NCBI RefSeq assembly: GCF_029392075.1
Contig: NZ_CP113929.1
Span: forward strand, 62,001-126,000
Length of the DNA: 64,000 nucleotides
Origin: Bifidobacterium sp. ESL0704
Lineage (GTDB): Bacteria > Actinomycetota > Actinomycetes > Actinomycetales > Bifidobacteriaceae
Direction: 5' to 3'
The translations under genes were made by a program, and so were the position numbers. Below the pieces are notes generated by a model. It did not search any database and had not been told where the DNA came from. It saw nothing but the letters and a program-made list of their open reading frames with translations. This document shows, in pieces, positions 1 through 64,000 of this stretch. Positions within the stretch are counted from its first letter, which is position 1, and every line of letters begins with the position of its first letter.

Positions 1-633
1 GGCATACCGCTCGTTGAAGCGGCGGGCGATGGTGCGCGTGATCTCGACGTGCGGCAGGTTGTCTTTGCCGATCGGCACGACGTTGGCCTTGCAGAAGAGG
101 ATGTCGCAGGCCTGATGGACCGGATAGGTCAGCAGCAGGCCGGTCAGCGCGTGGCCGCTCGCTTCGGCTTCGGACTTGACGGTCGGATTACGCAGCAGCT
201 CGGCTTCGGTGACCAGCGAAAGGAACGGCAGCATCAGCTGGTTTTCGCTCGGTACCGCGGAATGCGCGAAGATCATGGTCTTGTTCGGGTCGATGCCGGC
301 GGCCAGATAGTCAAGCACCATGTTCAGCGTGTTCTCCTGAATATGCTCGGTGGTGTCGCGGTCGGTGATGACCTGATAGTCGGCGATGAGCACGTTGGTG
401 TGCACGCCCTTGTTCTGCATCGCGACACGCTCGCGGATCGATCCGAAATAGTGACCGAGGTGCAGACGGCCGGTCGGTCGGTCGCCGGTGAGCATGGTGA
501 ACTTGCCTGGATCCTTCTCGAGCTTGGCCAAAACCGCGTCAGAACGCTTTTTCGCCTCGACAAAGCTTGCACTTATCTCATTGCCCGCCGCAGTGATCTG
601 TTCTTTTTTCGCGTCGTTTTGTGTGTCCGCCAT
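1..633 (-). CDS. trpS: Tryptophanyl-tRNA synthetase, N-terminal part (cut by window edge)
   Basis: Class I aminoacyl-tRNA synthetase that charges tRNA-Trp in the cytoplasm. The 211 visible codons read MADTQNDAKKEQ at the start and contain the class I nucleotide-binding signature in TGDRPTGRLHLGHYFGS (the HIGH-type motif is HLGH). Further family stretches follow, such as VLIADYQVITDR, FLSLVTEAELLRNPT and YPVHQACDILFCKANVVPIGKDNLPH. The KMSKS loop and anticodon-binding domain lie beyond base 1. An N-terminal extension of about 45 residues precedes the catalytic fold. The ATG at 633 is the first in-frame Met and is divergent from the DUF3073 gene. The identification follows from the motifs; only the C-terminus is missing. 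Confidence 0.95.
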   Translation of the reverse strand, partial: MADTQNDAKKEQITAAGNEISASFVEAKKRSDAVLAKLEKDPGKFTMLTGDRPTGRLHLGHYFGSIRERVAMQNKGVHTNVLIADYQVITDRDTTEHIQENTLNMVLDYLAAGIDPNKTMIFAHSAVPSENQLMLPFLSLVTEAELLRNPTVKSEAEASGHALTGLLLTYPVHQACDILFCKANVVPIGKDNLPHVEITRTIARRFNERYA

Positions 634-774
634 GACCTGCCCTTAATGTCTGGAAACCTTGAAAATCTTGTTTTTATGGTAAAAGTCTGAGCCGACAATG
701 AAACGTAACAGATTGGGTGGTATCCTACTATATTGATGGATTAAATTGCGACTAAAAATTATTCAGGGGGTCAA

Positions 775-1191
775 ATGGGCCGCGGACGTCAAAAGGCTAA
801 ACAAAAGAAAATGGCCCGTAAGCTTAAGTATTTGACAACCGATACCGATTATGACGAGCTGGCAAAGGAGCTTGGCGCGCAGGAACCGGGTAGCGGGTCG
901 GCAGATCCGTTCGATGAAGTCGAGAAGGAATATTCAAAGACTCACGGCAAGCGACATGAAGATACGGCCGAGCAAGACGTAGACCGGCATGAGGATTCGC
1001 CGATTGACGACGATGATTTGGACGATTACGCCAAGTGGGCCGCCGAGGCCGCAGCAAAGGCGGCAAGCGGTGACAATGCGAAATCTGCTTCCAGCGCCAA
1101 GAAAGCGCCGATGCCGAAGCCGCACAAGCCGATTCACATGCCTATTCCCAGCGCTTTGCGTAAGCCGAAGCCCAAGGCCAGCGAGGCCTGA
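775..1191 (+). CDS. DUF3073 family protein
   Basis: A 138-residue, highly charged cytoplasmic protein. The N-terminus MGRGRQKAKQKKMARKLKYL followed by TDTDYDELAKELG is the hallmark of the actinobacterial DUF3073 family, whose function is unknown. The middle is acidic (EDTAEQDVDRHEDSPIDDDDLDDYAKWAAEAAA), and the tail is Ala/Lys/Pro-rich (residues about 90-138), probably disordered. A purine-rich ribosome binding site (CAGGGGGTCAA) precedes the ATG. The gene is divergent from trpS and is followed by a hairpin at 1222. The basic N-terminus suggests nucleic-acid contact, which is inference only. Confidence 0.9.
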   Translation: MGRGRQKAKQKKMARKLKYLTTDTDYDELAKELGAQEPGSGSADPFDEVEKEYSKTHGKRHEDTAEQDVDRHEDSPIDDDDLDDYAKWAAEAAAKAASGDNAKSASSAKKAPMPKPHKPIHMPIPSALRKPKPKASEA

Positions 1192-1221
1192 GCGGATTTT
1201 CGTGTTTCCGTATTTCTTACC

Positions 1222-1260
1222 ATTACCGTTGGCGTTGAAGCGTCGACGGTAATTTGATTT
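1222..1260 (+). terminator. Probable terminator of the DUF3073 gene
   Basis: ATTACCGT (1222-1229) pairs with ACGGTAAT (1246-1253), with further short pairing inside, and is followed by TTGATTT. It lies 30 bp past the DUF3073 stop codon. The T-tract is weak. Confidence 0.5.
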
Positions 1261-1347
1261 CTGGAGATTATGCAGAGCCAGCTACGCAACGTTTGTTGGA
1301 ATTAACCTGTTGGAATTAACGAAACGCTACGATCATTCATATCGTTC

Positions 1348-1510
1348 CGGGGATACCGGCCAGAATGTGTGTCCAAAATCAGCTCTGAGCCATTGAGGGA
1401 GTAAGCAAAGAGAAGATCCAAATTTTCCCATGCCGATCTTAAACAGCTTCTAAGCTATATGGCAGAACACTTCGATGCCTATTTGGACACACATTCTGGC
1501 CGGGATCCCG
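1348..1510. repeat. 29-bp inverted repeat around a 105-bp core (possible MITE or element remnant)
   Basis: The sequence CCGGCCAGAATGTGTGTCCA and its flanks (1348-1376) recur as a near-perfect inverse complement at 1482-1510, with one or two differences in 29 bases. The 105-bp core has a reading frame open from 1405 that ends in MAEHFDAYLDTHSGRDPDFRV and a stop at 1524. I do not recognise it. Long terminal inverted repeats around a short core would fit a miniature element or a decayed insertion sequence. No target-site duplication was confirmed. The rest of the 1192-1597 gap holds only the terminator and unremarkable sequence. Confidence 0.5.
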
Positions 1511-1597
1511 ATTTCCGTGTCTAATCGCTATGAACCATATACATTGTGGCGGCAATGTTGTCGTATTTCAGCCGATGCCGGTAATTTAAGTAGTCGT

Positions 1598-2104
1598 TCA
1601 GTCCAGTGGTAGAAGTGCGCTCAAATTATCGCGCTCGCCCACCGCGCTGATGCGGCCGGCGTTCTTTTCTTCATCCCACTTCGTCAGCCCGCAAGTCAAG
1701 CGCAGCCACACGTCCGGGTCGAGCTCGATGACGTCTGGCGGGGTGAGATTGTGCGGGTCCGACTTCGGCCCGTCGAGAATCTTCACTGCTCCCCACGGCG
1801 CCACACGCACTTCGACGCCGGGGCCAGGAGCCTTGTTTTCTAGCAGATACAGGGAATAGCGCACGGCCATCGCCCAAGTATTGCGCGGCAGGCCGTCCGG
1901 CGAAAACGCAAGCCGTGCCTCAAGCGGTTCTCTGCGATGTGCGTCTGCCACTTTGCGCCACGCGTCCAGCGCCGCCATGCCCTTCGAAATGTCCTGTTCC
2001 CGTATCGCTGCCATAGCTTCATTGTATATGGCCGTGGTCTGCTGTCGGACTTCTGTGTCAGGCTGTCTTGTTGCTCTGCGTTTCGAAGATGCGTCGAAAA
2101 GCAT
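1598..2104 (-). CDS. Sterol-carrier-like (SCP-type) actinobacterial protein
   Basis: A protein of about 168 residues. The conserved block WAMAVRYSLYLLENKAPG, then VEVRVAPWGAVKILDGP, PHNLTPPDVIELDPDVWLRL, and the C-terminal ISAVGERDNLSALLPL match the actinobacterial sterol-carrier-family protein (bacterial SCP-like fold, PF17844-type as I recall). The family is small, soluble and of unknown ligand. I chose the ATG at 2104 (MLFDASSKRRATRQPDTEV) because GGGG lies about 7 nt upstream. The reading frame is open to 2200, but that earlier ATG has no ribosome binding site and would add 32 basic residues. The gene follows a terminator-separated small membrane protein gene on the same strand. Confidence 0.8.
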   Translation of the reverse strand: MLFDASSKRRATRQPDTEVRQQTTAIYNEAMAAIREQDISKGMAALDAWRKVADAHRREPLEARLAFSPDGLPRNTWAMAVRYSLYLLENKAPGPGVEVRVAPWGAVKILDGPKSDPHNLTPPDVIELDPDVWLRLTCGLTKWDEEKNAGRISAVGERDNLSALLPLD

Positions 2105-2227
2105 GTTTTTGACCCCGATTTCGTGCTTTTCAACGTACCTTTTCTGTCCAATGCGTTCGAAAGCATGTTTCGGGGCTTGTTTTCCTGCTTTTCGACGCAT
2201 CCATCGTTTCGTCGCGTCAAAGGCACG

Positions 2228-2266
2228 AAAAAAGGGAGCCGACCGAAATCGACTCCCCTTTTTATT
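2228..2266. terminator. Bidirectional terminator after the small membrane protein gene
   Basis: AAAAAAGGGAGCCGA (2228-2242) faces TCGACTCCCCTTTTT with a short loop. This gives a GC stem with A- and T-tracts on both sides. It lies just past the stop of the 2275-2490 minus-strand gene and upstream of the SCP-like gene. Confidence 0.75.
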
Positions 2267-2274
2267 GAATAAGA

Positions 2275-2490
2275 TCAGGCGGTAGCGGTTTCCGGGCCCT
2301 GCTCGGGCTTCGGATCGGCTTCCTTATCAAGACCCAAATCGACTGGTGAAGAGCTGTTTTCCCACGGCTCTTCCCACGGATCATAGTCGGGGTTCTGCTG
2401 CTTGTACATGTACAGACCGACGACTGCAGCGAGCAGACCGCCGAAGAGCAGTGCAAAGAACTTCCAACCGTTAGAAGACTTGTTCTCCAT
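2275..2490 (-). CDS. Small single-pass membrane protein of unknown function
   Basis: A 71-residue protein beginning MENKSSNGWKFFALLFGG. One membrane helix spans about residues 9-31 (WKFFALLFGGLLAAVVGLYMY). An acidic, Pro-rich cytoplasmic or extracellular tail follows (DYDPWEEPWENSSSPVDLGLD...KPEQGPETATA). I chose the ATG at 2490, not the upstream ATG at 2505, because the AAAGGAG inside that extension is the ribosome binding site for MENK. A terminator follows. I cannot assign it to a named family. Confidence 0.75.
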   Translation of the reverse strand: MENKSSNGWKFFALLFGGLLAAVVGLYMYKQQNPDYDPWEEPWENSSSPVDLGLDKEADPKPEQGPETATA

Positions 2491-2720
2491 GACGGCTCCT
2501 TTCATAAGTGTCGACCTGTGCGTCCAAGCCGACGTTGCTTCTATCCTAGCCGATGTTCTGTGACAATTGGGTGGAAAAGTGAAAAATCAGAATTCTCGCA
2601 TCCCTAAACAGCGGTATTCAAAATATGATTGGCTGCTTGGTGAGGTTTTGTTGGTCAATGTCCCTATCGGGGTGTGCGGGAAGATGGGTTGTTGGGAATG
2701 GTCATCGATAAAATGGAGTA

Positions 2721-3473
2721 ATGACCAATCAGAGCGGCGACATTCAACGGTGGTTTCGAAGGCTGAGGTACGAGTGGCGATCCAATGGGCCGGTGGTCAC
2801 GTGGGCGATTGTGGTTGCATGCGTAGCGGTATGGCTTGTGGAAGTGCTGTTCAAGTATGCCTTCCCGCAACAGTTCAATACCCTGATTTTTAATGGCTCG
2901 TTCGCTTCAGGTTTGGCGGTTGTGAAGCCGTGGACGTGGTTCACGTCGATGTTTATGCATTCCCCAAATGTATTGCATGTCTTGGGCAACATGCTGACGC
3001 TGATTATCATCGGGCCGTACTTGGAAAAGCTGCTTGGGCACTGGTGCTTCCTCGCGGTTTATCTGATTTGTGGGCTCGGCGCTTCAGATGGCCTGATGGT
3101 CTACAGCTATATCACTCACGATTGGGGCACGTCCGCATACGGCGCTTCCGGCGCGTTGTTCGGGCTTTTCGGCGTGGTGCTGCTTGTTTTCCAGCGTACG
3201 CACGCGGATATTCGTGGGATGGTGATTTGGATCGTCCTCGACTTGGCGATGCCATTGTTCATTCCGAACGTGGCGTGGCAGGCGCATATCGGCGGATTTG
3301 TGATCGGCTTGGTGCTGGGTTGGTTGCTGTTGGATGGGATTCCCGCACTGCGTCGCCGCCCGTTGTGGGTACGGATGTTGGTTTACGGTGCAGTTCTCGT
3401 CGTGCTGCTGGTCGTGCTGGCGGTGGTACTGACGCCGTCGTGGCTGATTCGGCTCGGACAACAGATACCGTAG
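2721..3473 (+). CDS. Rhomboid family intramembrane serine protease
   Basis: A 250-residue polytopic membrane protein with about six to seven hydrophobic segments. Rhomboids cleave transmembrane substrates within the membrane using a Ser-His dyad. The serine motif GASGALFG is present (Ser143), as is the histidine in WQAHIGGFVIG (His189). The loop motif WTWFTSMFMHSPNVLHVLGNM matches the W-R/F-TSxFxHxxxxHLxxNM signature after TM1, including the HxxN histidine and asparagine. The N-terminal 25 residues are cytoplasmic and basic. It is transcribed alone and converges on the Ddl gene, with a repeat array in between. Substrate unknown. Confidence 0.92.
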   Translation: MTNQSGDIQRWFRRLRYEWRSNGPVVTWAIVVACVAVWLVEVLFKYAFPQQFNTLIFNGSFASGLAVVKPWTWFTSMFMHSPNVLHVLGNMLTLIIIGPYLEKLLGHWCFLAVYLICGLGASDGLMVYSYITHDWGTSAYGASGALFGLFGVVLLVFQRTHADIRGMVIWIVLDLAMPLFIPNVAWQAHIGGFVIGLVLGWLLLDGIPALRRRPLWVRMLVYGAVLVVLLVVLAVVLTPSWLIRLGQQIP

Positions 3474-3549
3474 AATTTGCTGGAATGCCGTTGGCAACCG
3501 TCTGTCGGGCGGCCTCAAATACGGAAGAATCCATCCTGAACCGAATAGA

Positions 3550-3973
3550 GTGCATTTTTCTGACGGTGGTGTCGGGAAGGTGCGTTTTGGGTTCGGTGGG
3601 GTGCGCTTTTTGGACGGTGGCGTTGGGAAAGTGCGTTCTGGGTCCGGTGGGGTGCGTTTTTTTGACGGTGGTGTCGGGAAGGTGCATTTTGAGTCCAGTG
3701 GGGTGCGTTTTTCTGACGGTGGTGTCGGGAAAGTGCGTTGGAGCGGGGATTAGGTGCGCTTTTCTGACGTTGGAGTGGGATAAGTGCGTTTTGGGTTCGG
3801 TAGGGTGCGTTTTTTGACGGTAGCGTCGGGAAAGTGCATTTGAGCGGGGATTAGGTGCACTTTTCTGACGTTGGAGTGGGATAAGTGCGTTCTGGGTCCG
3901 GTGGGGTGCGTTTTTCTGACGGTGGTGTCGGGAAAGTGCATTGGAGCGGGGATTAGGTGCGCTTTTCGGACGC
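3550..3973 (+). repeat. 51-bp direct-repeat array A (about 8.3 units)
   Basis: Eight consecutive units, seven of exactly 51 bp and one of 50 bp, plus a partial unit. Each reads GTGCGTTTTTCTGACGGTGG, then TGTCGGGAAA, then a second GTGC box at position 31, then a 17-bp variable part that alternates between a GGGTCCGGTGGG type and a GAGCGGGGATTAG type. The array lies between the convergent rhomboid and Ddl genes. Open frames on both strands are a by-product of the 51-bp (17-codon) period. It belongs to the same family as the arrays at 28423, 30559 and 36757. Confidence 0.95.
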
Positions 3974-3980
3974 AATATAT

Positions 3981-4018
3981 AAAAATGTGCAACCAACAGG
4001 TAGTTCGGTTGCACATTT
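3981..4018 (-). terminator. Rho-independent terminator of the Ddl gene
   Basis: A perfect 12-bp stem (AAATGTGCAACC, 3983-3994, with GGTTGCACATTT, 4007-4018) has a 12-nt loop. On the minus strand it is followed by TTTTTATATATT. It lies about 50 bp past the stop at 4067. Confidence 0.8.
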
Positions 4019-4066
4019 CGGAGATCTGAACGCTGGCAGTAGACGGGCCGGTTGCTCGCCTATCCC

Positions 4067-5149
4067 CTATTTATCGGCGCGATGCTGGCGTAGGACGGAC
4101 TCCACCAGCTGCGAGTAGAGATCGGACAGACTGTAACCGGCGGCGATGGCGGCTTGCGGTAGCTGCGAGGTCGCGGTCATGCCGGGAGCCACGTTCGATT
4201 CGAGGAACTGCGGGATGCCGGACTCGTCGACGATGAAGTCGGTGCGGGAGATGTCGCGTAGACTCAGAGTGTTGTGCGCGGTGAGTGCCGCTTCCTGCGC
4301 CGCCTTGAGCACGGCTTCGGGCAAGCGCGCGGGAACGTAGAAATCGGTCGGGCCGGGGGTCACGCGGGCTTCGTAATCGTAATCGCCGTCAGGCGTGGCC
4401 ACTTCGAGCGGCGGCAGAACGAGCGGTTCCCCGTCGATTTCCAGCACGGAAACGGAAATCTCGGTACCGGTGACGGCTTGCTCCACCAGCGCAACGTCGC
4501 CATATGCGAAGCTGTTGACCATGGCTTGCGGCAGCTCGGAGGCCTTGTCGACGCGGGTGCAGCCCATCGCCGATCCGCCTTGGGTCGGCTTGACGAACAG
4601 CGGCAGCTTAAGCGAGGAGACCAGCAGGTCCACCACCTTCTTCGCACCCAGCTCGCGGAACGTCGATTCGGGCAGCGCTACCGAAACGGGCGTGGAAAGT
4701 CCGCCGAGTTTGCGCACCACGTTCTTGGCGATGGGCTTGCTCCAGGCGGTGCGCGACGCCTTGGCACGCGAACCGATATACGGCAGGCCCTCCAACTCGA
4801 GGATGTCGCGGATCGAGCCGTCCTCGCCATTGGCGCCGTGCAGCAGCGGCCAGACGATGTCGGGGCGGGTCTTGGGGTCGCTCAGATACGGCAGCAGTTC
4901 GCTGTCCATATCGTGCGTGGTGACATTCCAGCCAGCCTTTTCGAGGTAGCCGGAGACGCGGTGGCCGCTGGCAAGCGAGACGTCGCGCTCGTGGCTCATG
5001 CCGCCGCAGATGACGAGCACCTTGGTCGCCGCTCGGTCGATCGACTCGTGTTGGGTTGCGGAATGCTTGCCGTGTCGTGCTTGAAGGGTTGACGAGTCGA
5101 CGACTTTGCCGGGGTTTGCGGTGCTACTGGCTTTGGTGTGACGTGCCAT
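4067..5149 (-). CDS. ddl: D-alanine--D-alanine ligase family protein (ATP-grasp)
   Basis: A 360-residue cytoplasmic ATP-grasp enzyme expected to join two D-Ala for peptidoglycan stem-peptide synthesis. After a 40-residue low-complexity leader it has VLVICGGMSHERDVSLASG (the N-terminal substrate loop, cf. GGxSxEHxVS), WPLLHGANGEDGSIRDILELEG (cf. HGxxGEDGxxQG), LPLFVKPTQGGSAMGCTRV (ATP-grasp lysine and Gly-rich loop), VEQAVTGTEISVSVLE and FLESNVAPGMTATSQ (cf. the metal-binding E-x-N-x-x-PGMT). SHERD replaces the more usual SxEHxVS, so the specificity (D-Ala versus another ligand) is not certain. The ATG at 5149 is preceded by GAAAGG. It is a monocistron with its own terminator. Confidence 0.85.
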   Translation of the reverse strand: MARHTKASSTANPGKVVDSSTLQARHGKHSATQHESIDRAATKVLVICGGMSHERDVSLASGHRVSGYLEKAGWNVTTHDMDSELLPYLSDPKTRPDIVWPLLHGANGEDGSIRDILELEGLPYIGSRAKASRTAWSKPIAKNVVRKLGGLSTPVSVALPESTFRELGAKKVVDLLVSSLKLPLFVKPTQGGSAMGCTRVDKASELPQAMVNSFAYGDVALVEQAVTGTEISVSVLEIDGEPLVLPPLEVATPDGDYDYEARVTPGPTDFYVPARLPEAVLKAAQEAALTAHNTLSLRDISRTDFIVDESGIPQFLESNVAPGMTATSQLPQAAIAAGYSLSDLYSQLVESVLRQHRADK

Positions 5150-5508
5150 AATATCGCCTTTCGATGATTGATATCAGTTGAATGATATGGACTGATGATT
5201 GTTGCTATTGCGGAATCGTAACCGCTGTTGCCAATGTTGTCTGTCAGTTACCGGATAACAGGTAGAAGCGCGGGCGGTGTCTCGTTGCCTGTTGCCATTG
5301 CGGACTGTGTCTCGCAACGGTGGGAATAGCGGTAGAGGCAAGCCGGTGGCTGCTTTGTCGGTGGTTGTGGCGCTGGCGATTTGATATCCATGATTCACCT
5401 TTTGCTGATTCCTGTTGGAGGTAACGGTAACGGAGCTTGCTGCAACGGTGATGGTTTGCAGCAAAATAATATCGATTGATTTGCCGCTTCCAGCCGTCAT
5501 CATTGTGC
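5150..5508. other. Intergenic stretch between Ddl and aminotransferase genes
   Basis: No gene is supported here. The open frame running through it on the minus strand is a shifted continuation of the aminotransferase region. The sequence contains loosely repeated short blocks (GTTGCCATTGCGG, TATTGCGGAATCG, GCAACGGTGGGAATAGCGG types) and presumably the aminotransferase 3' UTR and the Ddl promoter. No clear terminator hairpin was found. Confidence 0.4.
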
Positions 5509-6903
5509 TCAGGCTTTCTTGCCGGCGGTGCCGGAGGTGCTGGAGGTGCTGGAGGTGCTGGCGGTGCTGGCGGTGCCGCTGGCAGGCGTACTCGAGGTGT
5601 GCGAAGCGTGCGTGTCCGCATCGGCCGCAGCGGTGCCGAAGAGTTCGGCGGTCTTGAGCTCGCCGTCCATCACACTTGCAAGCCGCTTGATACCCAGCGT
5701 GATCTTGTCCGGCGTCGGATAGCAGAACGAAAGGCGCATGTGGTGCGTGCCGCTGCCGTCGAGATAGAAGCCGGTGCCGGCCACGTAGGCGACTTTCGCG
5801 GTGATGGCGCGAGGCAGCATTGCCTTGGAATTCAAGCCCTCGGGGATTTTCAGCCAGATATAGAAGCCGCCCTGGGGTTTGTTCCAGGAACAGTACGGCA
5901 GATACTTCTTGAGCGCCGCGTCCATGGTGTCGCATCGCTCCTTGTACATCCCGCGGTACTGGCTGATCTGCTTCTTCCAGTCGAAGTTGTCGAGATAGGT
6001 GGTGATGGTCAGCTGGCTCATGTTCGGCGGACAGAGAATCGACGCCTCGTTGGCCAGAACGAGCTTCTTGCGGATTCCCGGAGGCGCCACGATCCACGCG
6101 ATGCGCATGCCCGGCCCGATGATCTTGGAGAAGCTGGAAAGGTAGACGACGTTCTCGGCGTCCATCGAACGCAGCGCGGGGTAGGTCTGGCCATTGAAAC
6201 CGAGCAGGCCGTAAGGGTTGTCTTCCACGATGAGCACATGGTATTTGCGCGCGATCTCGATGATGCGCGGTCGGCGTTCGACGCTCATCGTCACGCCGGC
6301 GGGGTTGTGGAAATTGGGCACGGTGTAAAGGAATTTGACCTTTTTGCCGGCCTTGCGCAGGGCCTCGATGGTCTCCTCGAACGATTCGGGGATAAGGCCG
6401 TCTGCATCGGTCATCGCGTTGACCACTTCGACTTGGAAGGAGGCGAAAACACCCAGCGCGCCCACGTAATTCGGGGCTTCGGCGATCACCACGTCGCCCG
6501 GGTCGCACATGATGCGGGTAATCAGGTCGATGGCGTTCTGCGAACCGTTGGAGATGACCACGTCATCGGGCTGCACGTCCTTGATGCCTTCGAGCGCCAT
6601 GATCTGCAGCACGTCCTCGCGCAGATGCGGATCGCCCTGCGCCGAGCCATACTGCCAGGCCACGTCGCCCTTGTCGACGAGCATCTTGGCGATGAGCTGC
6701 GAAAGCTCCTTGAACGGCAGGTAGTCGAGATAGGGCATGCCTCCGGCCAGCGAGACCACGTCCGGACGCGAGGCGGTGGCGAACAGGGCCCGGATCTCGG
6801 AGGCGCGCATATTGTCGGCGCGGGCTGCGTAGGAATGTATCCAGGGATCACTTTTGATGACCTTCGAGCCGCCCTGTTGCGTGCCTTTGTTGACAGTTGG
6901 CAT
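5509..6903 (-). CDS. PLP-dependent class I/II aminotransferase with Ser/Thr-rich tail
   Basis: A 464-residue cytoplasmic fold-type I transaminase, closest in pattern to 2-aminoadipate/MocR-type aminotransferases but without a GntR domain. Signatures: VSLAGGMPY near residue 50; the substrate-side YGSAQGDPHLREDV; the PLP ring-stacking segment ISNGSQNAIDLI; TVPNFHNPAGVTM (the NPxG asparagine); VEDNPYGLLGF (the aspartate to the PLP pyridine nitrogen); the Schiff-base lysine in LSSFSKIIGPGMRIAW; and the C-terminal arginine in HHMRLSFCYPTPDKI. The last 35 or so residues are a Thr/Ser/Ala/Gly repeat tail built from 9-bp DNA repeats, which is unusual for a soluble transaminase. The start is supported by AGAAGG 6 nt upstream. 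The amino acid substrate cannot be told. Confidence 0.9.
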   Translation of the reverse strand: MPTVNKGTQQGGSKVIKSDPWIHSYAARADNMRASEIRALFATASRPDVVSLAGGMPYLDYLPFKELSQLIAKMLVDKGDVAWQYGSAQGDPHLREDVLQIMALEGIKDVQPDDVVISNGSQNAIDLITRIMCDPGDVVIAEAPNYVGALGVFASFQVEVVNAMTDADGLIPESFEETIEALRKAGKKVKFLYTVPNFHNPAGVTMSVERRPRIIEIARKYHVLIVEDNPYGLLGFNGQTYPALRSMDAENVVYLSSFSKIIGPGMRIAWIVAPPGIRKKLVLANEASILCPPNMSQLTITTYLDNFDWKKQISQYRGMYKERCDTMDAALKKYLPYCSWNKPQGGFYIWLKIPEGLNSKAMLPRAITAKVAYVAGTGFYLDGSGTHHMRLSFCYPTPDKITLGIKRLASVMDGELKTAELFGTAAADADTHASHTSSTPASGTASTASTSSTSSTSGTAGKKA

Positions 6904-7198
6904 TGCCGAACCTTCTTATGCTTCGATATTCGATTACGTTGCCGGCCCGTCTACGGCGAACCGTAGGAAAACTCTAGTGCATGGGCCGTGTCTGTGCCAC
7001 AGCCGCCCGTAAATCGCCACTGCTTCGTCACGGTTGGAGCGGCAAATGGTGCCGGCAGGCGTGCGGACGCTTCAGCGACACTCTGGAGAGATGACGACAG
7101 TGTCGGCGGGCACTCCCGCGTGTGCCCAATCACGGTGGCTTATCGTCGGGGCCGCGGTGCATCCTCCATCGCCCCGTTCTTGATTTGGCGGCTACGCC

Positions 7199-9673
7199 CT
7201 AGAACAGTTGGACGTGGTTGATGTAGAGGGAATGGTTCGGCAGGGAGTCCATGGGGACCCAGAGCATGAAGTCCTGGGACTTGACGGGTTTGGCCAGCTT
7301 GACCTCTGTGGTGCCGCTCTCGTCGAAGGTGAACTGCGCGACCTGCTGGCCGGCGTTCGGGTCCTGAGTGGTGTTGGCGATGAGATAGCCCGTACCGCCG
7401 GAAGTGCGGATCTGGACCACGAACCGGGTGACGGTCGCAGGATCGCTGACATGCATGTAATATGCAAGGCCGTTCTGCCCGGCAGGCTGACGGTAGAACT
7501 CCTGCTTGTCGATGGTCAGCGGCGTATTGTTCACCGGAATCGAGGGCGCGGGCACGGCGTTGGCGACCTTGTCGGAGGTAATGACTTTGGAGCTGGAGCT
7601 GGAGCTGGAGCTGGAACCCGCTTCAGACTTCGAAGTTGACCCGTTGGACGAGCCGTTCGAAGAATCACTGTTTTGCTTTTTGGAGCTTTCGGAACCGGCC
7701 GAGCCTTGTGCATCATTGCCCGCTCCGTTGCCTTGAGCGCCGAAGGGCACTTTGTTGAGGTTCATATCGGGCCATGGGTCGGAGCTGGATTGCTGGTAGC
7801 TGCCCGCGCCTCTGCTGTTATGGCCGGTGAGCACGAACGCGGCGACCCCTGCGGCCGCAAGAATCAGCACGATGACGGCGATGATGGCGACGGCTTTGGT
7901 GGTGAGTTTGCCGAGCAAGGGGGTGTCGGCGATATCGTCGCTGGTCGGGTTGGTGGATTGCTGATGGGCCCGCTGCTGAGGCGTGAAGCTGGGAGGCGTG
8001 ATGACAGGGTTGGCGGCGTCGATGGCCTCTTGCTCCGCCTGCAGCGCCTGTGCGGACTCGTGCCCCGGCTCGATGAAATTCCCGTTGGCGTCAAGCAGCG
8101 GAATGCGGCCTGTGGCTTCAGTACGGTTTCCTGGGGTGACGTCGTGCGTGCCGTCGACATCACCCTTCATGGCGAAGTCAAATTGCATCGTCGGATTGGT
8201 GTTTTGCACGGCGTTCTGGTCGAAATCCGAGAAGATGGAGTCGTCGGCGGTCGAATCGAAGGATTTGAAAGCATCCGCCATTTCCGCGGCGGTCAGATCG
8301 TGCAGATCCATGCGCGGGGCCGCAGCGTTGGTCAAATCATCAGAAGCGCTGGGCTGATTGCTGCCTGACTTGCCGTGTTGACGCCACCATTTCGAGGATT
8401 TGTCTTGTGAGGATTTCGCCGAATTCGAATCCTTTGCGGAGGCGCGGTTTCCGTTGGTGCCGTTGGCGCTGCCGGGGGCGGGCGGAACATTTGACTTGGC
8501 ATCTTTGCTCGGTGACGGTGCTGGGCCGTTTTGCGGCAATGCCGGCTTCGGCTTGTTCGACATGTTGCCGGAAGCTGGATTGGTTGCGGCTTTCTTTTGG
8601 CTCGGCGAACCTGTCTGTAACGGTTTACCGCCATGCTGGGTGGCAGCCGCAGAAGCCGTGGCAGCCGCAGCGGAACCGATGTGGTGAGCCGCCGTCTGCG
8701 CTTGTTTCCGCGCTGTGCCGGTTAAAGCGGAGGCTCCCGCAGCTGCGGCGGCAACGCCTTGTGCCGCCGCAGATTCCGCTGCGCTGGCGGCCTGACGCGC
8801 ACGGAACTGCAACTGGTTGGTCGAAAGATTTTGTGGAAAATCAAGCAGGTTATTTGGCCGAGTCCTGCGAAGTGGAAGCCTCTGAATCGAAGCCTCGCCA
8901 TCGGAATTGGGTCGCTTTATTTCACTTGCCGGAAGCGTTGCCAACGGTTTGGCCTCGCCCAGCAACGCCACAAGCTCGGACAGGGAGACCATCGAAAGGG
9001 TCGGACTGCCATCCGCATCGTTGATGGGCAGCCCGCGTTCGCAGATGATACGCAATTCTTCCGGAGTGTCTTCCGGCAACGCGGAAAGGTCAAAATCCTT
9101 GATTTCCGAAGTCCATTTGCCGATGAGCATGGCGTAAATCAGCGACGCGAGTTCGTGGATTGCGCGCATCTCCGGTTGGAGGCTTCTTTGCGCGGGGGTA
9201 TCGGTGAACATCTCCTGAAGAGGGGCGTCGGCGATCTGGACACCTTTTGAGGTAATGCGAATGATGTCGGTGCTCAGGGACTTCATGCCCAAGTCGTCAC
9301 GCAGCAGTGTTTCGAGTCCGTCGGCGACTTCGGCGATGACGGAATGCATGGCTGTGTAGCTAAGCTTGCGCGTGCCGTGCCCGATGAAATCGTTGAGCGA
9401 AAGTCCTCGGTCCAGTTGCGTGATAAGCACGGGGACGTCATCGACGCGCTGCATCTGGATAACCGGTGTGAAATGAGGGTTGCGCGAAAGGGTGAGCGTC
9501 GAAGCGATGGCCTCGAAACTGGGGATGGCAGCCTTGTCGGTGACGATGAAGAGCTGGCAATCGCGCGCGAGGACGCGGTCATTGGCTTTCCACGCTTCGA
9601 GCCCAGGTACGCTACGCAGCGGCGACACCAACGTATATCTGCTGATGACGATATCTCCCAGCTGTGGCTTCAT
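7199..9673 (-). CDS. Pseudokinase with TM helix and extracellular domain (MviN/MurJ-associated)
   Basis: An 824-residue protein. Residues about 1-260 follow a protein-kinase outline but lack catalytic residues: DCQLFIV stands where the VAIK lysine should be, LSTDIIRITSKGVQIADAP replaces HRD...DFG, and the Gly-loop reads SPLRSVPGLEAW. A long Ala/Ser/Pro/Asn-rich linker follows (about 270-570), then one TM helix at about 583-607 (VAIIAVIVLILAAAGVAAFVL). A Ser-rich stalk and a C-terminal beta-rich domain (about 700-824) come next, ending YINHVQLF, reminiscent of a carbohydrate-binding/discoidin-like module. In Mycobacterium tuberculosis the MurJ homologue Rv3910 carries a pseudokinase, a TM helix and an extracellular domain in one chain. 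Here MurJ is the gene directly upstream, so this appears to be the split-off second half. Likely phospho-dependent control of lipid II flipping; that is inference. Confidence 0.82.
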   Translation of the reverse strand: MKPQLGDIVISRYTLVSPLRSVPGLEAWKANDRVLARDCQLFIVTDKAAIPSFEAIASTLTLSRNPHFTPVIQMQRVDDVPVLITQLDRGLSLNDFIGHGTRKLSYTAMHSVIAEVADGLETLLRDDLGMKSLSTDIIRITSKGVQIADAPLQEMFTDTPAQRSLQPEMRAIHELASLIYAMLIGKWTSEIKDFDLSALPEDTPEELRIICERGLPINDADGSPTLSMVSLSELVALLGEAKPLATLPASEIKRPNSDGEASIQRLPLRRTRPNNLLDFPQNLSTNQLQFRARQAASAAESAAAQGVAAAAAGASALTGTARKQAQTAAHHIGSAAAATASAAATQHGGKPLQTGSPSQKKAATNPASGNMSNKPKPALPQNGPAPSPSKDAKSNVPPAPGSANGTNGNRASAKDSNSAKSSQDKSSKWWRQHGKSGSNQPSASDDLTNAAAPRMDLHDLTAAEMADAFKSFDSTADDSIFSDFDQNAVQNTNPTMQFDFAMKGDVDGTHDVTPGNRTEATGRIPLLDANGNFIEPGHESAQALQAEQEAIDAANPVITPPSFTPQQRAHQQSTNPTSDDIADTPLLGKLTTKAVAIIAVIVLILAAAGVAAFVLTGHNSRGAGSYQQSSSDPWPDMNLNKVPFGAQGNGAGNDAQGSAGSESSKKQNSDSSNGSSNGSTSKSEAGSSSSSSSSSKVITSDKVANAVPAPSIPVNNTPLTIDKQEFYRQPAGQNGLAYYMHVSDPATVTRFVVQIRTSGGTGYLIANTTQDPNAGQQVAQFTFDESGTTEVKLAKPVKSQDFMLWVPMDSLPNHSLYINHVQLF

Positions 9674-9838
9674 AATGTCCTCGACCCTATACGCAAACGA
9701 ATGTAAACAATGTCAGGCGACAAACCGCCCCTTTCATTCTATCCATGTCGGTGGCCGGACGGGAAGGTTTTGTGGCAAGGTTTCGTGTCGATTTGCCTGA
9801 TATCGGTGGCTTGACGAGTCGGTTTCGGCGGCATCATC

Positions 9839-12376
9839 TCAGCGTGCGCGATGGCGGACGGCTTTGGAGATTTGCTTTTTCATCGCCATTGCGCTGTCGC
9901 CGGCAACCGGTGGCAAGCCCAGAGATGCCGCGGTAAGCCAAGCGAAATCAACGGCCGAAGCCGAGCGTTCGTGGCCGGATTCGGCGTTGGACTTGTCATC
10001 AGAGTCGTGCGACGGGATGCCGTCTGCGTCGAAAAGCGGCTTGATCGATGAAGCCAGGAGTTCGTCATCGGACTGGTCGCCGGAATTGATGGGTTCGATA
10101 GGAAGCGACGGAAGGCCCGTCTTATCGGTGCCTTTTGAGTGCGGGTGTTCGGCCATGGAGGCGAGCGCCGAATCATCCGATAGCTTGAGATTCTCTGATT
10201 GTCCGGGTTCTTGGGATTCCGGGGCGGTGAGTGACTGCTCGGTGTCTCGTAACGTCGGCTTGGACTCGCAGGCGCTGTCGGCCGCCGTGTCGATCGGCTG
10301 ATTGCTCTGCCATGCATGATCATCCGATGGGCCGCTGTCCAACGAATCGAAGCCAATCGGATCATAGTGCCTCGGATGGCTTACTCCGAAGGGAAATTTT
10401 TCTCCCAGATGCCGGGCAGACCTCGTTTCCGTATCGGCGGGATCGGCGTTCGTGAAAGGCATACCTTCCACTGTAGCGCTCCTGATGGTGGCGTGCTGCT
10501 CGGGAACCGACGTTTCTTTCGGCATATCGAAGCCGTCTGTTTGGGACGTGTCCGATTCGTCGGTCTGCGACGTGTCCGGCACGTCCGGTTCGTCGGGAAC
10601 GCCGAAATTGTCGGGAATGCCCGCATCCTCGATTTCCTGGCCGACGTCATCGCCGGTTCCGGAAGCGCCGTGGTCTCCGAGATTTCCGGTGCTAGCGCCG
10701 CCGGGGAGTCTGATACCGAATTTGGCGGCGAGCGTTCGTGCGATCGGCATCAATTCGTGTGTACGAAGTACCCACAACGTAGCGATATACAGCAGGATGA
10801 TGACGATGGTCAGCACGCAGCAGACGCCCACTGCCTGCAGCCAGTTCATGTGCCCGCCGCGTACGCCCGAGCCCGGTTCGATGTCGGCGTGGAAGAGCGC
10901 GTAGGTCGGATAGCGCAGCAGCAGGCCACCCGCGATGGCGACCAGCGTGGCGATGATGCCTTTGGCATAGGTCGCGGTGATGCGTTTGCCGTCGATATCG
11001 CCGTTGAAACGTTTGCGGATCATGATCAGCAGTGTCGGGAACGAGAGGATGTAGCCGGCCGCGCTCGAGAACGCGAGCAGCGAAGCCCAATTCGAAGGCG
11101 AGATGAACAGGCAACCGACCAGCAGGATGCCGATTTGTATGATGTTCTGGATGACGACGAACAGGAAGGGATGGTAGCCGTCCTCAAAGCCGTAGAAGGT
11201 GCGCTGGATAAGCAGGTAGGCCGAGGAAATCGGTAGGCTCAGCGAAAGCAGGCTCATCGGCGTGGCCATCAGCACGGCTTCCTTGACGCTGACGCTGGGC
11301 AGTAGGGCCAGCGCGATCGGCGTGGGCATCACCACGAAGGCGACGGTGAAGAAGCACATCATGAGCCATACGTTGCGCAGGGATTCGCTTAGGTCGCCGC
11401 GCGCGGCGTCGATGTTGTGGTCGGCGATGGCCTGGGCGATTTTCGGGAAGACGGCCGTCGCCACGGAGACGGCGATCAGTGAATACGGCAGGATGTAAAT
11501 GGTGTAGGCGTTCTGGTACGAGGCGTTGCCGGCGACGTCGAACTGACTTAAGTGCTGGGCCGCGGCGGCCTTTCCGGGGATGCTGGTCAGCACGCGGTTA
11601 TTGACGATGTTCGAGATCTGCCCGGCCACGACGATGCCGAGACTCCAAGCCGCCACAGGGCCCATCGAGCGCAGGCCGATGCCGTGGATGCCCCAGCTCG
11701 GGCGGTAATGGATGCCGATACGGAAAAGCGGAATGAAGAGGATCAGCGCTTGGAAGGCCACGCCGAGCGTCCACGTGCCGGCCGTAAGCGCTATTTTGCC
11801 GGTGGTCCAGTAACCGAGCGGCTGGTGGCTGGAACGGCCGAACATCAGGATGAACACGGTGAAACCGATGCAGCTGATGACGTTCGCGCCCACCGAACTC
11901 CAGGAGTAGGCGCCGAAATGGTCTTTCGCCGCGAGGATTTGGCCGATGACCGTATAGAGCCCGTAGAAGAAGATCTGCGGGACGCACCAGAAGGTGAACG
12001 CGGTGGAAAGTGCGAGCATATCCGGCCCGGCGTGGACGTAAAGGCGCACCAGCAGCGGGGTGAGCGCGGCCACCAGCGCAGTGACCCCGGCTAAGAGGAC
12101 GATGGCGAAGGTGATGAGCTTGTTGAGCCGGTCTTCGGCGTCCTTGGCCTTGAGCGTGCGCACGATTTGCGGAACGAGCACCGCGTTGAAGATGCCGCCG
12201 GAAACCAGCGTGAAGATGACTTGCGGAATCGTGGAGCCGGCCTGATAGGCGTTCGCCGCAAGACCGGTGGTGCCCAAAGCCGCCGCCAGAAGGATGGTGC
12301 GTACTTGGCCGGTGACACGGCTCGCTGCCGTGCCCACGGCCATAACCATGGAATTATGACCTACAGAAGAACTCAT
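9839..12376 (-). CDS. murJ: Lipid II flippase MurJ (MviN) with long cytoplasmic tail
   Basis: A polytopic membrane protein of the MOP superfamily that flips lipid II for peptidoglycan synthesis. Residues 1 to about 535 hold some 14 TM helices, with N-terminal signatures VGTAASRVTGQVRTILLAAALG, AYQAGSTIPQVIFTLVSGGIFNAVLVPQIVR and the typical LPYSLIAVSVATAVFPKIAQA. The last 300 or so residues are an acidic, Asp/Ser/Pro-rich cytoplasmic tail (VPDEPDVPDTSQTDESD...), probably disordered; MurJ alone is usually about 520 residues. The start codon overlaps the DUF6049 stop as ATGA (12373-12376), so translation is probably coupled. The pseudokinase gene follows after 165 bp. Confidence 0.95.
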   Translation of the reverse strand: MSSSVGHNSMVMAVGTAASRVTGQVRTILLAAALGTTGLAANAYQAGSTIPQVIFTLVSGGIFNAVLVPQIVRTLKAKDAEDRLNKLITFAIVLLAGVTALVAALTPLLVRLYVHAGPDMLALSTAFTFWCVPQIFFYGLYTVIGQILAAKDHFGAYSWSSVGANVISCIGFTVFILMFGRSSHQPLGYWTTGKIALTAGTWTLGVAFQALILFIPLFRIGIHYRPSWGIHGIGLRSMGPVAAWSLGIVVAGQISNIVNNRVLTSIPGKAAAAQHLSQFDVAGNASYQNAYTIYILPYSLIAVSVATAVFPKIAQAIADHNIDAARGDLSESLRNVWLMMCFFTVAFVVMPTPIALALLPSVSVKEAVLMATPMSLLSLSLPISSAYLLIQRTFYGFEDGYHPFLFVVIQNIIQIGILLVGCLFISPSNWASLLAFSSAAGYILSFPTLLIMIRKRFNGDIDGKRITATYAKGIIATLVAIAGGLLLRYPTYALFHADIEPGSGVRGGHMNWLQAVGVCCVLTIVIILLYIATLWVLRTHELMPIARTLAAKFGIRLPGGASTGNLGDHGASGTGDDVGQEIEDAGIPDNFGVPDEPDVPDTSQTDESDTSQTDGFDMPKETSVPEQHATIRSATVEGMPFTNADPADTETRSARHLGEKFPFGVSHPRHYDPIGFDSLDSGPSDDHAWQSNQPIDTAADSACESKPTLRDTEQSLTAPESQEPGQSENLKLSDDSALASMAEHPHSKGTDKTGLPSLPIEPINSGDQSDDELLASSIKPLFDADGIPSHDSDDKSNAESGHERSASAVDFAWLTAASLGLPPVAGDSAMAMKKQISKAVRHRAR

Positions 12377-15264
12377 TCGTCAGGATCTTTCTTGCGATTG
12401 AATTGGCGCCACAGGCCGAGTACACCCAGAACCAGCGCGATTGCAATGAAAATCATGCCGCTCATGTCGCTTAAGCGCAAGGTGCTGGTGATGCGTGTCG
12501 ACTGCGGAGTGGAGAATTCGTCTCCCCTGCGGTCGGTGAGTGTGAGACGCGCCGTGGCGGTGCCGGAAGTCGAGACGCGCACGTTGAAGGTGGTCTGGGC
12601 CTCGCTGCGGGCGGGAATGGAAAGCGTGGCGAAACGTGTCGTGACGATTTCCATCGAATCGGAGAGCGACGAAATCTTGACCGTGACCGGGTAAGGGTGG
12701 TTGTTGCTCACGGTTACCGGCATTTTCGCGGATTCGCTCAAGACGGTGATGGATTCCGAAGGGGTGATCTTGATGCCGTTCATCAGTTGGGAGGCGAGGT
12801 TCTGGGCGCTCGCGACCATGTGTTTGGCGACGGTGTCGCTGCGGGAAAGCGCATGCAAGGCGATGGTGCTTTGCGTGCTTGAGATGGCGGCGATCCAGTC
12901 GCAGCCGTTCTTCGAGCGTTTCGCCGTGGCGTCGGCGTCTTGGCGTGCGAGCGATTGCGCGTCGCCGGTGTCGGTTTTGCCGCCGTTGACATTGTCGGTT
13001 TTACCACTGAGCAGATTATTGCCATTGCTGTTTGAAGGCGAGGAAGGCGTGGTGTTTTCGGAATCGCTCGATTGAGCTGAAATGCCGTCCGCTTTCGAAC
13101 CCGGTTTTGCCCCGGTTGCTGGAGCCGAGCCCGGTTTCGCGCCGGAGGCTGAACCTGAGCCCGATTGGGTATCGGATTTGGAATCTGACGAATTGCTTTG
13201 CCCGCTTTGTGTTTTCGGCGTTCCGGAATCATTCGCACCGCCGGATGTTCCTGAATTTCCTGTTGTCCGCGAATTCCCCGAACCGGACGAATCTGCCGAA
13301 GACTTATCAAGAATGGATGAATTGAAGCGGTCGATGTCGTTTTTGCCCGCTTCGAGCGCGGTCAGCTCTTGACGGATTTTATGAAGTGCAGAAGCGTGGA
13401 TATTGGACGAATCCGGAATCGCGGTCGCCGCCTTGTCCCCGGAAAGATAGGCTTTGGCCTGATTCAGATCGCCGATGTTGTTCAACTTGAGCCAAGGCGC
13501 CTGCTCCACCGTCTGCATCAAGGTGTCTGCATCCTGCGCGTTGCTCTCGGAATTCGCGGTGGCGGTATTGAAACAGATCAGCAGGTTGCGCGTGGCATAG
13601 GGGCTTTCCATCTGGTAGAAAGCGCTTTGTGCCATGAAACGTGCCAGACGGCCGGCAGGGCTTGATTCCCCGTCCACGGTTTTGTCTGTCGGTTTGCCTT
13701 GGGCGAGCCTGCTCAGCTCGTTCTGTGCGGTGAGCACGGTGACATCGCCCGCAGACGTGTGAACGGTGTATTTGCCGGTGCGGATGGTGGAATTGGTGTT
13801 GCCGTCATCCATGCCCGTGGCGTCCGGCTCGATCACGGTGGAATATCCCTGCGCTCTGGCTGTTTCCAGCGCGTTGATCGTCCAGTGCCCGCGCCCGGGC
13901 CAAGCGTAGGCCGGCATATTGGCTTTGGCGTCGCCCACGGCGTCACGATACTGCTTCAGCGCGGTTTCCGAATTCCAGTCTTTGGCTGCGATTCCGGCTT
14001 TTTCGTATGAGGTGCCGTCATTGATGGCGGAATATGCGGTGATGTCGAAATCGCCGGACTGCATGATTCCGCTGGATTTCGGGGGCACGGGAAGGCTTTG
14101 CGCCAGTGTCGGATCTGTGATCACCTGCAGTCCGGGATGTTTGCTGATCAATTGCTCGACGGGCTGCGAAAGCTTGTGTGCGTTGACGATTTTGGCGGTA
14201 TCGCCCTCCCCCGCAGTCATGAACTGCGTGAGTTTTTGCCCGTCGACCTGCCATTCGTCACTGGTCAGCGGCATGGCGATGGTGATATCCATCGGAGGGG
14301 TGTTCGCGGTTTTGAGACCATCGCTGGAACGGGTCAGGAAGGTGTGGGTGGTGTTGAGATAGGTGCGGTTCGATTTTGCTGAGGTTTTGCCGCTGTCCGT
14401 CGAATCACGAGCGAAGGAATAATCGATGCGCAGAGGCTTTGGCCCCCACGAAAGCATGTTCTTCAGGCTTGGTTGGTCGGGGTTCGCATCGATGGTGACG
14501 CTGGTTTTCTCGCCTTTGGCGATGGTCGGGACGTTGACCTGCCCGATCTGATTGGGCACCTGGATCCGCGAATTGCCCTGTGCCCATTGCTGCAGGTCCG
14601 AGCGTGAGGCGAACGTGTAGTAATCGTTGACGGCCACGCTCAATGTGCCCGCCGGCAACGCCGCGCCGCTCAGGTTGGTAATCGCCACGCTCAGGTGATA
14701 GCCCGAAGTCGAAGTGACCACAGGAGTCGAGGCGGCGATGGTCACCGTGGCTTCCTTTTGTGCGCCGTCGGTGTCGTGCACGTTGGAGGCCGAGTCATTT
14801 CGGGCGCTGCTGCCGGTGCCGTTTCGTGCCGTTCGTCTTGAGGAAGACGAGGAGTTGTGTGAAGAGCGTGGAGTTGTGGTCGTTTGCGGGTTCCGTGTCT
14901 GTCCGTTGGAAGGCCCGGTTTGTTGCGATGGCGCGGGTTCGTTTGGCGTCGTAGGGTTCGCCGGTTCCGTATTGGTATCATCGCTTGGCGAAGACGGGGA
15001 GGCGGGGGTTTGCGAAGTGTCGGATCCGCCCGGGTCCGAGGTGCTGCCGGTGGGAGGAGTGGTTTCTGCCTGTTCTGCGGCGAATGCCGTATTCGGAGAG
15101 AATATAAGTGCCGATGCGCACAGCAGAGCTATGACGGATGCAACAATCGCCGCAATCCGAGAGGAGACGGACGATCGTTTGTTGCCGGCAAAGATGCGGG
15201 TGACGCAGGGGTTCGAGTGGTTCAACCTTCTGCCTGCCTGTTCAGTTTCTTGGCATAAAGCCAC
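12373..15264 (-). CDS. DUF6049 family secreted/membrane protein (Rv3909-type)
   Basis: A 963-residue envelope protein. The signal sequence lies near residues 30-62 (SSRIAAIVASVIALLCASALIFSPNTAFA), followed by a Pro/Thr/Ser/Asn-rich spacer and a large extracytoplasmic region (about 150-880). That region includes ATVTIAASTPVVTSTSGYHLSVAITNLSG and a glycoside-hydrolase/deacetylase-like stretch AYAWPGRGHWTINALETARAQGYSTVIEPDATG. A Ser/Gly/Asn-rich insert occupies about 650-770, and a Greek-key-like domain ends in one TM helix (MIFIAIALVLGVLGLWRQF). It sits between NUDIX and MurJ exactly as in mycobacteria (Rv3908-Rv3909-Rv3910). The GTG start overlaps the NUDIX end by 43 bp; a start nearer the signal peptide cannot be excluded. 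Function unknown, presumably in wall assembly with MurJ. Confidence 0.85.
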   Translation of the reverse strand: MALCQETEQAGRRLNHSNPCVTRIFAGNKRSSVSSRIAAIVASVIALLCASALIFSPNTAFAAEQAETTPPTGSTSDPGGSDTSQTPASPSSPSDDTNTEPANPTTPNEPAPSQQTGPSNGQTRNPQTTTTPRSSHNSSSSSRRTARNGTGSSARNDSASNVHDTDGAQKEATVTIAASTPVVTSTSGYHLSVAITNLSGAALPAGTLSVAVNDYYTFASRSDLQQWAQGNSRIQVPNQIGQVNVPTIAKGEKTSVTIDANPDQPSLKNMLSWGPKPLRIDYSFARDSTDSGKTSAKSNRTYLNTTHTFLTRSSDGLKTANTPPMDITIAMPLTSDEWQVDGQKLTQFMTAGEGDTAKIVNAHKLSQPVEQLISKHPGLQVITDPTLAQSLPVPPKSSGIMQSGDFDITAYSAINDGTSYEKAGIAAKDWNSETALKQYRDAVGDAKANMPAYAWPGRGHWTINALETARAQGYSTVIEPDATGMDDGNTNSTIRTGKYTVHTSAGDVTVLTAQNELSRLAQGKPTDKTVDGESSPAGRLARFMAQSAFYQMESPYATRNLLICFNTATANSESNAQDADTLMQTVEQAPWLKLNNIGDLNQAKAYLSGDKAATAIPDSSNIHASALHKIRQELTALEAGKNDIDRFNSSILDKSSADSSGSGNSRTTGNSGTSGGANDSGTPKTQSGQSNSSDSKSDTQSGSGSASGAKPGSAPATGAKPGSKADGISAQSSDSENTTPSSPSNSNGNNLLSGKTDNVNGGKTDTGDAQSLARQDADATAKRSKNGCDWIAAISSTQSTIALHALSRSDTVAKHMVASAQNLASQLMNGIKITPSESITVLSESAKMPVTVSNNHPYPVTVKISSLSDSMEIVTTRFATLSIPARSEAQTTFNVRVSTSGTATARLTLTDRRGDEFSTPQSTRITSTLRLSDMSGMIFIAIALVLGVLGLWRQFNRKKDPDE

Positions 15265-15914
15265 ACGATTTTACGTTCGTTAGGATAGCTCAGCACGTTG
15301 TCAAGGTCATCGAAATCCACCCAGATAGCGTCTTCGGCCTCATGGTCAGGGTCGCCTTCGACGGTAAGGAAGCCGCCGGTCTGCCGTAGCGCGAAGTGAT
15401 GGACGAGCTTGTGGACGCGTTCGGCCTGGCCGGTGAACCAATAATCGATGGTGGCGATGGAATCGATGATCTCGCCTAATATTCCGGTCTCTTCGTGTAC
15501 TTCGCGCACGGCGGTCTGTTCGGGGGTCTCCCCTTTTTCGATATGGCCTTTCGGCAGGCACCATTCAAGATGGCCGCTGCGTGAATGGCGTGCGATGAGC
15601 GCGACGCGGTTGTGTGAATCGAAAATCAAGCCGCCGGCTGAATATTCACGGGCTACCGGCAGTTCTTGGGCGTCGAGCGTGGCGAATTTCGTGGGACCAT
15701 GGCCAGCACGGTGATGCGGCATCATCTTTGGCGTCGGTGCGCCGTCAGGTTCGATGAAACGGACGATATGACGTTCGGATTGTGAGGTATAAAGCAATGT
15801 GTCGGGCTGGTTGAGTCCGCCGTCGTATCTGCCGGTGTTTCGTCCGTTCGCATTTTGGGTATGGTTGCCCGAGGAGTTGGCCATCATGCGGGCCAGGTCT
15901 GCGGGCGTTATCAT
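15222..15914 (-). CDS. NUDIX hydrolase (MutT-like)
   Basis: A protein of about 230 residues. A complete NUDIX box (Gx5Ex7REUxEExGU) is visible: GHIEKGETPEQ then TAVREVHEETGI. It is preceded by YSAGGLIFDSHNRVALIARH and LEWCLPKG, and followed by IDYWFTGQAERVHKLVHHF, typical of the mutator MutT/NUDIX proteins next to MurJ in Actinobacteria. Hydrolyses a nucleoside diphosphate linked to another group; substrate unknown. The first 85 residues are a poorly conserved, Asn-rich lead. I took the ATG at 15914 (MITPADLARMM); a GTG at 15971 would add 19 residues and neither has a strong ribosome binding site. First gene of the NUDIX-DUF6049-MurJ-pseudokinase run, divergent from the CCA-adding enzyme. Confidence 0.88.
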   Translation of the reverse strand: MITPADLARMMANSSGNHTQNANGRNTGRYDGGLNQPDTLLYTSQSERHIVRFIEPDGAPTPKMMPHHRAGHGPTKFATLDAQELPVAREYSAGGLIFDSHNRVALIARHSRSGHLEWCLPKGHIEKGETPEQTAVREVHEETGILGEIIDSIATIDYWFTGQAERVHKLVHHFALRQTGGFLTVEGDPDHEAEDAIWVDFDDLDNVLSYPNERKIVWLYAKKLNRQAEG

Positions 15915-16350
15915 ACAACCCAGCTTACTCAACAGGGTGTGCAGGTGGGGTGACGGGATAGCAAAGAGCACAAAACCAGCGGAATCGTCTTGACGCTGCC
16001 GATTTTTCGTTTTTGCCCTTGTGGTATTCGCATCAGGTTATTGTGGCGGCTTTGTGTAGCTAACCGGTCGATTTTGCTGGTTTTCGTATGTTTTTAGGGA
16101 GGATGCTATACGTTTCTTGGCAGGGTTGACCGGTTACTCGCAGTAATGTGGGAGTATTAGTGCCGCGATTAGGGCACAACGGCCGACAGGACGGCTGGAT
16201 GGTCGATCGATTGTTGGCCAATGGCGGGTCAATGCCGTGGGTGGCGGAGACGAGATACGCCAGCATCCGAATCCTGGGGCTGTTGCTGAATGATGGACGC
16301 GACGACGATGCTACGATACTGTCACTGTTTGCAGATTATTCCGCGATGAT
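15915..16350. other. Divergent promoter region upstream of NUDIX
   Basis: No gene is supported. The plus-strand frame 16148-16411 runs into the repeat array and has no recognisable product. The segment should hold the promoter for the NUDIX-MurJ run, but I see no consensus -35/-10 pair that stands out. Confidence 0.35.
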
Positions 16351-16660
16351 GTCCATTTGTGCCAGCCAGCTGTCACTAAATGGCGAATATCCTGGAAGTG
16401 GGTACATTTGAGTGGCCTAGGTGTCATTGAATGGGGACAATTCTAGAAGTAAGTCCATTTGTGCCAGCTAGCTGTCACTAAGCGGAGAATATTCTGAAAG
16501 TGGGTCCATTTACATTTGAGTGGCGTAACTGTCATTAAATGGGGAATATTCTGAAAGTAAGTCCATTTGCGCCAGCTAGCTGTCACTAAATGGCGAATAT
16601 TCTGGAAGTGGGTACATTTGAGTGGCGTAACTGTCAATGAACAATGAATATTGCACGAAT
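16351..16660 (+). repeat. 51-bp direct-repeat array, second sub-family (about 6 units)
   Basis: Units start at 16351, 16402, 16453, 16504, 16561 and 16612: four spacings of 51 bp and one of 57 bp caused by a 6-bp CATTTA duplication. Two unit types alternate: GTCCATTTGTGCCAGCTAGC... and GTACATTTGAGTGGCGTAAC.... Both continue TGTCA at position 21 and end GAATATTCTGRAAGTRR. The last unit decays into unique sequence. It lies just upstream of the CCA-adding enzyme gene. Position-by-position it shares GT.CAT (1-6), G.CG (13-16), TGTC (21-24) and the CT.AAGTA-type end with the other arrays, so it looks like a diverged branch of the same repeat. Confidence 0.9.
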
Positions 16661-16751
16661 GCCGACGTTGACAGGGTTGTCCTCCAGCTGGAGCGCCTGT
16701 GTGTCTGATGCCGCGAGGCGCGGGCAACGGTGACGGTATGCTGGAAGGCGC

Positions 16752-18203
16752 GTGAAATTTGAACGTTGGAGGCAAATCGTGGAGTTTGAGGTGTGGCCTG
16801 AGGCCATTGAGCTGGGGCGTATGTTCGCCGAGCAGGGCTACGAGCTTTCGCTGGTGGGCGGACCTGTGCGCGACCTGTTGCTGCACCGCAAAAGCCATGA
16901 CCTCGATTTCTGCTCTTCCGCACGACCTGAGCAGTTCGAGCCGATTCTGAAGCGTTTCGGCCACGACGGTTTCTGGGACATGGGCCGCAAATTCGGCACG
17001 TTGGGCGCGATGCGGCGTCGCAAGGACGGCACCGAAGTCAAGGTCGAGGTCACCACGTACCGCTCCGACAAATACGACCCCGATTCCCGCAAACCCGAGG
17101 TCAGCTACGGCGACTCGCTCGAGGGAGATCTTTCCCGGCGCGATTTCACCGTCAATGCGATGGCCCTGCGTGTGCCTGATCTGGAATTTGTCGACCCGTT
17201 CGGCGGCGCCAGCGATCTGGCCAAAGGTATTCTGCGCACGCCGGTCGACCCGCGACAGTCCTTCGAGGACGATCCGTTGCGCATGATGCGCGCGGTGCGG
17301 TTCGTGGCCCAGCTCGGTTTCCGCATCGAGCCGGACACCGCCGAAGCCATCACCGATATGGTCGACCGCATCTCCATCGTCTCCGCCGAGCGCGTGCGTG
17401 ATGAGATCACCAAGTTGCTGCTTTCGCAGCGCCCGCACGAGGGTATCGAGGCGCTGTGCGATTCTGGTTTAGCCGATATCGTATTGCCTGAAATTCCGGC
17501 GCTGAAGCTGGAAATCGACGAGCATCATCGTCATAAGGACGTTTTCGAGCATACGTTGATGGTGCTCGACCGCGCGATCGCTCTGGAAACCGGTCCCGAC
17601 GGCCCGGTGCCCGCGCCTGATTTGACCTTGCGTCTGGCCGCGTTGCTGCACGACATCGGCAAGCCCGCCACGCGCCGCTTCGAACCGCACGGCAAGGTCA
17701 GCTTCCACCATCACGACGCGGTGGGCGCGAAACTGGTGCGCAAGCGGATGAAGGCGCTGCGTTTCGACAGGCATCTCATCCAGGACGTCAGCGAGCTGGT
17801 GAACCTGCATCTGCGCTTCCACGGCTACGTCGATGAACCTTGGACGGACTCCGCTGTTCGCCGGTATGTCAAGGATTCCGGCCATCTTTACGAGCGTCTG
17901 AACCGTCTGACCCGCGCCGACGCGACCACGCAGAACAAGCGCAAGGCGCTGATGTTCTCGGATGCGATGGACGAGCTGGAAGCCCGCGTCAAGGAGCTCA
18001 AACAGCAGGAGGACTTCGACGCGATTCGACCGGATGTCAACGGCAACGAAATCATCGAGATCTTGGGTATCAAGCCTGGCCCGGAGGTCGGCCGCGCCTA
18101 CAAGCACATGCTTGATTTCCGCCTTGACCACGGCCCCGCTGACCACGACACCGCCGTCGCTGAACTCAAGCGTTGGGCCGCGGAAGAGGGACTAATCGGC
18201 TGA
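16752..18203 (+). CDS. cca: CCA tRNA nucleotidyltransferase
   Basis: A 483-residue class II CCA-adding enzyme that builds or repairs the 3' CCA of tRNAs. Motif A: LSLVGGPVRDLLL then HDLDF (the metal-binding DxD). Next come DLSRRDFTVNAMAL, ILRTPVDPRQSFEDDPLRMMRAVRFVAQLGF and RISIVSAERVRDEITKLL (nucleotide-recognition region). An HD phosphohydrolase domain follows: HRHKDVFEHTLMVLD and LAALLHDIGKPATRRF. This N-terminal nucleotidyltransferase plus C-terminal HD layout is the actinobacterial PcnA/Cca form. GTG start with GGAAGG 4 nt upstream. Divergent from NUDIX-MurJ as in mycobacteria (Rv3907c). Confidence 0.95.
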   Translation: MKFERWRQIVEFEVWPEAIELGRMFAEQGYELSLVGGPVRDLLLHRKSHDLDFCSSARPEQFEPILKRFGHDGFWDMGRKFGTLGAMRRRKDGTEVKVEVTTYRSDKYDPDSRKPEVSYGDSLEGDLSRRDFTVNAMALRVPDLEFVDPFGGASDLAKGILRTPVDPRQSFEDDPLRMMRAVRFVAQLGFRIEPDTAEAITDMVDRISIVSAERVRDEITKLLLSQRPHEGIEALCDSGLADIVLPEIPALKLEIDEHHRHKDVFEHTLMVLDRAIALETGPDGPVPAPDLTLRLAALLHDIGKPATRRFEPHGKVSFHHHDAVGAKLVRKRMKALRFDRHLIQDVSELVNLHLRFHGYVDEPWTDSAVRRYVKDSGHLYERLNRLTRADATTQNKRKALMFSDAMDELEARVKELKQQEDFDAIRPDVNGNEIIEILGIKPGPEVGRAYKHMLDFRLDHGPADHDTAVAELKRWAAEEGLIG

Positions 18204-18229
18204 TTGCAAGCTCGGCTGATTGCAAGTAT

Positions 18230-18859
18230 TTACTGCTTTTTCTGACGGAAATCCTTGGGAATCTTTTTGGCGTCGATTTTGTTCGGCGGCGTGCAACCCT
18301 TGATGTTCTTGATTTGGGTGCCGGCGGCGGGTATTGATTCTTTATCCGCCAGATCGGTGAATGTCGAGCCGATGACCACGCTTACGACCTTGTCCTGCCT
18401 GTTGTCCAGCACCAGTTTGGCGTCGGTGAAATTGCTATAGACCGTATAGGCCTGCGCAATGTTGTTCATTCCGAAATAAATGGTGGTCCGTTCCATTCTC
18501 CGTGAACCAAAATCGCCGACGCTGGACACGTTGAAATTACGGTTTTGCAGGGCTTCGCCGACTGCCTTGGCGAGGCCGACCGACTTCGTGCCGTTGAGGA
18601 CGTTGACCTCGATGTTGCCATTTTGCATGTAGGTCGCGGGATTTTTGTCCGAATCGTTGGAAACGCAGACAAGTGGCGCGCCGAAGTTGGTTTGTGCCTG
18701 TGGCACCCCGGCATTGCTTTTGCCGATGGTGTGGAAGAAGACGAAGAACGAGGCCACCAGCGCCACGACCAAGACGGCTGAAATCGTTGAAAACACGCGC
18801 ACCTGACGATGATGCACATATTCCTTGCGTGCCTTGCGCTCGTCGCTAAATTGCTGCAT
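18230..18859 (-). CDS. LytR C-terminal (LytR_C) domain membrane protein
   Basis: A 209-residue protein. Cytoplasmic basic lead (residues 1-22), one TM helix about 23-45 (VFSTISAVLVVALVASFFVFF), and an extracellular LytR_C domain: IEVNVLNGTKSVGLAKAVGEALQNRNFNVSSVGD then RTTIYFGMNNIAQAYTVYSNFTDAKLVLDNR and VSVVIGSTFTDLA. The VLNGT...GLA...L...GF.V motif is characteristic of the domain found alone or at the end of LytR-CpsA-Psr proteins in Actinobacteria. Here there is no LCP catalytic domain. The last residues are Lys-rich. AGGA 6 nt before the ATG. Likely envelope accessory; exact role unknown. Confidence 0.85.
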   Translation of the reverse strand: MQQFSDERKARKEYVHHRQVRVFSTISAVLVVALVASFFVFFHTIGKSNAGVPQAQTNFGAPLVCVSNDSDKNPATYMQNGNIEVNVLNGTKSVGLAKAVGEALQNRNFNVSSVGDFGSRRMERTTIYFGMNNIAQAYTVYSNFTDAKLVLDNRQDKVVSVVIGSTFTDLADKESIPAAGTQIKNIKGCTPPNKIDAKKIPKDFRQKKQ

Positions 18860-19002
18860 TGTCCATTCCTGTCAACCCGTGCCTGCGCCATTCCTATCAG
18901 CGCGTGGGGTCTCCGACGTGTTAAGGATTTGGCGAAATATCGACGTTTTCACTTTACCGTGAGAGTGTGACGCGCGAGGCGTGGCTGCCGCTTGGCCGTT
19001 TT

Positions 19003-19112
19003 GCGCCATACATAAGTCGCTGAGTGACGCTGACCGGCTTAAATATGGCGGCTATTGTGGGTATCGCCAGATTTGGGCCGCTGAGGTCTGCTAAGTGGCT
19101 TATTTATGGCGC
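19003..19112. repeat. Three copies of a GGCTTATWTATGGCG element, one inverted
   Basis: GCGCCATACATAAGTCGC (19003-19020), GGCTTAAATATGGCGGC (19036-19052) and GGCTTATTTATGGCGC (19097-19112). The outer two form an inverted repeat around a 76-bp spacer. They lie between the rsmA stop and the start of the LytR_C gene, so they could act as rsmA terminator or as operators upstream of the LytR_C gene. Confidence 0.6.
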
Positions 19113-19118
19113 GATTCT

Positions 19119-20066
19119 TTATGCCTCGGGGTATGTGGCTTGCTCTGCTGCGGTCGCCAGAGCGGCGAATTCATTGACGGTCAGGGTCTCGCCGCGTCTG
19201 GTCGGGTCGATGTCGGCTTTGGCGAACGCTTCCGCGGGTACCAGCTTTTTCAGGGCTGCGTGAAGTGTTTTGCGGCGTTGGCCGAAAGCGGCGTCGATGA
19301 GTTGGAACACCTTCTCGCGACTGGCTTTTGAGGTTATGTTCCTGTCGTCATTTTCGGCATAGCGCGTAAACGAGACCAATGCGGAATCGACGTTCGGCGC
19401 GGGCCAGAAGACGTTGCGCCCCACCAGACCGACGCGCTCGGCCTGCCCGTACCATGCCAGTTTCACGCTCGGGGTGCCGTAGATCTTGGAGCCGGGCTTG
19501 GCCGCGAGTCGGTCGGCCACCTCCTTCTGCACCATGACAAGGAAATGATCGAGATTTTCGAACCGCTCGAGCAGCGTCAGCAATATCGGCGTCGCCACAT
19601 TGTATGGCAAATTGGAAACCAGGGTGAACGGGTTGTTGCTGCTGGTAGCGTTCGGCGCGAAGTCCGGCAACGTCTTCGGGCTCAGGCTCATCGCGTCGGC
19701 GGTGACGACGGTAAGCCGATTGGCTGCTTCGGGCATGAATTGCGCGACGGTTTCCGGCAGGCGAGCGGCCAGGGCCGGGTCGATTTCCACCGCGGTGACG
19801 GCAGCTCCGGTTTCCAGCAATGCCAAGGTGAGTGAACCCAGCCCCGGACCGACTTCGAGCACGCGGGTATCGGCGGTGACCCTGGCCTCGCGCACAATGC
19901 GCCGCACCGTGCCCGGGTCGATGACGAAGTTCTGCCCGAATTTCTTGGTCGGGCTGATTCCGGCCTCGGCCGCGATGCGCCGGATATCCCCCGCTCCCAG
20001 CAGATGGCCGGTATGTCCCGTCGCGTCGTCTGTCAAACTGCCTCCGTCTGTCGTTTGCTCATTCAT
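19119..20066 (-). CDS. rsmA: 16S rRNA (adenine1518/1519-N6)-dimethyltransferase
   Basis: A 315-residue KsgA/Dim1-type enzyme that dimethylates two adjacent adenines near the 3' end of 16S rRNA using SAM. Visible: [24 protein letters not shown] motif [18 protein letters not shown], acidic [11 protein letters not shown], catalytic motif [18 protein letters not shown], then [25 protein letters not shown] and [14 protein letters not shown], and the C-terminal helical domain with [17 protein letters not shown]. It lies downstream of the RpfB-like gene on the same strand, the order seen in mycobacteria (Rv1009-Rv1010), with a 309-bp gap that has no other gene. Confidence 0.95.
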
Positions 20067-20375
20067 GCCTTCAAAGATACCCTTGGCACGCGAATCGATG
20101 TGTTTGCGGGCTTGGCAAGCCGTTGGGTTGTCGAGAATGCGTTGCTGAAATGTCAGTTATACAGCATATTCGAGTTGAAGTGTCAGCTATAACTTGCTAT
20201 TGAAGCGGATGGGACGAATGCTCCGGCGATGCCTGAAATTTTATATGGAAAGGCGAAAATTCCAGCCATGTCTGCGATTTCGGGATTCAATGGTTCGGAT
20301 TCGGGTCATCGCAGTTATGCTAATCACCAAATCTGGGCTCGCAGATTGTGGGCGATACTCGGCGATTTGCGCGTA
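20067..20375. other. Intergenic gap between rpf-like gene and rsmA
   Basis: No gene is supported. Near 20148-20195 two related blocks (AAATGTCAGTTATA and AAGTGTCAGCTATA, about 30 bp apart) form a small degenerate direct repeat. The rest shows nothing I can name. It may contain the rsmA promoter. Confidence 0.35.
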
Positions 20376-21902
20376 TCAGTAACCATGATGAGCTTGCCAG
20401 AAGGCCCAGGCTTTCCTTGGGCTGCCGTACGCATTGTGGATGTAGTTCAGGCCCCAATCGATTTGTGTGCCAGCGTTGTCTTTCCAATCAGACCCGAAAG
20501 TAGCCATTTTCCTGCCGGGGTATGACTGAGGTATGCCGTATGGCGCGTTTTCTGGAGTGCCGTCGGCCATATGCCGGTTCAGTGCGTTCCAACTCCAGCC
20601 GGATTCCATGGTCCACATGGTGATGAGTGGCTGACAATCCTGCTCGCCCCAACCCCAGCTACTGTGTTGCATCACCATAGCGCAGGCATATCCCTGTGCG
20701 GCGCTTGGGCTCGCGTGCCACAGGCCGCCATGGCTAGGTGACGGAGGCGTGGGTGCCGGCGCCGGTGTAGGTGTCGGGGTAGGCGTCGAGGGCTGTGGCG
20801 GCTGGCTTGGCTGCTGAGGCTGCTGTGGTTGTGACGGTTGACTTGGCTGGCTGGGTTGCGGCGTTGGGGTCGAAGGTGTGGGTGTTGACGGGGTCGAGCT
20901 GCCTGAGTCGTCTTTGCCTGAATTGTCCTTGTCTTTGCCGTCGTTCTTGTTCGAATCGCTGTTGCCGTTCGAGCCCGTATCGGTGCTGTTACCGGAGGAA
21001 TCGCCATTGCTACCGCTATCGCCCGTAGACGGTGCAGGAGTCGGCGTTGCGGCAGGCCCTACGGCCACAACCTGGTCGAGGGCCACCTGCGTGACGGTTT
21101 CGGACTCCAATGTGGAGCTTTCGGCCTGGCCGTCGACGTAGGTGACGTCGTAGATCTGCCGTTTGTTGCCGTTTTGGCCTGCCTGACGAATTTCGGTCTG
21201 GCCGGGCTGCAGGCTGGAATCAACCACGGTGCGCGTGGCGAACGGCAAGCTGACGTCTTTCGTCTCCTGGCCGTGCGTGACGCGTTGGACGCGCAGGATG
21301 GTCTGCCCGTTCTCGACGCTCACGCTGACGCGATCGTCCTTGCCGACCGTGATGTTCTTGGAATCGAGAATCGAAGCGGCCGTAAGCTTGCCGTTGGGGG
21401 CGATCGAGGTCTTGCCGTCGGCGATGACGGTGACCGGGCCGGCCTTGTTGATCACGAACCCGCCGGTGAGCTGGTTGTAGACGTTGCCCACGTCGACCGA
21501 CACCTTCGTGGCATTGCGCTCATTGGCCTTGAAGAACCCGAGCAACTGGTCGGCGCTGGTGGCGTACGTCCAGAAGGGGACTTCCTGGCCCTCGATGTTG
21601 ATGGTGGTCTGGTAAGCGCTGCGCACGGTGACCACATCGTGGTTCTTGAGGCCCGCTTTCTCGTCGGTGGAGTCGATGAAATCGTGGGTTTTGGCTTTCA
21701 CGCCTTGCGATTCAAGGAATCTGGGGACGGATGCGGAGTAGGTGGTCACGGTTTTGGTCGCGCCGTTGACCGTCAGGGCTACCGTCTTGCGTGCGGTGAT
21801 GGCGAAGAAGACGATGCTGGCCAGCAGCACCACGCCCACGCAAACCGCCACGCGAATCCTGCGCAAGGTGACGAACCGCCGTGGAGTCCATCGACGTGCC
21901 AT
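20376..21902 (-). CDS. RpfB/YabE-like G5-domain protein with lysozyme-like C-terminus
   Basis: A 508-residue secreted or membrane-anchored muralytic protein. TM/signal anchor about 17-36 (VAVCVGVVLLASIVFFAIT); DUF348/YabE-type repeats (VALTVNGATKTVTTYSASVPRFLESQGVK and two further copies up to about residue 200); a G5 domain about 210-285 (RVQRVTHGQETKDVSLPF...QIYDVTYVDGQ); a Pro/Ser/Gln-rich wall-spanning linker about 290-400; and a C-terminal transglycosylase-like domain about 405-508 (MWTMESGWSWNALNRHMADGTPENAPYGIPQ...WGLNYIHNAYGSPRKAWAFWQAHHGY). Within it, the glutamate of MESGW fits the catalytic position. The C-terminal domain resembles the aggregation-promoting-factor/SLT type more than mycobacterial Rpf. 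Preceded by CAGGGGG. It probably cleaves peptidoglycan during growth. Confidence 0.88.
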   Translation of the reverse strand: MARRWTPRRFVTLRRIRVAVCVGVVLLASIVFFAITARKTVALTVNGATKTVTTYSASVPRFLESQGVKAKTHDFIDSTDEKAGLKNHDVVTVRSAYQTTINIEGQEVPFWTYATSADQLLGFFKANERNATKVSVDVGNVYNQLTGGFVINKAGPVTVIADGKTSIAPNGKLTAASILDSKNITVGKDDRVSVSVENGQTILRVQRVTHGQETKDVSLPFATRTVVDSSLQPGQTEIRQAGQNGNKRQIYDVTYVDGQAESSTLESETVTQVALDQVVAVGPAATPTPAPSTGDSGSNGDSSGNSTDTGSNGNSDSNKNDGKDKDNSGKDDSGSSTPSTPTPSTPTPQPSQPSQPSQPQQPQQPSQPPQPSTPTPTPTPAPAPTPPSPSHGGLWHASPSAAQGYACAMVMQHSSWGWGEQDCQPLITMWTMESGWSWNALNRHMADGTPENAPYGIPQSYPGRKMATFGSDWKDNAGTQIDWGLNYIHNAYGSPRKAWAFWQAHHGY

Positions 21903-22039
21903 GAAAACCCCCTGAAGTAGTGTGCGGAATATGCCGCGTATTCCTGCTGCTCAATCTAGTCTACAGGCTATCGGTTTCGCTATGAGTGTGCCATGCGTGA
22001 TCGGTCTGTTTGGTCGAGATTGTGCAAAGAAAGGGTGAA

Positions 22040-22089
22040 TCAGGAAGAAAAGCGCCAAAACGGACCCAAAATAGCGCTTTTCTTCCTGA
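22040..22089. repeat. Perfect 16-bp inverted repeat (hairpin)
   Basis: TCAGGAAGAAAAGCGC (22040-22055) and its exact complement (22074-22089) are separated by 18 bases. It lies between the rpf-like gene start (21902) and the tRNA-Thr 3' end (22431). It could terminate the tRNA transcript or be part of a structured leader. Confidence 0.7.
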
Positions 22090-22115
22090 CCGCTCTTTGC
22101 TCGCAGAAAAGGGAA

Positions 22116-22148
22116 AGGGGCGGGAGAGAAGGGGATATTCCCGCCCCT
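22116..22148. repeat. Second GC-rich hairpin next to the tRNA gene
   Basis: AGGGGCGGGA (22116-22125) pairs perfectly with TCCCGCCCCT (22139-22148) over a 13-nt loop. A third, weaker G5/C5 hairpin (about 22163-22200) follows. The series reads as terminator-like on the minus strand downstream of tRNA-Thr. Confidence 0.6.
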
Positions 22149-22430
22149 AAAGGGCGAAGCAAATTGGGGGAAGCTACGCCCTTGGACGTCGTCCCCCATA
22201 TGAAGAGGAACAACGCTTACTTACTCGAGCGCGAGTAATATCGTCGGCGCCTCCTTCACGCCGGAACCGTTGGGCTTGGCTGGTGCCGTCACCGCAACGC
22301 ACGCAAACCACTCTCGTGGCTCTTACAACAAATCCGTTACTACTTCAGCCGAAGCGAATTGCTTGCCTCAACTGCAAACATGTACAACACAAAAACAACA
22401 TATGTCTTTCACCGCAACATTGCACCGGTG

Positions 22431-22504
22431 AGCCTCCTGTCGGGATCGAACCGACGACCTGCCGCTTACAAGGCGGCCGCTCTGGCCATCTGAGCTAAGG
22501 AGGC
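22431..22504 (-). tRNA. tRNA-Thr (anticodon UGU)
   Basis: The minus strand folds as a complete tRNA of 74 nt. The acceptor stem is GCCTCCT with AGGAGGC plus discriminator U. The D-arm begins TAGCTCAGATGGCCAGAGC, the anticodon stem is GCCGC/GCGGC with loop CTTGTAA (anticodon TGT), and the T-arm is GTCGGTTCGATCCCGAC. CCA is not encoded (CAC follows). Anticodon UGU reads ACA/ACG threonine codons. Confidence 0.96.
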
Positions 22505-23024
22505 GTTGGTTTCAATCGTATCCGACAAAACCAGACAGCCTCTCACTTTAACAGCAAGGCTCGATTACTTTCATGTATCGTGGTAATGTTCCAAGCTGGA
22601 GGTCGATGACTTTCCGCGATTCGCACAATTTGCGGGGAAAATTAAAATAGGATAAAATATATCAGAATTTGATAAAAGTCAATCGTTCTACGTTTATTTC
22701 ATCTTTGGGAACTTACAAATATCGATGCATCAAAAGCGTTGCTATAAAAGGATTTCTGTACTACTTTTTGATTTTACGTCATATGGAATAGTGGTGCGTT
22801 TCGCGCAAAAAAACTTCGCTAAACGATACACAATTCGTAAGGTTTTGACGCATGAGATATGCTAAATAGCGTTGTTTCTCGTACATTTTGCATGGCATTG
22901 TACTTTTAAAGGAATGCTATATAGCATGTTTGGGTAGGAATGCTAAGGCGTGAACTAGCCGGTAATGCGCGAAGGTTTGGTAGAGAGGCAATGTTGCTAG
23001 CGCAAAGAGTATAGAGGACGGAGT
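22505..23024. other. AT-rich intergenic region upstream of tRNA-Thr and the DsbA-like gene
   Basis: No gene is supported. Roughly 22620-22920 is much AT-richer than its surroundings. The region must carry the divergent promoters of tRNA-Thr (minus) and the 23025 gene (plus). A palindromic site at 22914 is listed separately. Confidence 0.5.
22914..22927. promoter_or_regulatory. Palindromic site ATGCTATATAGCAT (candidate operator)
   Basis: A perfect 14-bp palindrome about 100 bp before the DsbA-like gene start. A related half-degenerate copy (ATGCTAAATAGC) lies at about 22859-22870. Two spaced copies upstream of one gene suggest a repressor or activator site; the regulator is unknown. Confidence 0.5.
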
Positions 23025-24020
23025 ATGGCTCGGCAGACAGGCAATGGCTACGCACAGGCGCCAGCAGATTTTTCTTGGTTTGATGGTGCAGACGCAGGCG
23101 ATTTGTTGATTCAGGCACGGCGGGCACAGGAAGCCAAAGAACGTAAGCAGCGCCGTATCATCGGCTTTGTCGCGTTTATTCTTGTAGTAATTTTTATTGC
23201 GGTTATTGCCCTGGTGAGTTACCGGTCTATTGTCAAGCGCAATGCGGCGCAGGATATTAGCGAGGACCAGGCATACAGGGCATTGCAGAACGTGAAAGTG
23301 AAGCCACAATACGCTAATGATAAGGGTGGCATACTTTTTTCGAAAGTCGGGTATGGCAAGAAGGCCGCCAACGCCCCCACGCTGGAAATCTACACCGATC
23401 CGATGTGCCCTGGTTGTGCCGTGCTGCATCAGCAGATGGATGCGACGTTGCGTACGCTGCTGGATTCCGGCCAGATCAATCTTGAAATTCATCCGGTGAC
23501 ATTCCTTGACAATATGTCGACGGATCATTATTCTTCGCGAGCCGATAACGGCTTGGCCTATATTGCTTCCCACGATCCCGATCCCGACCATCTTCTGGAT
23601 TTCATCACCAACATTCATAGCGACTCCTTCCAGCCTGAAGAGGCCGCCAACTACAAGCCGGTGAATAATCGGCGATTGCAAGAGCAGGCCGAGGCGGCAG
23701 GGGTGCCTGCGGATATTGCGAGCAAAGCCTTCGGCGGTGAATACGATCCCTGGCTCTCCGCCGCTGCGCAATATACGTTGCGTCGCCCGGAACTTAAGGA
23801 CGTCGCCGGCCAGTTCAAGGGCAAACTCACTACGCCGGTAGTGGTCATCAACGGCAAAATGCTTGATATCTCAGGAATTTCCGATATTGGACTCACCTAT
23901 AAAGTGGCTATTCTTCAGTCCATAGGCCTCGCCAACGCGGATGTAGGCATAGTCGGCAAACAACCGGCGATCGGCAGCACAGGCAATCCTACGTTCCCCA
24001 AGACGCAGCCTTCCGTGTGA
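23025..24020 (+). CDS. Membrane-anchored thioredoxin-fold protein (DsbA family), copy 1
   Basis: A 331-residue protein. Cytoplasmic basic region (residues 1-44), one TM helix about 45-68 (IIGFVAFILVVIFIAVIALVS), and an extracellular DsbA-like domain starting APTLEIYTDPMCPGCAVLHQQMD. The redox motif is CPGC, and the cis-Pro loop is TTPVVVINGKMLDI near residue 280. An inserted helical region about 160-250 fits DsbA/thioredoxin_4 proteins. Probably involved in disulfide formation or reduction in exported proteins. Ribosome binding site GGACGGAG. A close paralogue lies convergently at 24518-25471; the two share the layout and whole phrases (YIASHDP, ANKAFGG/SKAFGG, KRPELL/RRPELK). Confidence 0.87.
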   Translation: MARQTGNGYAQAPADFSWFDGADAGDLLIQARRAQEAKERKQRRIIGFVAFILVVIFIAVIALVSYRSIVKRNAAQDISEDQAYRALQNVKVKPQYANDKGGILFSKVGYGKKAANAPTLEIYTDPMCPGCAVLHQQMDATLRTLLDSGQINLEIHPVTFLDNMSTDHYSSRADNGLAYIASHDPDPDHLLDFITNIHSDSFQPEEAANYKPVNNRRLQEQAEAAGVPADIASKAFGGEYDPWLSAAAQYTLRRPELKDVAGQFKGKLTTPVVVINGKMLDISGISDIGLTYKVAILQSIGLANADVGIVGKQPAIGSTGNPTFPKTQPSV

Positions 24021-24245
24021 ATGTCTTCCACGTGAATACCCCGGCTGTGCGCATTGACTTCGGCCTCCTAAATTTCCCTGATTTTTCCTGCCTGATTTAT
24101 TTGCATATATTTCGGTTGTGTGAGCTGATATCTCAGCGCCATCGCTCCTCTGCTCTTGTCGGCATGGCGTGATGCTCAATTTCTCGGCATTGCTTGCATC
24201 GTCTCGTATGCCCTCGTCTGGTAGATAAAGGTGGAGCTGAGGCGT

Positions 24246-24341
24246 GATGAGGCGGGTCAAAATGCGTGTCTGCGATGAGGCGGGTCAAAATGCGTGTCTG
24301 CGATGAGGCAGGCCAAAGTACGCGTCTGCGATAGGCCAAAG
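24246..24341 (+). repeat. 28-bp direct repeat, three units plus a partial
   Basis: Units at 24246, 24274 and 24302 read GATGAGGCGGGTCAAAATGC plus GTGTCTGC. The first two are identical and the third has several changes; a 12-bp partial follows. It lies between the convergent DsbA-like paralogues. Confidence 0.85.
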
Positions 24342-24415
24342 CATTCTGTCACTTGGTTTTGATTGGTTGAGACCAGTGCTCCCCCAGCCGGATGCGTCCG
24401 GATAACTGTGTCAGT

Positions 24416-24478
24416 CACTAATAAAAATAGCGGCGGACCGCCACGTGAATGGTGAATCCGCCGCCGTTTTTATTAGTG
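24416..24478. terminator. Bidirectional terminator between the DsbA-like paralogues
   Basis: CACTAATAAAAATAGCGGCG and its near-exact complement form a stem of about 22 bp with two mismatches and A/T tracts on both flanks. It sits between two convergent genes and can serve both. Confidence 0.85.
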
Positions 24479-24517
24479 GCCTCTTATTGAGCCCGGTTAA
24501 TAGACGAAACCGACTGA

Positions 24518-25471
24518 TTAATCCAAGGATTCAGGCGCGCCGGTACCGATCTTCGGCATAACGCCTTTCTTACCCAGCTGCGATTCCTTGATTCCCAGTT
24601 CCTTGAGCAAGGCCTGCCGTTGTGTGAGGCCCAGCTGCGCCAATTCGCTCATGTCCATCAGTTTGCCGTTGACAGTGACGGCCGGGGTGCTCAGAGATCC
24701 TTCGCTGTTCAGCAGCTCCGGACGCTTGAGGGTGTATTTGTAGACGGCCTTGAGCCACGGGTTGTACTGACCGCCAAACGCTTTGTTCGCAACGCTGCGG
24801 GAGACGCCGGCAGCGATGGCCTGCTGGGCGATCTTGTCGTTGCTCGTTGGCTGGTAATTGGTCTCCGAAGGCTGGAAATCCTCGGCATAGAGATTGGTGA
24901 CGAAGCCAAGCAGATGGTCGACGTTCGGGTCGTGGCTGGCTATGTAGAGAATCGCGCCGCTTGCTCGTGTGGAGTATTGGTCGCTTGAATCGGGATCGAG
25001 GAAGTTCATTGGATGGTAGACGAGGTTGATTTGACCGGCGTCGACCATCTTAGTGAGGTCCGAATCGATTTGGCGATGAAGGCTGCCGCAACCGGGGCAC
25101 AACGGATCCATATAGATTTCAACGGTCGGCGCTTTCGCGATCTTCTTGCCGAAGCCGTTCTTGGAAAGGGGAATGCCGCCCTTGTCGTCTGCCGCGCTGG
25201 GCTTTACCTTTACTTTTTGCAAAGCGCTGTAAGTCTGATTGGACGTGACTTTCTTGGCAACGTTTGCTTTGTGAATGGAACGGAAACTGACGATGGCGAT
25301 GATGGCAACAAGGATGACGATGACGGCGACGACGATAGCGCCGATGATGGTCTGTTGCTTGCGTTCCTTGGCGGCAGCCTCTTCGAGCGCTTTCTGACGC
25401 GCCGCTTCTTCGGCCTGGCGTCTGGCTCTCATCTTGCGCTTTTGCCTTTTATTGTTGCCCTGCTGTGCCAT
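24518..25471 (-). CDS. Membrane-anchored thioredoxin-fold protein (DsbA family), copy 2
   Basis: A 317-residue paralogue of the 23025-24020 protein. It has a Lys/Arg/Glu-rich coiled lead (MAQQGNNKRQKRKMRARRQA...), a TM helix about 45-68 (IIGAIVVAVIVILVAIIAIVS), and a DsbA-like domain with APTVEIYMDPLCPGCGSLHRQID (CPGC). The cis-Pro loop is LSTPAVTVNGKLMDM, with C-terminal LGIKESQLGKKGVMPKIGTG. I chose ATG 25471 because AAGAAGGGC lies just upstream; the open frame extends to 25543 without support. Likely an extracytoplasmic thiol oxidoreductase. Faces its paralogue across a shared terminator. Confidence 0.88.
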   Translation of the reverse strand: MAQQGNNKRQKRKMRARRQAEEAARQKALEEAAAKERKQQTIIGAIVVAVIVILVAIIAIVSFRSIHKANVAKKVTSNQTYSALQKVKVKPSAADDKGGIPLSKNGFGKKIAKAPTVEIYMDPLCPGCGSLHRQIDSDLTKMVDAGQINLVYHPMNFLDPDSSDQYSTRASGAILYIASHDPNVDHLLGFVTNLYAEDFQPSETNYQPTSNDKIAQQAIAAGVSRSVANKAFGGQYNPWLKAVYKYTLKRPELLNSEGSLSTPAVTVNGKLMDMSELAQLGLTQRQALLKELGIKESQLGKKGVMPKIGTGAPESLD

Positions 25472-25734
25472 ATGCCCTTCTTTGTGATTGCAAAATACTG
25501 TCAACCGCTGGTTGGCCCTTTGTCGTAGCGACTGAAGCACCAACGCATTGCAATAGACCTAATGTTCTTTATTTTGCACGTATGGGTGGATGAAATAGCT
25601 TTGGGGCGAACGCTGATTGCATTTTGCGGCCAGCGCGCACACCCAGATGGAGGCAATTAAATAAGGAACGGCTTGATTGCAGGGCTGGATTTTTCAATGC
25701 CCTGGTTTGGGTGTGCGGACTCCACTTATAGAAG

Positions 25735-28362
25735 TTATAGAAGCGGAATCCAGTTGATCTGCTGATTGCTGAGAGCGAACGCCAGCGCCGCGAGCGTTGC
25801 TATCAGCCAAATCGTCAACAATACCCAGCGACGGGCCGAATGGTGTTTTCCGGGATTTGCACCATCGATGTTCAGTTCATCTTCGGCGTCGACATCGTCT
25901 GTATCATATCCTCGATTGGGCTGATTGCCGTATCCATTATCTGCGAAATTCGGTGAAACGAATCGGGATCCTGCTGCGGCGTCCGGCTTGGGATAGGCTG
26001 CCCCGCGCAGTCTGCCGGCGCCGATACGCAACAGTGTACTCTTCGGGCCGAAAACGACGGCAATCCAGGCGGCGGCCATGAATATCGCCAGCGAAGCGCT
26101 CGAATAGGAGAGGGAAAGATCCGCCGGCAAGGCAAGCGGAAGATGCAAGGGGCCGAGAGGCAAAGTGACCATGCGCATGGGAAGCCCCGAAACCAGATTG
26201 ACGACCACCGGGCCCACGCCGGCGATGAAGATGAGCGCCAGCGCTCGCGGGACGGTGAACAGCAGAGCTTTGAGGGTATGCCAAGGCAGGCTTACCGTAC
26301 GCAGCGCCGTGTCCCCGCCTTTGCGGATGCCGCCGTGACGACCCTCGCGCCCAAGTTGCCCCTCTTCGCTGTAACCCAACGTCAGAAGGAACCAAAGCAG
26401 GGCCGTGGCGCAACAAATCGAGATGAGCGGTGCCGAAGCCGAAAGCAGCGCGAGCGGAATCGCCAGAAGCCAAAGCGGCAGGACGGAACGCGAAAGGAGC
26501 CTGCCGCGTCTGGCGTCCGCCGGATTTGTGATTGTGGCTGATTCCGGTTGCATGGATTGGAGCGTGGTCTGGGCTTGTGCCTGCTGGGGCATATAGCCTT
26601 GCTGCGCGTTCGGCTGTCCATATATATATGGTGCGTATGGTGCGCTTGCCGCGTACGGTGCGCCTTGTGGCTGCCCCTGTTGTGCGTCAGCGAAACGTTG
26701 CTGTGCGGCAGCTGGCTGGGCGACTGTGAGCGGCATAGTGGCGGTTTCGGTTTGTTGCGTCGTCCTTGGTTCCGTTGCAGGAAGAGGCGAGGTCTGTTCG
26801 AGACCTTGTGTTGCCCCTGTGCCGAGCGGCATTGTGGCGGTTGCGTTGCGAGCCATCGTGGAAGTCGCTGCCAGGTCTTGCGCCGTTGGGGGCGGCAAGG
26901 TCTGGGTAGCCTCGTCGTTTGGAATCGAAGATAGGTCGGGGTTCGTGTATGGCGTTTGATTCGTTGGCGGTCGACCGGTGTTGTATCCGGTTTTTCGCGT
27001 TCCTGCCGGTGGTCGGCTCGTGGCTGGTTCGATTGGCATCGCTCGCGTCGATCCGCGTATCTGGCGGTGTGGTTGCTTGATCTGGGCGTTTGAGACAACA
27101 TCGTCGGCGGCGCGTTGCAATGGTTTCAATGCGGCATTGCCGTTTGAGGCCGCTGTTGCGGGAATGGCATCGGTCCAAGCGGCTCGGGGATTGTTTGGGG
27201 CCGTGCCTACCCAATCCGTGTCAGGCCGAGGCGTTCGGCTAAAAGGGGGCACCACCCCTTCGGACCCATCGCCCAGCTCGCCGTTTTCGAACGGGTTCAG
27301 GGCATCGAGCGTGATGGCTTGCAGCAATTGGTCGGGGCTGCAGCGCTTGGCAGGGTCGGGGTTGAGCGCGCTTCGCAGTGCGTTCAACGTATTGGGCGGA
27401 AGGCCGGCGAGATTGGCGTTGCCGCTCGCCTCGCGCTCGAGCACCGCCATCATCGGCTTGCTGCCGAAAACCGGTCTGCCAGTAGCGGCGAAGGCGATGA
27501 CGCTGGCGAGCGACCACCAGTCGGTGGCCTCATTGCTTTCCGCGCCGTCGATGATTTCGGGGGCGATGAAACCGGGCGTGCCCATCACCAGACCGGTGCG
27601 GGTGACGTGGCTTTCCCCGGCGCTCATGGCGATGCCGAAATCGACCAAGACCGGGCCCGAGGCGCTTACCATGACATTCGTGGGCTTGATGTCGCGGTGG
27701 ATGATGCCTTGCGCGTGCACTGCGCGGACCGCGTCGATGAGCTTGGAAGCCAGACGCTGCAGATCGTCGCCGACATATCGGCCGTTCGCCGCCACGTCAT
27801 CGCGCAGGTTCTTGCCTTCGATCAGTTCCGTGACGATGAAAGCGAGGGAATCGTCGAGTTCCATGTCGACGATGGCGCAGACACCTGGGTGGTTGATTTT
27901 GCGCATGGCCACTGCCTCGCGCCGCATGCGCTCGCGGGCCGTGACGTGCGGATCGTGGCTGCGGTGATGCGATGTATGGCTTTCGGAACCATAATCTGAT
28001 TGAGCTGAATAGGCGCTGGTGTTTTCATCGTTCCGGCCATAACTGGTAGTGCCGAATCCGTTGCCGGCTGTGTTGTTGCTTGTGGAACTGTAACCTGCGG
28101 AACCGTTCTCGCTGTAGTTGTCCGCATTGCCATAATTCTCGGAATTGTCTTGCGATGACATTTCGTCGTTCTGATAACTGTTCCCGCCGGCAACGCTTTC
28201 GTCCTTGAGTGAATCGCGCAGGATTTTCATGGCGTATATCTGCCCGCCGTCATCGCGCACCCGCCAGACCGAGCCCATCGCGCCGCCGCCCAGCCGTGAG
28301 ATCAGCGTGTATCCGCCGACAATCTCCCCGGGTTCCAGGTCCAACGCGTTCAAGTCGCTCAT
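25735..28362 (-). CDS. Serine/threonine protein kinase with polytopic C-terminus
   Basis: An 875-residue PknB-type kinase. Gly-loop LGGGAMGSVW (25-33), catalytic Lys46 (YAMKIL), HRDIKPTN (His222-Asn229), DFG (241-243) and MGTPGFIAPEIIDGAE are intact, so it should be active. A Ser/Asn/Tyr/Gly-rich insert of about 88 residues (51-138) separates beta-3 from helix C, an unusual place. After the kinase domain (about residue 350) come a Pro/Gln/Thr-rich linker to about 620 and then five or six hydrophobic segments (about 630-770 and 845-866). It ends at the membrane with no PASTA repeats. No clear Shine-Dalgarno; TAGTAT lies 7 nt before the ATG, which would fit a leaderless mRNA. The repeat array B begins only 60 bp upstream. 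It could phosphorylate MurJ-pseudokinase partners (inference). Confidence 0.9.
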   Translation of the reverse strand: MSDLNALDLEPGEIVGGYTLISRLGGGAMGSVWRVRDDGGQIYAMKILRDSLKDESVAGGNSYQNDEMSSQDNSENYGNADNYSENGSAGYSSTSNNTAGNGFGTTSYGRNDENTSAYSAQSDYGSESHTSHHRSHDPHVTARERMRREAVAMRKINHPGVCAIVDMELDDSLAFIVTELIEGKNLRDDVAANGRYVGDDLQRLASKLIDAVRAVHAQGIIHRDIKPTNVMVSASGPVLVDFGIAMSAGESHVTRTGLVMGTPGFIAPEIIDGAESNEATDWWSLASVIAFAATGRPVFGSKPMMAVLEREASGNANLAGLPPNTLNALRSALNPDPAKRCSPDQLLQAITLDALNPFENGELGDGSEGVVPPFSRTPRPDTDWVGTAPNNPRAAWTDAIPATAASNGNAALKPLQRAADDVVSNAQIKQPHRQIRGSTRAMPIEPATSRPPAGTRKTGYNTGRPPTNQTPYTNPDLSSIPNDEATQTLPPPTAQDLAATSTMARNATATMPLGTGATQGLEQTSPLPATEPRTTQQTETATMPLTVAQPAAAQQRFADAQQGQPQGAPYAASAPYAPYIYGQPNAQQGYMPQQAQAQTTLQSMQPESATITNPADARRGRLLSRSVLPLWLLAIPLALLSASAPLISICCATALLWFLLTLGYSEEGQLGREGRHGGIRKGGDTALRTVSLPWHTLKALLFTVPRALALIFIAGVGPVVVNLVSGLPMRMVTLPLGPLHLPLALPADLSLSYSSASLAIFMAAAWIAVVFGPKSTLLRIGAGRLRGAAYPKPDAAAGSRFVSPNFADNGYGNQPNRGYDTDDVDAEDELNIDGANPGKHHSARRWVLLTIWLIATLAALAFALSNQQINWIPLL

Positions 28363-28422
28363 ATGGTCAATACTATCGAGACCGCTGCATCGTTACTGGG
28401 TTATCTGCGCTGTTCTTCATGG

Positions 28423-29332
28423 GTGCATGTTTCCGGCGGTACTGTCGAAAAGGTGCGGGTTGCCTCAAGTAGGGTGCATGTTTGTGACGCTACTGTCAAA
28501 AAGGTGCAGGCTACCTCAAGTAGGGTGCATGTTTCCAACGGTAGCGTCAAAAAGGTGCAGGTTGCCTCAAGTAAAGTGTATGTTTCCAACGGTAGCATCA
28601 AAAAGGAGCGGGTTGCCTCGGGTAGGGCGCGTGTTTGTGACGCTACTGTCAAAAAGGTGCGGGTTGCCTCAAGTAGGGTGCATGTTTCCGACGGTGGTGT
28701 CGGGAAGATGCAGGCTGCCGTGTCTAAAGTGCTTGTTTCTGGCGGTGGTGTCAAAAAAGTGCGGGTTGCCTCGGGTAGGGCGCGTGTTTGTGACGCTACT
28801 GTCGGGAAGGTGCGGGTTGGCTCGAGTGGAGTGCATGTTTCCGGCGGTAATGTCAAAAAGATGCGGGTTAGTCCGAGTAGGGTGCATGTTTCTGACGGTA
28901 ATGTCAAAAAGTGCAGGCTACCTCAAGTAAAGTGCTTGTTTCTGGCGGTGGTGTCAAAAAAGTGCGGGTTAGCCCGGGTAGGGTGCATATTTCCGACGGT
29001 AATGTCTGAAAGGTGCGGGTTGCCTCGGGTAGGGCGCGTGTTTATGACGCTACTGTCGGAAAGGTGCGGGTTGGCTCGGGTAGAGTGCATGTTTCCGACG
29101 GTAATGTCTGAAAGGTGTATTTTGCCGTGTCTAAAGTGCGTGTTTCTGGCGGTGGTGTCAAAAGGGTGCGGGTTATCTCGAGTAGGGTGCATGTTTCCGG
29201 CGGTAATGTCTGAAAGGTGCAGGTTGCCTCAAGCAAAGTGTATGTTTCCAACGGTGGTGTCGGGAAGATGCAGGCTGCCGTGTCTAAAGTGCATGTTTGT
29301 GACGCTACTGTCGGAAAAATGCGCGTTTGCAG
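28423..29332 (+). repeat. 51-bp direct-repeat array B (about 18 units)
   Basis: The longest array. Units read GTGCATGTTT, then a CCGACGGT/GTGACGCT block, TGTCAAAAAG, GTGCGGGTTGCCTCAAGTAGG. Period is 51 bp, with at least one 50-bp unit near 28900 that shifts the apparent reading frame. Sequence types are shuffled: TGTGACGCTACTG and CCGACGGTGGTG cores recur, as do CCTCAAGTAGG, CCTCGGGTAGG and CCGTGTCTAAA ends. It fills the space between the kinase start and the nuclease-like gene end. Any promoter of the kinase gene lies in the 60 bp before it or inside the array. Confidence 0.95.
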
Positions 29333-29383
29333 TTGGGGCAGGAAGCTATACGGCCTGAAGTGTCGCAACGAGGCTTGTCTGAT

Positions 29384-30349
29384 TCACCAAAGAGCCTTTC
29401 CCATCGGCACCCCGTTGTTGAGAAGCTTCTGGATGAGAGTCTGCGGCCGTCTGAGCTCTTCGTAATCCGTACGCAGAATGGCGGTTACTCCAGCACGGCG
29501 CAACGCATCTTCGCGGTTGCGCTCGTCGTAAACCACTCGCCGTGTGTCATGCCCGTTTGTCATATGCTGGTTTGTGTATTTTTCCATGCCGTCGTATTCC
29601 AGGACCACTGTTTTGTGGTCACATGTCCAGAGGAAATCGGTGCGGAAAATATGCTTTCGATTGGCCGGGTCGCGGAATTCGTGTTGCAGCTCGGGTCGTG
29701 CAAGTCCGGCTTCGAGTATTGTTGCGCGGCACAATGATTCGCCGCCGTTCTCGCTTTTCTCATCCGCGTCACGCAGAAGCTTCTGTATTGGTGAGCAGTC
29801 TTTACGCAACCCGGAACACGTGTCAGCGATGTCTTTTCGTGTTGTCATTCCGAAACGCAATGCGGAGTCGAAAATTCCCAGAGATTGCATATAGGAATAT
29901 CGCAAGCCGCAATCTACCAGCGTTCGTTCTGGAGGGGTGATACGGATTCCGTCATGGACGATGAATGTTAGCGGGTGCACGTATATCTTCTCGATCGTGC
30001 CTGATGGGCGAGGTGGTATTGAAGTGTCCGCAGCGATTTGCACATGTCCCAATCTATCGTTGTACCCAGGGCATTCAAGCCCCAGTATCAGTGCGGCACT
30101 CATCGCGCCGAATACTTTTTGGGGATATTTGGCTGCTAGAGCGCGGATTAGGTGTAGGGCGCGTTCTCGTGGGTTGAGCTTGTTATAGTACTCGCTTCGT
30201 GCATAGACATTCGGGTATAAGCGGACGTATTCGTGGGCAAGCCAGCGTTTGCGCATGGACCTCTTCTGGTTTGCTGTTACGCCGAAGAAGTAGCGTTGGC
30301 ATTGCTGGGCGTCATCGGCTATCTGCTCTATTTCCTGATTGCGTCTCAT
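29384..30349 (-). CDS. AbiEi-like / DUF559 (Vsr-type nuclease fold) protein
   Basis: A 321-residue protein. The N-terminal half (residues 1-190) resembles the AbiEi-type antitoxin wing-helix plus C-terminal layout: RWLAHEYVRLYPNVYARSEYY, ALHLIRALAAKYPQKVFGAMSAALILGLE, and TPPERTLVDCGLRYS. The C-terminal part has the PD-(D/E)xK-like pattern of the DUF559/Vsr group: SENGGESLCRATI, then RTDFLWTCDHKTVVLEYDGMEKY, then RREDALRRAGVTAILRTDYEEL-type end. Such solo genes are scattered in bifidobacterial genomes and are often misannotated. No partner toxin or methylase is adjacent. Candidate acidic residues are Glu of GGES, Asp of RTDF and Glu of LEYDG. It is bracketed by 51-bp arrays and preceded by DnaA-box-like sites. 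Confidence 0.7.
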   Translation of the reverse strand: MRRNQEIEQIADDAQQCQRYFFGVTANQKRSMRKRWLAHEYVRLYPNVYARSEYYNKLNPRERALHLIRALAAKYPQKVFGAMSAALILGLECPGYNDRLGHVQIAADTSIPPRPSGTIEKIYVHPLTFIVHDGIRITPPERTLVDCGLRYSYMQSLGIFDSALRFGMTTRKDIADTCSGLRKDCSPIQKLLRDADEKSENGGESLCRATILEAGLARPELQHEFRDPANRKHIFRTDFLWTCDHKTVVLEYDGMEKYTNQHMTNGHDTRRVVYDERNREDALRRAGVTAILRTDYEELRRPQTLIQKLLNNGVPMGKALW

Positions 30350-30418
30350 AGAACCGACGCTAGGCGATAAGTGCTCGACAGGAAAGCTGTGCGGGCAACT
30401 GTGGTCGGATGCTTGGGG

Positions 30419-30520
30419 TTATCCACAATCCCGGGCGTGTCGCGGCTGACTTGTCCACAAGTTTGAAGATGCCAGTGACCACTTGTCCACAAAATCAGGT
30501 GTGCTGGGATGGTATTCACA
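30419..30520 (+). promoter_or_regulatory. Cluster of DnaA-box-like sites
   Basis: TTATCCACA (30419-30427) is the perfect consensus DnaA box. TTGTCCACA (30451-30459) and TTGTCCACA (30483-30491) match the actinobacterial form, and a weaker GTATTCACA follows (30512-30520). Spacings are 32, 32 and 29 bp, all in the same direction. The cluster lies 70 bp upstream of the nuclease-like gene (minus) and 40 bp before array C. No dnaA or dnaN is near, so it is more likely a DnaA-titration or control site than oriC. Confidence 0.6.
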
Positions 30521-30558
30521 ATGTCCTGATGAATGGCGATGCCGTGGGGAACATCAAG

Positions 30559-30900
30559 GTGCGTATTTGGGACGCTGCCGTCAGAAACATGCAATTTATC
30601 CTGAGTAAGGTGCATGTTTGTGACGCTGGTGTCAGAAACGTGCGGGTTGGCTGGTCAAGGGTGCATGTTTGTGACGCTGGTGTCGGGAAAGTGCAATTTA
30701 TCCTGAGTAAGGTGCATGTTTTTGGCGCTGCCGTCAGAAACGTGCGGGTTGGCTGGTCAAGGGTGCATGTTTGTGACGCTGGTGTCGGGAAAGTGCAATT
30801 TATCCTGAGTAAGGTGCATGTTTTTGGCGCTGCCGTCAGAAACGTGCGGGTTGGCTGTTCTGGGACGCATGTTTTTGACGCTGATGTTAGAAAAGTGTGC
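30559..30900 (+). repeat. 51-bp direct-repeat array C (about 6.7 units)
   Basis: Six full 51-bp units and a partial. Two tails alternate strictly at first: AATTTATCCTGAGTAAG and GGGTTGGCTGGTCAAGG, giving a 102-bp higher-order repeat. Heads are GTGCATGTTTGTGACGCTGG or GTGCATGTTTTTGGCGCTGC. The array lies between the divergent nuclease-like and GH3 genes. Confidence 0.95.
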
Positions 30901-31338
30901 GAAATGCGAGCAAAGGATGGGCAGGAATAGCCGCGAGCGCGGCAAGGTCAGTTTCGGGGTGACGGTTAAGAACGCAGGTTCTCGTCCTGGCAAGAACGCC
31001 GTCGAAGTCCATTGTAACCCGTTCAATGTTGGCATGGGAAGATTTCCGCCGCCTTCGCTTGCGCTTCACGCAACATCAAGATTTCGTTCAAGGGCAGCGA
31101 TATGGATAACCTTATCCTGAATGGCGGCTACGGTACGCAGGCAACTTCGTCCATCGGAAAGGGCCGGGCGCTCGATATGGATGGGTCGCCCGATACGGGT
31201 GGGTCGTGCGCTCGATGGGCCGGCCCCGACGCGAACCGTGTGGCGTGGCATAGGCATGCGACTGATCGCACCGCGTGAGGCCTTGCCTCGTCGGGGATGC
31301 TGAGACGGCAACATTGGTATTTGGCATAAGGAGCGATC

Positions 31339-33942
31339 GTGAAATTCGAAGAGTTTTCGGTTACCGAGAAGGCGGCATTGCTTTCCGGCGCGTCGGAGTG
31401 GACTTCGCGCGGCAATGAGCGGGCCGGAATTCCGAGCTTTGCGATGAGCGACGGCCCCAACGGGGTGCGCTGCCAACTTGGCGTGGGCGACCACTTGGGC
31501 ATCGGTGTGTCCAAGCCCGCCACCTGTTTCCCGACAGCCGGCACGGTGGCCAATTCCTGGGATCCCGCGCTCGCGGAAGTTCTGGGTAAGGCTCTGGGGC
31601 GCGAGGCTCACGACCTCGGTGTCAACGTGCTGCTTGGTCCTGGTCTGAATATCAAACGCAACCCGCTTTGCGGCCGCAATTTCGAGTACTATTCCGAGGA
31701 CCCTCAGGTCGCCGGGCGCATGGCGGCGGGCCTGGTCAAAGGTATTCAGAGCAATGGCGTGGCCGCGTGCCCGAAACATTTCGCGGTTAACAGCCAGGAG
31801 TTGCGGCGTCAGGCTTCCAATTCCGTGGTCGACGAACGGACGTTGCGCGAGCTGTACCTGACCGGTTTCGAGATTATGGTCCGTCAGGCGCATCCCTGGG
31901 CCATCATGACGTCGTACAATCAGGTCAACGGCACGTATTCTCACGAAAACAAGCATCTGCTCACCGAAATCCTGCGTCAGGAGTGGGGTTTCGATGGCGC
32001 GGTCATCTCGGATTGGGGCGGTTCCAATTCCGCTCTCGCCGCGGTGAAGGCCGGCGGAACGCTCGAGATGCCTTCTCCCGGTTACACTTCCGTGCGTGAG
32101 CTGGTTGCCGCGGTGAAGGCCGGAACGCTTTCCGAGGCGGATATCGACGCTCGTGCCGGTGAGGTCGCCAAACTTGCCAAACGGACGCATTTCGCAGGAG
32201 TCGGCCGTGGTGATTTGCTCGACGACACGGTTGCCCGGCAGCACCATAAGGTCGCCCGTTATGTGGCTGAGAATACGGCCGTACTGCTGAAAAACGATGT
32301 CGTATCGAGGGCGCGAAGCAGCGATGGCGACGTTGCGTGCTCGGTACTTGATTTCGGCGGTCAGGTTCATGCGACTTCACCCGGCAACACTGCGGCCGTA
32401 CGATCGGAGTCTGTAAACAAGCTCTGCCATATAGCCGAGACGGACTCTCAGCCGTCCGCCTCACGTGTGCTGCCTCTGAAACCCGGCACTCGTGTCGCAG
32501 TCATCGGTGACATGGCGAAAACCGCACGATATCAAGGTTCCGGTTCCGCCAAAGTCAATGCAACGCAGGAAGAAAACCTGCTTGACGAGCTCAAGAAGAT
32601 CGACGGTGTGGAAGTTGCGGGCTATCGGCAGGGCTATGAGCGTCACGGCGGCAAGAACGGCGTGCTGATTGATGGTGCCATAACGTTGGCCGCAGCCGAT
32701 GACACCGACGTGGTGCTTGCCGTCATCGGTATTGACGAGCGCAGCGAATCCGAAGGTCTCGACCGCTCCACTATGGCCCTCCCCGAGTGCCAGAACGAAC
32801 TGGTGGAGGCGTTGGCGTCCACCGGCAAGCCCGTGGTCATCGTGCTCGTTGCCGGTTCCCCCGTTGAGCTGCCGTGGCTCGACAGCGTTGCCGCACTCCT
32901 TTATATAGGGCTTTGTGGCCAGGCTGGTGCTTCCGCTGCCGCCCGTGTGCTTACCGGCAGGGTCAATCCTTCCGGTCACCTTGCTGAAACCTGGCCGCTC
33001 AAATACGAAGACGTCCCCAGTTGCGGCTGGTACCCGTCCCCCGGCCGCGATTCGATCTATCGCGAAGGTCCGTTCGTCGGTTACCGTTACTACGAAACGG
33101 CCGGGGTGCCGGTGCGCTTCCCGTTCGGTTACGGTCTGAGTTACAGCTCGTTCACTTATTCCGGTCTGGCCGGCGACGAGAACGGCATCGCGTTCACCGT
33201 AACCAACGATTCGGATGTCGCCGGTGCCACCGTCGCCCAGATGTATGTCCGCGGGCCTCGTGGTGGCGCGATGCGTCCCGACCGTGAGCTCAAGGGCTTC
33301 AAGAAGGTCTTCCTCGGCGCGCACGAGACCAAGACGGTCACGATTCCCTTCGATCGCTATACATTCCGCCATTACGATGTCGTTACCGGACAATGGAAAA
33401 CCGAGACCGGCATGCGTGAGATTCTGGTTGGCGACAGCGTGGAGCATTTGCCGCTTTCTGTCACCCAGATGGTTCAGGGTGATAGCGATTTGTGCCCGCC
33501 GAACCCGGCTCTTGGCCACTATCTCAAAGGGCAGATCAAGGAAGTCTCCGACAGCGAGATGACGGCTCTCTTCGGTCACAGCGTTGCCGCGTCCGGCGAA
33601 CCAACCGTTTTCGGCGAGAACGACCCGATTTCCTCGTGGGCGGATTCGCGCGGCTTTGTGGCTCGAACCATCGCCAAGACGCTTGCAAAGCGTGAGGTCA
33701 AAATTCGCCAGAAGACTGGCCAACCCGACCTCAGCATCCTCTTCGTGCTGAATATGCCGCCGCGTGCGATATGCAAAATGGCGCGGGGTTTGGTTGATTC
33801 GGCGATGGTCGGGGCCGTCGTCGAGATAGCGAACGGCCGTACTTTCCGTGGTTTGGGTTCGTTTATCGCGGGTTATTTCCGCAATGCCTCGGCCAACAGG
33901 CGCGTGGCGAAGGCGCTTGGCAAGCGGGGTGGCCAGGGATGA
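31339..33942 (+). CDS. Glycoside hydrolase family 3 enzyme (beta-glucosidase type)
   Basis: An 867-residue cytoplasmic retaining glycosidase with no signal peptide. N-terminal TIM-barrel: MSDGPNGVR, CFPTAGTVANSWD, NVLLGPGLNIKRNPLCGRNFEYYSEDP, CPKHFAVNSQE, AIMTSYNQVNG and the nucleophile segment VISDWGG (Asp225). An alpha/beta sandwich follows (about 310-600; VAVIGDMAKTARYQGSGSAKVN...VLAVIGIDERSESEGLDRSTM...LPFGYGLSY-type). Then a fibronectin III-like domain (about 610-705; FTVTNDSDVAGATVAQMYV...RELKGFKKV). An extra C-terminal 120 residues (SVAASGEPTVFG...RAICKMARGLVDSAMVGAVVE) fits helical tails seen in some bifidobacterial GH3s. GTG start with AAGGAG. Likely acts on imported oligosaccharides or plant glycosides; sugar specificity not deducible. 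No adjacent transporter or LacI gene. Confidence 0.93.
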   Translation: MKFEEFSVTEKAALLSGASEWTSRGNERAGIPSFAMSDGPNGVRCQLGVGDHLGIGVSKPATCFPTAGTVANSWDPALAEVLGKALGREAHDLGVNVLLGPGLNIKRNPLCGRNFEYYSEDPQVAGRMAAGLVKGIQSNGVAACPKHFAVNSQELRRQASNSVVDERTLRELYLTGFEIMVRQAHPWAIMTSYNQVNGTYSHENKHLLTEILRQEWGFDGAVISDWGGSNSALAAVKAGGTLEMPSPGYTSVRELVAAVKAGTLSEADIDARAGEVAKLAKRTHFAGVGRGDLLDDTVARQHHKVARYVAENTAVLLKNDVVSRARSSDGDVACSVLDFGGQVHATSPGNTAAVRSESVNKLCHIAETDSQPSASRVLPLKPGTRVAVIGDMAKTARYQGSGSAKVNATQEENLLDELKKIDGVEVAGYRQGYERHGGKNGVLIDGAITLAAADDTDVVLAVIGIDERSESEGLDRSTMALPECQNELVEALASTGKPVVIVLVAGSPVELPWLDSVAALLYIGLCGQAGASAAARVLTGRVNPSGHLAETWPLKYEDVPSCGWYPSPGRDSIYREGPFVGYRYYETAGVPVRFPFGYGLSYSSFTYSGLAGDENGIAFTVTNDSDVAGATVAQMYVRGPRGGAMRPDRELKGFKKVFLGAHETKTVTIPFDRYTFRHYDVVTGQWKTETGMREILVGDSVEHLPLSVTQMVQGDSDLCPPNPALGHYLKGQIKEVSDSEMTALFGHSVAASGEPTVFGENDPISSWADSRGFVARTIAKTLAKREVKIRQKTGQPDLSILFVLNMPPRAICKMARGLVDSAMVGAVVEIANGRTFRGLGSFIAGYFRNASANRRVAKALGKRGGQG

Positions 33943-34102
33943 GGTGAGCGAGACCATGTACGCGACTGCAGAAGAGGGCGAGGATACATGGCGAGAAGGC
34001 GCGAGTTCGATCCGATTCGACTGAGGTGGCAGATGCCGTATCCATGCCGAAACGCGGTGAGGAAGGCAAGAGCGTTGTTGCCGCTTGCAAGTGCTTTGCT
34101 GC

Positions 34103-34600
34103 CAAATACCTGAATCTGCAGGAGTTCATCGGATTCAAGATGCTTTCCGGTATTTTGGCCATCGCACGCTTTGCCGTCAAATACTCGAGCCTTCGGGGAT
34201 TATCGGGTTTAAGGTGTTTTCTGGTATTTTGGCTATCGCGCGCTTTGTTGCCGTGTGGCTTCTGGCGGCACTGTTCGTGCATGGCGTGAACCTTGCCCGG
34301 CCGTTCGGCGACTATTGCAAGTCCAGTGCCAACGGTCTCGGCGGTTCCCCCGCCTTCCCGTCGCGGAAATCTGCGCACGGCCGTCGGCGTAGTGTGCGTG
34401 TGGGCTTTTGGGTTCCCGGTATTTCGGCCATTATGCGCTTTGTCATCGTATGGCTTCTGCCGGCGCTGTTTGTGTATGCCATGAACCTTGCCCGGCTGTT
34501 CGGCGACTATTGCAAGTCCGGTGCCAACGGTTTCGGCGGCTCCACGTTTTCCCGTCGTGGGGATCTGCGCACGAGCCGTCGGTGCGATGCGGTGTGCGTG
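34103..34600 (+). pseudogene. Decayed tandem-duplicated coding remnant (membrane-protein-like)
   Basis: Two nested tandem duplications: a unit of about 75 bp (34103 and 34178, CAAATAC...GGTATTTTGGC) and a unit of 195 bp (34221 and 34416, CTGGTATTTTGGCTATCGCG / CCGGTATTTCGGCCATTATG). In one frame both 195-bp copies read RFV.VWLL.ALFV...NLAR.FGDYCKS.ANG..G, a hydrophobic segment plus tail. Downstream the hydrophobic phrase AISVVFIAVVGLLLFGCAALLLPGYI continues in another frame (to about 34740), so the open frame is broken. I do not recognise a family. No convincing start or ribosome binding site. Confidence 0.4.
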
Positions 34601-34908
34601 GGTTTCCAAGTTGGACGCGAGCTTCGGGTCGGTCGTGTGGAAATGCGCGATTTCGGTTGTCTTTATCGCAGTCGTCGGCTTGTTGCTATTCGGCTGTGCT
34701 GCTTTGTTGCTGCCCGGCTATATCACCTCGTTTTGCAAGCGTTTTGGTTGCAATGACGCCATTTCCTCGACATTCGTCTCGGTGGACAATACGATTTTGG
34801 CGTCATCGTCGGCTGCTTGTTTTTGAAGTGGCGGATTGCCGCGGTACGGAAGTGACGCAACCGCGGTTTACGCATCCGATTGCTTGATACGAGCTTGGTC
34901 GCGATGGA

Positions 34909-34937
34909 TTGAATACAGTCCAGCATTGTGATACAAT
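34909..34937 (+). promoter_or_regulatory. Sigma70-type promoter for the FIVAR protein gene
   Basis: TTGAAT (34909-34914), 17-bp spacer, TACAAT (34932-34937). It leaves a leader of about 185 nt, mostly AT-rich, before the ATG at 35128. Confidence 0.55.
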
Positions 34938-35127
34938 GTATAACATATCGATGGCTTTTGGGTAAACGATTGTTGTTTTCCAGAATATACAAAAGTTGTT
35001 CGATATGAGATTTATACCAACGATATTGTTGGCGTTGTGCATTGCAGTAGACGAAATATATATAAATTTGTTGGGTAAAGTTCCAAGGAACTTCAACTCA
35101 ACAGGCGGAAACGGGAAGAAGGATGAA

Positions 35128-36597
35128 ATGGCTTATTCGCAATTACTCAAAGGTGGAGTGGCGCTTACGGCCACCGTATGTATGCTGTTCTCCGGAGCAA
35201 GTGTGGGCAATGCCGCTGAAACGTCCACGGAAAATCAGCCCGTGACAGCTGTTGCCGTTGCTGCCTCTGCGGATCAGGCTAAGAAGGGCGTCGCGGTCAC
35301 CGTAAAGGAGCCGGAAGCGGCCGCTGCTTCTGTTGCCAAGGCCGATTTGCGGACCGCCCAGGTGAAGGTCGATGCGACAGCCGCTCAGACCAAGAAGGCT
35401 GCGGAACCTCAGAAGGCGCCGGTTCAGGCCCAAACTCCTGTCCGGCCTGAGGCCCAGGTCCCGCAGTCGGCCAAATCTGCACCGCAGGCAGCCAAGTCAT
35501 CAGTGCAAAATGCGGTTGATACCTCCGCTTTGAAGGCCGCGTTGGATGCTTTCCGTGCGGCAGGTTTGGATACCAACCCCGAGACCGCTGATTTCTATAA
35601 TGAAGCGCTCGATTTGTTTAATAATCCGACTTCTCAGGATGAGGTGGATGCTGAAACCGGCATGCTCAATAGCATTCGGTCTGATTATGAGGAAGCTGGA
35701 GATACCAGTGATACCACGATTCATGAGACCGTCGACAGTTTGAAGGCAGAGCTGCAACTTGTTATCAACAGCACGCTGGAAGCTCAGAAGAACAAGACTC
35801 AGTATCCGAATTGGGATGCCTCTGGCGTGGAGGGTAAGTTGGCCGCTGCCCAGAGTGTTTACAACGATGAGAATGCGACATCCGATAGCGTCACCAACGC
35901 CATGACCGAGCTTTCCGACGCCTATAACGCTGCGGTGAAGATGGAGACCCCGATTCATCAGGATCCGGTTAATCCCAATCCCGTTAAGCTTGATACCTAC
36001 GCTCTTGAAATGTGGATCAACAACGCGCCGTATCTCCTGCGGGACCGCTATACCGCAGAGAGCTTGGCCGCTTATGATAAGGCCATCGCTCAAGGCCGCG
36101 CCGATCTTGCCGAGGCGGCAGGCACTTCGAACTTCCTCGATCAGGATGCCATTGATGCGGACGTGAAGGCAATCGAGACCGCATTCGATCAGTTGGAGAT
36201 CAGCACTGCCGGCTGGAGGAGCATTCTGCAGGAAGATGTGAACTATGCTTACAGCAACTTCAAGCAAGCTGATTACACCGCTGAATCTTGGAAGCCGTTC
36301 GATGCGGCTCGCTCCGCCGGTAAGGCTGCTCTCGAGTCGGTCACCCGTGCTGAGCCTGACTACCGGACTCTTGACGCCAATCTGAAGACCGCCGAGCAAG
36401 GCCTGAAGAAGATTGGCAAGCAGGCTGATTTCATCAAGACCAATAACGCCAAGAATGATCCTGCTAAAAAGACTGACGGAAACAATACCGGCAAGAAGCT
36501 CGCGAATACCGGTTCCAATGTCGCAGCTGTCTCGCTTGTGGCTTTCATGGCTTTTGCTGCTGCTGCTGCTCTCACCGCGTTGCGCAGGCGCGACTGA
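35128..36597 (+). CDS. Cell-wall-anchored FIVAR-type surface protein (LANTG signal)
   Basis: A 489-residue secreted protein. Signal peptide 1-30 (LLKGGVALTATVCMLFSGASVGNAAE), Ala/Lys/Gln/Pro-rich spacer (31-125) and three or four helical FIVAR-like modules (about 128-430). Module phrases include LKAALDAFRAAGLD, VDSLKAELQLVINSTLEAQKNKTQYPNWDASGVEGKLAAAQSVYND, LEMWINNAPYLLRDRYTAESLAAYDKAIAQGRADL and YAYSNFKQADYTAESWKPFDAARSAGKAAL. The end is a sortase signal LANTGS (458), a hydrophobic stretch and RRRD. The upstream frame from 34996 is rejected because AAGGATGAA directly precedes ATG 35128. FIVAR modules bind sugars or proteins in other bacteria, so an adhesin role is likely. Confidence 0.87.
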   Translation: MAYSQLLKGGVALTATVCMLFSGASVGNAAETSTENQPVTAVAVAASADQAKKGVAVTVKEPEAAAASVAKADLRTAQVKVDATAAQTKKAAEPQKAPVQAQTPVRPEAQVPQSAKSAPQAAKSSVQNAVDTSALKAALDAFRAAGLDTNPETADFYNEALDLFNNPTSQDEVDAETGMLNSIRSDYEEAGDTSDTTIHETVDSLKAELQLVINSTLEAQKNKTQYPNWDASGVEGKLAAAQSVYNDENATSDSVTNAMTELSDAYNAAVKMETPIHQDPVNPNPVKLDTYALEMWINNAPYLLRDRYTAESLAAYDKAIAQGRADLAEAAGTSNFLDQDAIDADVKAIETAFDQLEISTAGWRSILQEDVNYAYSNFKQADYTAESWKPFDAARSAGKAALESVTRAEPDYRTLDANLKTAEQGLKKIGKQADFIKTNNAKNDPAKKTDGNNTGKKLANTGSNVAAVSLVAFMAFAAAAALTALRRRD

Positions 36598-36662
36598 GCT
36601 GAAGTTGCTGGTTCATGCTCATACGGGCTGATTCGCAGTGATGTAGAGCCCAGTTGAATGAT

Positions 36663-36701
36663 GAGACCGCCCCGGGAAACGATTCCTCCCGGGGCGGTCT
36701 C
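36663..36701 (+). terminator. Strong terminator after the FIVAR gene
   Basis: GAGACCGCCCCGGGA and TCCCGGGGCGGTCTC form a perfect 15-bp GC stem with a 9-nt loop, followed by TTGCAT. It lies 65 bp past the stop. Confidence 0.85.
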
Positions 36702-36756
36702 TTGCATAGGTAATGACAACAGCCGCACATGCTTGGTTCGGCTTAGACCCATCGAT

Positions 36757-37352
36757 GTGCGCTTGCCGTGGTTGCGTCTGAAAAGTGCACTTTGGGTGCG
36801 TTAAGTTGCATGTTTGTGGCGGTGGCGTCTGAAAGGTGCATGCTGGGATGGCTGGGGTGCATGTTTGTGACGGCGGCGTCGGAAACGTGCACTTTGGGTG
36901 CGTTAAGTTGCATGTTTGTGACGGTGGTGTTTGGAAAGTGCATGCTGGGAGCCGGGTGCGCACGTTTGTGACGGCGGTGTTGGAAACGTGCACTTTGGGT
37001 GCGTTAAGTTGCATGTTTGTGACGGTGGCGTCTGGAATGTGCGTGTTGGTGGGTGTGGGGTGCATGTTTGTGACGGTGGTGTTTGGAAAGTGCATGCTGG
37101 GAGGGCTGGGGTGCGCTTTTGTGACAGTGGCGCCGGGAAAGTGCATGTTAGAGGGCGCAGGGTGCATGTTTGTGACGGTGGTGTTTGGAAAGTGCATGTT
37201 GGAAGGGTTAAGTTGCACTTTTGTGACGGGAGCGCCGGGAAAGTGCATGTTGGAGGGCGCAGGGTGCATGTTTGTGACGGCGGTGTTTGAAAAGTGCATG
37301 TTGGGAGAGCTAGGGTGCGCTTTTGTGACAGTGGCGCCGGGAAAGTGCGACT
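36757..37352 (+). repeat. 51-bp direct-repeat array D (about 11.7 units)
   Basis: Units read GTGCATGTTTGTGACGGTGG, TGTTTGGAAA, GTGCATGCTGGGAGGGCTGGG. Tails alternate among CACTTTGGGTGCGTTAAGTT, CATGCTGGGAGGGCTGGG and CATGTTGGAGGGCGCAGG. G-tracts in the tails are strong on the plus strand. It lies between the FIVAR terminator and the AbgB-like gene; the long open frames on both strands are artefacts of the 51-bp period. Confidence 0.95.
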
Positions 37353-37805
37353 TCGGGCGGACACTCTGGCATGCGGTGGATCCATCTTCCGCTACTCCGA
37401 TTCGCATGTGGCGCAGCGTTTGGGCTCTCCCCCGCAATTATCCCCGCTTGGCATAGCTTTGCGGCATCGGCGGTCAAGCTTTGCGGAAGCTGCTCGGCAT
37501 TTCGGCGAGCAGATGCGCTTGGACCTTGATGATTCCATGGTGATCGTATTGGTTATTCCCATTTGTTGCGCGGATGCCGTTGAATCGCTGTGTGTGGAAT
37601 CCGATCCGGTCTTGTTGGCTGCAAATCGAGCATCCTCCCATTCCTTCATATGGTCGCGCTCCTTGGACAAACGCGCTATGGTGCAAGAATAGATCGTGAG
37701 GGATAATCGATGATGGCGACGCCAGGGAGGCTCGGTTCGTACTCGCGGATGCGGCGCAATGCCATCTCATAGAGATATACCAAGGTCCCGAAAGGAAGCG
37801 TTTCT
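37353..37805. other. Gap between array D and the AbgB-like gene
   Basis: No gene is supported. A plus-strand frame continues out of the array to 37692 and minus-strand frames overlap it, but neither has a recognisable family, start or ribosome binding site. The last 60 bp should carry the promoter of the amidohydrolase gene. Confidence 0.35.
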
Positions 37806-39254
37806 ATGGCAATTGATAGCAACAAGCAGCGAATCATGGACATCGTCGACGCGAAGAAAGACGAGTTCATCGAGGCGTCGGACCGCATCTGGGAGACACC
37901 CGAAACGCGTTTCACCGTGCCGAAGTCCGTCGAACAGCATTATAAAGTGCTTGAAAAGGAAGGCTTTGACATCCAAAAGGGCGTGGCCGGTATGGATTAT
38001 GCCTACATTGCCACGTACGGATCGGGCAAGCCGGTCATCGGCATCACCGCCGAATACGACGCGCTTGACAACCTGAGTCAAGAGGCCGGCAACCCCGAGC
38101 GCAAGCCACTCGTCCCGGGTGCTCCCGGCCAGGGGTGCGGCCACAACGTGCTCGGTACGGGTGCGCTGGGTGCCGCCGTCGCGCTGAAGACGCTGATGGA
38201 AGAAAAGCATCTTAAGGGAACGCTCAAGCTTTTCGGCTGCCCTGCCGAGGAGAGCGGTTATGGCAAGGCGTTCATGGCTCGTGCGGGCGTCTTCGATGGC
38301 GTGGATGCGGCCTTTACCTGGCATCCCGCCAGCACCACTGCCGTCGCCGGTGGTTCAGGGCTTGCCGTAATGCAGGCCAATTTCAGCTTCAAGGGTGTCG
38401 CCGCCCATGCCGCCGCTGCTCCTGAACGGGGGCGCGATGCGCTCGATGCTGCCACGCTGATGACGGTGGGTGTGCAGTTCCTGCGCGAGCACATCATCGA
38501 CGCCGCGCGCATCCACTACGCCTATCTTGATGCGGGCGGCGAGTCCGCGAACGTCGTGCATCCCACGGCGACGCTCTACTTCTTCGTGCGCGCCCCGTTC
38601 CTGGATCAGGCCAAGGAGATCTACGACCGCGTGGTCAAGATTGCCAAAGGCGCCGCGATGATGACGGATACCGATCTGTCGATCGACTTCGATTCTGCCT
38701 GCGCCAACTATGTGCCGAACCACCCGCTGAGCGAGGATATGGATCGTAATCTCGACTTGGTCGGCCCGTTGCAGCTCACTGACGAAGAGCTCGAGTTCGA
38801 GGGCAGGATTCAGGCCAACAATCCTAAGGGCTTCGAGGGTCCGCTTGCCGAGCAGTTGAAAGCCGCAAATCCGGAGCTGAGCGATGAGGAAGCAAGCAAG
38901 ATGGCCCATTCCAGCATGGCCCTGCCGAAGTTCCCGCTGATCTACACCACCGATACAAAGGGCCAGGCATCCACCGACGTTGGCGACGTAAGCTGGTGCA
39001 CCCCGACCGCGCAGTATTACGGTGGTTTCGAGCCGCTTGGCACTCCGGCGCATTCCTGGCAGTGGGTGGCTAATGGCCAGTCCAGTGTGGCGCATAAGGG
39101 ACTCGTGCAGGCCGCCAAGACGATTGCGTTGACCGCCTATGATGCCCTGACCGACCCCGAGCTTCTGCAGGCCGCGAAGGACGCCTATGCCAAGGAGTTC
39201 AAGGGCAAGCCTTACAAGTCGGTGATTCCTCCCGAAACCCAACCTCATGGCTGA
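37806..39254 (+). CDS. M20 family amidohydrolase (AbgB-like)
   Basis: A 482-residue cytoplasmic zinc amidohydrolase resembling p-aminobenzoyl-glutamate hydrolase subunit B. Visible M20 features: VIGITAEYDALDNLSQEAG (metal-ligand Asp), APGQGCGHNVLGTGALGAAVAL (His ligand), FGCPAEESGYGKAFM (catalytic Glu-Glu), TWHPASTT (His), the dimerisation-lid start MQANFSFKGVAAHAAAAPERGRDALDA, and C-terminal DTKGQASTDVGDVSWCTP...TPAHSWQWVANGQSSVAHKGL (distal His). Ribosome binding site GAAAGGAAG. The natural substrate may be aminobenzoyl-glutamate, an N-acyl amino acid or a dipeptide. It converges on the TcyP-like gene. Confidence 0.9.
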   Translation: MAIDSNKQRIMDIVDAKKDEFIEASDRIWETPETRFTVPKSVEQHYKVLEKEGFDIQKGVAGMDYAYIATYGSGKPVIGITAEYDALDNLSQEAGNPERKPLVPGAPGQGCGHNVLGTGALGAAVALKTLMEEKHLKGTLKLFGCPAEESGYGKAFMARAGVFDGVDAAFTWHPASTTAVAGGSGLAVMQANFSFKGVAAHAAAAPERGRDALDAATLMTVGVQFLREHIIDAARIHYAYLDAGGESANVVHPTATLYFFVRAPFLDQAKEIYDRVVKIAKGAAMMTDTDLSIDFDSACANYVPNHPLSEDMDRNLDLVGPLQLTDEELEFEGRIQANNPKGFEGPLAEQLKAANPELSDEEASKMAHSSMALPKFPLIYTTDTKGQASTDVGDVSWCTPTAQYYGGFEPLGTPAHSWQWVANGQSSVAHKGLVQAAKTIALTAYDALTDPELLQAAKDAYAKEFKGKPYKSVIPPETQPHG

Positions 39255-39313
39255 GTAACGTTTGTCTCGCTGTCGATTGTTTGAATTGGCAAGATTCATT
39301 GAAAATGGCGAGT

Positions 39314-39363
39314 ATAAAAGCCGTATCGATGGCGCTGAAATATGCGTCTCGATACGGCTTTTA
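39314..39363. terminator. Bidirectional terminator between abgB-like and tcyP-like genes
   Basis: TAAAAGCCGTATCGA (39314-39328) and TCGATACGGCTTTTA (39349-39363) form a perfect 15-bp stem with terminal A/T tracts. It lies between two convergent genes. Confidence 0.9.
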
Positions 39364-39449
39364 CCGTTGAGAGGAGCTGGCTCGTGGAGCTGGCTTGCGG
39401 AGCCGGTCTATGGAACGAGCTTGCGGAATGACCTGTAGATTATTCTGGA

Positions 39450-41162
39450 TTATTCGGTTTTGCCGTTGCTTTGATTCCCGGAGGGTCGCAGGCCGCACAT
39501 GTCGTCGCCTTGGCCGTCCAGGGCGGCGGACGGGGAGAAGCTCAGCAGGTTGCTGGCAGAGGAGAGATGCAATGGACTAGCCGTTGCAGCTGAGGTTCGA
39601 GCGGCACTTGCAGCATCTGTTGTTGAGTTGGCGTTGGAATCTGCCCGCGTATTGGAGCCTGCCTGTGTGTTGGAGCCGTTCTGGGATGCGTTGAGTTGTA
39701 TGGAAGCGTTTGCGCCCGCAGTTGCTTTGGCGCTCGCTACAGCCGTATCACTTGCTGCAAGCGGCTTGGCGGTGGCGGAATCCTGATTGGTGGCGGAATC
39801 CTGTTCGGCGTCCGTATCCAAACCATCCGTATCCAGATCCGAGTCGGTAAACTCCTTGCGGCCGTCGTAGAGGTCACGGTCGAGCTGATGTTCGGTTGCG
39901 GCGACGACGAAGGCGGTGTTGGAGGCTCCGGCCACGTTGAGGGCGGTGCGTCCCATGTCCACGATCTGCGAAATCGGCTGGGAGATGGCGATGAAGGCGA
40001 TCGGCAGGCCGGTGGCCGCGAACAGCGATGTGGCGGTGATGGTGGCGGTGCCGGGCACGCCGACGGTGCCGATCGAAACCAGCAGGGTCAGGGCGACGAG
40101 CATCAGATACTGCAATGGAGTGTAATGCATGTTGAGCGAGTTAACGGCGAATACCGCGAGCAGCGTAGGCCACACACCAGCGCATCCCGGCATACCCAGA
40201 TTCGCACCCAGCGAGGCGACGAACGAGGCGATGTCATCGGGCACGCCGCCCTTGCGTAGCTGGCGCACAGTCACCGGAATGGTGCCGATGCTGGACTCGG
40301 AAGTAAACGCGACGACGCCGGCGGGCCAGAAGAACTTGAAGAAGCGCAGCGGGTTGGTGCGAGTCGTAACGCCAAGAATGGCAGGTTGCACCACGAACAT
40401 CTGCAGCGCGATGGCGATGTAGGCCACGACCAGCACGAGCAGCAGCGGCAGCAGCGCGACGAGATTGCTCTTCGAGATAGCGGCGGCGATCAGCGCGAGA
40501 ACCGCGTAAGGCGTGAAACCGACGACGATCTGCGTGGCTTTGGAGAGCACGACGTTGCCGGCGTCCACGAAGATTTTGAATGGCTTCACAGCGGCCTCGC
40601 CTTTAGGCGTCGATGCGGCGGCGTTGTATGCTAGGCCGACGAGGATGGCGAAGATGACGACTGGCACGACCTGGTTGGCGGCCCAGTTGGCGACGAGATT
40701 CGAGGGGAAGAGCCCGACGATGGTATCGAGCACCTGCGGCACGTGTTTGGCTTGGTAGTGCTGAGGCATCGCGGCGTTGAAGCCCTTGCCGACGCCGAAC
40801 GCCAGCGCGAGTCCGAGCGTGACGAGCGAGGCGGTCAGTGTGTTCAGCAGCAGGAATACCACGGTTTTCACGCCGATGTTCTTCAGCCGCAGCGATGAGC
40901 CGAGGTTGGTGATGCTGGCGATGACGCTGAAGAGCAGCAAAGGCACGACGATGGCTCCGATGGCGTTCGACCAGACAGTGCCGAACGCGGCGACGTAGTC
41001 GGTGTGGCCCTTGAAAATCAGCCCCATCACGATGCCGAGCACGGTGGCGATGATGACGCGTGCGCTGAACCCGGCCTTTTTCGTGCGGCTCAGCACGGCG
41101 AGGCCGGCGAACAGCAGAACGGTGACGCCGAGCGCCAGCCAGTTCCATGTGATTTCGTTCAT
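39450..41162 (-). CDS. DAACS-family symporter, L-cystine/dicarboxylate type (TcyP-like)
   Basis: A 570-residue membrane protein. Residues 1 to about 430 carry eight TM helices and two hairpins of the dicarboxylate/amino acid:cation symporter fold: IIATVLGIVMGLIFKGHTDYV, NAIGAIVVPLLLFSVIASITNLGSSLRLKNIG, NQVVPVVIFAILVGLAYNAA, a serine-rich reentrant loop FTSESSIGTIPVTVRQL, SLGANLGMPGCAGVWPTLLAV and a Gly/Thr-rich GVPGTATITATSLFAATGLP. The order resembles TcyP/YdjN cystine symporters. A C-terminal Ala/Ser/Thr/Asn-rich cytoplasmic tail of about 140 residues is unusual. Ribosome binding site GAGAGGAAC. Directly upstream lie four copies of an 18-bp repeat. Confidence 0.87.
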   Translation of the reverse strand: MNEITWNWLALGVTVLLFAGLAVLSRTKKAGFSARVIIATVLGIVMGLIFKGHTDYVAAFGTVWSNAIGAIVVPLLLFSVIASITNLGSSLRLKNIGVKTVVFLLLNTLTASLVTLGLALAFGVGKGFNAAMPQHYQAKHVPQVLDTIVGLFPSNLVANWAANQVVPVVIFAILVGLAYNAAASTPKGEAAVKPFKIFVDAGNVVLSKATQIVVGFTPYAVLALIAAAISKSNLVALLPLLLVLVVAYIAIALQMFVVQPAILGVTTRTNPLRFFKFFWPAGVVAFTSESSIGTIPVTVRQLRKGGVPDDIASFVASLGANLGMPGCAGVWPTLLAVFAVNSLNMHYTPLQYLMLVALTLLVSIGTVGVPGTATITATSLFAATGLPIAFIAISQPISQIVDMGRTALNVAGASNTAFVVAATEHQLDRDLYDGRKEFTDSDLDTDGLDTDAEQDSATNQDSATAKPLAASDTAVASAKATAGANASIQLNASQNGSNTQAGSNTRADSNANSTTDAASAARTSAATASPLHLSSASNLLSFSPSAALDGQGDDMCGLRPSGNQSNGKTE

Positions 41163-41174
41163 GACGTTCCTCTC

Positions 41175-41246
41175 AATTACTTTGTATAAAATAATTACTT
41201 TGTATAAAATAATTACTTTGTATAAAATAATTACTTTGTATAAAAA
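41175..41246 (-). promoter_or_regulatory. Four tandem 18-bp repeats in the tcyP-like promoter
   Basis: AATTACTTTGTATAAAAT occurs four times head-to-tail, the last copy ending AAAATATG. On the coding (minus) strand each copy supplies TTATACAAAGTAAT, which contains a -10-like TTATAC. They end 12 bp from the ATG. Could be iterated operator sites or an expression-tuning variable repeat. Confidence 0.8.
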
Positions 41247-41961
41247 TATGTATATATGTATGGAATGAATATGGACTTGGCAATCTTAAACGGTATTTTC
41301 GTTGGGCTCAAGAAATTCTGAACACGGATATTCCGTATAATATCGCCAGTTTTAGGGGGGGTGTGGAAGAAGTCTGCTGATTTCGCCATGAAACCGTTAC
41401 CGTTGAGGCATATACGCAATTTTGCAAAATCGGTATAAATTATTCAAAATAAATTATTCAAATAATTGAATATCGAATACCTATCGAACGCCCATCGGTG
41501 AATAAATCTTTAAAAACGAAAATAGCGGCGAAATTATCGAACGATTCAGCGGCAACAAGACATCGTCATACAAGACATCATCGTGTGCAGACGAGAGTTA
41601 CAGTCGGCGGCTGAACGATAGAGCCCGGAGCCGTTGCTGCTGTCCGCAGAAGAAATTTGTGATGTCATGAATGCAACGATAACGGATGGAGACGATAAAC
41701 GCAATATCGAGTCTCGCGCAATGAACGTTTGGTGCGTAAAGAGAAATCTGGGTGACCCCGCTGTTGGATTACGAGGCTTGTGCGTCGGTATACGAAAGCG
41801 GGTTGGCGACCAATTGCCGTCAACCCGCGATGATTGATGTTGCGCTTCTATGTCATAGCCAACCCGTCAATGGCAGCAAGCGCGCTAACGCAATGTGCTG
41901 GTGCGCTTGAGGCGCAGGGTTGGGGAATGCGAGCTTTCGTGTTGTAGCCCGTGCGCTGATT
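41247..41961. other. AT-rich gap between the tcyP-like gene and HTH gene 1
   Basis: No gene is supported. It contains a run of seven G (about 41355-41361), AT-rich sequence to about 41600, and a hairpin GCGGGTTG (41798-41805) / CAACCCGC (41821-41828) that may end the HTH transcript from the minus strand. Small open frames (for example 41634-41837) show no family signal. Confidence 0.4.
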
Positions 41962-42342
41962 TCAGGCTGCCTTTGTTGTCGCGGTCTGGATCTCGATGTT
42001 GCTCCTGTGCCTGTCGTCGTTCTTCAGATGACTTTTCTCGGCGTCGCGGCGAATGATCTCCTCCGCGATGGAGCTGATGTTGCACAAGCGCAGCGCGTTG
42101 TTTCCACGCACGCCAGAAGCTTCTTCATTGCTGACAATGCCGGTTTTCACCAACGCGTCAACGGGGTTGATGCCATAGCTGCGGGCGATGTCGATGATTT
42201 CACCGGTCGCCAGTTTTCCTAACTTGATGCGCTTGTACAAAGTGGCATAGGGGATGCCAGCCTGTTGCGCGATCCTGTTGATGGAATCGTCGTGGGTAAC
42301 TTCTCGTAGCCATTCAATATGATTATGCCGAATTTCTTCCAT
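41962..42342 (-). CDS. Small helix-turn-helix protein, copy 1
   Basis: A 126-residue protein, IEWLREVTHDDSINRIAQQAG then IPYATLYKRIKLGKLATGEII. The HTH spans about residues 19-50 (SINRIAQQAGIPYATLYKRIK), followed by a conserved IDIARSYGINPVDALVKTG and RGNNALRL. The Lys/Arg/Asp-rich C-terminus is probably flexible. Close to 55% identical by eye over the first 95 residues to the protein at 43491-43859. Probable DNA-binding regulator; family otherwise unnamed to me. No Shine-Dalgarno is obvious. Lies in AT-rich, probably acquired DNA. Confidence 0.75.
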   Translation of the reverse strand: MEEIRHNHIEWLREVTHDDSINRIAQQAGIPYATLYKRIKLGKLATGEIIDIARSYGINPVDALVKTGIVSNEEASGVRGNNALRLCNISSIAEEIIRRDAEKSHLKNDDRHRSNIEIQTATTKAA

Positions 42343-42960
42343 GCTTTTATTTTCCGATAATTCAGGTGAAAATGGAAGAGAAAAAAATGCATGAAACGTT
42401 TGATTATTTTTCGGTTAATATTTATTTTTTATAGTAAACACGTTTTTTAGTCAGAAATTAGCGTTGTATGATAGGCCGAAAACCGTTGGAAAACTTAGGA
42501 AACTTCAATTTTGCGTAAAGGCGAGTAAAATTTCTTAAGTAATGCAATGAGGCAAGGTAATGTTTATACGCTTTTTTGATAAACGCAAACGGATCGAAAA
42601 AAATATTTTAAAAAATTTATATAAAACGTTTAGAATTGTATAATTCAGTTGTCAGCATAATTTAACTTGGGAACTGAAGGTGCGAAAGGCCAGGTGACGT
42701 TGTCAGCCCTAGCGGCATCCCCGCTTGAAGGCCACCTACGGATATAAGAGGTAAGAGACAGGTATAAAAGGGTACGGGGCCGATGGAATTCGAACCGGCG
42801 GCGAACCGGCGGTGAGATGGTGACGCCGGTTCGCCCATTGGCCGCTTGGCTCTGGATTGGCCGTGCCTCCGTGTTGCCGTGGTTGCTTATTCACCTTATG
42901 CCGGTTTCCGGAGGCCGTTCGGACTTATTCACCGTATGCTCAAGTCACGGAAGGTACACG
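42343..42960. other. AT-rich leader region between the HTH paralogues
   Basis: No gene is supported. 42360-42680 is strongly AT-rich with possible promoters for the minus-strand HTH gene 1. 42690-42840 is GC-richer with a short fold-back (AAGGCCAGGTG ... CCACCT). Confidence 0.4.
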
Positions 42961-43315
42961 GATTCCGGAGGGCTCCCGGTTTCTGGAAACCGCCTGAGTT
43001 CTGGAAACCGCCTGAGTTCTGGGAACCGCCTGAGTTCTGGAAACCGCCTGAGTTTCGGAGGCTATTCAGTTTTCGGAGATTTGTCCGGTGTCCCGTGATT
43101 GCCTGAGTTCCGGATATTGCGCGATTTCCGTCGGTATGTCCGATTTCCGTCGGTATGTCTGATTCCCGTCGGTATGCCCGGTTCCCGGAGACTGCCCGAT
43201 TCCCCGTCGGTATGTCCGATTCCCGCCGGTATGCCTGATTGTTGTCGGCATGTTCAGTTTCCGGAGGCTACCCGCTTGCCGGGCGGTATTCAGATTCCGA
43301 TCGGTCCCCCAATCG
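42961..43315 (+). repeat. Degenerate 18-19 bp repeat array between two HTH genes
   Basis: Four almost identical 18-bp units, TTCTGGAAACCGCCTGAG (42981-43052), are followed by about 15 degenerate units of 18-20 bp with TTCCGTCGGTATGTCCGA-type sequences up to about 43315. The phase is kept by a TTCC/TTCG start. An open frame reads repeating GNRLSS but there is no start signal. Located between paralogous HTH genes 1 and 2. Confidence 0.8.
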
Positions 43316-43490
43316 CCTTGTTGCGGCCGAATGCTGCACGATTCCCCAATTTTGCGCAGTGGATGATGGTTGCTGCCTGTCGCTTCGTTTCCGGATCCGT
43401 TTGCTTGCCGGCGATCGGGTTTGGGCGCGATCCCCAATATCAAGAGGTGCCAATATTAAGAGGTACTAATATTAAGAGATGTGTCCGGTC

Positions 43491-43859
43491 CTAGTCCTCG
43501 TCGGAGTTTTCTTGCGTTGACGGGTTGCCGTTGCCTGCCGAGCCTCTTGTGGGGGTGCTGCGCCGGACTATCTCAGCGGCGATGTCTTTGATGCTGCTGA
43601 GTCGCAGGGCGTTGTCTCCGCGAACGTCGCTCGCTTCTTCCTTGCCGATGACGTTGGTCTGGACCAACGCTTCCACTGGGTTCATGCCGTAACCGCGGGC
43701 GATCGCGATAATCTCGTCTGTAGTCAACGTGTCCAATTTGAAACGCTTATACAAAGTCGTATACGGAATCCTGCTCAATCGTGAAATCTTATTGATGGAG
43801 TCGTCGTGCGTGAGGCGTCTAAGCCATTCGATTGGGTTATTATTCGTATTTTTGGTCAT
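43491..43859 (-). CDS. Small helix-turn-helix protein, copy 2
   Basis: A 122-residue paralogue of copy 1: IEWLRRLTHDDSINKISRLS then RIPYTTLYKRFKLDTLTTDE, with IAIARGYGMNPVEALVQTNVIGKEEASDVRGDNALRL. HTH about residues 22-52; the tail is Ser/Asn/Glu/Asp-rich. Both copies keep the spacing from HTH to the NPVxALV and DNALRL blocks, so they likely fold alike and may dimerise. Upstream is AT-rich with no Shine-Dalgarno; TAATAA-like -10 elements suggest a short leader. A possible target is the 18-bp array between the copies. Confidence 0.75.
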   Translation of the reverse strand: MTKNTNNNPIEWLRRLTHDDSINKISRLSRIPYTTLYKRFKLDTLTTDEIIAIARGYGMNPVEALVQTNVIGKEEASDVRGDNALRLSSIKDIAAEIVRRSTPTRGSAGNGNPSTQENSDED

Positions 43860-44477
43860 TCACTTATTATGCGATGACTTACCTGAAAAAATAATTACAA
43901 AAGAATGAACTTTTTTATATAAGAGAGAGACACGCCATAAATTGACCTTATAACGCGTTAAGAATACTTATAAAATAGTTACGGTACAAAACGCGCATTA
44001 CGGCTTTCTCTCGAAGTGCTCTGTTCAATATCGTCGGAATTGTGCGCCTTCCTTTGTATCGCAGACGCGCCGTCGGCGGTTTTTCGTTCTTGGCGCCGCA
44101 GCGGATGAGGGCGATAAAAATGTGAAGCTTGGAAAAATGTGAGATTCACCAAATTTCGGCAATAGCAGAAATTCTTGATTCTCGTCAATGGGCGACGTCG
44201 ATAGGGGCTCATTGTCACTGGTTGCAGTTCTCAAACGGCTGCCGGGAGGCGGGGCTGGCAGGTGTTCTTGGGTTGTTTTGTGTGTGAGGAGATTTCGCGA
44301 GTCCGCTTCGCCATGCAATATTTTCGATTATTTATTTTTAACAACTTGCAATAGATTTGACAGAAACTATGCACTAGGTATTAAATTATAACGGTAATTG
44401 TTGAATTTGGTTATTGTGATCAGTGACAAATAATAGGACGTTAACGGCCGCTTTTTATCCGGGCGGAAGGAGAAGAA
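43860..44477. other. AT-rich gap upstream of the yfhO-like gene
   Basis: No gene is supported. It includes divergent promoter space for HTH gene 2 and for the plus-strand yfhO-like gene; the latter promoter is listed separately. A minus-strand frame at 44025-44318 lacks family support. Confidence 0.4.
44357..44385 (+). promoter_or_regulatory. Candidate promoter of the yfhO-like gene
   Basis: A perfect TTGACA (44357-44362) lies 16-17 bp before TATTAA/ATTAAA, about 90 bp upstream of the TTG start codon. Confidence 0.5.
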
Positions 44478-47207
44478 TTGAGCAATTCAAAGCCTTCTGC
44501 CCGGCATCCCGAAACTTATTCCAAGCGTCCGGCTTCCCCTTTTGGACGAATCGTCTATAAGGCTGCCCACAGTGCTGCCATAGTCTATCCCGCAACTGTC
44601 ATGCTGGTCGCGGCGATATTGGTTGTCGTCTTTTCGATCCTTTCGGTGGCTCCTTTCGGGGGCGGGCAGAAGACGCTGGCTGTCAACGATGCGAATATGC
44701 AGTATCTCAGCTTCTTCGCCTATCTGAAGGATGTCCTTTCGGGGAACAACAGCATCGGCTACACCTTTTCCAAAGGCCTCGGCGGCAATAACGTCGCCGT
44801 TTTCTCCTATTACCTTATGTCGCCTTTCAATCTGCTCGTCGTTTTCTTCTCGAAAGTCCATCTGAACGACTTCTACGACATCTTGGTGCTGCTGAAGCTC
44901 TGCACCGCCGGTCTGACGATGTCGGTGTATCTGACGCATCGTTTAGGGCCTCGTCTCAACCGTCTGTACACCGTTCTTCTTTCTGTCAGCTATGCTTTGA
45001 TGCAATATAATCTTGAGCAAAGCCGCAATGTCATGTGGCTTGATGGCGTCTACATGCTGCCGTTGATGGCACTCGGTGTCTATTATTGCATTCATCGTCA
45101 TCGTTCACTGCTGCTGATCCTGTCTACCGCGTTCGCCGTTGTGTTCAATTGGTACACGGCGGTCCTCGACGGCTTGTTTATCGTCATGTGGTATGTGGTC
45201 GAATCCGTGGCGCTCTCCGACGAGCGGCATGCCAAGGTGCTCCCTGTTATCTGGCACAATCTTGGTCGCTTTGTGCTTTCTGGCGTTGCGGGACTCGGTT
45301 TGAGCGCGTTTGTGCTGTTGCCTACCGCGTTGCAGCTGGGTCGAGGCAGAGGCCGGATCAATCTCGGTGATCGTCAGTGGCCTTTCTTGGGTGCCGGGAC
45401 ATTCGAGTTGCAAGGTTTCGTGCACGGCTCGCATTCGGTTTCAGGTGCGGCCTCCCTGTTTATCGGTGCGCTCGCGTTATTCGGATTTATCGGTTTCCTG
45501 TTTACCGACCAGATTAACAGGCGCACCAAAATTGCTGTGGCAGGGGTGCTGTTCATCATCATTTTGGCCTTCCATGAAGGTTCGTTGTTTTACGTTTTCT
45601 CCCTCTTGAAACAGGTGGTCAGCTACCTGTACCGCTTCGCCTATCTTGCGATGTTCGTGATGATTGCCGCCGCAGGTGCGTTCTATGGTTCTTGGCGTGA
45701 CGTGCGTTCGCGTCGTAGTGTCTACACCTACGTCGCATTTGCCGTTTTCCTGGTGCTGCTGGTGCTTTTGGAAGTGGTCAATCCTGTCCGTGGCGTTCTT
45801 ATGGCGCTGTTGACCGTATCTGCGGGTGTGGTGGTCGTTTTCCTTGTGGTGGAAAGTCGGAAAATCCCGGCGGGGTCCGTGCGCGCAGGCATAAGCGTTG
45901 TATTGGTGGCGGCGGTTCTGGCGGATCTTGGATGTGATGTATGCCTGTTTTATCGTTCGTCTTCCGGAACGGGGGACTATACCGCCAACACGTCCCTATA
46001 CAAAAATTATGCGGCTGAGCAGGTCAACCAGATTAAGGCGGTCACAGATGCTGACCATGGCACGTACCGTATCTCGCAGACTTCCGCCCGCCGCCAGGGG
46101 TATATCGACAAACATCTGAACTGGATGTTCGATGAGGGGTTTGCATATGACTACAAGCCGATTGTTGGCTATACTTCCGATCCGAACCCGGATGAGCAAA
46201 GGTTGCTCGAGAACCTCGGTTATGCGCAGAACGATATCAATATCAGCGTGGTCGACACTTCGATACTGAGCGCGGACTCATTGCTTGCGTCCAAATACGT
46301 ATTGTCCCGTTACCCGATCGAGGGGCTTGAAAAGACGAAGCTGCCTGGAGCCAGTGGCAAATCCGTCTACCGCAATCCTTATGCGTTGCCTTTTGCCTTT
46401 GTGGCTTCCAAAGATGCTCTGCATGTTTTGCCCAGAGAAAAACCGGACGAGCTTGCGCGTATTGCGCGTATTACTGATGGTTCTTACGTCCTCGACACTA
46501 ATCCGTTCGTTTATCAGAATCAGCTTTTCAGCCAGCTGACGGGTTCGAAGGTGCGTCTCTTTGAGCCGTTGCCTTTCAAGGCTTCCAGCCACGACGGTTC
46601 TACGCAATACCATCTATCCGGAGTCGGCAAAGGTCCCGTTTACGGGGAAATACAGACTTTGGACAGTGGTGCGGTGCTGACATTGAAAGACGCTTGGATT
46701 CCTTATGCCAAGTATGGTGCGCCTGGCGTTGTCTATATTCCGCAAAACCACGACGGTAGTGCGGATGTCTCCTATCGCACTAAGCATCCTTCCTCGCCGC
46801 GCTCGCTGAACCCGCTGTTTTATCAGTTGAACTTGGACGAGTTGAAACGTTCCACTGACATATTGAAGCGTGACCGTCCTGACATCAGTCATTTTTCAAA
46901 CGGTGATGTGACGATGAAGGTCGACGCCGAGCATGTGGAACAACTGGTAATTTCCATCATCTCTGATTCTTCATGGCAGGTAAGTGTAGACGGAAAGCCC
47001 GCAAAGACCCAGAAGGTGGCGGGGGCGTTGATTAGTCTTCCGCTCAAAGCAGGCAAGCATACCGTTCGCATGCATTACGTCGTGTCAGGTATGAAAATCG
47101 GTGTGGCAGTGAGTCTTGTTTCGTTGTTTGCCGTTTTCGGCTATGCCTGTTTGGCTTGTCGCAAGTCCAAGCGAAGCGAAAAACGGGTCTCGGCAATCTC
47201 GTTGTAA
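44478..47207 (+). CDS. YfhO-family polytopic membrane protein
   Basis: A 909-residue protein of the bacterial YfhO family (GT-C-like fold), known in Firmicutes to help glycosylate lipoteichoic acid or similar polymers. About 12-13 TM helices in the first 500 residues; the family loop YTFSKGLGGNNVAVFSYYLMSPFNLLVVFF is the typical G-lG-n---yylxsPfn signature, with DILVLLKLCTAGLTMSVYL after it and ALMQYNLEQSRNVMWLDGVYMLPLM (W-D-x-x---lP). After residue 500 comes a large extracytoplasmic region (GTYRISQTSARRQGYIDKHLNWMFDEG...) ending with a final TM helix and basic tail. TTG start with AGGAG 6 nt upstream. Directly upstream of the giant adhesin gene, so it may glycosylate a surface polymer of this locus. 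Confidence 0.87.
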   Translation: MSNSKPSARHPETYSKRPASPFGRIVYKAAHSAAIVYPATVMLVAAILVVVFSILSVAPFGGGQKTLAVNDANMQYLSFFAYLKDVLSGNNSIGYTFSKGLGGNNVAVFSYYLMSPFNLLVVFFSKVHLNDFYDILVLLKLCTAGLTMSVYLTHRLGPRLNRLYTVLLSVSYALMQYNLEQSRNVMWLDGVYMLPLMALGVYYCIHRHRSLLLILSTAFAVVFNWYTAVLDGLFIVMWYVVESVALSDERHAKVLPVIWHNLGRFVLSGVAGLGLSAFVLLPTALQLGRGRGRINLGDRQWPFLGAGTFELQGFVHGSHSVSGAASLFIGALALFGFIGFLFTDQINRRTKIAVAGVLFIIILAFHEGSLFYVFSLLKQVVSYLYRFAYLAMFVMIAAAGAFYGSWRDVRSRRSVYTYVAFAVFLVLLVLLEVVNPVRGVLMALLTVSAGVVVVFLVVESRKIPAGSVRAGISVVLVAAVLADLGCDVCLFYRSSSGTGDYTANTSLYKNYAAEQVNQIKAVTDADHGTYRISQTSARRQGYIDKHLNWMFDEGFAYDYKPIVGYTSDPNPDEQRLLENLGYAQNDINISVVDTSILSADSLLASKYVLSRYPIEGLEKTKLPGASGKSVYRNPYALPFAFVASKDALHVLPREKPDELARIARITDGSYVLDTNPFVYQNQLFSQLTGSKVRLFEPLPFKASSHDGSTQYHLSGVGKGPVYGEIQTLDSGAVLTLKDAWIPYAKYGAPGVVYIPQNHDGSADVSYRTKHPSSPRSLNPLFYQLNLDELKRSTDILKRDRPDISHFSNGDVTMKVDAEHVEQLVISIISDSSWQVSVDGKPAKTQKVAGALISLPLKAGKHTVRMHYVVSGMKIGVAVSLVSLFAVFGYACLACRKSKRSEKRVSAISL

Positions 47208-47240
47208 TTCCTTTTTACCAAAAGTTAGCACGATGTGATA

Positions 47241-47253
47241 TTGTTAATAACAA
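47241..47253. promoter_or_regulatory. Palindrome TTGTTAATAACAA before the adhesin gene
   Basis: A perfect 6-1-6 inverted repeat 23 bp before the adhesin start codon, within the 70-bp gap after yfhO. Possible operator controlling the pilus genes. Confidence 0.4.
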
Positions 47254-47276
47254 TTGTTTAAGAGGAAGTTAGAACT

Positions 47277-50200
47277 ATGTCTCAAAAAGCAGTGCAACAT
47301 AAAAAACGTTATACGTTGAGCCACTTGGTGAGCATGGCTGCCGTGATTGCAATTTCTCTTTCCGGAGTTCTTATGGTGGGAGGTGCAAGCGCTCAGTCGG
47401 TTAGTCAAGAGATGAATGATTCCACAGCGAGTGTGAAAGCTACTGGAGTTGATACTGAGGCGATTCACAAGCCCTCTCTCATTTCTTTGAATGGCTATAA
47501 TGCTTCATCTGAGTGGACCAAAACCGGCCTGAAGATGAATATGGACGTGAAGGTGGCCAGCGGAGATGTCAAGCCGAATTGCGTAGGCCTTGCAACTGGT
47601 GACGACAAGATAGCTGACGGCGAGGGACGCTGCGGGTTGCAGCTGTTCATCGGTAATCGTACCGACGCGAACGGCCAGACGATGATGCGCCGGATTACCT
47701 ATATCAATACTCTGGGCGGCAAGGACGCCGACCAGTCAGCTTTGAAGGCCGCGAGCGATGCGTGGAGCAAGGCAGCGGGCGATTTCTTTACTATTCAAAA
47801 GCTCGATACTCCGAAAGGGCAGACGTACGATAGTCTTTCCATCGCGTTGAAAACCAGTGCGCTTGACCCGGCGGAGGTCAAGGCGTTGCATGTCTATGCG
47901 GTCATCAACGATGGCAACTCGCACGAGCCTATCCCGCTTTCCAAGCAGGCCGTCAACGGTGACAACGCTGAAGTCGTGATTCCCAACGAGTTAATGAATT
48001 CCGATTATGTCGCTGATTTGATGGCGGCGCAGACGCTCAATCCCGATGGACTTTCGTGGTGTGGCGATGCCTCGTCCATCACCTGTGTGGCCGATGCTAA
48101 GGCTAAGGTAGAAACAAAGACTTCTCCCGCTGCACCGCAGGATAGTAGCACTGCTGCTCCCTCAACTAATGTGACTCTCGGTAAAGTTCAGCCCGTGTCT
48201 TCGAGGATGCTCAATTACGTCAGTCGTATTGAAGTTCCGGGTGGAGCGTTGCGCATGGACTTTGTTTTGCGGGTGCCTCGCGGTTCGATCGAACTGGCTG
48301 CAGATGCTGAAAACCTCGATCTGCATATGAAGTTTTCGCCGACAGGCAAATCCGGTGATGCGGTGAGCAATTTGACTTATGTGCCTCTTACGAAGACTCA
48401 GAACAGTAAGAAGGGCACTACGGTCTGGGCGGAGACAACCAATGATCAGAATGTTTACACAATTCATTCGGTCACTCCCGTTCGTACGGATGCCGACGTC
48501 ATTTCCGATCCCATCTATGATGATGTTTCTATTTCGGTGAAGGCGAAGCTCAACTACAGCGCTCAAGATGTTAATGCGAATGCTGTTGGCGGTACGCAAG
48601 AACCGTTGTATGTTTATGCAGTTCAGGGCAATGATCCTGGTCAGCCTAATGTCGAGTCCATGGAAGCGGCGCACGCTTTCAATGTGAGTGCCGGTGATCC
48701 TGTGCGTCTTTATAGCTCAGCAGCTTGCGATGATGCTGACCAAGCTTGCAACGGTCCACGTCTTGCTACCGGTACTGATGGATTCGTGAAGCCGTGGTGG
48801 GATCCTCTGAACAACAACAAAACCGGTTGGAAAGGCAACAACGGCGAGACTTCGAAGAAGGTAAGGGGACAGTCTGCAAATTGGGGCCTCGATTTGCGCG
48901 AAGGATTCTCCGCGGCGGATACTGGCTATGGCGATGACGCAGATGAGGGTTATGCCCCGATGAGTGTGTTCAATATCGGCTGGAAGAACCCGGCATTGCC
49001 AAAGGACCATGATCCGAACGGTAATGGTAGTAGCACGAGTCACCCCTGTTCTCAGGTTTCCGGCTATTGGTTCCAGTGGGTCGGTTTGGATAAGAAGGGT
49101 AACTGGCAGCCTGTCACGAGCTTGACGCCTCACGCCCAGTATCGTTCTCAGGTCCCTATGGGTAGTCCTACTGATGGCGAGCTAGGTCAGTATTCTGCTT
49201 ACAACAACAAGCAGATGGGCAGCAAAAAGATCGGTAACAATACTTACTATACCGGTGATTTCCGTGGGGGTACATGGACGGAAGGCCGAACGGACACGAA
49301 TCGTGAGTCCTCTGCTCAACATGAGTACGGTAAGATTGATTTTGCTGAAGTGCGTCAGAAACAGCCGGATCTTAACGGATATTTCAAGCTGGTCACATGG
49401 CCTGTAAGCTCTACGCCGGACAGCACTAAGGATGGTGCCAGCTGCAGTGCCAGTGCCAATACAACGGCCGATCAAGATATCCTTAATCCGTTGGGCTACA
49501 CGCGAGATACATCCAACAAAACTCTCGGTCTTGTTGAGAACATGAACCAGAAGGATGCTCAGACATTGCTTGATAAGGGTTGGTCTGTGGACTCAGCTTT
49601 CTACGGATATGATACCGTCAAGGATGCTCCTACGCTCGACTCTCCGAGCAATGGCACCCAAGTCTACGATACTTATGCACCGAAACTAGAAGGTCATGCG
49701 CGTCCAGGTGCTAGCCTCGAAGTCTATCGAATTTCTGGAGAATCTGGAAACTTCAGCGCACCCGGAGATGACGAAAAGAACGGTAACTGGGGCACGAAGA
49801 TTCAGGACCAGCAGGTGCTCGAGGGTGACAATAAGAATCCCTATACTCAAGGGGTGGATGTTAAAGCCGATGAGCATGGCAATTGGTCAATGACTGATAC
49901 GAAGCTTCTGGTTGGAACCTACAGTTATCGCGTACGTGAGAGTCTGCCGGGGCACAGGAATAATACGAAGTACACTGATTTCTCGCAGGTTAAGTCTATT
50001 AAGGTTGTTCCAGTAGACCATTCTCCGCAGCTGTTCAAGATGCTGAACTACAACTCAAGAATGGATACCCTGCAGGATAAGTTGCGTATGGACTTCATGC
50101 TTCGAGTAGGGCATGGTGATGTCGATGTCCTTCAGGACGAAAATGCTAATCGTGACGGTTCAAGTAACACAAATCAGCATCAGAACAATATTTCAGTAAT

Positions 50201-53057
50201 TTATGATTATCGCGGTGACGGCTCTGAGATGCGGATGGCGAAGTACTCGCCAGCTCTTTCTGAAGGGGCTAATCATCGTTGGGCTAATGCTTGGGACAAT
50301 GACGATCGTTTCGCCATTACTGCGTACAAGACTTCAGGAGCATACGATTATCTGACTGTTTCCATAAAGGCTGATCTTGCGTATAAGGATGATCCTGATG
50401 ATGGTACTTTGGGTGGAATTCCTTGGACTCAGCATGTCTATGTGACAGTAGATAAGGATCCTTCCAGTATTTCGTCGCTTAGAGGTATGAGTAGTAAGGA
50501 TAGGCTTACGTATTTGAAGGGTAAAGCAAAGGCATATGGCACCAATACCATTGATATTGCTAATACTCCGGATGCTGACGATTATCTCGCTGCCGGGGAA
50601 GGCAATGAGGCAAACGCCGAGAAAGAACATGCGGATGCAAATGTTTATGGCTATGACGCATGTGGGAATACGTCTGGTTGTGCAGGTCCGAGGCTTGCCT
50701 ACGGTCCTCTGACTCGTGATCCTGTCAAGTCTGGTAACTACCCGCAGACTTGGACCAATGGTTCGTCGAATTGGGGCGTTTCTTTGGATAATGGTTTCAA
50801 CAGTGCTCCGGAAGGTCAGAAATCTCCTGGAACTGCTCCGGCGAATACTTTCTGGAATATGTGGTATGACCCAGCTTACGATAAGGCGAACGATCCGTAT
50901 GGTTTTAATTTGTCTGGAGATTGGTATGCCAACAACGGTAAGCTGCAGCATAAGTGTGCACAGGTTTCCGGATATTATTTCCAATGGCTAGGTCTAAATA
51001 CTGAAAATAAGTGGGTTCCAGTTGCCGATTTGACTCCTACTGCACAGTATCGTTCACAGAATCCTCTGGCGAGCTGGGAAGGTGATCCATGGAAAGAATT
51101 TTCATCGGATGTTAACGGTGATAATTCTTATAAGCTCAACAAACACAACCGACAGTTTGAATATGCGGCTCGGAATAGCAACGACAAGAACAATAGTGGC
51201 TATGAGAATGAGCATAAAGATGGCGAGATTCGTGATGGAAAGATTGTAGGTGGTTCTATCGCCATAGTCGATGCCAACAACAAACCGATTGGTAAGACCG
51301 TGCAGGATTACTTAATGACAAGCGATAAGGGCTTTGTGGTACCTAAGCAATTACGCCAGAATATTATGGCATTGGATACGGATCCGGCTACTGGCGGAAT
51401 TAAGATTGATTCGACATCAAAGTCAAAGGATTATCCGTTTAAGTATGCTCCGGCACAAAATTCCAATGGTTCGATTAATTTCCTCAAAGCAAAGGAGGAC
51501 CAAAAGGAACTGACAGGTTACTTCAAGATGGTTAGTTGGCCGGTGACCACTACCAACATTAATGGTGTCACGAGCGAGTGTACGGATAATCCTGATACCT
51601 ACAATCCTCTCGGGAATCCTGATGATACTAAGTCTGTCAAGGGTGTTACTGAAGGTATGAAGAAGCTTGAGGCGCAAAAGCTGATTGATAAAGGTTGGTC
51701 GAATAATTCAGCTTCCTTTAAGTATGACGTTCCTAGGCCTGTTGCTCCGAGCATTCTTGATCCTAAAGATGGAGCTACTGTTAGCCATATCTCTCGTACG
51801 ATTTCTGGTACTGGTATTCCTGGTGCGACGTTGACGCTCTACTCCATGAAGAGTGGTAGTGACAATGTCGATGACGCTACGGTGATCGGTAAGGTCACGG
51901 TAGGGGCTGATAAAAAGTGGTCTCTGACGGATACCAGGTATGTAGACGATTATGACGAAGCACAGCGTACGTTTACGTATCGTGCGACGCAAAGTGATCC
52001 GTTCCATTACCACACTGAATCTGATTGGTCTAATTCCGTTACCGTGCATGTCGATCCAGGCAAGCCGAATAAGCCAGATTTCCCAATTGATGCCAATGGT
52101 GAGATGACTGGATTAACTGTTCCGCATACAGTTAACGGCAGGTTGCTTAATACAGATGGGACTCACAAGAAAGTCGTTATCACCGGTACGCAAGACGATA
52201 CAAAGGGTGATGTGACTGTGCATCTTTATGCTCAGCCGTTGAAGGACAATGGCGATCCAGTCAGTGAAATCGGTGCGAACGATGATCCGCATACGGTTTG
52301 TGCGACGGATGAAAGCGCCAAGACTGCAGGTGTTGTTTGCGGAAAAGATTCCGTACCAGCGGATGGTAATTGGAAGATTGAGCTTGATGCCACACAGTTC
52401 CTTGAACCAGATCGTTCTCCAGAGGCCAGTGGCAAGGAGAAGTTGTCTGAGAAGTATACGAAGTATCGTATTGTGGCCCAGATGGCCAGGTCCGAAAAGG
52501 ATAAGGATACGGGTAAGTATACGGAAGTTGCACAGTCTGCCGTCACTTCAACCACGAAGGAACATCCGGCCATCATCGATATGCGTGCGCCTGTTGTCAC
52601 CATTACCTCAGCGAAGTGGAACTCTGTTACAGGCACGGCGCGCCATGCTACTCCGGACGGTGATGAAGCAGTGCCGAACGGTTCAAAAGTGGTAGCTACT
52701 TGGTACAAGTACAAGAATGGCACCTCCGGTGAGATGGTAGCCAACGGTTCCTCTCAGGGCACTGTCGAGGATGGTAAATGGACGGTTGGCATGCCTGACG
52801 ATGTAGAGCCTGGCAAGGTTTCGGTACAGGTAACCGATACTGTCCAACCGGCACCTGGCAATCAATCAAAGGCTGTTGAGAGCAATCTCGATATAGCACA
52901 TCTTAGTAATCTGCCGATGACTGGTGGATGGAGATGGGTCCTTATCGGTTTGTTGTTTGTGGTTCTGCTTGCCGTGCTTTACAAGTTCACGCATAAAGCC
53001 CCTCAACTCAAGCATTCGATGAAATCGATTCGCGGAGAGGAGTACGTGGGAGTGTGA
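47277..53057 (+). CDS. Giant LPMTG-anchored adhesin (pilus-tip type)
   Basis: A 1926-residue secreted protein. Signal peptide about 1-42 (LVSMAAVIAISLSGVLMVGGASAQ). Two large homologous modules, each opening with RMLNYVSRIEVPGGALRMDFVLRV (about 310) or KMLNYNSRMDTLQDKLRMDFMLRV (about 925), then AACDDADQACNGPRLATG / DACGNTSGCAGPRLAYG, QVSGYWFQWVGLDKKGNWQPV / QVSGYYFQWLGLNTENKWVPV and TAQYRSQ. Each ends in an Ig-like segment (GTQVYDTYAPKLEGHARPGASLEVY / GATVSHISRTISGTGIPGATLTLY). A third, Ig-like region follows (1600-1850). The C-terminus is LPMTGG (1879), a TM helix and a basic tail. Ribosome binding site AGAGGAAG. First gene of the adhesin-pilin-sortase set; I take it as the tip or minor pilin, function inferred from place and anchor. 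Confidence 0.87.
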   Translation: MSQKAVQHKKRYTLSHLVSMAAVIAISLSGVLMVGGASAQSVSQEMNDSTASVKATGVDTEAIHKPSLISLNGYNASSEWTKTGLKMNMDVKVASGDVKPNCVGLATGDDKIADGEGRCGLQLFIGNRTDANGQTMMRRITYINTLGGKDADQSALKAASDAWSKAAGDFFTIQKLDTPKGQTYDSLSIALKTSALDPAEVKALHVYAVINDGNSHEPIPLSKQAVNGDNAEVVIPNELMNSDYVADLMAAQTLNPDGLSWCGDASSITCVADAKAKVETKTSPAAPQDSSTAAPSTNVTLGKVQPVSSRMLNYVSRIEVPGGALRMDFVLRVPRGSIELAADAENLDLHMKFSPTGKSGDAVSNLTYVPLTKTQNSKKGTTVWAETTNDQNVYTIHSVTPVRTDADVISDPIYDDVSISVKAKLNYSAQDVNANAVGGTQEPLYVYAVQGNDPGQPNVESMEAAHAFNVSAGDPVRLYSSAACDDADQACNGPRLATGTDGFVKPWWDPLNNNKTGWKGNNGETSKKVRGQSANWGLDLREGFSAADTGYGDDADEGYAPMSVFNIGWKNPALPKDHDPNGNGSSTSHPCSQVSGYWFQWVGLDKKGNWQPVTSLTPHAQYRSQVPMGSPTDGELGQYSAYNNKQMGSKKIGNNTYYTGDFRGGTWTEGRTDTNRESSAQHEYGKIDFAEVRQKQPDLNGYFKLVTWPVSSTPDSTKDGASCSASANTTADQDILNPLGYTRDTSNKTLGLVENMNQKDAQTLLDKGWSVDSAFYGYDTVKDAPTLDSPSNGTQVYDTYAPKLEGHARPGASLEVYRISGESGNFSAPGDDEKNGNWGTKIQDQQVLEGDNKNPYTQGVDVKADEHGNWSMTDTKLLVGTYSYRVRESLPGHRNNTKYTDFSQVKSIKVVPVDHSPQLFKMLNYNSRMDTLQDKLRMDFMLRVGHGDVDVLQDENANRDGSSNTNQHQNNISVIYDYRGDGSEMRMAKYSPALSEGANHRWANAWDNDDRFAITAYKTSGAYDYLTVSIKADLAYKDDPDDGTLGGIPWTQHVYVTVDKDPSSISSLRGMSSKDRLTYLKGKAKAYGTNTIDIANTPDADDYLAAGEGNEANAEKEHADANVYGYDACGNTSGCAGPRLAYGPLTRDPVKSGNYPQTWTNGSSNWGVSLDNGFNSAPEGQKSPGTAPANTFWNMWYDPAYDKANDPYGFNLSGDWYANNGKLQHKCAQVSGYYFQWLGLNTENKWVPVADLTPTAQYRSQNPLASWEGDPWKEFSSDVNGDNSYKLNKHNRQFEYAARNSNDKNNSGYENEHKDGEIRDGKIVGGSIAIVDANNKPIGKTVQDYLMTSDKGFVVPKQLRQNIMALDTDPATGGIKIDSTSKSKDYPFKYAPAQNSNGSINFLKAKEDQKELTGYFKMVSWPVTTTNINGVTSECTDNPDTYNPLGNPDDTKSVKGVTEGMKKLEAQKLIDKGWSNNSASFKYDVPRPVAPSILDPKDGATVSHISRTISGTGIPGATLTLYSMKSGSDNVDDATVIGKVTVGADKKWSLTDTRYVDDYDEAQRTFTYRATQSDPFHYHTESDWSNSVTVHVDPGKPNKPDFPIDANGEMTGLTVPHTVNGRLLNTDGTHKKVVITGTQDDTKGDVTVHLYAQPLKDNGDPVSEIGANDDPHTVCATDESAKTAGVVCGKDSVPADGNWKIELDATQFLEPDRSPEASGKEKLSEKYTKYRIVAQMARSEKDKDTGKYTEVAQSAVTSTTKEHPAIIDMRAPVVTITSAKWNSVTGTARHATPDGDEAVPNGSKVVATWYKYKNGTSGEMVANGSSQGTVEDGKWTVGMPDDVEPGKVSVQVTDTVQPAPGNQSKAVESNLDIAHLSNLPMTGGWRWVLIGLLFVVLLAVLYKFTHKAPQLKHSMKSIRGEEYVGV

Positions 53058-53155
53058 TGAAGAAGCTGATAGCAATTGTCTTTGGAGCGGCGTCTGGCCC
53101 TTAATGGTCTGATGCTCTGTGAGTAACGTAAACCAAACAAAAGTAAAGGAAGAAA

Positions 53156-55186
53156 ATGAATAAGAAGAAAAAGCTTGGCGCACTCGTGGGAGCGGTTGTT
53201 TCCGCAGCCACGTTGCTCGCTTTGGCACCTTTCGGCGTTGCAAACGCTGATTCGGCAACCAAAGGTGACAACGATGGCTCTACTCCGCTTACCTTGGTTG
53301 ATCCCGGTAAGAACGTTGGGGCGACCATCAAGGTTATGGCTGAGGCAAAAAATCTGTCTGGTCATACTTTTGCAGCAGTTCGACTGGGAACCTACAAGGC
53401 GGCTTCAGTCGACAGCAATGGCAATCTGACAGGTTTCATGCTTGATACTGATCAGGCTGTGCTCAATGGATCGAAGGCAGCACTGAAGAGTATCAAAGAT
53501 TTCACGCATGATTCCAATTATTCCTTGGACAACCCGGTTGGTGAGTTGGCTTCGAATTATCTTGGTTATAAGGCGACTGATAATTCGAAGAACGATGATG
53601 AGACCTCTTATGATCCCACTGCAAACAATAATGCTACCTCTCAGTGGGCTGGTGGAGTTCGTGATTTTGTGACGTCATTGACTAAGCAAACTGACTTCAT
53701 TACCAAGTTCACGTCTGCCTCAGCTGATGCACATACAGCCAATTCGGGTATGCGCGCTCCTCTGAGCAGTACCAATACTAGCTTTACCTTCTCTGTCAAG
53801 CAGCCTGGTCTTTATGCAATCGAAGATGTGACTGGCGGAAGCACCAATGGTAGAACGGATTCCATTCCTATGCTTGTTGGTACGGCTGTTTTCGAAGATA
53901 CAGGCTCTGGCAATTCCAAGGCTTATGCCAATGTTGCTAATGGTGGTAATAAATTGGGTGAAGTCGCCATGAAGGCTGATATGCCGACCATTCTCAAGGA
54001 ACGTGTGGACCCTTCAGCATCTTTGGATGCCAATGGTGGTTATATCCAGTACTACATTAAGACCCAAGTGCCGCTGACTACCGGTTTTGACCATTATGTG
54101 TTCAACGTGAAGGATGATTCTACTGAACCGTTGACGTATGTCAATGATTCAGATCACAAGACAGTTGTCTATGTGAGTGACACCACTCCGGATCCGGATA
54201 CCTCTGAGATTATTCCTTCGGGGACATACAAGATTTATAACGGTGACGTTGATGGCACAGCTATAACAGGTGAACCCAGCAAGGGATATTCGCATCGTGT
54301 TCTTTTCAACTTCTATGATACATTCGTTGGACATTACAAGCACGGTCAAAAGCTTCTCATCTCTTATTGGATGAAGTTCGATACCAAGAATGGCGATCGT
54401 AAGAACGTCAAGAATAAGGCGTTGCTGCAATATTCCAATAGTGTCAACAAGCAGCCGAATAGTGATGGAAACGGAAACGACAATAATTCCGGCAACAACG
54501 GAAGTACTGGAGGTTCTGGTAGCTCTGATAACGGAGGAGATAACAATAACGGTCCAGGTGATGGCGACGGTAGCTCTTCTGAAGTTGGTACTCAGCTTTA
54601 TGACTTCAATTTGTTCAACAAGCTGTATGGTGATAAGGGCGTGGCACTGACTGGATCGGAGTTCCAACTGTTCAAGTCTGCTGACAATTCCGCTAGCAAG
54701 GCCGCTGATTTGGGCGAACCGCTTCATTTCGCAGCTGGTGCTGACGGCTCGGGTGTTTATTCGCGTTCGACCAAGCCGGAAGATAAGGTGACTAATCTGA
54801 CACCTTCTACTACTAAGGGTGATGAAGGCAAGATTACCATCAAGGATCTTGATGCTGGTGACTATGTCGTCAAGCAAGTAAAGGGTGCCACCGGTGTGCG
54901 TAATCTGTTCCTGCCGCAATTCACTGTTACGGTCGGTGCGGATACTGCAGGTGCTGCGTACGTCAAGAATTCGAATGATAACTGGAACTTGAAGCTTGTT
55001 ACCGCAAGTGATAATGCTCCTAATAAGACCGTCACAGTCAATAATGTGACCGCTGTTTCTCAGCTGCCTCTTACCGGTAGTGCTGGAATCGCACTGGTCT
55101 TGCTCGCAATCGTTGTACTCGCAATGGTAGCAGTCGGTACCACGGTGCTTGAGCGTCGTCACAAGGCCGCTCGTAGGGCCAAGTGA
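53156..55186 (+). CDS. LPLTG-anchored pilin (isopeptide-type backbone)
   Basis: A 676-residue secreted pilin. Signal peptide about 1-33 (LGALVGAVVSAATLLALAPFGVANADS). The N-terminal domain (about 40-270) is followed by an isopeptide-pilin middle domain: VAMKADMPTILKERVDPSASLDANGGYIQYYIKTQVPLTTGFDHYVFNVKD. A Gly/Asn/Asp-rich linker (about 440-475) precedes a SpaA-like C-domain (VGTQLYDFNLFNKLYGDKGVALTGSEFQLFKS...). Anchor LPLTGS (637), TM helix and RRHKAARRAK. The usual YPK pilin motif was not found, and the SpaA E-box region reads DYVVKQVKGA, with Gln where Glu is expected. AAAGGAAG precedes ATG. It lies 99 bp after the adhesin gene and is followed by a terminator before the sortase. Confidence 0.87.
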   Translation: MNKKKKLGALVGAVVSAATLLALAPFGVANADSATKGDNDGSTPLTLVDPGKNVGATIKVMAEAKNLSGHTFAAVRLGTYKAASVDSNGNLTGFMLDTDQAVLNGSKAALKSIKDFTHDSNYSLDNPVGELASNYLGYKATDNSKNDDETSYDPTANNNATSQWAGGVRDFVTSLTKQTDFITKFTSASADAHTANSGMRAPLSSTNTSFTFSVKQPGLYAIEDVTGGSTNGRTDSIPMLVGTAVFEDTGSGNSKAYANVANGGNKLGEVAMKADMPTILKERVDPSASLDANGGYIQYYIKTQVPLTTGFDHYVFNVKDDSTEPLTYVNDSDHKTVVYVSDTTPDPDTSEIIPSGTYKIYNGDVDGTAITGEPSKGYSHRVLFNFYDTFVGHYKHGQKLLISYWMKFDTKNGDRKNVKNKALLQYSNSVNKQPNSDGNGNDNNSGNNGSTGGSGSSDNGGDNNNGPGDGDGSSSEVGTQLYDFNLFNKLYGDKGVALTGSEFQLFKSADNSASKAADLGEPLHFAAGADGSGVYSRSTKPEDKVTNLTPSTTKGDEGKITIKDLDAGDYVVKQVKGATGVRNLFLPQFTVTVGADTAGAAYVKNSNDNWNLKLVTASDNAPNKTVTVNNVTAVSQLPLTGSAGIALVLLAIVVLAMVAVGTTVLERRHKAARRAK

Positions 55187-55253
55187 TTGCCGATTCCCGC
55201 AAGTGAATGTTAAGATTTTGACATTCATGATAAGGGGATAAGGTAAGGATATT

Positions 55254-55297
55254 ACGTCTGCTGGAATGGGTTGATTCCTGTTCCGGCAGGCGTTTTA
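55254..55297 (+). terminator. Terminator/attenuator between pilin and sortase genes
   Basis: ACGTCTGCTGGAA (55254-55266) pairs with TTCCGGCAGGCGT (55281-55293) via G-T wobbles, followed by TTTATTG. It lies after the pilin stop and before the sortase start. Confidence 0.8.
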
Positions 55298-55397
55298 TTG
55301 TTTGATGTACTAATATGGTTCTGCAGAATATAAATCCTCGTTGGGCATAGTATTGTCCATTATTCAAACTTTCCGGCTAATAAGGAATGGCGTTAGA

Positions 55398-56417
55398 TTG
55401 ACCGAAACATCACCCTATAGCAACGATTCAACGGAGAATTGTGCCCCTAATGTCTCTCATGATACGACTGCTTCCTATCCTTTCCCTGCGTTTCGGGATT
55501 TCATCTCAAACTTGAAAGACGACGACAGAGACGTTTACGGGATGGTCATTCAGATTATCCATGATATTGTTGTGTTGGCGCTTATTGTCGCCGTGCTGTG
55601 GATACCGATCAATCGTGTCTATAGCCATCAGCAGGAAAGCAAAGCCATTGCCATGTCTAAGCGTGCGGCCGGCAAATGGCCGCAGAGCAATGTTGTTGGC
55701 GAGTTGAACGCTGACCGACAATACAACGCTAAAATCGCACAGTCGGGTCAGCTGTTGCTGGGTGACAAAATCGATCCTTTTTCAGATGACGACTCTCATA
55801 AAGACCTTCAATCGGCCAATGATAAGGAATATCAGGCTAGGCTCAACACCGTCGACGGCATTATGGGGTCAATAAGGATTCCTAAGATTTCGGTGAAGTT
55901 GCCAATCTATCATGGAACTTCGGATGCAGCGCTTGCGCAGGGTGTAGGCCATCTTTACGGCACTAGCCTGCCCGTGGGAGGAGCATCCACAAACGCTGTG
56001 CTCTCAGGGCACCGTGGGCTTGCTAGCGCTACTATGTTTACGCGTCTAGACGAACTGCGCATCCACGACATCATCTATGTCGATACGCTTCAGCACACGA
56101 TGGGCTATCGCGTCACCGGCATCCATGTTATTTTGCCTGAAGACACACATCTTTATAAGGTCGTTCCAGGTAAAGATCTGCTGACATTGATGACCTGCAC
56201 CCCGTACGGTGTCAATTCCCATCGTCTCATCATTACCGCTCAACGAGGGCGGATTCCGGAAGATATTCCTTCATCGACACCTGGCGATGCCTTGTTGTAC
56301 AGCCTGTTGACGGCCGCTGGAGTGCTGTTGGGGGGAGTGGTCATCGTTATGGTGCGCCATGCACGCTATAATTTCTCGCCGATTCCATGGCATTCTTCCG
56401 GCGAATTTTCACGCTGA
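55398..56417 (+). CDS. Class C (pilus-polymerising) sortase
   Basis: A membrane transpeptidase, about 339 residues, that joins LPxTG pilins covalently. TM helix about 54-75 (DIVVLALIVAVLWIPIN-type), the sortase core IMGSIRIPKISVKLPIYHG, catalytic His in LSGHRGLASATMFTRLDEL, catalytic Cys in LTLMTCTPYGVNSHRLIITAQR (Cys267), with Arg four residues later (SHR). A C-terminal TM helix (LLTAAGVLLGGVVIVMV) is typical of class C. I took TTG 55398 with AAGGA 10 nt upstream; TTG 55341 gives 19 more residues but has no ribosome binding site. It completes the adhesin-pilin-sortase operon. Confidence 0.88.
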   Translation: MTETSPYSNDSTENCAPNVSHDTTASYPFPAFRDFISNLKDDDRDVYGMVIQIIHDIVVLALIVAVLWIPINRVYSHQQESKAIAMSKRAAGKWPQSNVVGELNADRQYNAKIAQSGQLLLGDKIDPFSDDDSHKDLQSANDKEYQARLNTVDGIMGSIRIPKISVKLPIYHGTSDAALAQGVGHLYGTSLPVGGASTNAVLSGHRGLASATMFTRLDELRIHDIIYVDTLQHTMGYRVTGIHVILPEDTHLYKVVPGKDLLTLMTCTPYGVNSHRLIITAQRGRIPEDIPSSTPGDALLYSLLTAAGVLLGGVVIVMVRHARYNFSPIPWHSSGEFSR

Positions 56418-57050
56418 GAAGTCCGGTTTTCCATTTACGAGGCTACGAGCTAGGACACGGTGCTTTAGGTTTTTGGTTTCGCTGGTTGGCTGAACAGTCA
56501 TCATCGATGTGGCAAGCATCCGGAAGTATCCAGTTCTCTTGAATTCTTAGTTAGCTAATGCTTATTGGTGGCTTCGATGGTGTCAGAATTGACGTGAAAG
56601 ACCGTGTTTCCATGCCCGTGTACACTTATTAGCACAAGTGCTGCTTAGGGCCAACTAGCGGCGTTGCTGGCTTATTTCGAGTGAATAACGAGAACATTGA
56701 GGTATCTATTGAGGAGGATTCGAAGGCACCACGGTGTTCATGTCTGTATTTGCCACATAGAGATCTACGGCAAGCCCCTCGGCAGGTTGCAATCGTTGCT
56801 GTGAGTTTGGACGTTATGAGGTGGAAGAAGACGCCAAATGTCTGCGTCGCATCAACCGAAAACGAGCAACTTGCCGAAGGATATTCGATCACTTGCAATC
56901 AAAAACCGCAGTACGCAACGCTTAACCCACACATAATTGGGCTGTGTTTCTCGGTACTGCGTTTCGGTGCTTTGACATAGTAAATGGCCGGCCACTTTTT
57001 ATGGCGACCGGCCATTTACTTAGATAGGGAAGAAATCCCTAGTGCTCAGC
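56418..57050. other. Gap between sortase gene and InlB-like gene
   Basis: No gene is clearly supported. Weak open frames (plus 56681-56980, minus 56629-56898) have no recognisable family. The minus-strand hairpin at 56979 is listed as terminator. Confidence 0.4.
56979..57020 (-). terminator. Terminator of the InlB-repeat gene
   Basis: AGTAAATGGCCGG (56979-56991) and its exact complement (57008-57020) form a 13-bp stem over a 16-nt loop. Position is just past the stop at 57051 on the minus strand. Confidence 0.7.
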
Positions 57051-60000
57051 TTAGTAGGCTATGTGCTGTGAACCTATCGGCTGTTCCTTCTCTGCCTTGT
57101 TCCTCTCGTAACGGTGGTACGTGTACATCGCCACGATTACCAGTACAAACAGGAGCAGCAGCCACCAGAGCCACATGAATGAGCTGTGCTGTGTGGTCTC
57201 TTGGGAAACGGTGCTGGCCTGGACGCACTTCGGGTTGATCTTTGCCATCTCGACGTTGCCGGCCGCATCCTCAAAGTCAGCGGACTGACGCAGTACGTAA
57301 CCGGACGGGCAGACAGGAACCTTATGCTTCTTGGCGGGCTTCTTCTGCTTATCCTTCGGGGTGACGACCTGATCCTGAGACGTCGAATCCGGAACCGGAG
57401 CAGTGGCGTTCGGATTGACTCCGTTCGCATGACTGCTGCGATGCCTCCAAGCATAGTGGCGGCTGGAACGGCGACGGTTACTCGTGTTGCCGTTGTTGGC
57501 GCCACTGTTGTTGCCGTTGGCACCGTTACTGCCGTTACCACCGTTGCCGTTGGCACCGTTACTGCCGCTAGTACCAGAGTTACCACCGTTTCCGTGGTCG
57601 CCATGATGACTCCACTGTGCGTAGAGGATGAGGTCGGAGGTGACAGGCGAATCGAAGTCATAGGCTCGTCCGCCATCTTGCTTGAGAGTCCAGCGCTTAA
57701 AGGTGTAATGCTCACTCTTCGGAGTCAGATCTTTAGGCGCGGTCACCTTTTCGCCGGACTTGACCGTCATGATTTCCTCGGTCGTTCCGCCGGAGAAGGT
57801 GCCGCCGTTGGCCTCGAACTTCACCGTGTACTCGCTGCTAAGCTTCCACTGCGCGTAGAGGGTGGTCTTGCCCTTAACGGTGTCGGTGTTGAGGTTGAAC
57901 GGTTGGGTTCCCTCCTGGTCGGTGGTCCAGCCTGCGAACGTGTAGCCGTCGCGGGTCGGGTCGCCGGGATTGGTCACCTTGCTGCCGTAGTCGACGGTCT
58001 GGTCGACGGTGCCGTCGGCGAGCTTGCCGCCGTTGGCGTCGAAGTGAACCGTGTAGGGAATGGCCTTCCACTGCGCGATGAGGTTGACGTTCGCGGTGAT
58101 CGGCTTGGTGAAGTCGAACGCCGAGGTGGCACCCTTCTTGTACCAGCCGGCGAACGTGTAGCCGGTGCGGGTCGGGGCCTCGGGCTCGGTCGCCTTGTCG
58201 CCTTCCTTGACGGTCTGGTCGACGGTGCCGTCGGCGAGCTTGCCGCCGTTGGCGTCGAAGGTCACCGTGTAGGTGACGGTCCAGTGGGCTTGCAGGGTGG
58301 TGCTGTTGGTGATCGGCTTGGTGAAGTCGAACGCGGTATTGGCGCCCTGTTCGTACCAGCCGTCGAACGCGTAGCCGTCGCGGGTCGGGTCGGCAAGCGG
58401 GGTTGTGGTCTGGCCCTTATTCACCTTGACGGTCTTCTTGTTCGTGCCGTCGGCGAGCTTGCCGCCGTTGGCGTCGAAGGTCACCGTGCAGTCGCTTGCG
58501 GTCCAGTGGGCTTGCAGGTTGACGTCCTTGGTGATCGGCTTGGTGAAGTCGAACGCGGTCTTGGAGCCGTTTTCGAACCAGCCGGCGAACGTGTAGCAGT
58601 CATTGGTCGGGTCGGCGGGCTTGGTCGCCTTGTCGCCTTCCTTGACGGTCTGGTCGACGGTGCCGTCGGCGAGCTTGCCGCCGTTGGCGTCGAAGGTCAC
58701 CGTGTGGGTGACTGTCCATTTGGCTTGCAGGGTGGTGCTGTTGGTGATCGGCTTGGTGAAGTCGAACGCGGTATTGGCGCCCTGTTCGTACCAGCCGTCG
58801 AACGCGTAGCCGTCGCGGGTCGGGTCGGCAAGCGGGGTTGTGGTCTGGCCCTTATTCACCTTGACGGTCTTCTTGTTCGTGCCGTCGGTGAACTTGCCGC
58901 CGTTGGCGTCGAAGGTCACCGTGCAGTCGCTTGCGGTCCAGTGGGCTTGCAGGTTGACGTCCTTGGTGATCGGCTTGGTGAAGTCGAACGCGGTCTTGGA
59001 GCCGTTTTCGTACCAGCCGGCGAACGTGTAGCAGTCATTGGTCGGGTCGGCGGGCTTGGTCGCCTTGTCGCCGTCATTGACGGTCTGGGTGGCTGCGTCG
59101 GCGAGCTTGCCGCCGTTCGGGTCGAAGGTCACCGTGTGGGTGATTTCGGTCCAGTGGGCTTGCAGGGTGACGTCCTTGGTGATCGGCGTGGTGAAGTCGA
59201 ACGCGGAGCCGTTTTCGAACCAGCCGGCGAACTTGTGGTGCGTCCAGGTCGGGTCGGCAGGCTGCTTAGCGGTATCGCCTTCCTTGACGGTCTGGTCGAC
59301 GGTGCCGTCGGCGAGCTTGCCGCCGTTCGGGGCGAAGGTCACCTTGTAGGTGGCGGTCCATTTGGCTTGCAGGCTGACGTCGGCGGTGATCGGCGTGTCG
59401 AAGTCGAACGCGGTATCGGCACCCTGCTCGAACCAGCCGTCAAACGCGTAGCCGCTCTTGGTCGGGTCGGCGGGCTTGGTTGTGGTCTGGCCGTCCTCCA
59501 CCTTGACGGTCTTCTTGTTCGTGCCGTCGGCGAGCTTGCCACCGTTGGCGTCGAAGGTCACCGTGTGGATTTCGGTCCATTTGGCTTGCAGGCTGACGTT
59601 CTTGATGATCGGCTTGGTGAAGTCGAACGCGGTCTCGGAGCCGTTTTCGAACCAGCCGTCGAACTTGTAGCCGTCCTTGGTCGGGTTGGCGGGCTTGGTC
59701 ACGGTCTCGTTGTCCTTCACCTTCACAGTCTGCGTGGCCTTGCCGTCAGCGAACTTGCCGCCGTTGGCGTCGAAGGTCACCGTGCGGATGGTTGTGATGC
59801 CTTTCCACTTGGCGCTCAATGTGACTGGACCTGTCACCTGCGTGCCGAAATCATATTTGGTGCCGTCAGGTGCAAACCATCCGATCAAGTCGTGTGATTC
59901 GCCCAAGGCGTCTGTGTAGACGAGTTTACCGGGGTCTGTGGCGTGCTGGAAGCGAAGGACATGCTGTTTGTTGACGACTGGCCCATCTTTGAGCCCAGTA

Positions 60001-62036
60001 TCGAACGTCACATCGTAGCTGTCGGTGGACCACAGGGCGAAGAGTGTCAAATCCTTCGTCATCACGGTATTCGAATAGTCTATAGGTTCGGCCTTTTCGA
60101 AAGTGCATTCGTTCGTATACGGCTCACCGCTACCTTCGCCCAGATAGTTCAGATTGACTGAACGCTGAGTGGCGCAGCCGACCCATCCTTCGAATGTGAT
60201 GTTCGGGTTCTTGCTGCCATCGTCGTTGAACATTACCGGATTCCACATCTGTGCCGGTTTCTGGCCGTATGGTGTCGTCCTAGGCCTGGTTGTGTGGCTG
60301 CTTCCATTCGGGGTGCTGCCTCCGCGCAAATCAAACGTCGCCTGCGGATTGTGGAAGTCTTGATTGTTGATGATTTCAAGAGATCCAAGGTTCTTGCCGC
60401 TCTTGGTGACGATGTTGTCGCCGAGCGTATAGCTGACTTGGCTGCTGCTCGAATCGATCTTTGACACCGTGAAGATGTGGCTCGTGGTGTCGTTGTGGTA
60501 CAGGTCCGTCGGAAGGGGTGACATAGCGACGCCGCCGCGAATGTAATTCACCGACTTCAAGTGGGGCACTGAGCCGTCGATGTTGTAGTTGTTGCCATAA
60601 CTGAAGCTGGCGGACCCGTCTGCTCCGATTACGGAAACCTCTGCTATTCGCGGTATCTCTTGAGTTGCTATAACTTTGTTGAGGTTCGACAACGACTCGT
60701 CAGCGAGCGGCCGCAAATCGGTTATCTGATTATCGCTGATATCTAGGGCCTCGAGATTGCTCATTTTTGACAGAAACTCAACGTTATAGATGCTGTTGGA
60801 GCTCAGGTCAAGGGTATTGATCTTCGAAAGCTGTGCGATTCTATTGAGAATCGGGTTCTGATAAAGGAACAGCGCTGTGAACCCGAATGACTTCAAATGC
60901 TCTAGTTTATTCAATATCAGCACGCTGTCCGGGTGAGATTTCAGGTTGTAGGCATTGCTGAATGACAAACTTTCCAAACCAGGGAAATGGTCAACAATAG
61001 CTTGGATGTCCGAGTCGCCGTTTCGACCGACGTCGGTGTTGCTCAATGACAGTGTTTTAACATTGTGGAGACCGTAGAACATGCTTGCATCGGAGAAGGC
61101 ATGGTCTACATCATAGGTATAGATATTGGTCAGTTTCGGTGCTGTGGAGTCTTTGAGATTCTTGCAGCTGTCCGCTATGGCAGCGGTGAAGTTCTGAAGT
61201 TTCAAGGTCTCCAGATTTGGCATGTTGTTTAAAGTGATCGGGTCTAGACTTTCAACCCCGTAAAAGCCGGGAGAAGAAACCGCGATCTCATGAGCAGTGG
61301 AGGTGTCATATTCCATATTAAAGGATTTGAGGTTCTGGAAAAGATTGATGCCTTCGATGCTTTTTATACTCACGGGAAGGTCAGCAGAGCCCGTCTGTGG
61401 GATTCCATCGCTGGAAATGCTGGTTACCGAGTCGAGCCATGCCTGTGTTACAGGGAACTCATCGAATGATTTCGTTTGATTTCCGGTCAAAAACCAGCCG
61501 GTTTGTTGCTTAGGATTCGGGTACTGCTCGGTATTGATGAACTTGACAAGGTAAGCTCGGAAGGACGGATCGGGGAAGCAGCCTTTGAGCGTGCCGCAGG
61601 ACACGGTGGTGTCATTACCTTGGGCTGCGGGCTGCGACGCCTGCTGCTTAGTGTTCTTGGCGTCTTTGCCCTGAGGCTGCGTCTTGTCGGTTGTTTCCTT
61701 CGAAGCTGTGTCTGTCTTTGCGGCATCACCGGAAGCGGGCGTTGTCGTTTCTTTCGAAGTCGAAGCCAAGCCACTGGTTGCAGGAATTTGCGCAGACTGT
61801 TTGTTGCCACTGTTGTTCGGCGCTACAGGGGTGCTGGTACTCGGTGTCTGCGAAGATCCAGCAGCATTGGTGTTCTCTGGTTGAGCACTTTGTGTTTGGC
61901 TGCTTTCGGCAGCTGGACTCGCTGTTTCATCGGCGTTGGCAACAATCGCCGGGCTTGCTACCATACAAGCCGAGGTTACTACCGTCGTTAGTAGAACGAT
62001 TAATCTTCTAATCGGATTTCGTTTCGTTTTTTTCAT
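57051..62036 (-). CDS. InlB-repeat (Flg_new) surface protein with LRR-like head
   Basis: A 1661-residue secreted protein. Signal peptide about 1-37 (IRRLIVLLTTVVTSACMVASPAIVANA), Ser/Thr/Gln/Pro-rich spacer (38-135), then a leucine-rich-repeat-like region about 200-470 (LFQNLKSFNMEYDTS, LDSLTLNNMPNLETLKLQN, LDISDNQITDLRPLADESL). About 11 Listeria-Bacteroides (Flg_new) repeats of some 70-75 residues follow at about 665-1475 (VTFDANGGKLADGT...DGYAFDGWYEQGANTAFDFTKPIT...LQAHWT). Then come a Gly/Asn/Ser-rich stalk and a final TM helix (WLWWLLLLFVLVIVAMYTYHR) with a charged tail. There is no LPxTG, so it is probably membrane-anchored. I chose ATG 62036 with AGGAAGAG upstream. Confidence 0.9.
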   Translation of the reverse strand: MKKTKRNPIRRLIVLLTTVVTSACMVASPAIVANADETASPAAESSQTQSAQPENTNAAGSSQTPSTSTPVAPNNSGNKQSAQIPATSGLASTSKETTTPASGDAAKTDTASKETTDKTQPQGKDAKNTKQQASQPAAQGNDTTVSCGTLKGCFPDPSFRAYLVKFINTEQYPNPKQQTGWFLTGNQTKSFDEFPVTQAWLDSVTSISSDGIPQTGSADLPVSIKSIEGINLFQNLKSFNMEYDTSTAHEIAVSSPGFYGVESLDPITLNNMPNLETLKLQNFTAAIADSCKNLKDSTAPKLTNIYTYDVDHAFSDASMFYGLHNVKTLSLSNTDVGRNGDSDIQAIVDHFPGLESLSFSNAYNLKSHPDSVLILNKLEHLKSFGFTALFLYQNPILNRIAQLSKINTLDLSSNSIYNVEFLSKMSNLEALDISDNQITDLRPLADESLSNLNKVIATQEIPRIAEVSVIGADGSASFSYGNNYNIDGSVPHLKSVNYIRGGVAMSPLPTDLYHNDTTSHIFTVSKIDSSSSQVSYTLGDNIVTKSGKNLGSLEIINNQDFHNPQATFDLRGGSTPNGSSHTTRPRTTPYGQKPAQMWNPVMFNDDGSKNPNITFEGWVGCATQRSVNLNYLGEGSGEPYTNECTFEKAEPIDYSNTVMTKDLTLFALWSTDSYDVTFDTGLKDGPVVNKQHVLRFQHATDPGKLVYTDALGESHDLIGWFAPDGTKYDFGTQVTGPVTLSAKWKGITTIRTVTFDANGGKFADGKATQTVKVKDNETVTKPANPTKDGYKFDGWFENGSETAFDFTKPIIKNVSLQAKWTEIHTVTFDANGGKLADGTNKKTVKVEDGQTTTKPADPTKSGYAFDGWFEQGADTAFDFDTPITADVSLQAKWTATYKVTFAPNGGKLADGTVDQTVKEGDTAKQPADPTWTHHKFAGWFENGSAFDFTTPITKDVTLQAHWTEITHTVTFDPNGGKLADAATQTVNDGDKATKPADPTNDCYTFAGWYENGSKTAFDFTKPITKDVNLQAHWTASDCTVTFDANGGKFTDGTNKKTVKVNKGQTTTPLADPTRDGYAFDGWYEQGANTAFDFTKPITNSTTLQAKWTVTHTVTFDANGGKLADGTVDQTVKEGDKATKPADPTNDCYTFAGWFENGSKTAFDFTKPITKDVNLQAHWTASDCTVTFDANGGKLADGTNKKTVKVNKGQTTTPLADPTRDGYAFDGWYEQGANTAFDFTKPITNSTTLQAHWTVTYTVTFDANGGKLADGTVDQTVKEGDKATEPEAPTRTGYTFAGWYKKGATSAFDFTKPITANVNLIAQWKAIPYTVHFDANGGKLADGTVDQTVDYGSKVTNPGDPTRDGYTFAGWTTDQEGTQPFNLNTDTVKGKTTLYAQWKLSSEYTVKFEANGGTFSGGTTEEIMTVKSGEKVTAPKDLTPKSEHYTFKRWTLKQDGGRAYDFDSPVTSDLILYAQWSHHGDHGNGGNSGTSGSNGANGNGGNGSNGANGNNSGANNGNTSNRRRSSRHYAWRHRSSHANGVNPNATAPVPDSTSQDQVVTPKDKQKKPAKKHKVPVCPSGYVLRQSADFEDAAGNVEMAKINPKCVQASTVSQETTQHSSFMWLWWLLLLFVLVIVAMYTYHRYERNKAEKEQPIGSQHIAY

Positions 62037-62252
62037 CTTTCTCTCTTCCTGGTCGCGCGTGCACTGAAATGCATCGCAGTGCCATGATTTGAAATCCATG
62101 TTTTTTATATTGCGTGTATTATAATATCACAAAAGAATAATTATTTTATAGGAAGAGATTTTTTTTGATCAGCAATGATATGATTAATTTTGTTTGTTAT
62201 ATTTGTCATAAAACTTAGGGACAGACTGAAGCTTTTTGGGGAGAGGAATGAG

Positions 62253-62954
62253 ATGGGTTATATCGATGTAATCCACGAGGTTAAACGATACAATACCGGT
62301 GGCAAAAGGCTGGTCGCAAATAACGATGTTACTTTTTCCATCGCGCAGGGCGAGCTGGTGATGATTCTTGGGGCCTCTGGCACCGGCAAGTCGACATTGC
62401 TCAATGTCATCGGCGGCATGGATAGTTGCGATGAGGGCGATGTGATTGTTGATGGGGAGAACATCGCCAAATATAACGCCAAGCAACTCACCGAGTACCG
62501 GCGGCTCGACGTCGGCTTCGTCTTCCAGTTCTATAATCTGGTTCCTAATCTGACCGCACTCGAGAACGTCGAGATGGCCTCCGAAATCGTCCCGTACGCC
62601 AATGATCCCATGGAGGCGTTGGCCAGCGTCGGGCTCGCTGACCGTTGCAACAACTTCCCGTCCCAGCTTTCCGGCGGCGAACAGCAACGTGTCGCCATCG
62701 CGCGCGCCGTGGCGAAAAGGCCGAAAATCCTCCTATGCGACGAACCGACCGGTGCCCTTGACTACAAAACCGGCAAGCAGGTGCTGCACATCCTTCAGGA
62801 CATGAGCCAAAAGAACGGCGCCACGGTCATCATCGTGACCCATAATTCCGCCATTGCCCCTATGGCCAATCGCGTTATACGAATGCATGATTCGCGTATC
62901 GCTGAGGTCAAGCGCAATGTTAATCCTTGTAATGTCGATCAATTGGAGTGGTGA
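62253..62954 (+). CDS. ABC transporter ATP-binding protein (MacB/LolD type)
   Basis: A 233-residue cytoplasmic ATPase. Walker [14 protein letters not shown]-loop [20 protein letters not shown], signature [13 protein letters not shown], Walker [13 protein letters not shown], switch His in [14 protein letters not shown]. The FYNL/LTALENV phrasing is typical of LolD/MacB/FtsE-like modules that pair with FtsX-family permeases and export lipoproteins, peptides or surface molecules. ATG 62253 is preceded by GAGAGGAATGAG, so I prefer it over a weak earlier start in the open frame at 62190. The following gene starts 2 nt after the stop, so the two are one operon. Confidence 0.92.
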
Positions 62955-62956
62955 TT

Positions 62957-64000
62957 TTGCAATCCTTGAGTCCGCACAGTGTCATGTCACAGCGTTCGGC
63001 CGCCGGCCGGAACGCCAGTAAGGATGCGTCTGATGCCGAGGTAGAGCTTGCCGATACCACCGCCCAAGGCTTCAGGTCTTCGCACAATAGCGCCAAATCG
63101 GAATTCTCGGCACAACGTGACTGGAAGGCCGGTTCTGGCTCGCAAGCAGAAGTCGGAGAAGAAGGGGACGATACCGAGGATTCGCAATCCGAATTTCAGG
63201 TCACGCTGACTATTCCTCACTTGCCGCTCCAGTCGGCGCCATCGCGAAAGCCGAATTCCGATTTAGACGAAACCGTTGTTTTCCCTAGGCATGCAGCTGC
63301 GAATGTCAACGGTTCCGCGCGAGACCACAAGGAACTTCCCAAATTTGCGCCGCGTGATACGCAACAGGCAACGCAACGGGCGCATAGCCACCTTCAGCAG
63401 CCGGCTCAAGCTCAGGCGCAACAGCCGGCGCAGGTTCAGCCGACTCAGGCCAAGCAGGCGCAGCCGGTTCAGGCTAAGTCGCAGCTTCAATCAGTGCATT
63501 CTCAATCTTCGCGCCCGCAATCTTTGCAGCCTCAGTTGCAGCCGGTTCATGCCACGCATACGTGGGCGGAGTATGATCCGTGGGCTCTCGACGGTGGCGA
63601 ACCCGCAGGCGGTTCGGTTCCGTTGCCAAAACGTCATCATTCCATCGTGGCGCATCAGACTTCTCAGGCCGATGCGGTGAGTGTGCCTCAGCCGCAGCAG
63701 CCCGCGCAGGTGCGGAGGGACGCGCCTCAGCCCCGGCAACAGCAGCAAACGCAACGGCCGCAGCAGTCGCAACAGCGCGTTCAGCGGCCTGTGAAGGTGC
63801 AGCAGGATGTGCAGCGCACCCAGCAACCGCACCGGCAGCAGAGTGCGTGGGGAGCGCAGCAGACTCAGTCGCAGCCGCAATCTGCCCGTCCACAATCTGC
63901 GCAGCCACAATCAGCATATTCTCAATCTTCGCAGCCTCAGTTGCAGCCGGTTCATGCCACGCATACTTGGGCTGAGTATGATCCGTGGATTCTCGACGGT
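62957..64000 (+). CDS. Gln/Pro-rich ORF following the ABC ATPase, probable permease N-terminus (truncated)
   Basis: 348 visible codons with no stop before the window end. TTG start with GGAG 8 nt upstream and only 2 nt after the ATPase stop. The visible part is hydrophilic and low-complexity: an acidic lead (EVGEEGDDTEDSQ), a DLDETVVFPR phrase, then Gln/Pro-rich sequence (QQPAQAQAQ-type) with two copies of a PQLQPVHATHTWAEYDPW module at about residues 193 and 330. No TM helix is visible yet. Coupling to a LolD/MacB-type ATPase suggests that the rest is an FtsX-type permease with an extra cytoplasmic extension; this is inference. Confidence 0.65.
   Translation, partial: MQSLSPHSVMSQRSAAGRNASKDASDAEVELADTTAQGFRSSHNSAKSEFSAQRDWKAGSGSQAEVGEEGDDTEDSQSEFQVTLTIPHLPLQSAPSRKPNSDLDETVVFPRHAAANVNGSARDHKELPKFAPRDTQQATQRAHSHLQQPAQAQAQQPAQVQPTQAKQAQPVQAKSQLQSVHSQSSRPQSLQPQLQPVHATHTWAEYDPWALDGGEPAGGSVPLPKRHHSIVAHQTSQADAVSVPQPQQPAQVRRDAPQPRQQQQTQRPQQSQQRVQRPVKVQQDVQRTQQPHRQQSAWGAQQTQSQPQSARPQSAQPQSAYSQSSQPQLQPVHATHTWAEYDPWILDG

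Follow-up and report, generated by a model that had tools for sequence, protein, structure and literature searches.

A 64-kb stretch of the chromosome of Bifidobacterium sp. ESL0704 (bases 62001-126000 of one 2,415,815-base contig, called here the window, with coordinates counted from its first base) carries several tandem arrays of a 51-bp unit that all appear to point the same way. These arrays raise two questions: what keeps such a unit and its spacing, and what gives the arrays a direction? The answer that we favour, with a probability of about 45%, is that they are double-stranded lattices for a clade-specific DNA-binding protein, which would make them a mark of the origin-proximal nucleoid, and that their polarity is a by-product. 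The evidence comes from the anatomy of the unit, from the distribution of the arrays in this genome and in its relatives, and from the strand asymmetry of their sequence.

Tandem arrays of the window

The preliminary description of this DNA had claimed five 51-bp arrays, and all five were located by TRF, direct reading and profile; we refer to them as arrays A to E. The arrays that start at about 3550, 28423, 30559 and 36757 form a single 51-bp main family, of which 41 units were aligned, with a mean column identity of 76%. Array A (3550..3972, + strand) has eight full 51-bp units and lies between the convergent genes for a rhomboid-family protein (2721-3473, +) and a D-Ala-D-Ala ligase (4067-5149, -). 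Array C (28421..29327, +), with 17-18 units, is flanked by two lagging-strand genes, one for a kinase (25735-28362, -) and one without Pfam match (29384-30349, -). Array D (30554..30897, +) has 6-7 units and a 102-bp higher-order repeat, and array E (36757..37349, +) has 11-12 units and higher-order repeats of 102/204 bp. As had been read, the main-family unit begins with GTGC and the next GTGC comes 30 bp further on, at position 31. The odd-length units previously noted are also present, namely 50-bp units at 3805, 28882 and 36908 in the main family and one 57-bp step (16504-16561) in array B. On the + strand of the window 55 pairs of GTGC are 51 bp apart, against a background mean of 3.1 (maximum 12) for distances of 10-119 minus 21, 30, 51, 72, 81 and 102, and on the - strand there are 0; these distance statistics exclude chance as the origin of the arrays. 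The profile made from the 41 units matches 44 stretches of the + strand of the window at E<=1.6e-7, 41 of which are the training units, and the weak matches on the - strand, up to 23 bits, arise because the unit is a quasi-palindrome.

At gathering thresholds the sole Rfam match in the window is a tRNA, and the arrays match no structured-RNA family there. By their repeat pattern the arrays are not CRISPR-like, since units vary and linkers recur within arrays rather than being unique spacers. The arrays had also been judged non-coding because indels shift the frame. The conclusion is supported, but the argument is only partly right: among the 42 arrays of at least four units in five genomes (see below), 15 have no stop-free frame and 27 keep some stop-free frame. 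The open frame is not the same from array to array in the ESL0704 genome.

Array B (16351..16641, +) belongs to a different family, with CCATTT/AAATGG boxes in 51-bp steps, and lies between divergent genes for a NUDIX protein (15222-15971, -) and a poly-A-polymerase/CCA-type protein (16752-18203, +). It had been described as having the 51-bp period but not the boxes of the main arrays, and indeed the period is common while no sequence in common is detectable. Homology with the main family, which came from a register alignment by eye only, was rejected, as the 69-array main-family profile matches nothing inside array B even with filters off. The dyad centres of array B are weak (11 of 17 arm matches at best, in a count run without control). 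BLAST reveals a single degenerate relative, at genome 4196-4292, on the right replichore 4 kb from oriC, and none in 100 other genomes of the genus. Array B may still be a diverged cousin of the main family with a changed box.

Three other sets of tandem repeats were seen in the window: 18-bp perfect or near-perfect repeats together with a 19-bp imperfect array (CCGATTCCCGTCGGTA-like) at 41175-41245, 42981-43054 and 43106-43305, whose consensus units are unlike the 51-bp family; a 28-bp repeat of 3.3 copies at 24246-24336; and 219/435-bp repeats at 57927-59791, inside a 1682-aa ORF (57051-62099, -) that perhaps encodes a putative repeat-bearing surface protein.

Double dyad symmetry of the unit

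The main-family unit is doubly dyad-symmetric, a feature absent from the preliminary description. It is made of a 34-bp palindrome, TGCA-N2-TTT-N2-GACG-N4-CGTC-N2-AAA-N2-TGCA, and then a linker with symmetric ends. In the purine/pyrimidine (R/Y) alphabet positions 2-35 are palindromic about 18.5, and the unit is almost its own reverse complement; the conserved columns give the best match, unlike the variable pairs 7/30 and 17/20, and a second symmetry, about 44, relates the linker ends (38-40 and 48-50). In the unit at 30661..30711 (+), for example, TGCA (2-5), TTT (8-10) and GACG (13-16) precede the dyad centre at 18.5, TGTC (21-24), GAA (27-29, consensus AAA) and TGCA (32-35) follow it, and TTA (38-40) and TAA (48-50) lie on either side of the second dyad centre, 44. 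The two GTGC boxes are instances of a single palindromic box, of AAA-N2-TGCA-N2-TTT type, spaced alternately 30 and 21 bp, and the GACG-N4-CGTC core is confined to the 30-bp interval.

When each array is given the same weight (69 arrays, five genomes), information is 1.08 bits per column at positions 2-35 versus 0.17 in the linker core (41-47), and identity between arrays is 0.67 in the core and 0.31 in the linker core, compared with 0.72 and 0.42 within arrays. The step is exactly 51 bp in 231 of the 256 steps of these genomes. A core that is common to unlinked arrays, with linkers that are not, indicates a common trans-acting reader, and a unit of fixed length and free sequence suggests that spacing is constrained, although tandem copying, too, preserves length within an array. 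Core conservation and fixed spacing make a bound protein with phased boxes, as first proposed, probable on sequence grounds. A neutral minisatellite, growing by slippage without any binder, would agree with the homogenisation within arrays, with the 102/204-bp higher-order repeats and with the higher identity of linker cores within arrays than between them, but it accounts neither for core columns that are kept between unlinked arrays while linkers are not, nor for a unit length that is fixed though linker sequence is free, and we consider it very unlikely.

Transitions in the arrays preserve G-U pairs, which made a reading of the palindrome as a hairpin or an RNA attractive. This reading was rejected: when one unit per array was taken, in 200 draws, the palindrome arms showed no covariation, and in a second test 80.7% of cells were paired versus 82.2% in shuffles, and 493 of 500 shuffles reached the observed covariation score. 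Arm positions vary independently, the palindrome is preserved by sequence and not by pairing, and the lack of covariation between halves is as expected for independent protein contacts.

Distribution in the genome

For the whole-genome analysis oriC was taken at the contig ends, the position of dnaA (within about the last kilobase of the contig), and the terminus was assumed at the opposite point. The whole-genome profile search that had been suggested at the outset was made with two profiles, R1 (41 window units) and R2 (69 units, one per array, five species), and both gave the same 17 main-family arrays, with 120 units, among the matches listed in the 2.42-Mb genome; R1 scored 150 of 1335 first-look candidates and R2 150 of 898, and faint arrays may be missed. 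Among the matches listed, nine arrays are on the + strand (13.9-757 kb) and eight on the - strand (1676-2385 kb), and neither R1 nor R2 lists any between 757 and 1676 kb; the profiles leave the strand of the 2346.8-kb array ambiguous, and the 757-kb array is nearly as good on the - strand. Plotted against oriC and the terminus, orientation is + on the right replichore and - on the left, in ESL0704 and in four other genomes.

Among the arrays listed, the terminus third holds none of 17 in ESL0704 (G000), none of 8 in G048, 2 of 16 in G055, 1 of 16 in G058 and 1 of 12 in G094, the sets of G048 and G094 being partial. The origin bias has a KS p of 0.00085 in ESL0704 (0.0042 after merging near arrays), 0.0019 in G058, 0.0074 in G048, 0.025 in G055 and a weak 0.13 in G094, values that are not independent of one another, nor are the 69 arrays, as sites are common between species.

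Loci of the datA type are duplicated early in replication and thereby sequester a regulator. Origin-proximal arrays could act likewise, as a titration sink or a timer, and the origin bias, the 120 units of ESL0704 among the matches listed and the same-site arrays in other species point in this direction; the 17 listed places however extend across two thirds of the chromosome, the proposal comes without a candidate regulator, and we find it unlikely. The positions of the arrays relative to genes bear on another proposal, that they are clustered operators for an ordinary transcription factor. Arrays C and D are upstream of genes and one array is 35 bp before a response-regulator gene, but at least five arrays (at 13.9, 65.5, 391, 757 and 2112 kb) separate convergent genes, and no theme unites the flanking genes that were examined, which leaves operators an extremely improbable explanation.

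Occurrence in relatives

At least 52 further arrays were found in four other one-contig genomes, G048, G055, G058 and G094. The examined stretches held 328 units; without three lone ones (L115, L144, L145), 325 units remain, in 69 arrays from five genomes; the stretches of each other genome contribute 37-78 units, as partial sets, and some matches of the R2 search, for example G048 2496710, G058 2320041 and G094 2423899, are outside the 69. At E<=1e-4 R2 finds the main family in 11 of 112 genomes of the genus, and R1 finds the same 11 in 101 genomes. In a ParB tree of 20 rows (11 genomes with arrays and 9 without, G010 being left out for a wrong reading frame), a branch supported at 100/100 separates the 11 array genomes from the 9 array-free ones. 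Judged by ParB sequences, array carriers form one clade among the genomes sampled; absence from relatives without pattern, an outcome that the preliminary description had envisaged, did not occur.

For 15 of the 17 ESL0704 arrays, the same gene-flanked site holds an array in at least one of G048, G055, G058 and G094 (the exceptions are at 98.8 and 325 kb), a count of presence and not of losses, as the loci were chosen for carrying matches. The sites at 391, 757, 1676, 1800, 1975, 2049 and 2112 kb lie on opposite replichores in different species, the arrangement that large, ori-ter-symmetric inversions would leave. Since such an inversion keeps the strand of a site constant with respect to replication, these sites do not discriminate between readings of the polarity. 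An exact-pattern scan of named genomes gave one record with an array, the MAG 'Bifidobacterium sp. isolate B-bin1', which is syntenic with the ESL0704 site at 2049 kb (74-90% DNA identity); the exact pattern is absent from the viral contigs scanned. We found no published description of this repeat in the bifidobacterial-repeat literature searched, most subscription journals being outside the search.

PMC2817692 describes REP/BIME as extragenic palindromes in regular composite arrays, with more than 100 copies and a proposed role in chromosome organisation. The Bifidobacterium arrays are also extragenic palindromes in composite arrays, with 120 listed units in ESL0704 and at least five arrays between convergent genes, and by this likeness they could be elements that a transposase spreads or keeps and that act via hairpins. 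They differ from REP/BIME by a doubly symmetric unit, by an origin bias and by many sites that are common to several species and not scattered. In addition, the maintenance of a hairpin stem is not seen in the arms, where compensatory change is lacking, and the RAYT hypothesis is not supported, as the Y1 transposase domain (PF01797) is found in none of the 11 array genomes and in one of 12 array-free genomes; this search does pick up a Y1 transposase in G102 and in 5 of 14 controls. Such an element is therefore highly improbable, and the lattice bound as a duplex is still the reading that we retain.

Polarity and strand asymmetry

Polarity was recounted with a reverse-complement-symmetrised, direction-free profile, in which G/T versus A/C on the + strand is scored per symmetric pair. 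In ESL0704, 16 arrays are lead-like, one is a tie and none is opposite; in the five genomes 64 of 69 are lead-like, with three ties, one of which is in G094, and two opposite (both in G055). The suspected tie to replication direction is thus upheld, and the random orientation on both replichores that had been considered as an alternative outcome did not occur. Polarity had also been claimed to be the same whatever the direction of the flanking genes, and array C and three others (1675, 2279 and 2384 kb), with lagging-strand genes on both sides, are all lead-like. On these grounds read-through transcription was rejected as the source of the strand.

The nature of this polarity is another matter. 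The claim of a same polarity in the window is correct for the four-letter sequence, and in the R/Y alphabet the unit is nearly direction-free: a four-letter leave-one-out test gives a direction in 16 of 17 ESL0704 arrays, with up to 34 bits per unit, and the R/Y test leaves a residual polarity in 15 of 17, which does not exceed about 6 bits per unit. Most of the directional signal consists of transitions, with an excess of C-to-T and A-to-G on the leading strand. In the five genomes the G.T/A.C ratio is 3.14 (95% 2.56-3.85) at conserved pairs, the odds are as strong in the unconserved linker core (2.88, 95% 2.34-3.51), and 17 of 19 symmetric pairs lean in the same direction. In ESL0704 alone the linker core (3.18, 1.95-5.33) is below the conserved pairs (5.55, 3.67-9.48), with overlapping intervals, and falls to about 2.2 when units are not weighted by array. 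Because linker columns are as asymmetric as conserved pairs, the polarity looks mutational: mutational asymmetry accounts for a keto preference at nearly all pairs and at unconserved columns, and a direction-reading protein does not. The apparent polarity therefore resembles a mutational imprint more than a built-in arrow, and the earlier view, in which the binding lattice itself has a fixed polarity, is not supported.

The asymmetry of the arrays (GT/AC of 5.55 in ESL0704, 2.69 in G048, 1.61 in G055, 2.83 in G058 and 3.96 in G094) compares with odds of 1.39-1.60 in other intergenic DNA at the same loci. It is two- to threefold higher in log odds, an excess that four genomes show clearly but G055 (1.61, 1.18-2.22) does not, and it ends at the array edges, the first 300 bp of flank having a GC skew of 0.03-0.05. 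This excess and its limits indicate that plain mutation pressure is insufficient, and our guess is that the lagging-strand template stays single-stranded for longer at bound arrays.

KOPS and Chi are short, single, asymmetric motifs with a strand bias relative to replication, and KOPS and Ter sites act on the terminus side. The arrays could be truly polar elements of a KOPS-, Chi- or fork-trap-like kind, which a translocase or the replication fork reads one way, selection keeping the keto-rich strand leading. A strand bias is common to both, 64 of 69 arrays follow the replichore and two oppose it whatever the direction of neighbouring genes, and the asymmetry exceeds the intergenic background up to the array edges. 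Nevertheless, the array motif is symmetric, with its bias in substitutions, and the lattice is nearly reversible in R/Y. Moreover, a polar site predicts particular contacts, in either direction, whereas 17 of 19 pairs and the linker core all take part in the asymmetry, and few or no arrays are on the terminus side, where KOPS and Ter act. A polar element is, in our opinion, improbable.

A candidate protein-bound lattice around the origin

If the arrays are lattices for a DNA-binding protein, as we propose, its dimers would read TGCA/TTT/GACG half-sites set as 34-bp palindromes, one per 51 bp. Boxes spaced alternately by 30 and 21 bp, or about three and two turns, would be presented on one DNA face, and the protein may line up or oligomerise along each array. 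With many arrays around oriC and few or none near the terminus, bound arrays would mark the origin-proximal nucleoid, and they would most likely determine the place of division or hold it back, or else organise the origin domain, like Noc and SlmA sites. Polarity would follow from C to T and A to G changes on the lagging-strand-template strand, which alter one partner of each symmetric pair.

In distribution, the sites of Noc (Bacillus subtilis) and SlmA (Escherichia coli) are the best analogue: PMC4726725 describes tens of palindromes over the chromosome that are rarer at the terminus, and the arrays are likewise palindromic, chromosome-wide and, from the terminus-third counts of five genomes, under-represented in the terminus region. 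Noc sites are however single 14-bp palindromes, whereas the Bifidobacterium arrays are 51-bp tandem lattices. The arrays also resemble parS (consensus GTTTCACGTGAAAC) as palindromic sites near oriC, but their unit sequence is unlike parS. Seven perfect parS 14-mers (L076 2329-6509, genome 2406.3-2410.5 kb) are around parAB, separate from the arrays, and in the array-bearing stretches GTTTCACGTGAAAC at up to two mismatches has one match, L073:9192, outside the array.

A further proposal, which we regard as doubtful, is a chromosome-marking system not described before, in which a clade-specific protein polymerises on the doubly symmetric 51-bp lattices around oriC and serves as a nucleoid-occlusion or origin-domain factor, and in which bound arrays slow the lagging strand, becoming local hotspots of asymmetric mutation; if this were true, the array-confined asymmetry would be a readable footprint of encounters between forks and proteins. 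To our knowledge, the coordination of nucleoid position with division has been little studied in bifidobacteria, and origin-centred, clade-wide lattices of sites would offer a biochemical handle, since DNA carrying such a defined site could serve as bait. In addition, the arrays provide a natural experiment for strand-asymmetric mutation, in which a symmetric site allows a position-by-position comparison of strands.

A Noc paralogue is not supported as the binder. In the 23 genomes searched for ParB_N and Y1 (11 with arrays and 12 without) ParB_N is not expanded; ESL0704 has the two halves of the oriC ParB only, with no ParB paralogue, and among the 11 array genomes an extra ParB_N place is present in G094 and G050 only. 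As a separate observation, ParB_N was matched in two pieces in most of the 23 genomes, as if ParB carried an insertion, and the ParB of the longest ORF has 445-521 aa in the 11 array genomes versus 422-469 aa in 9 others (wrong-frame row excluded).
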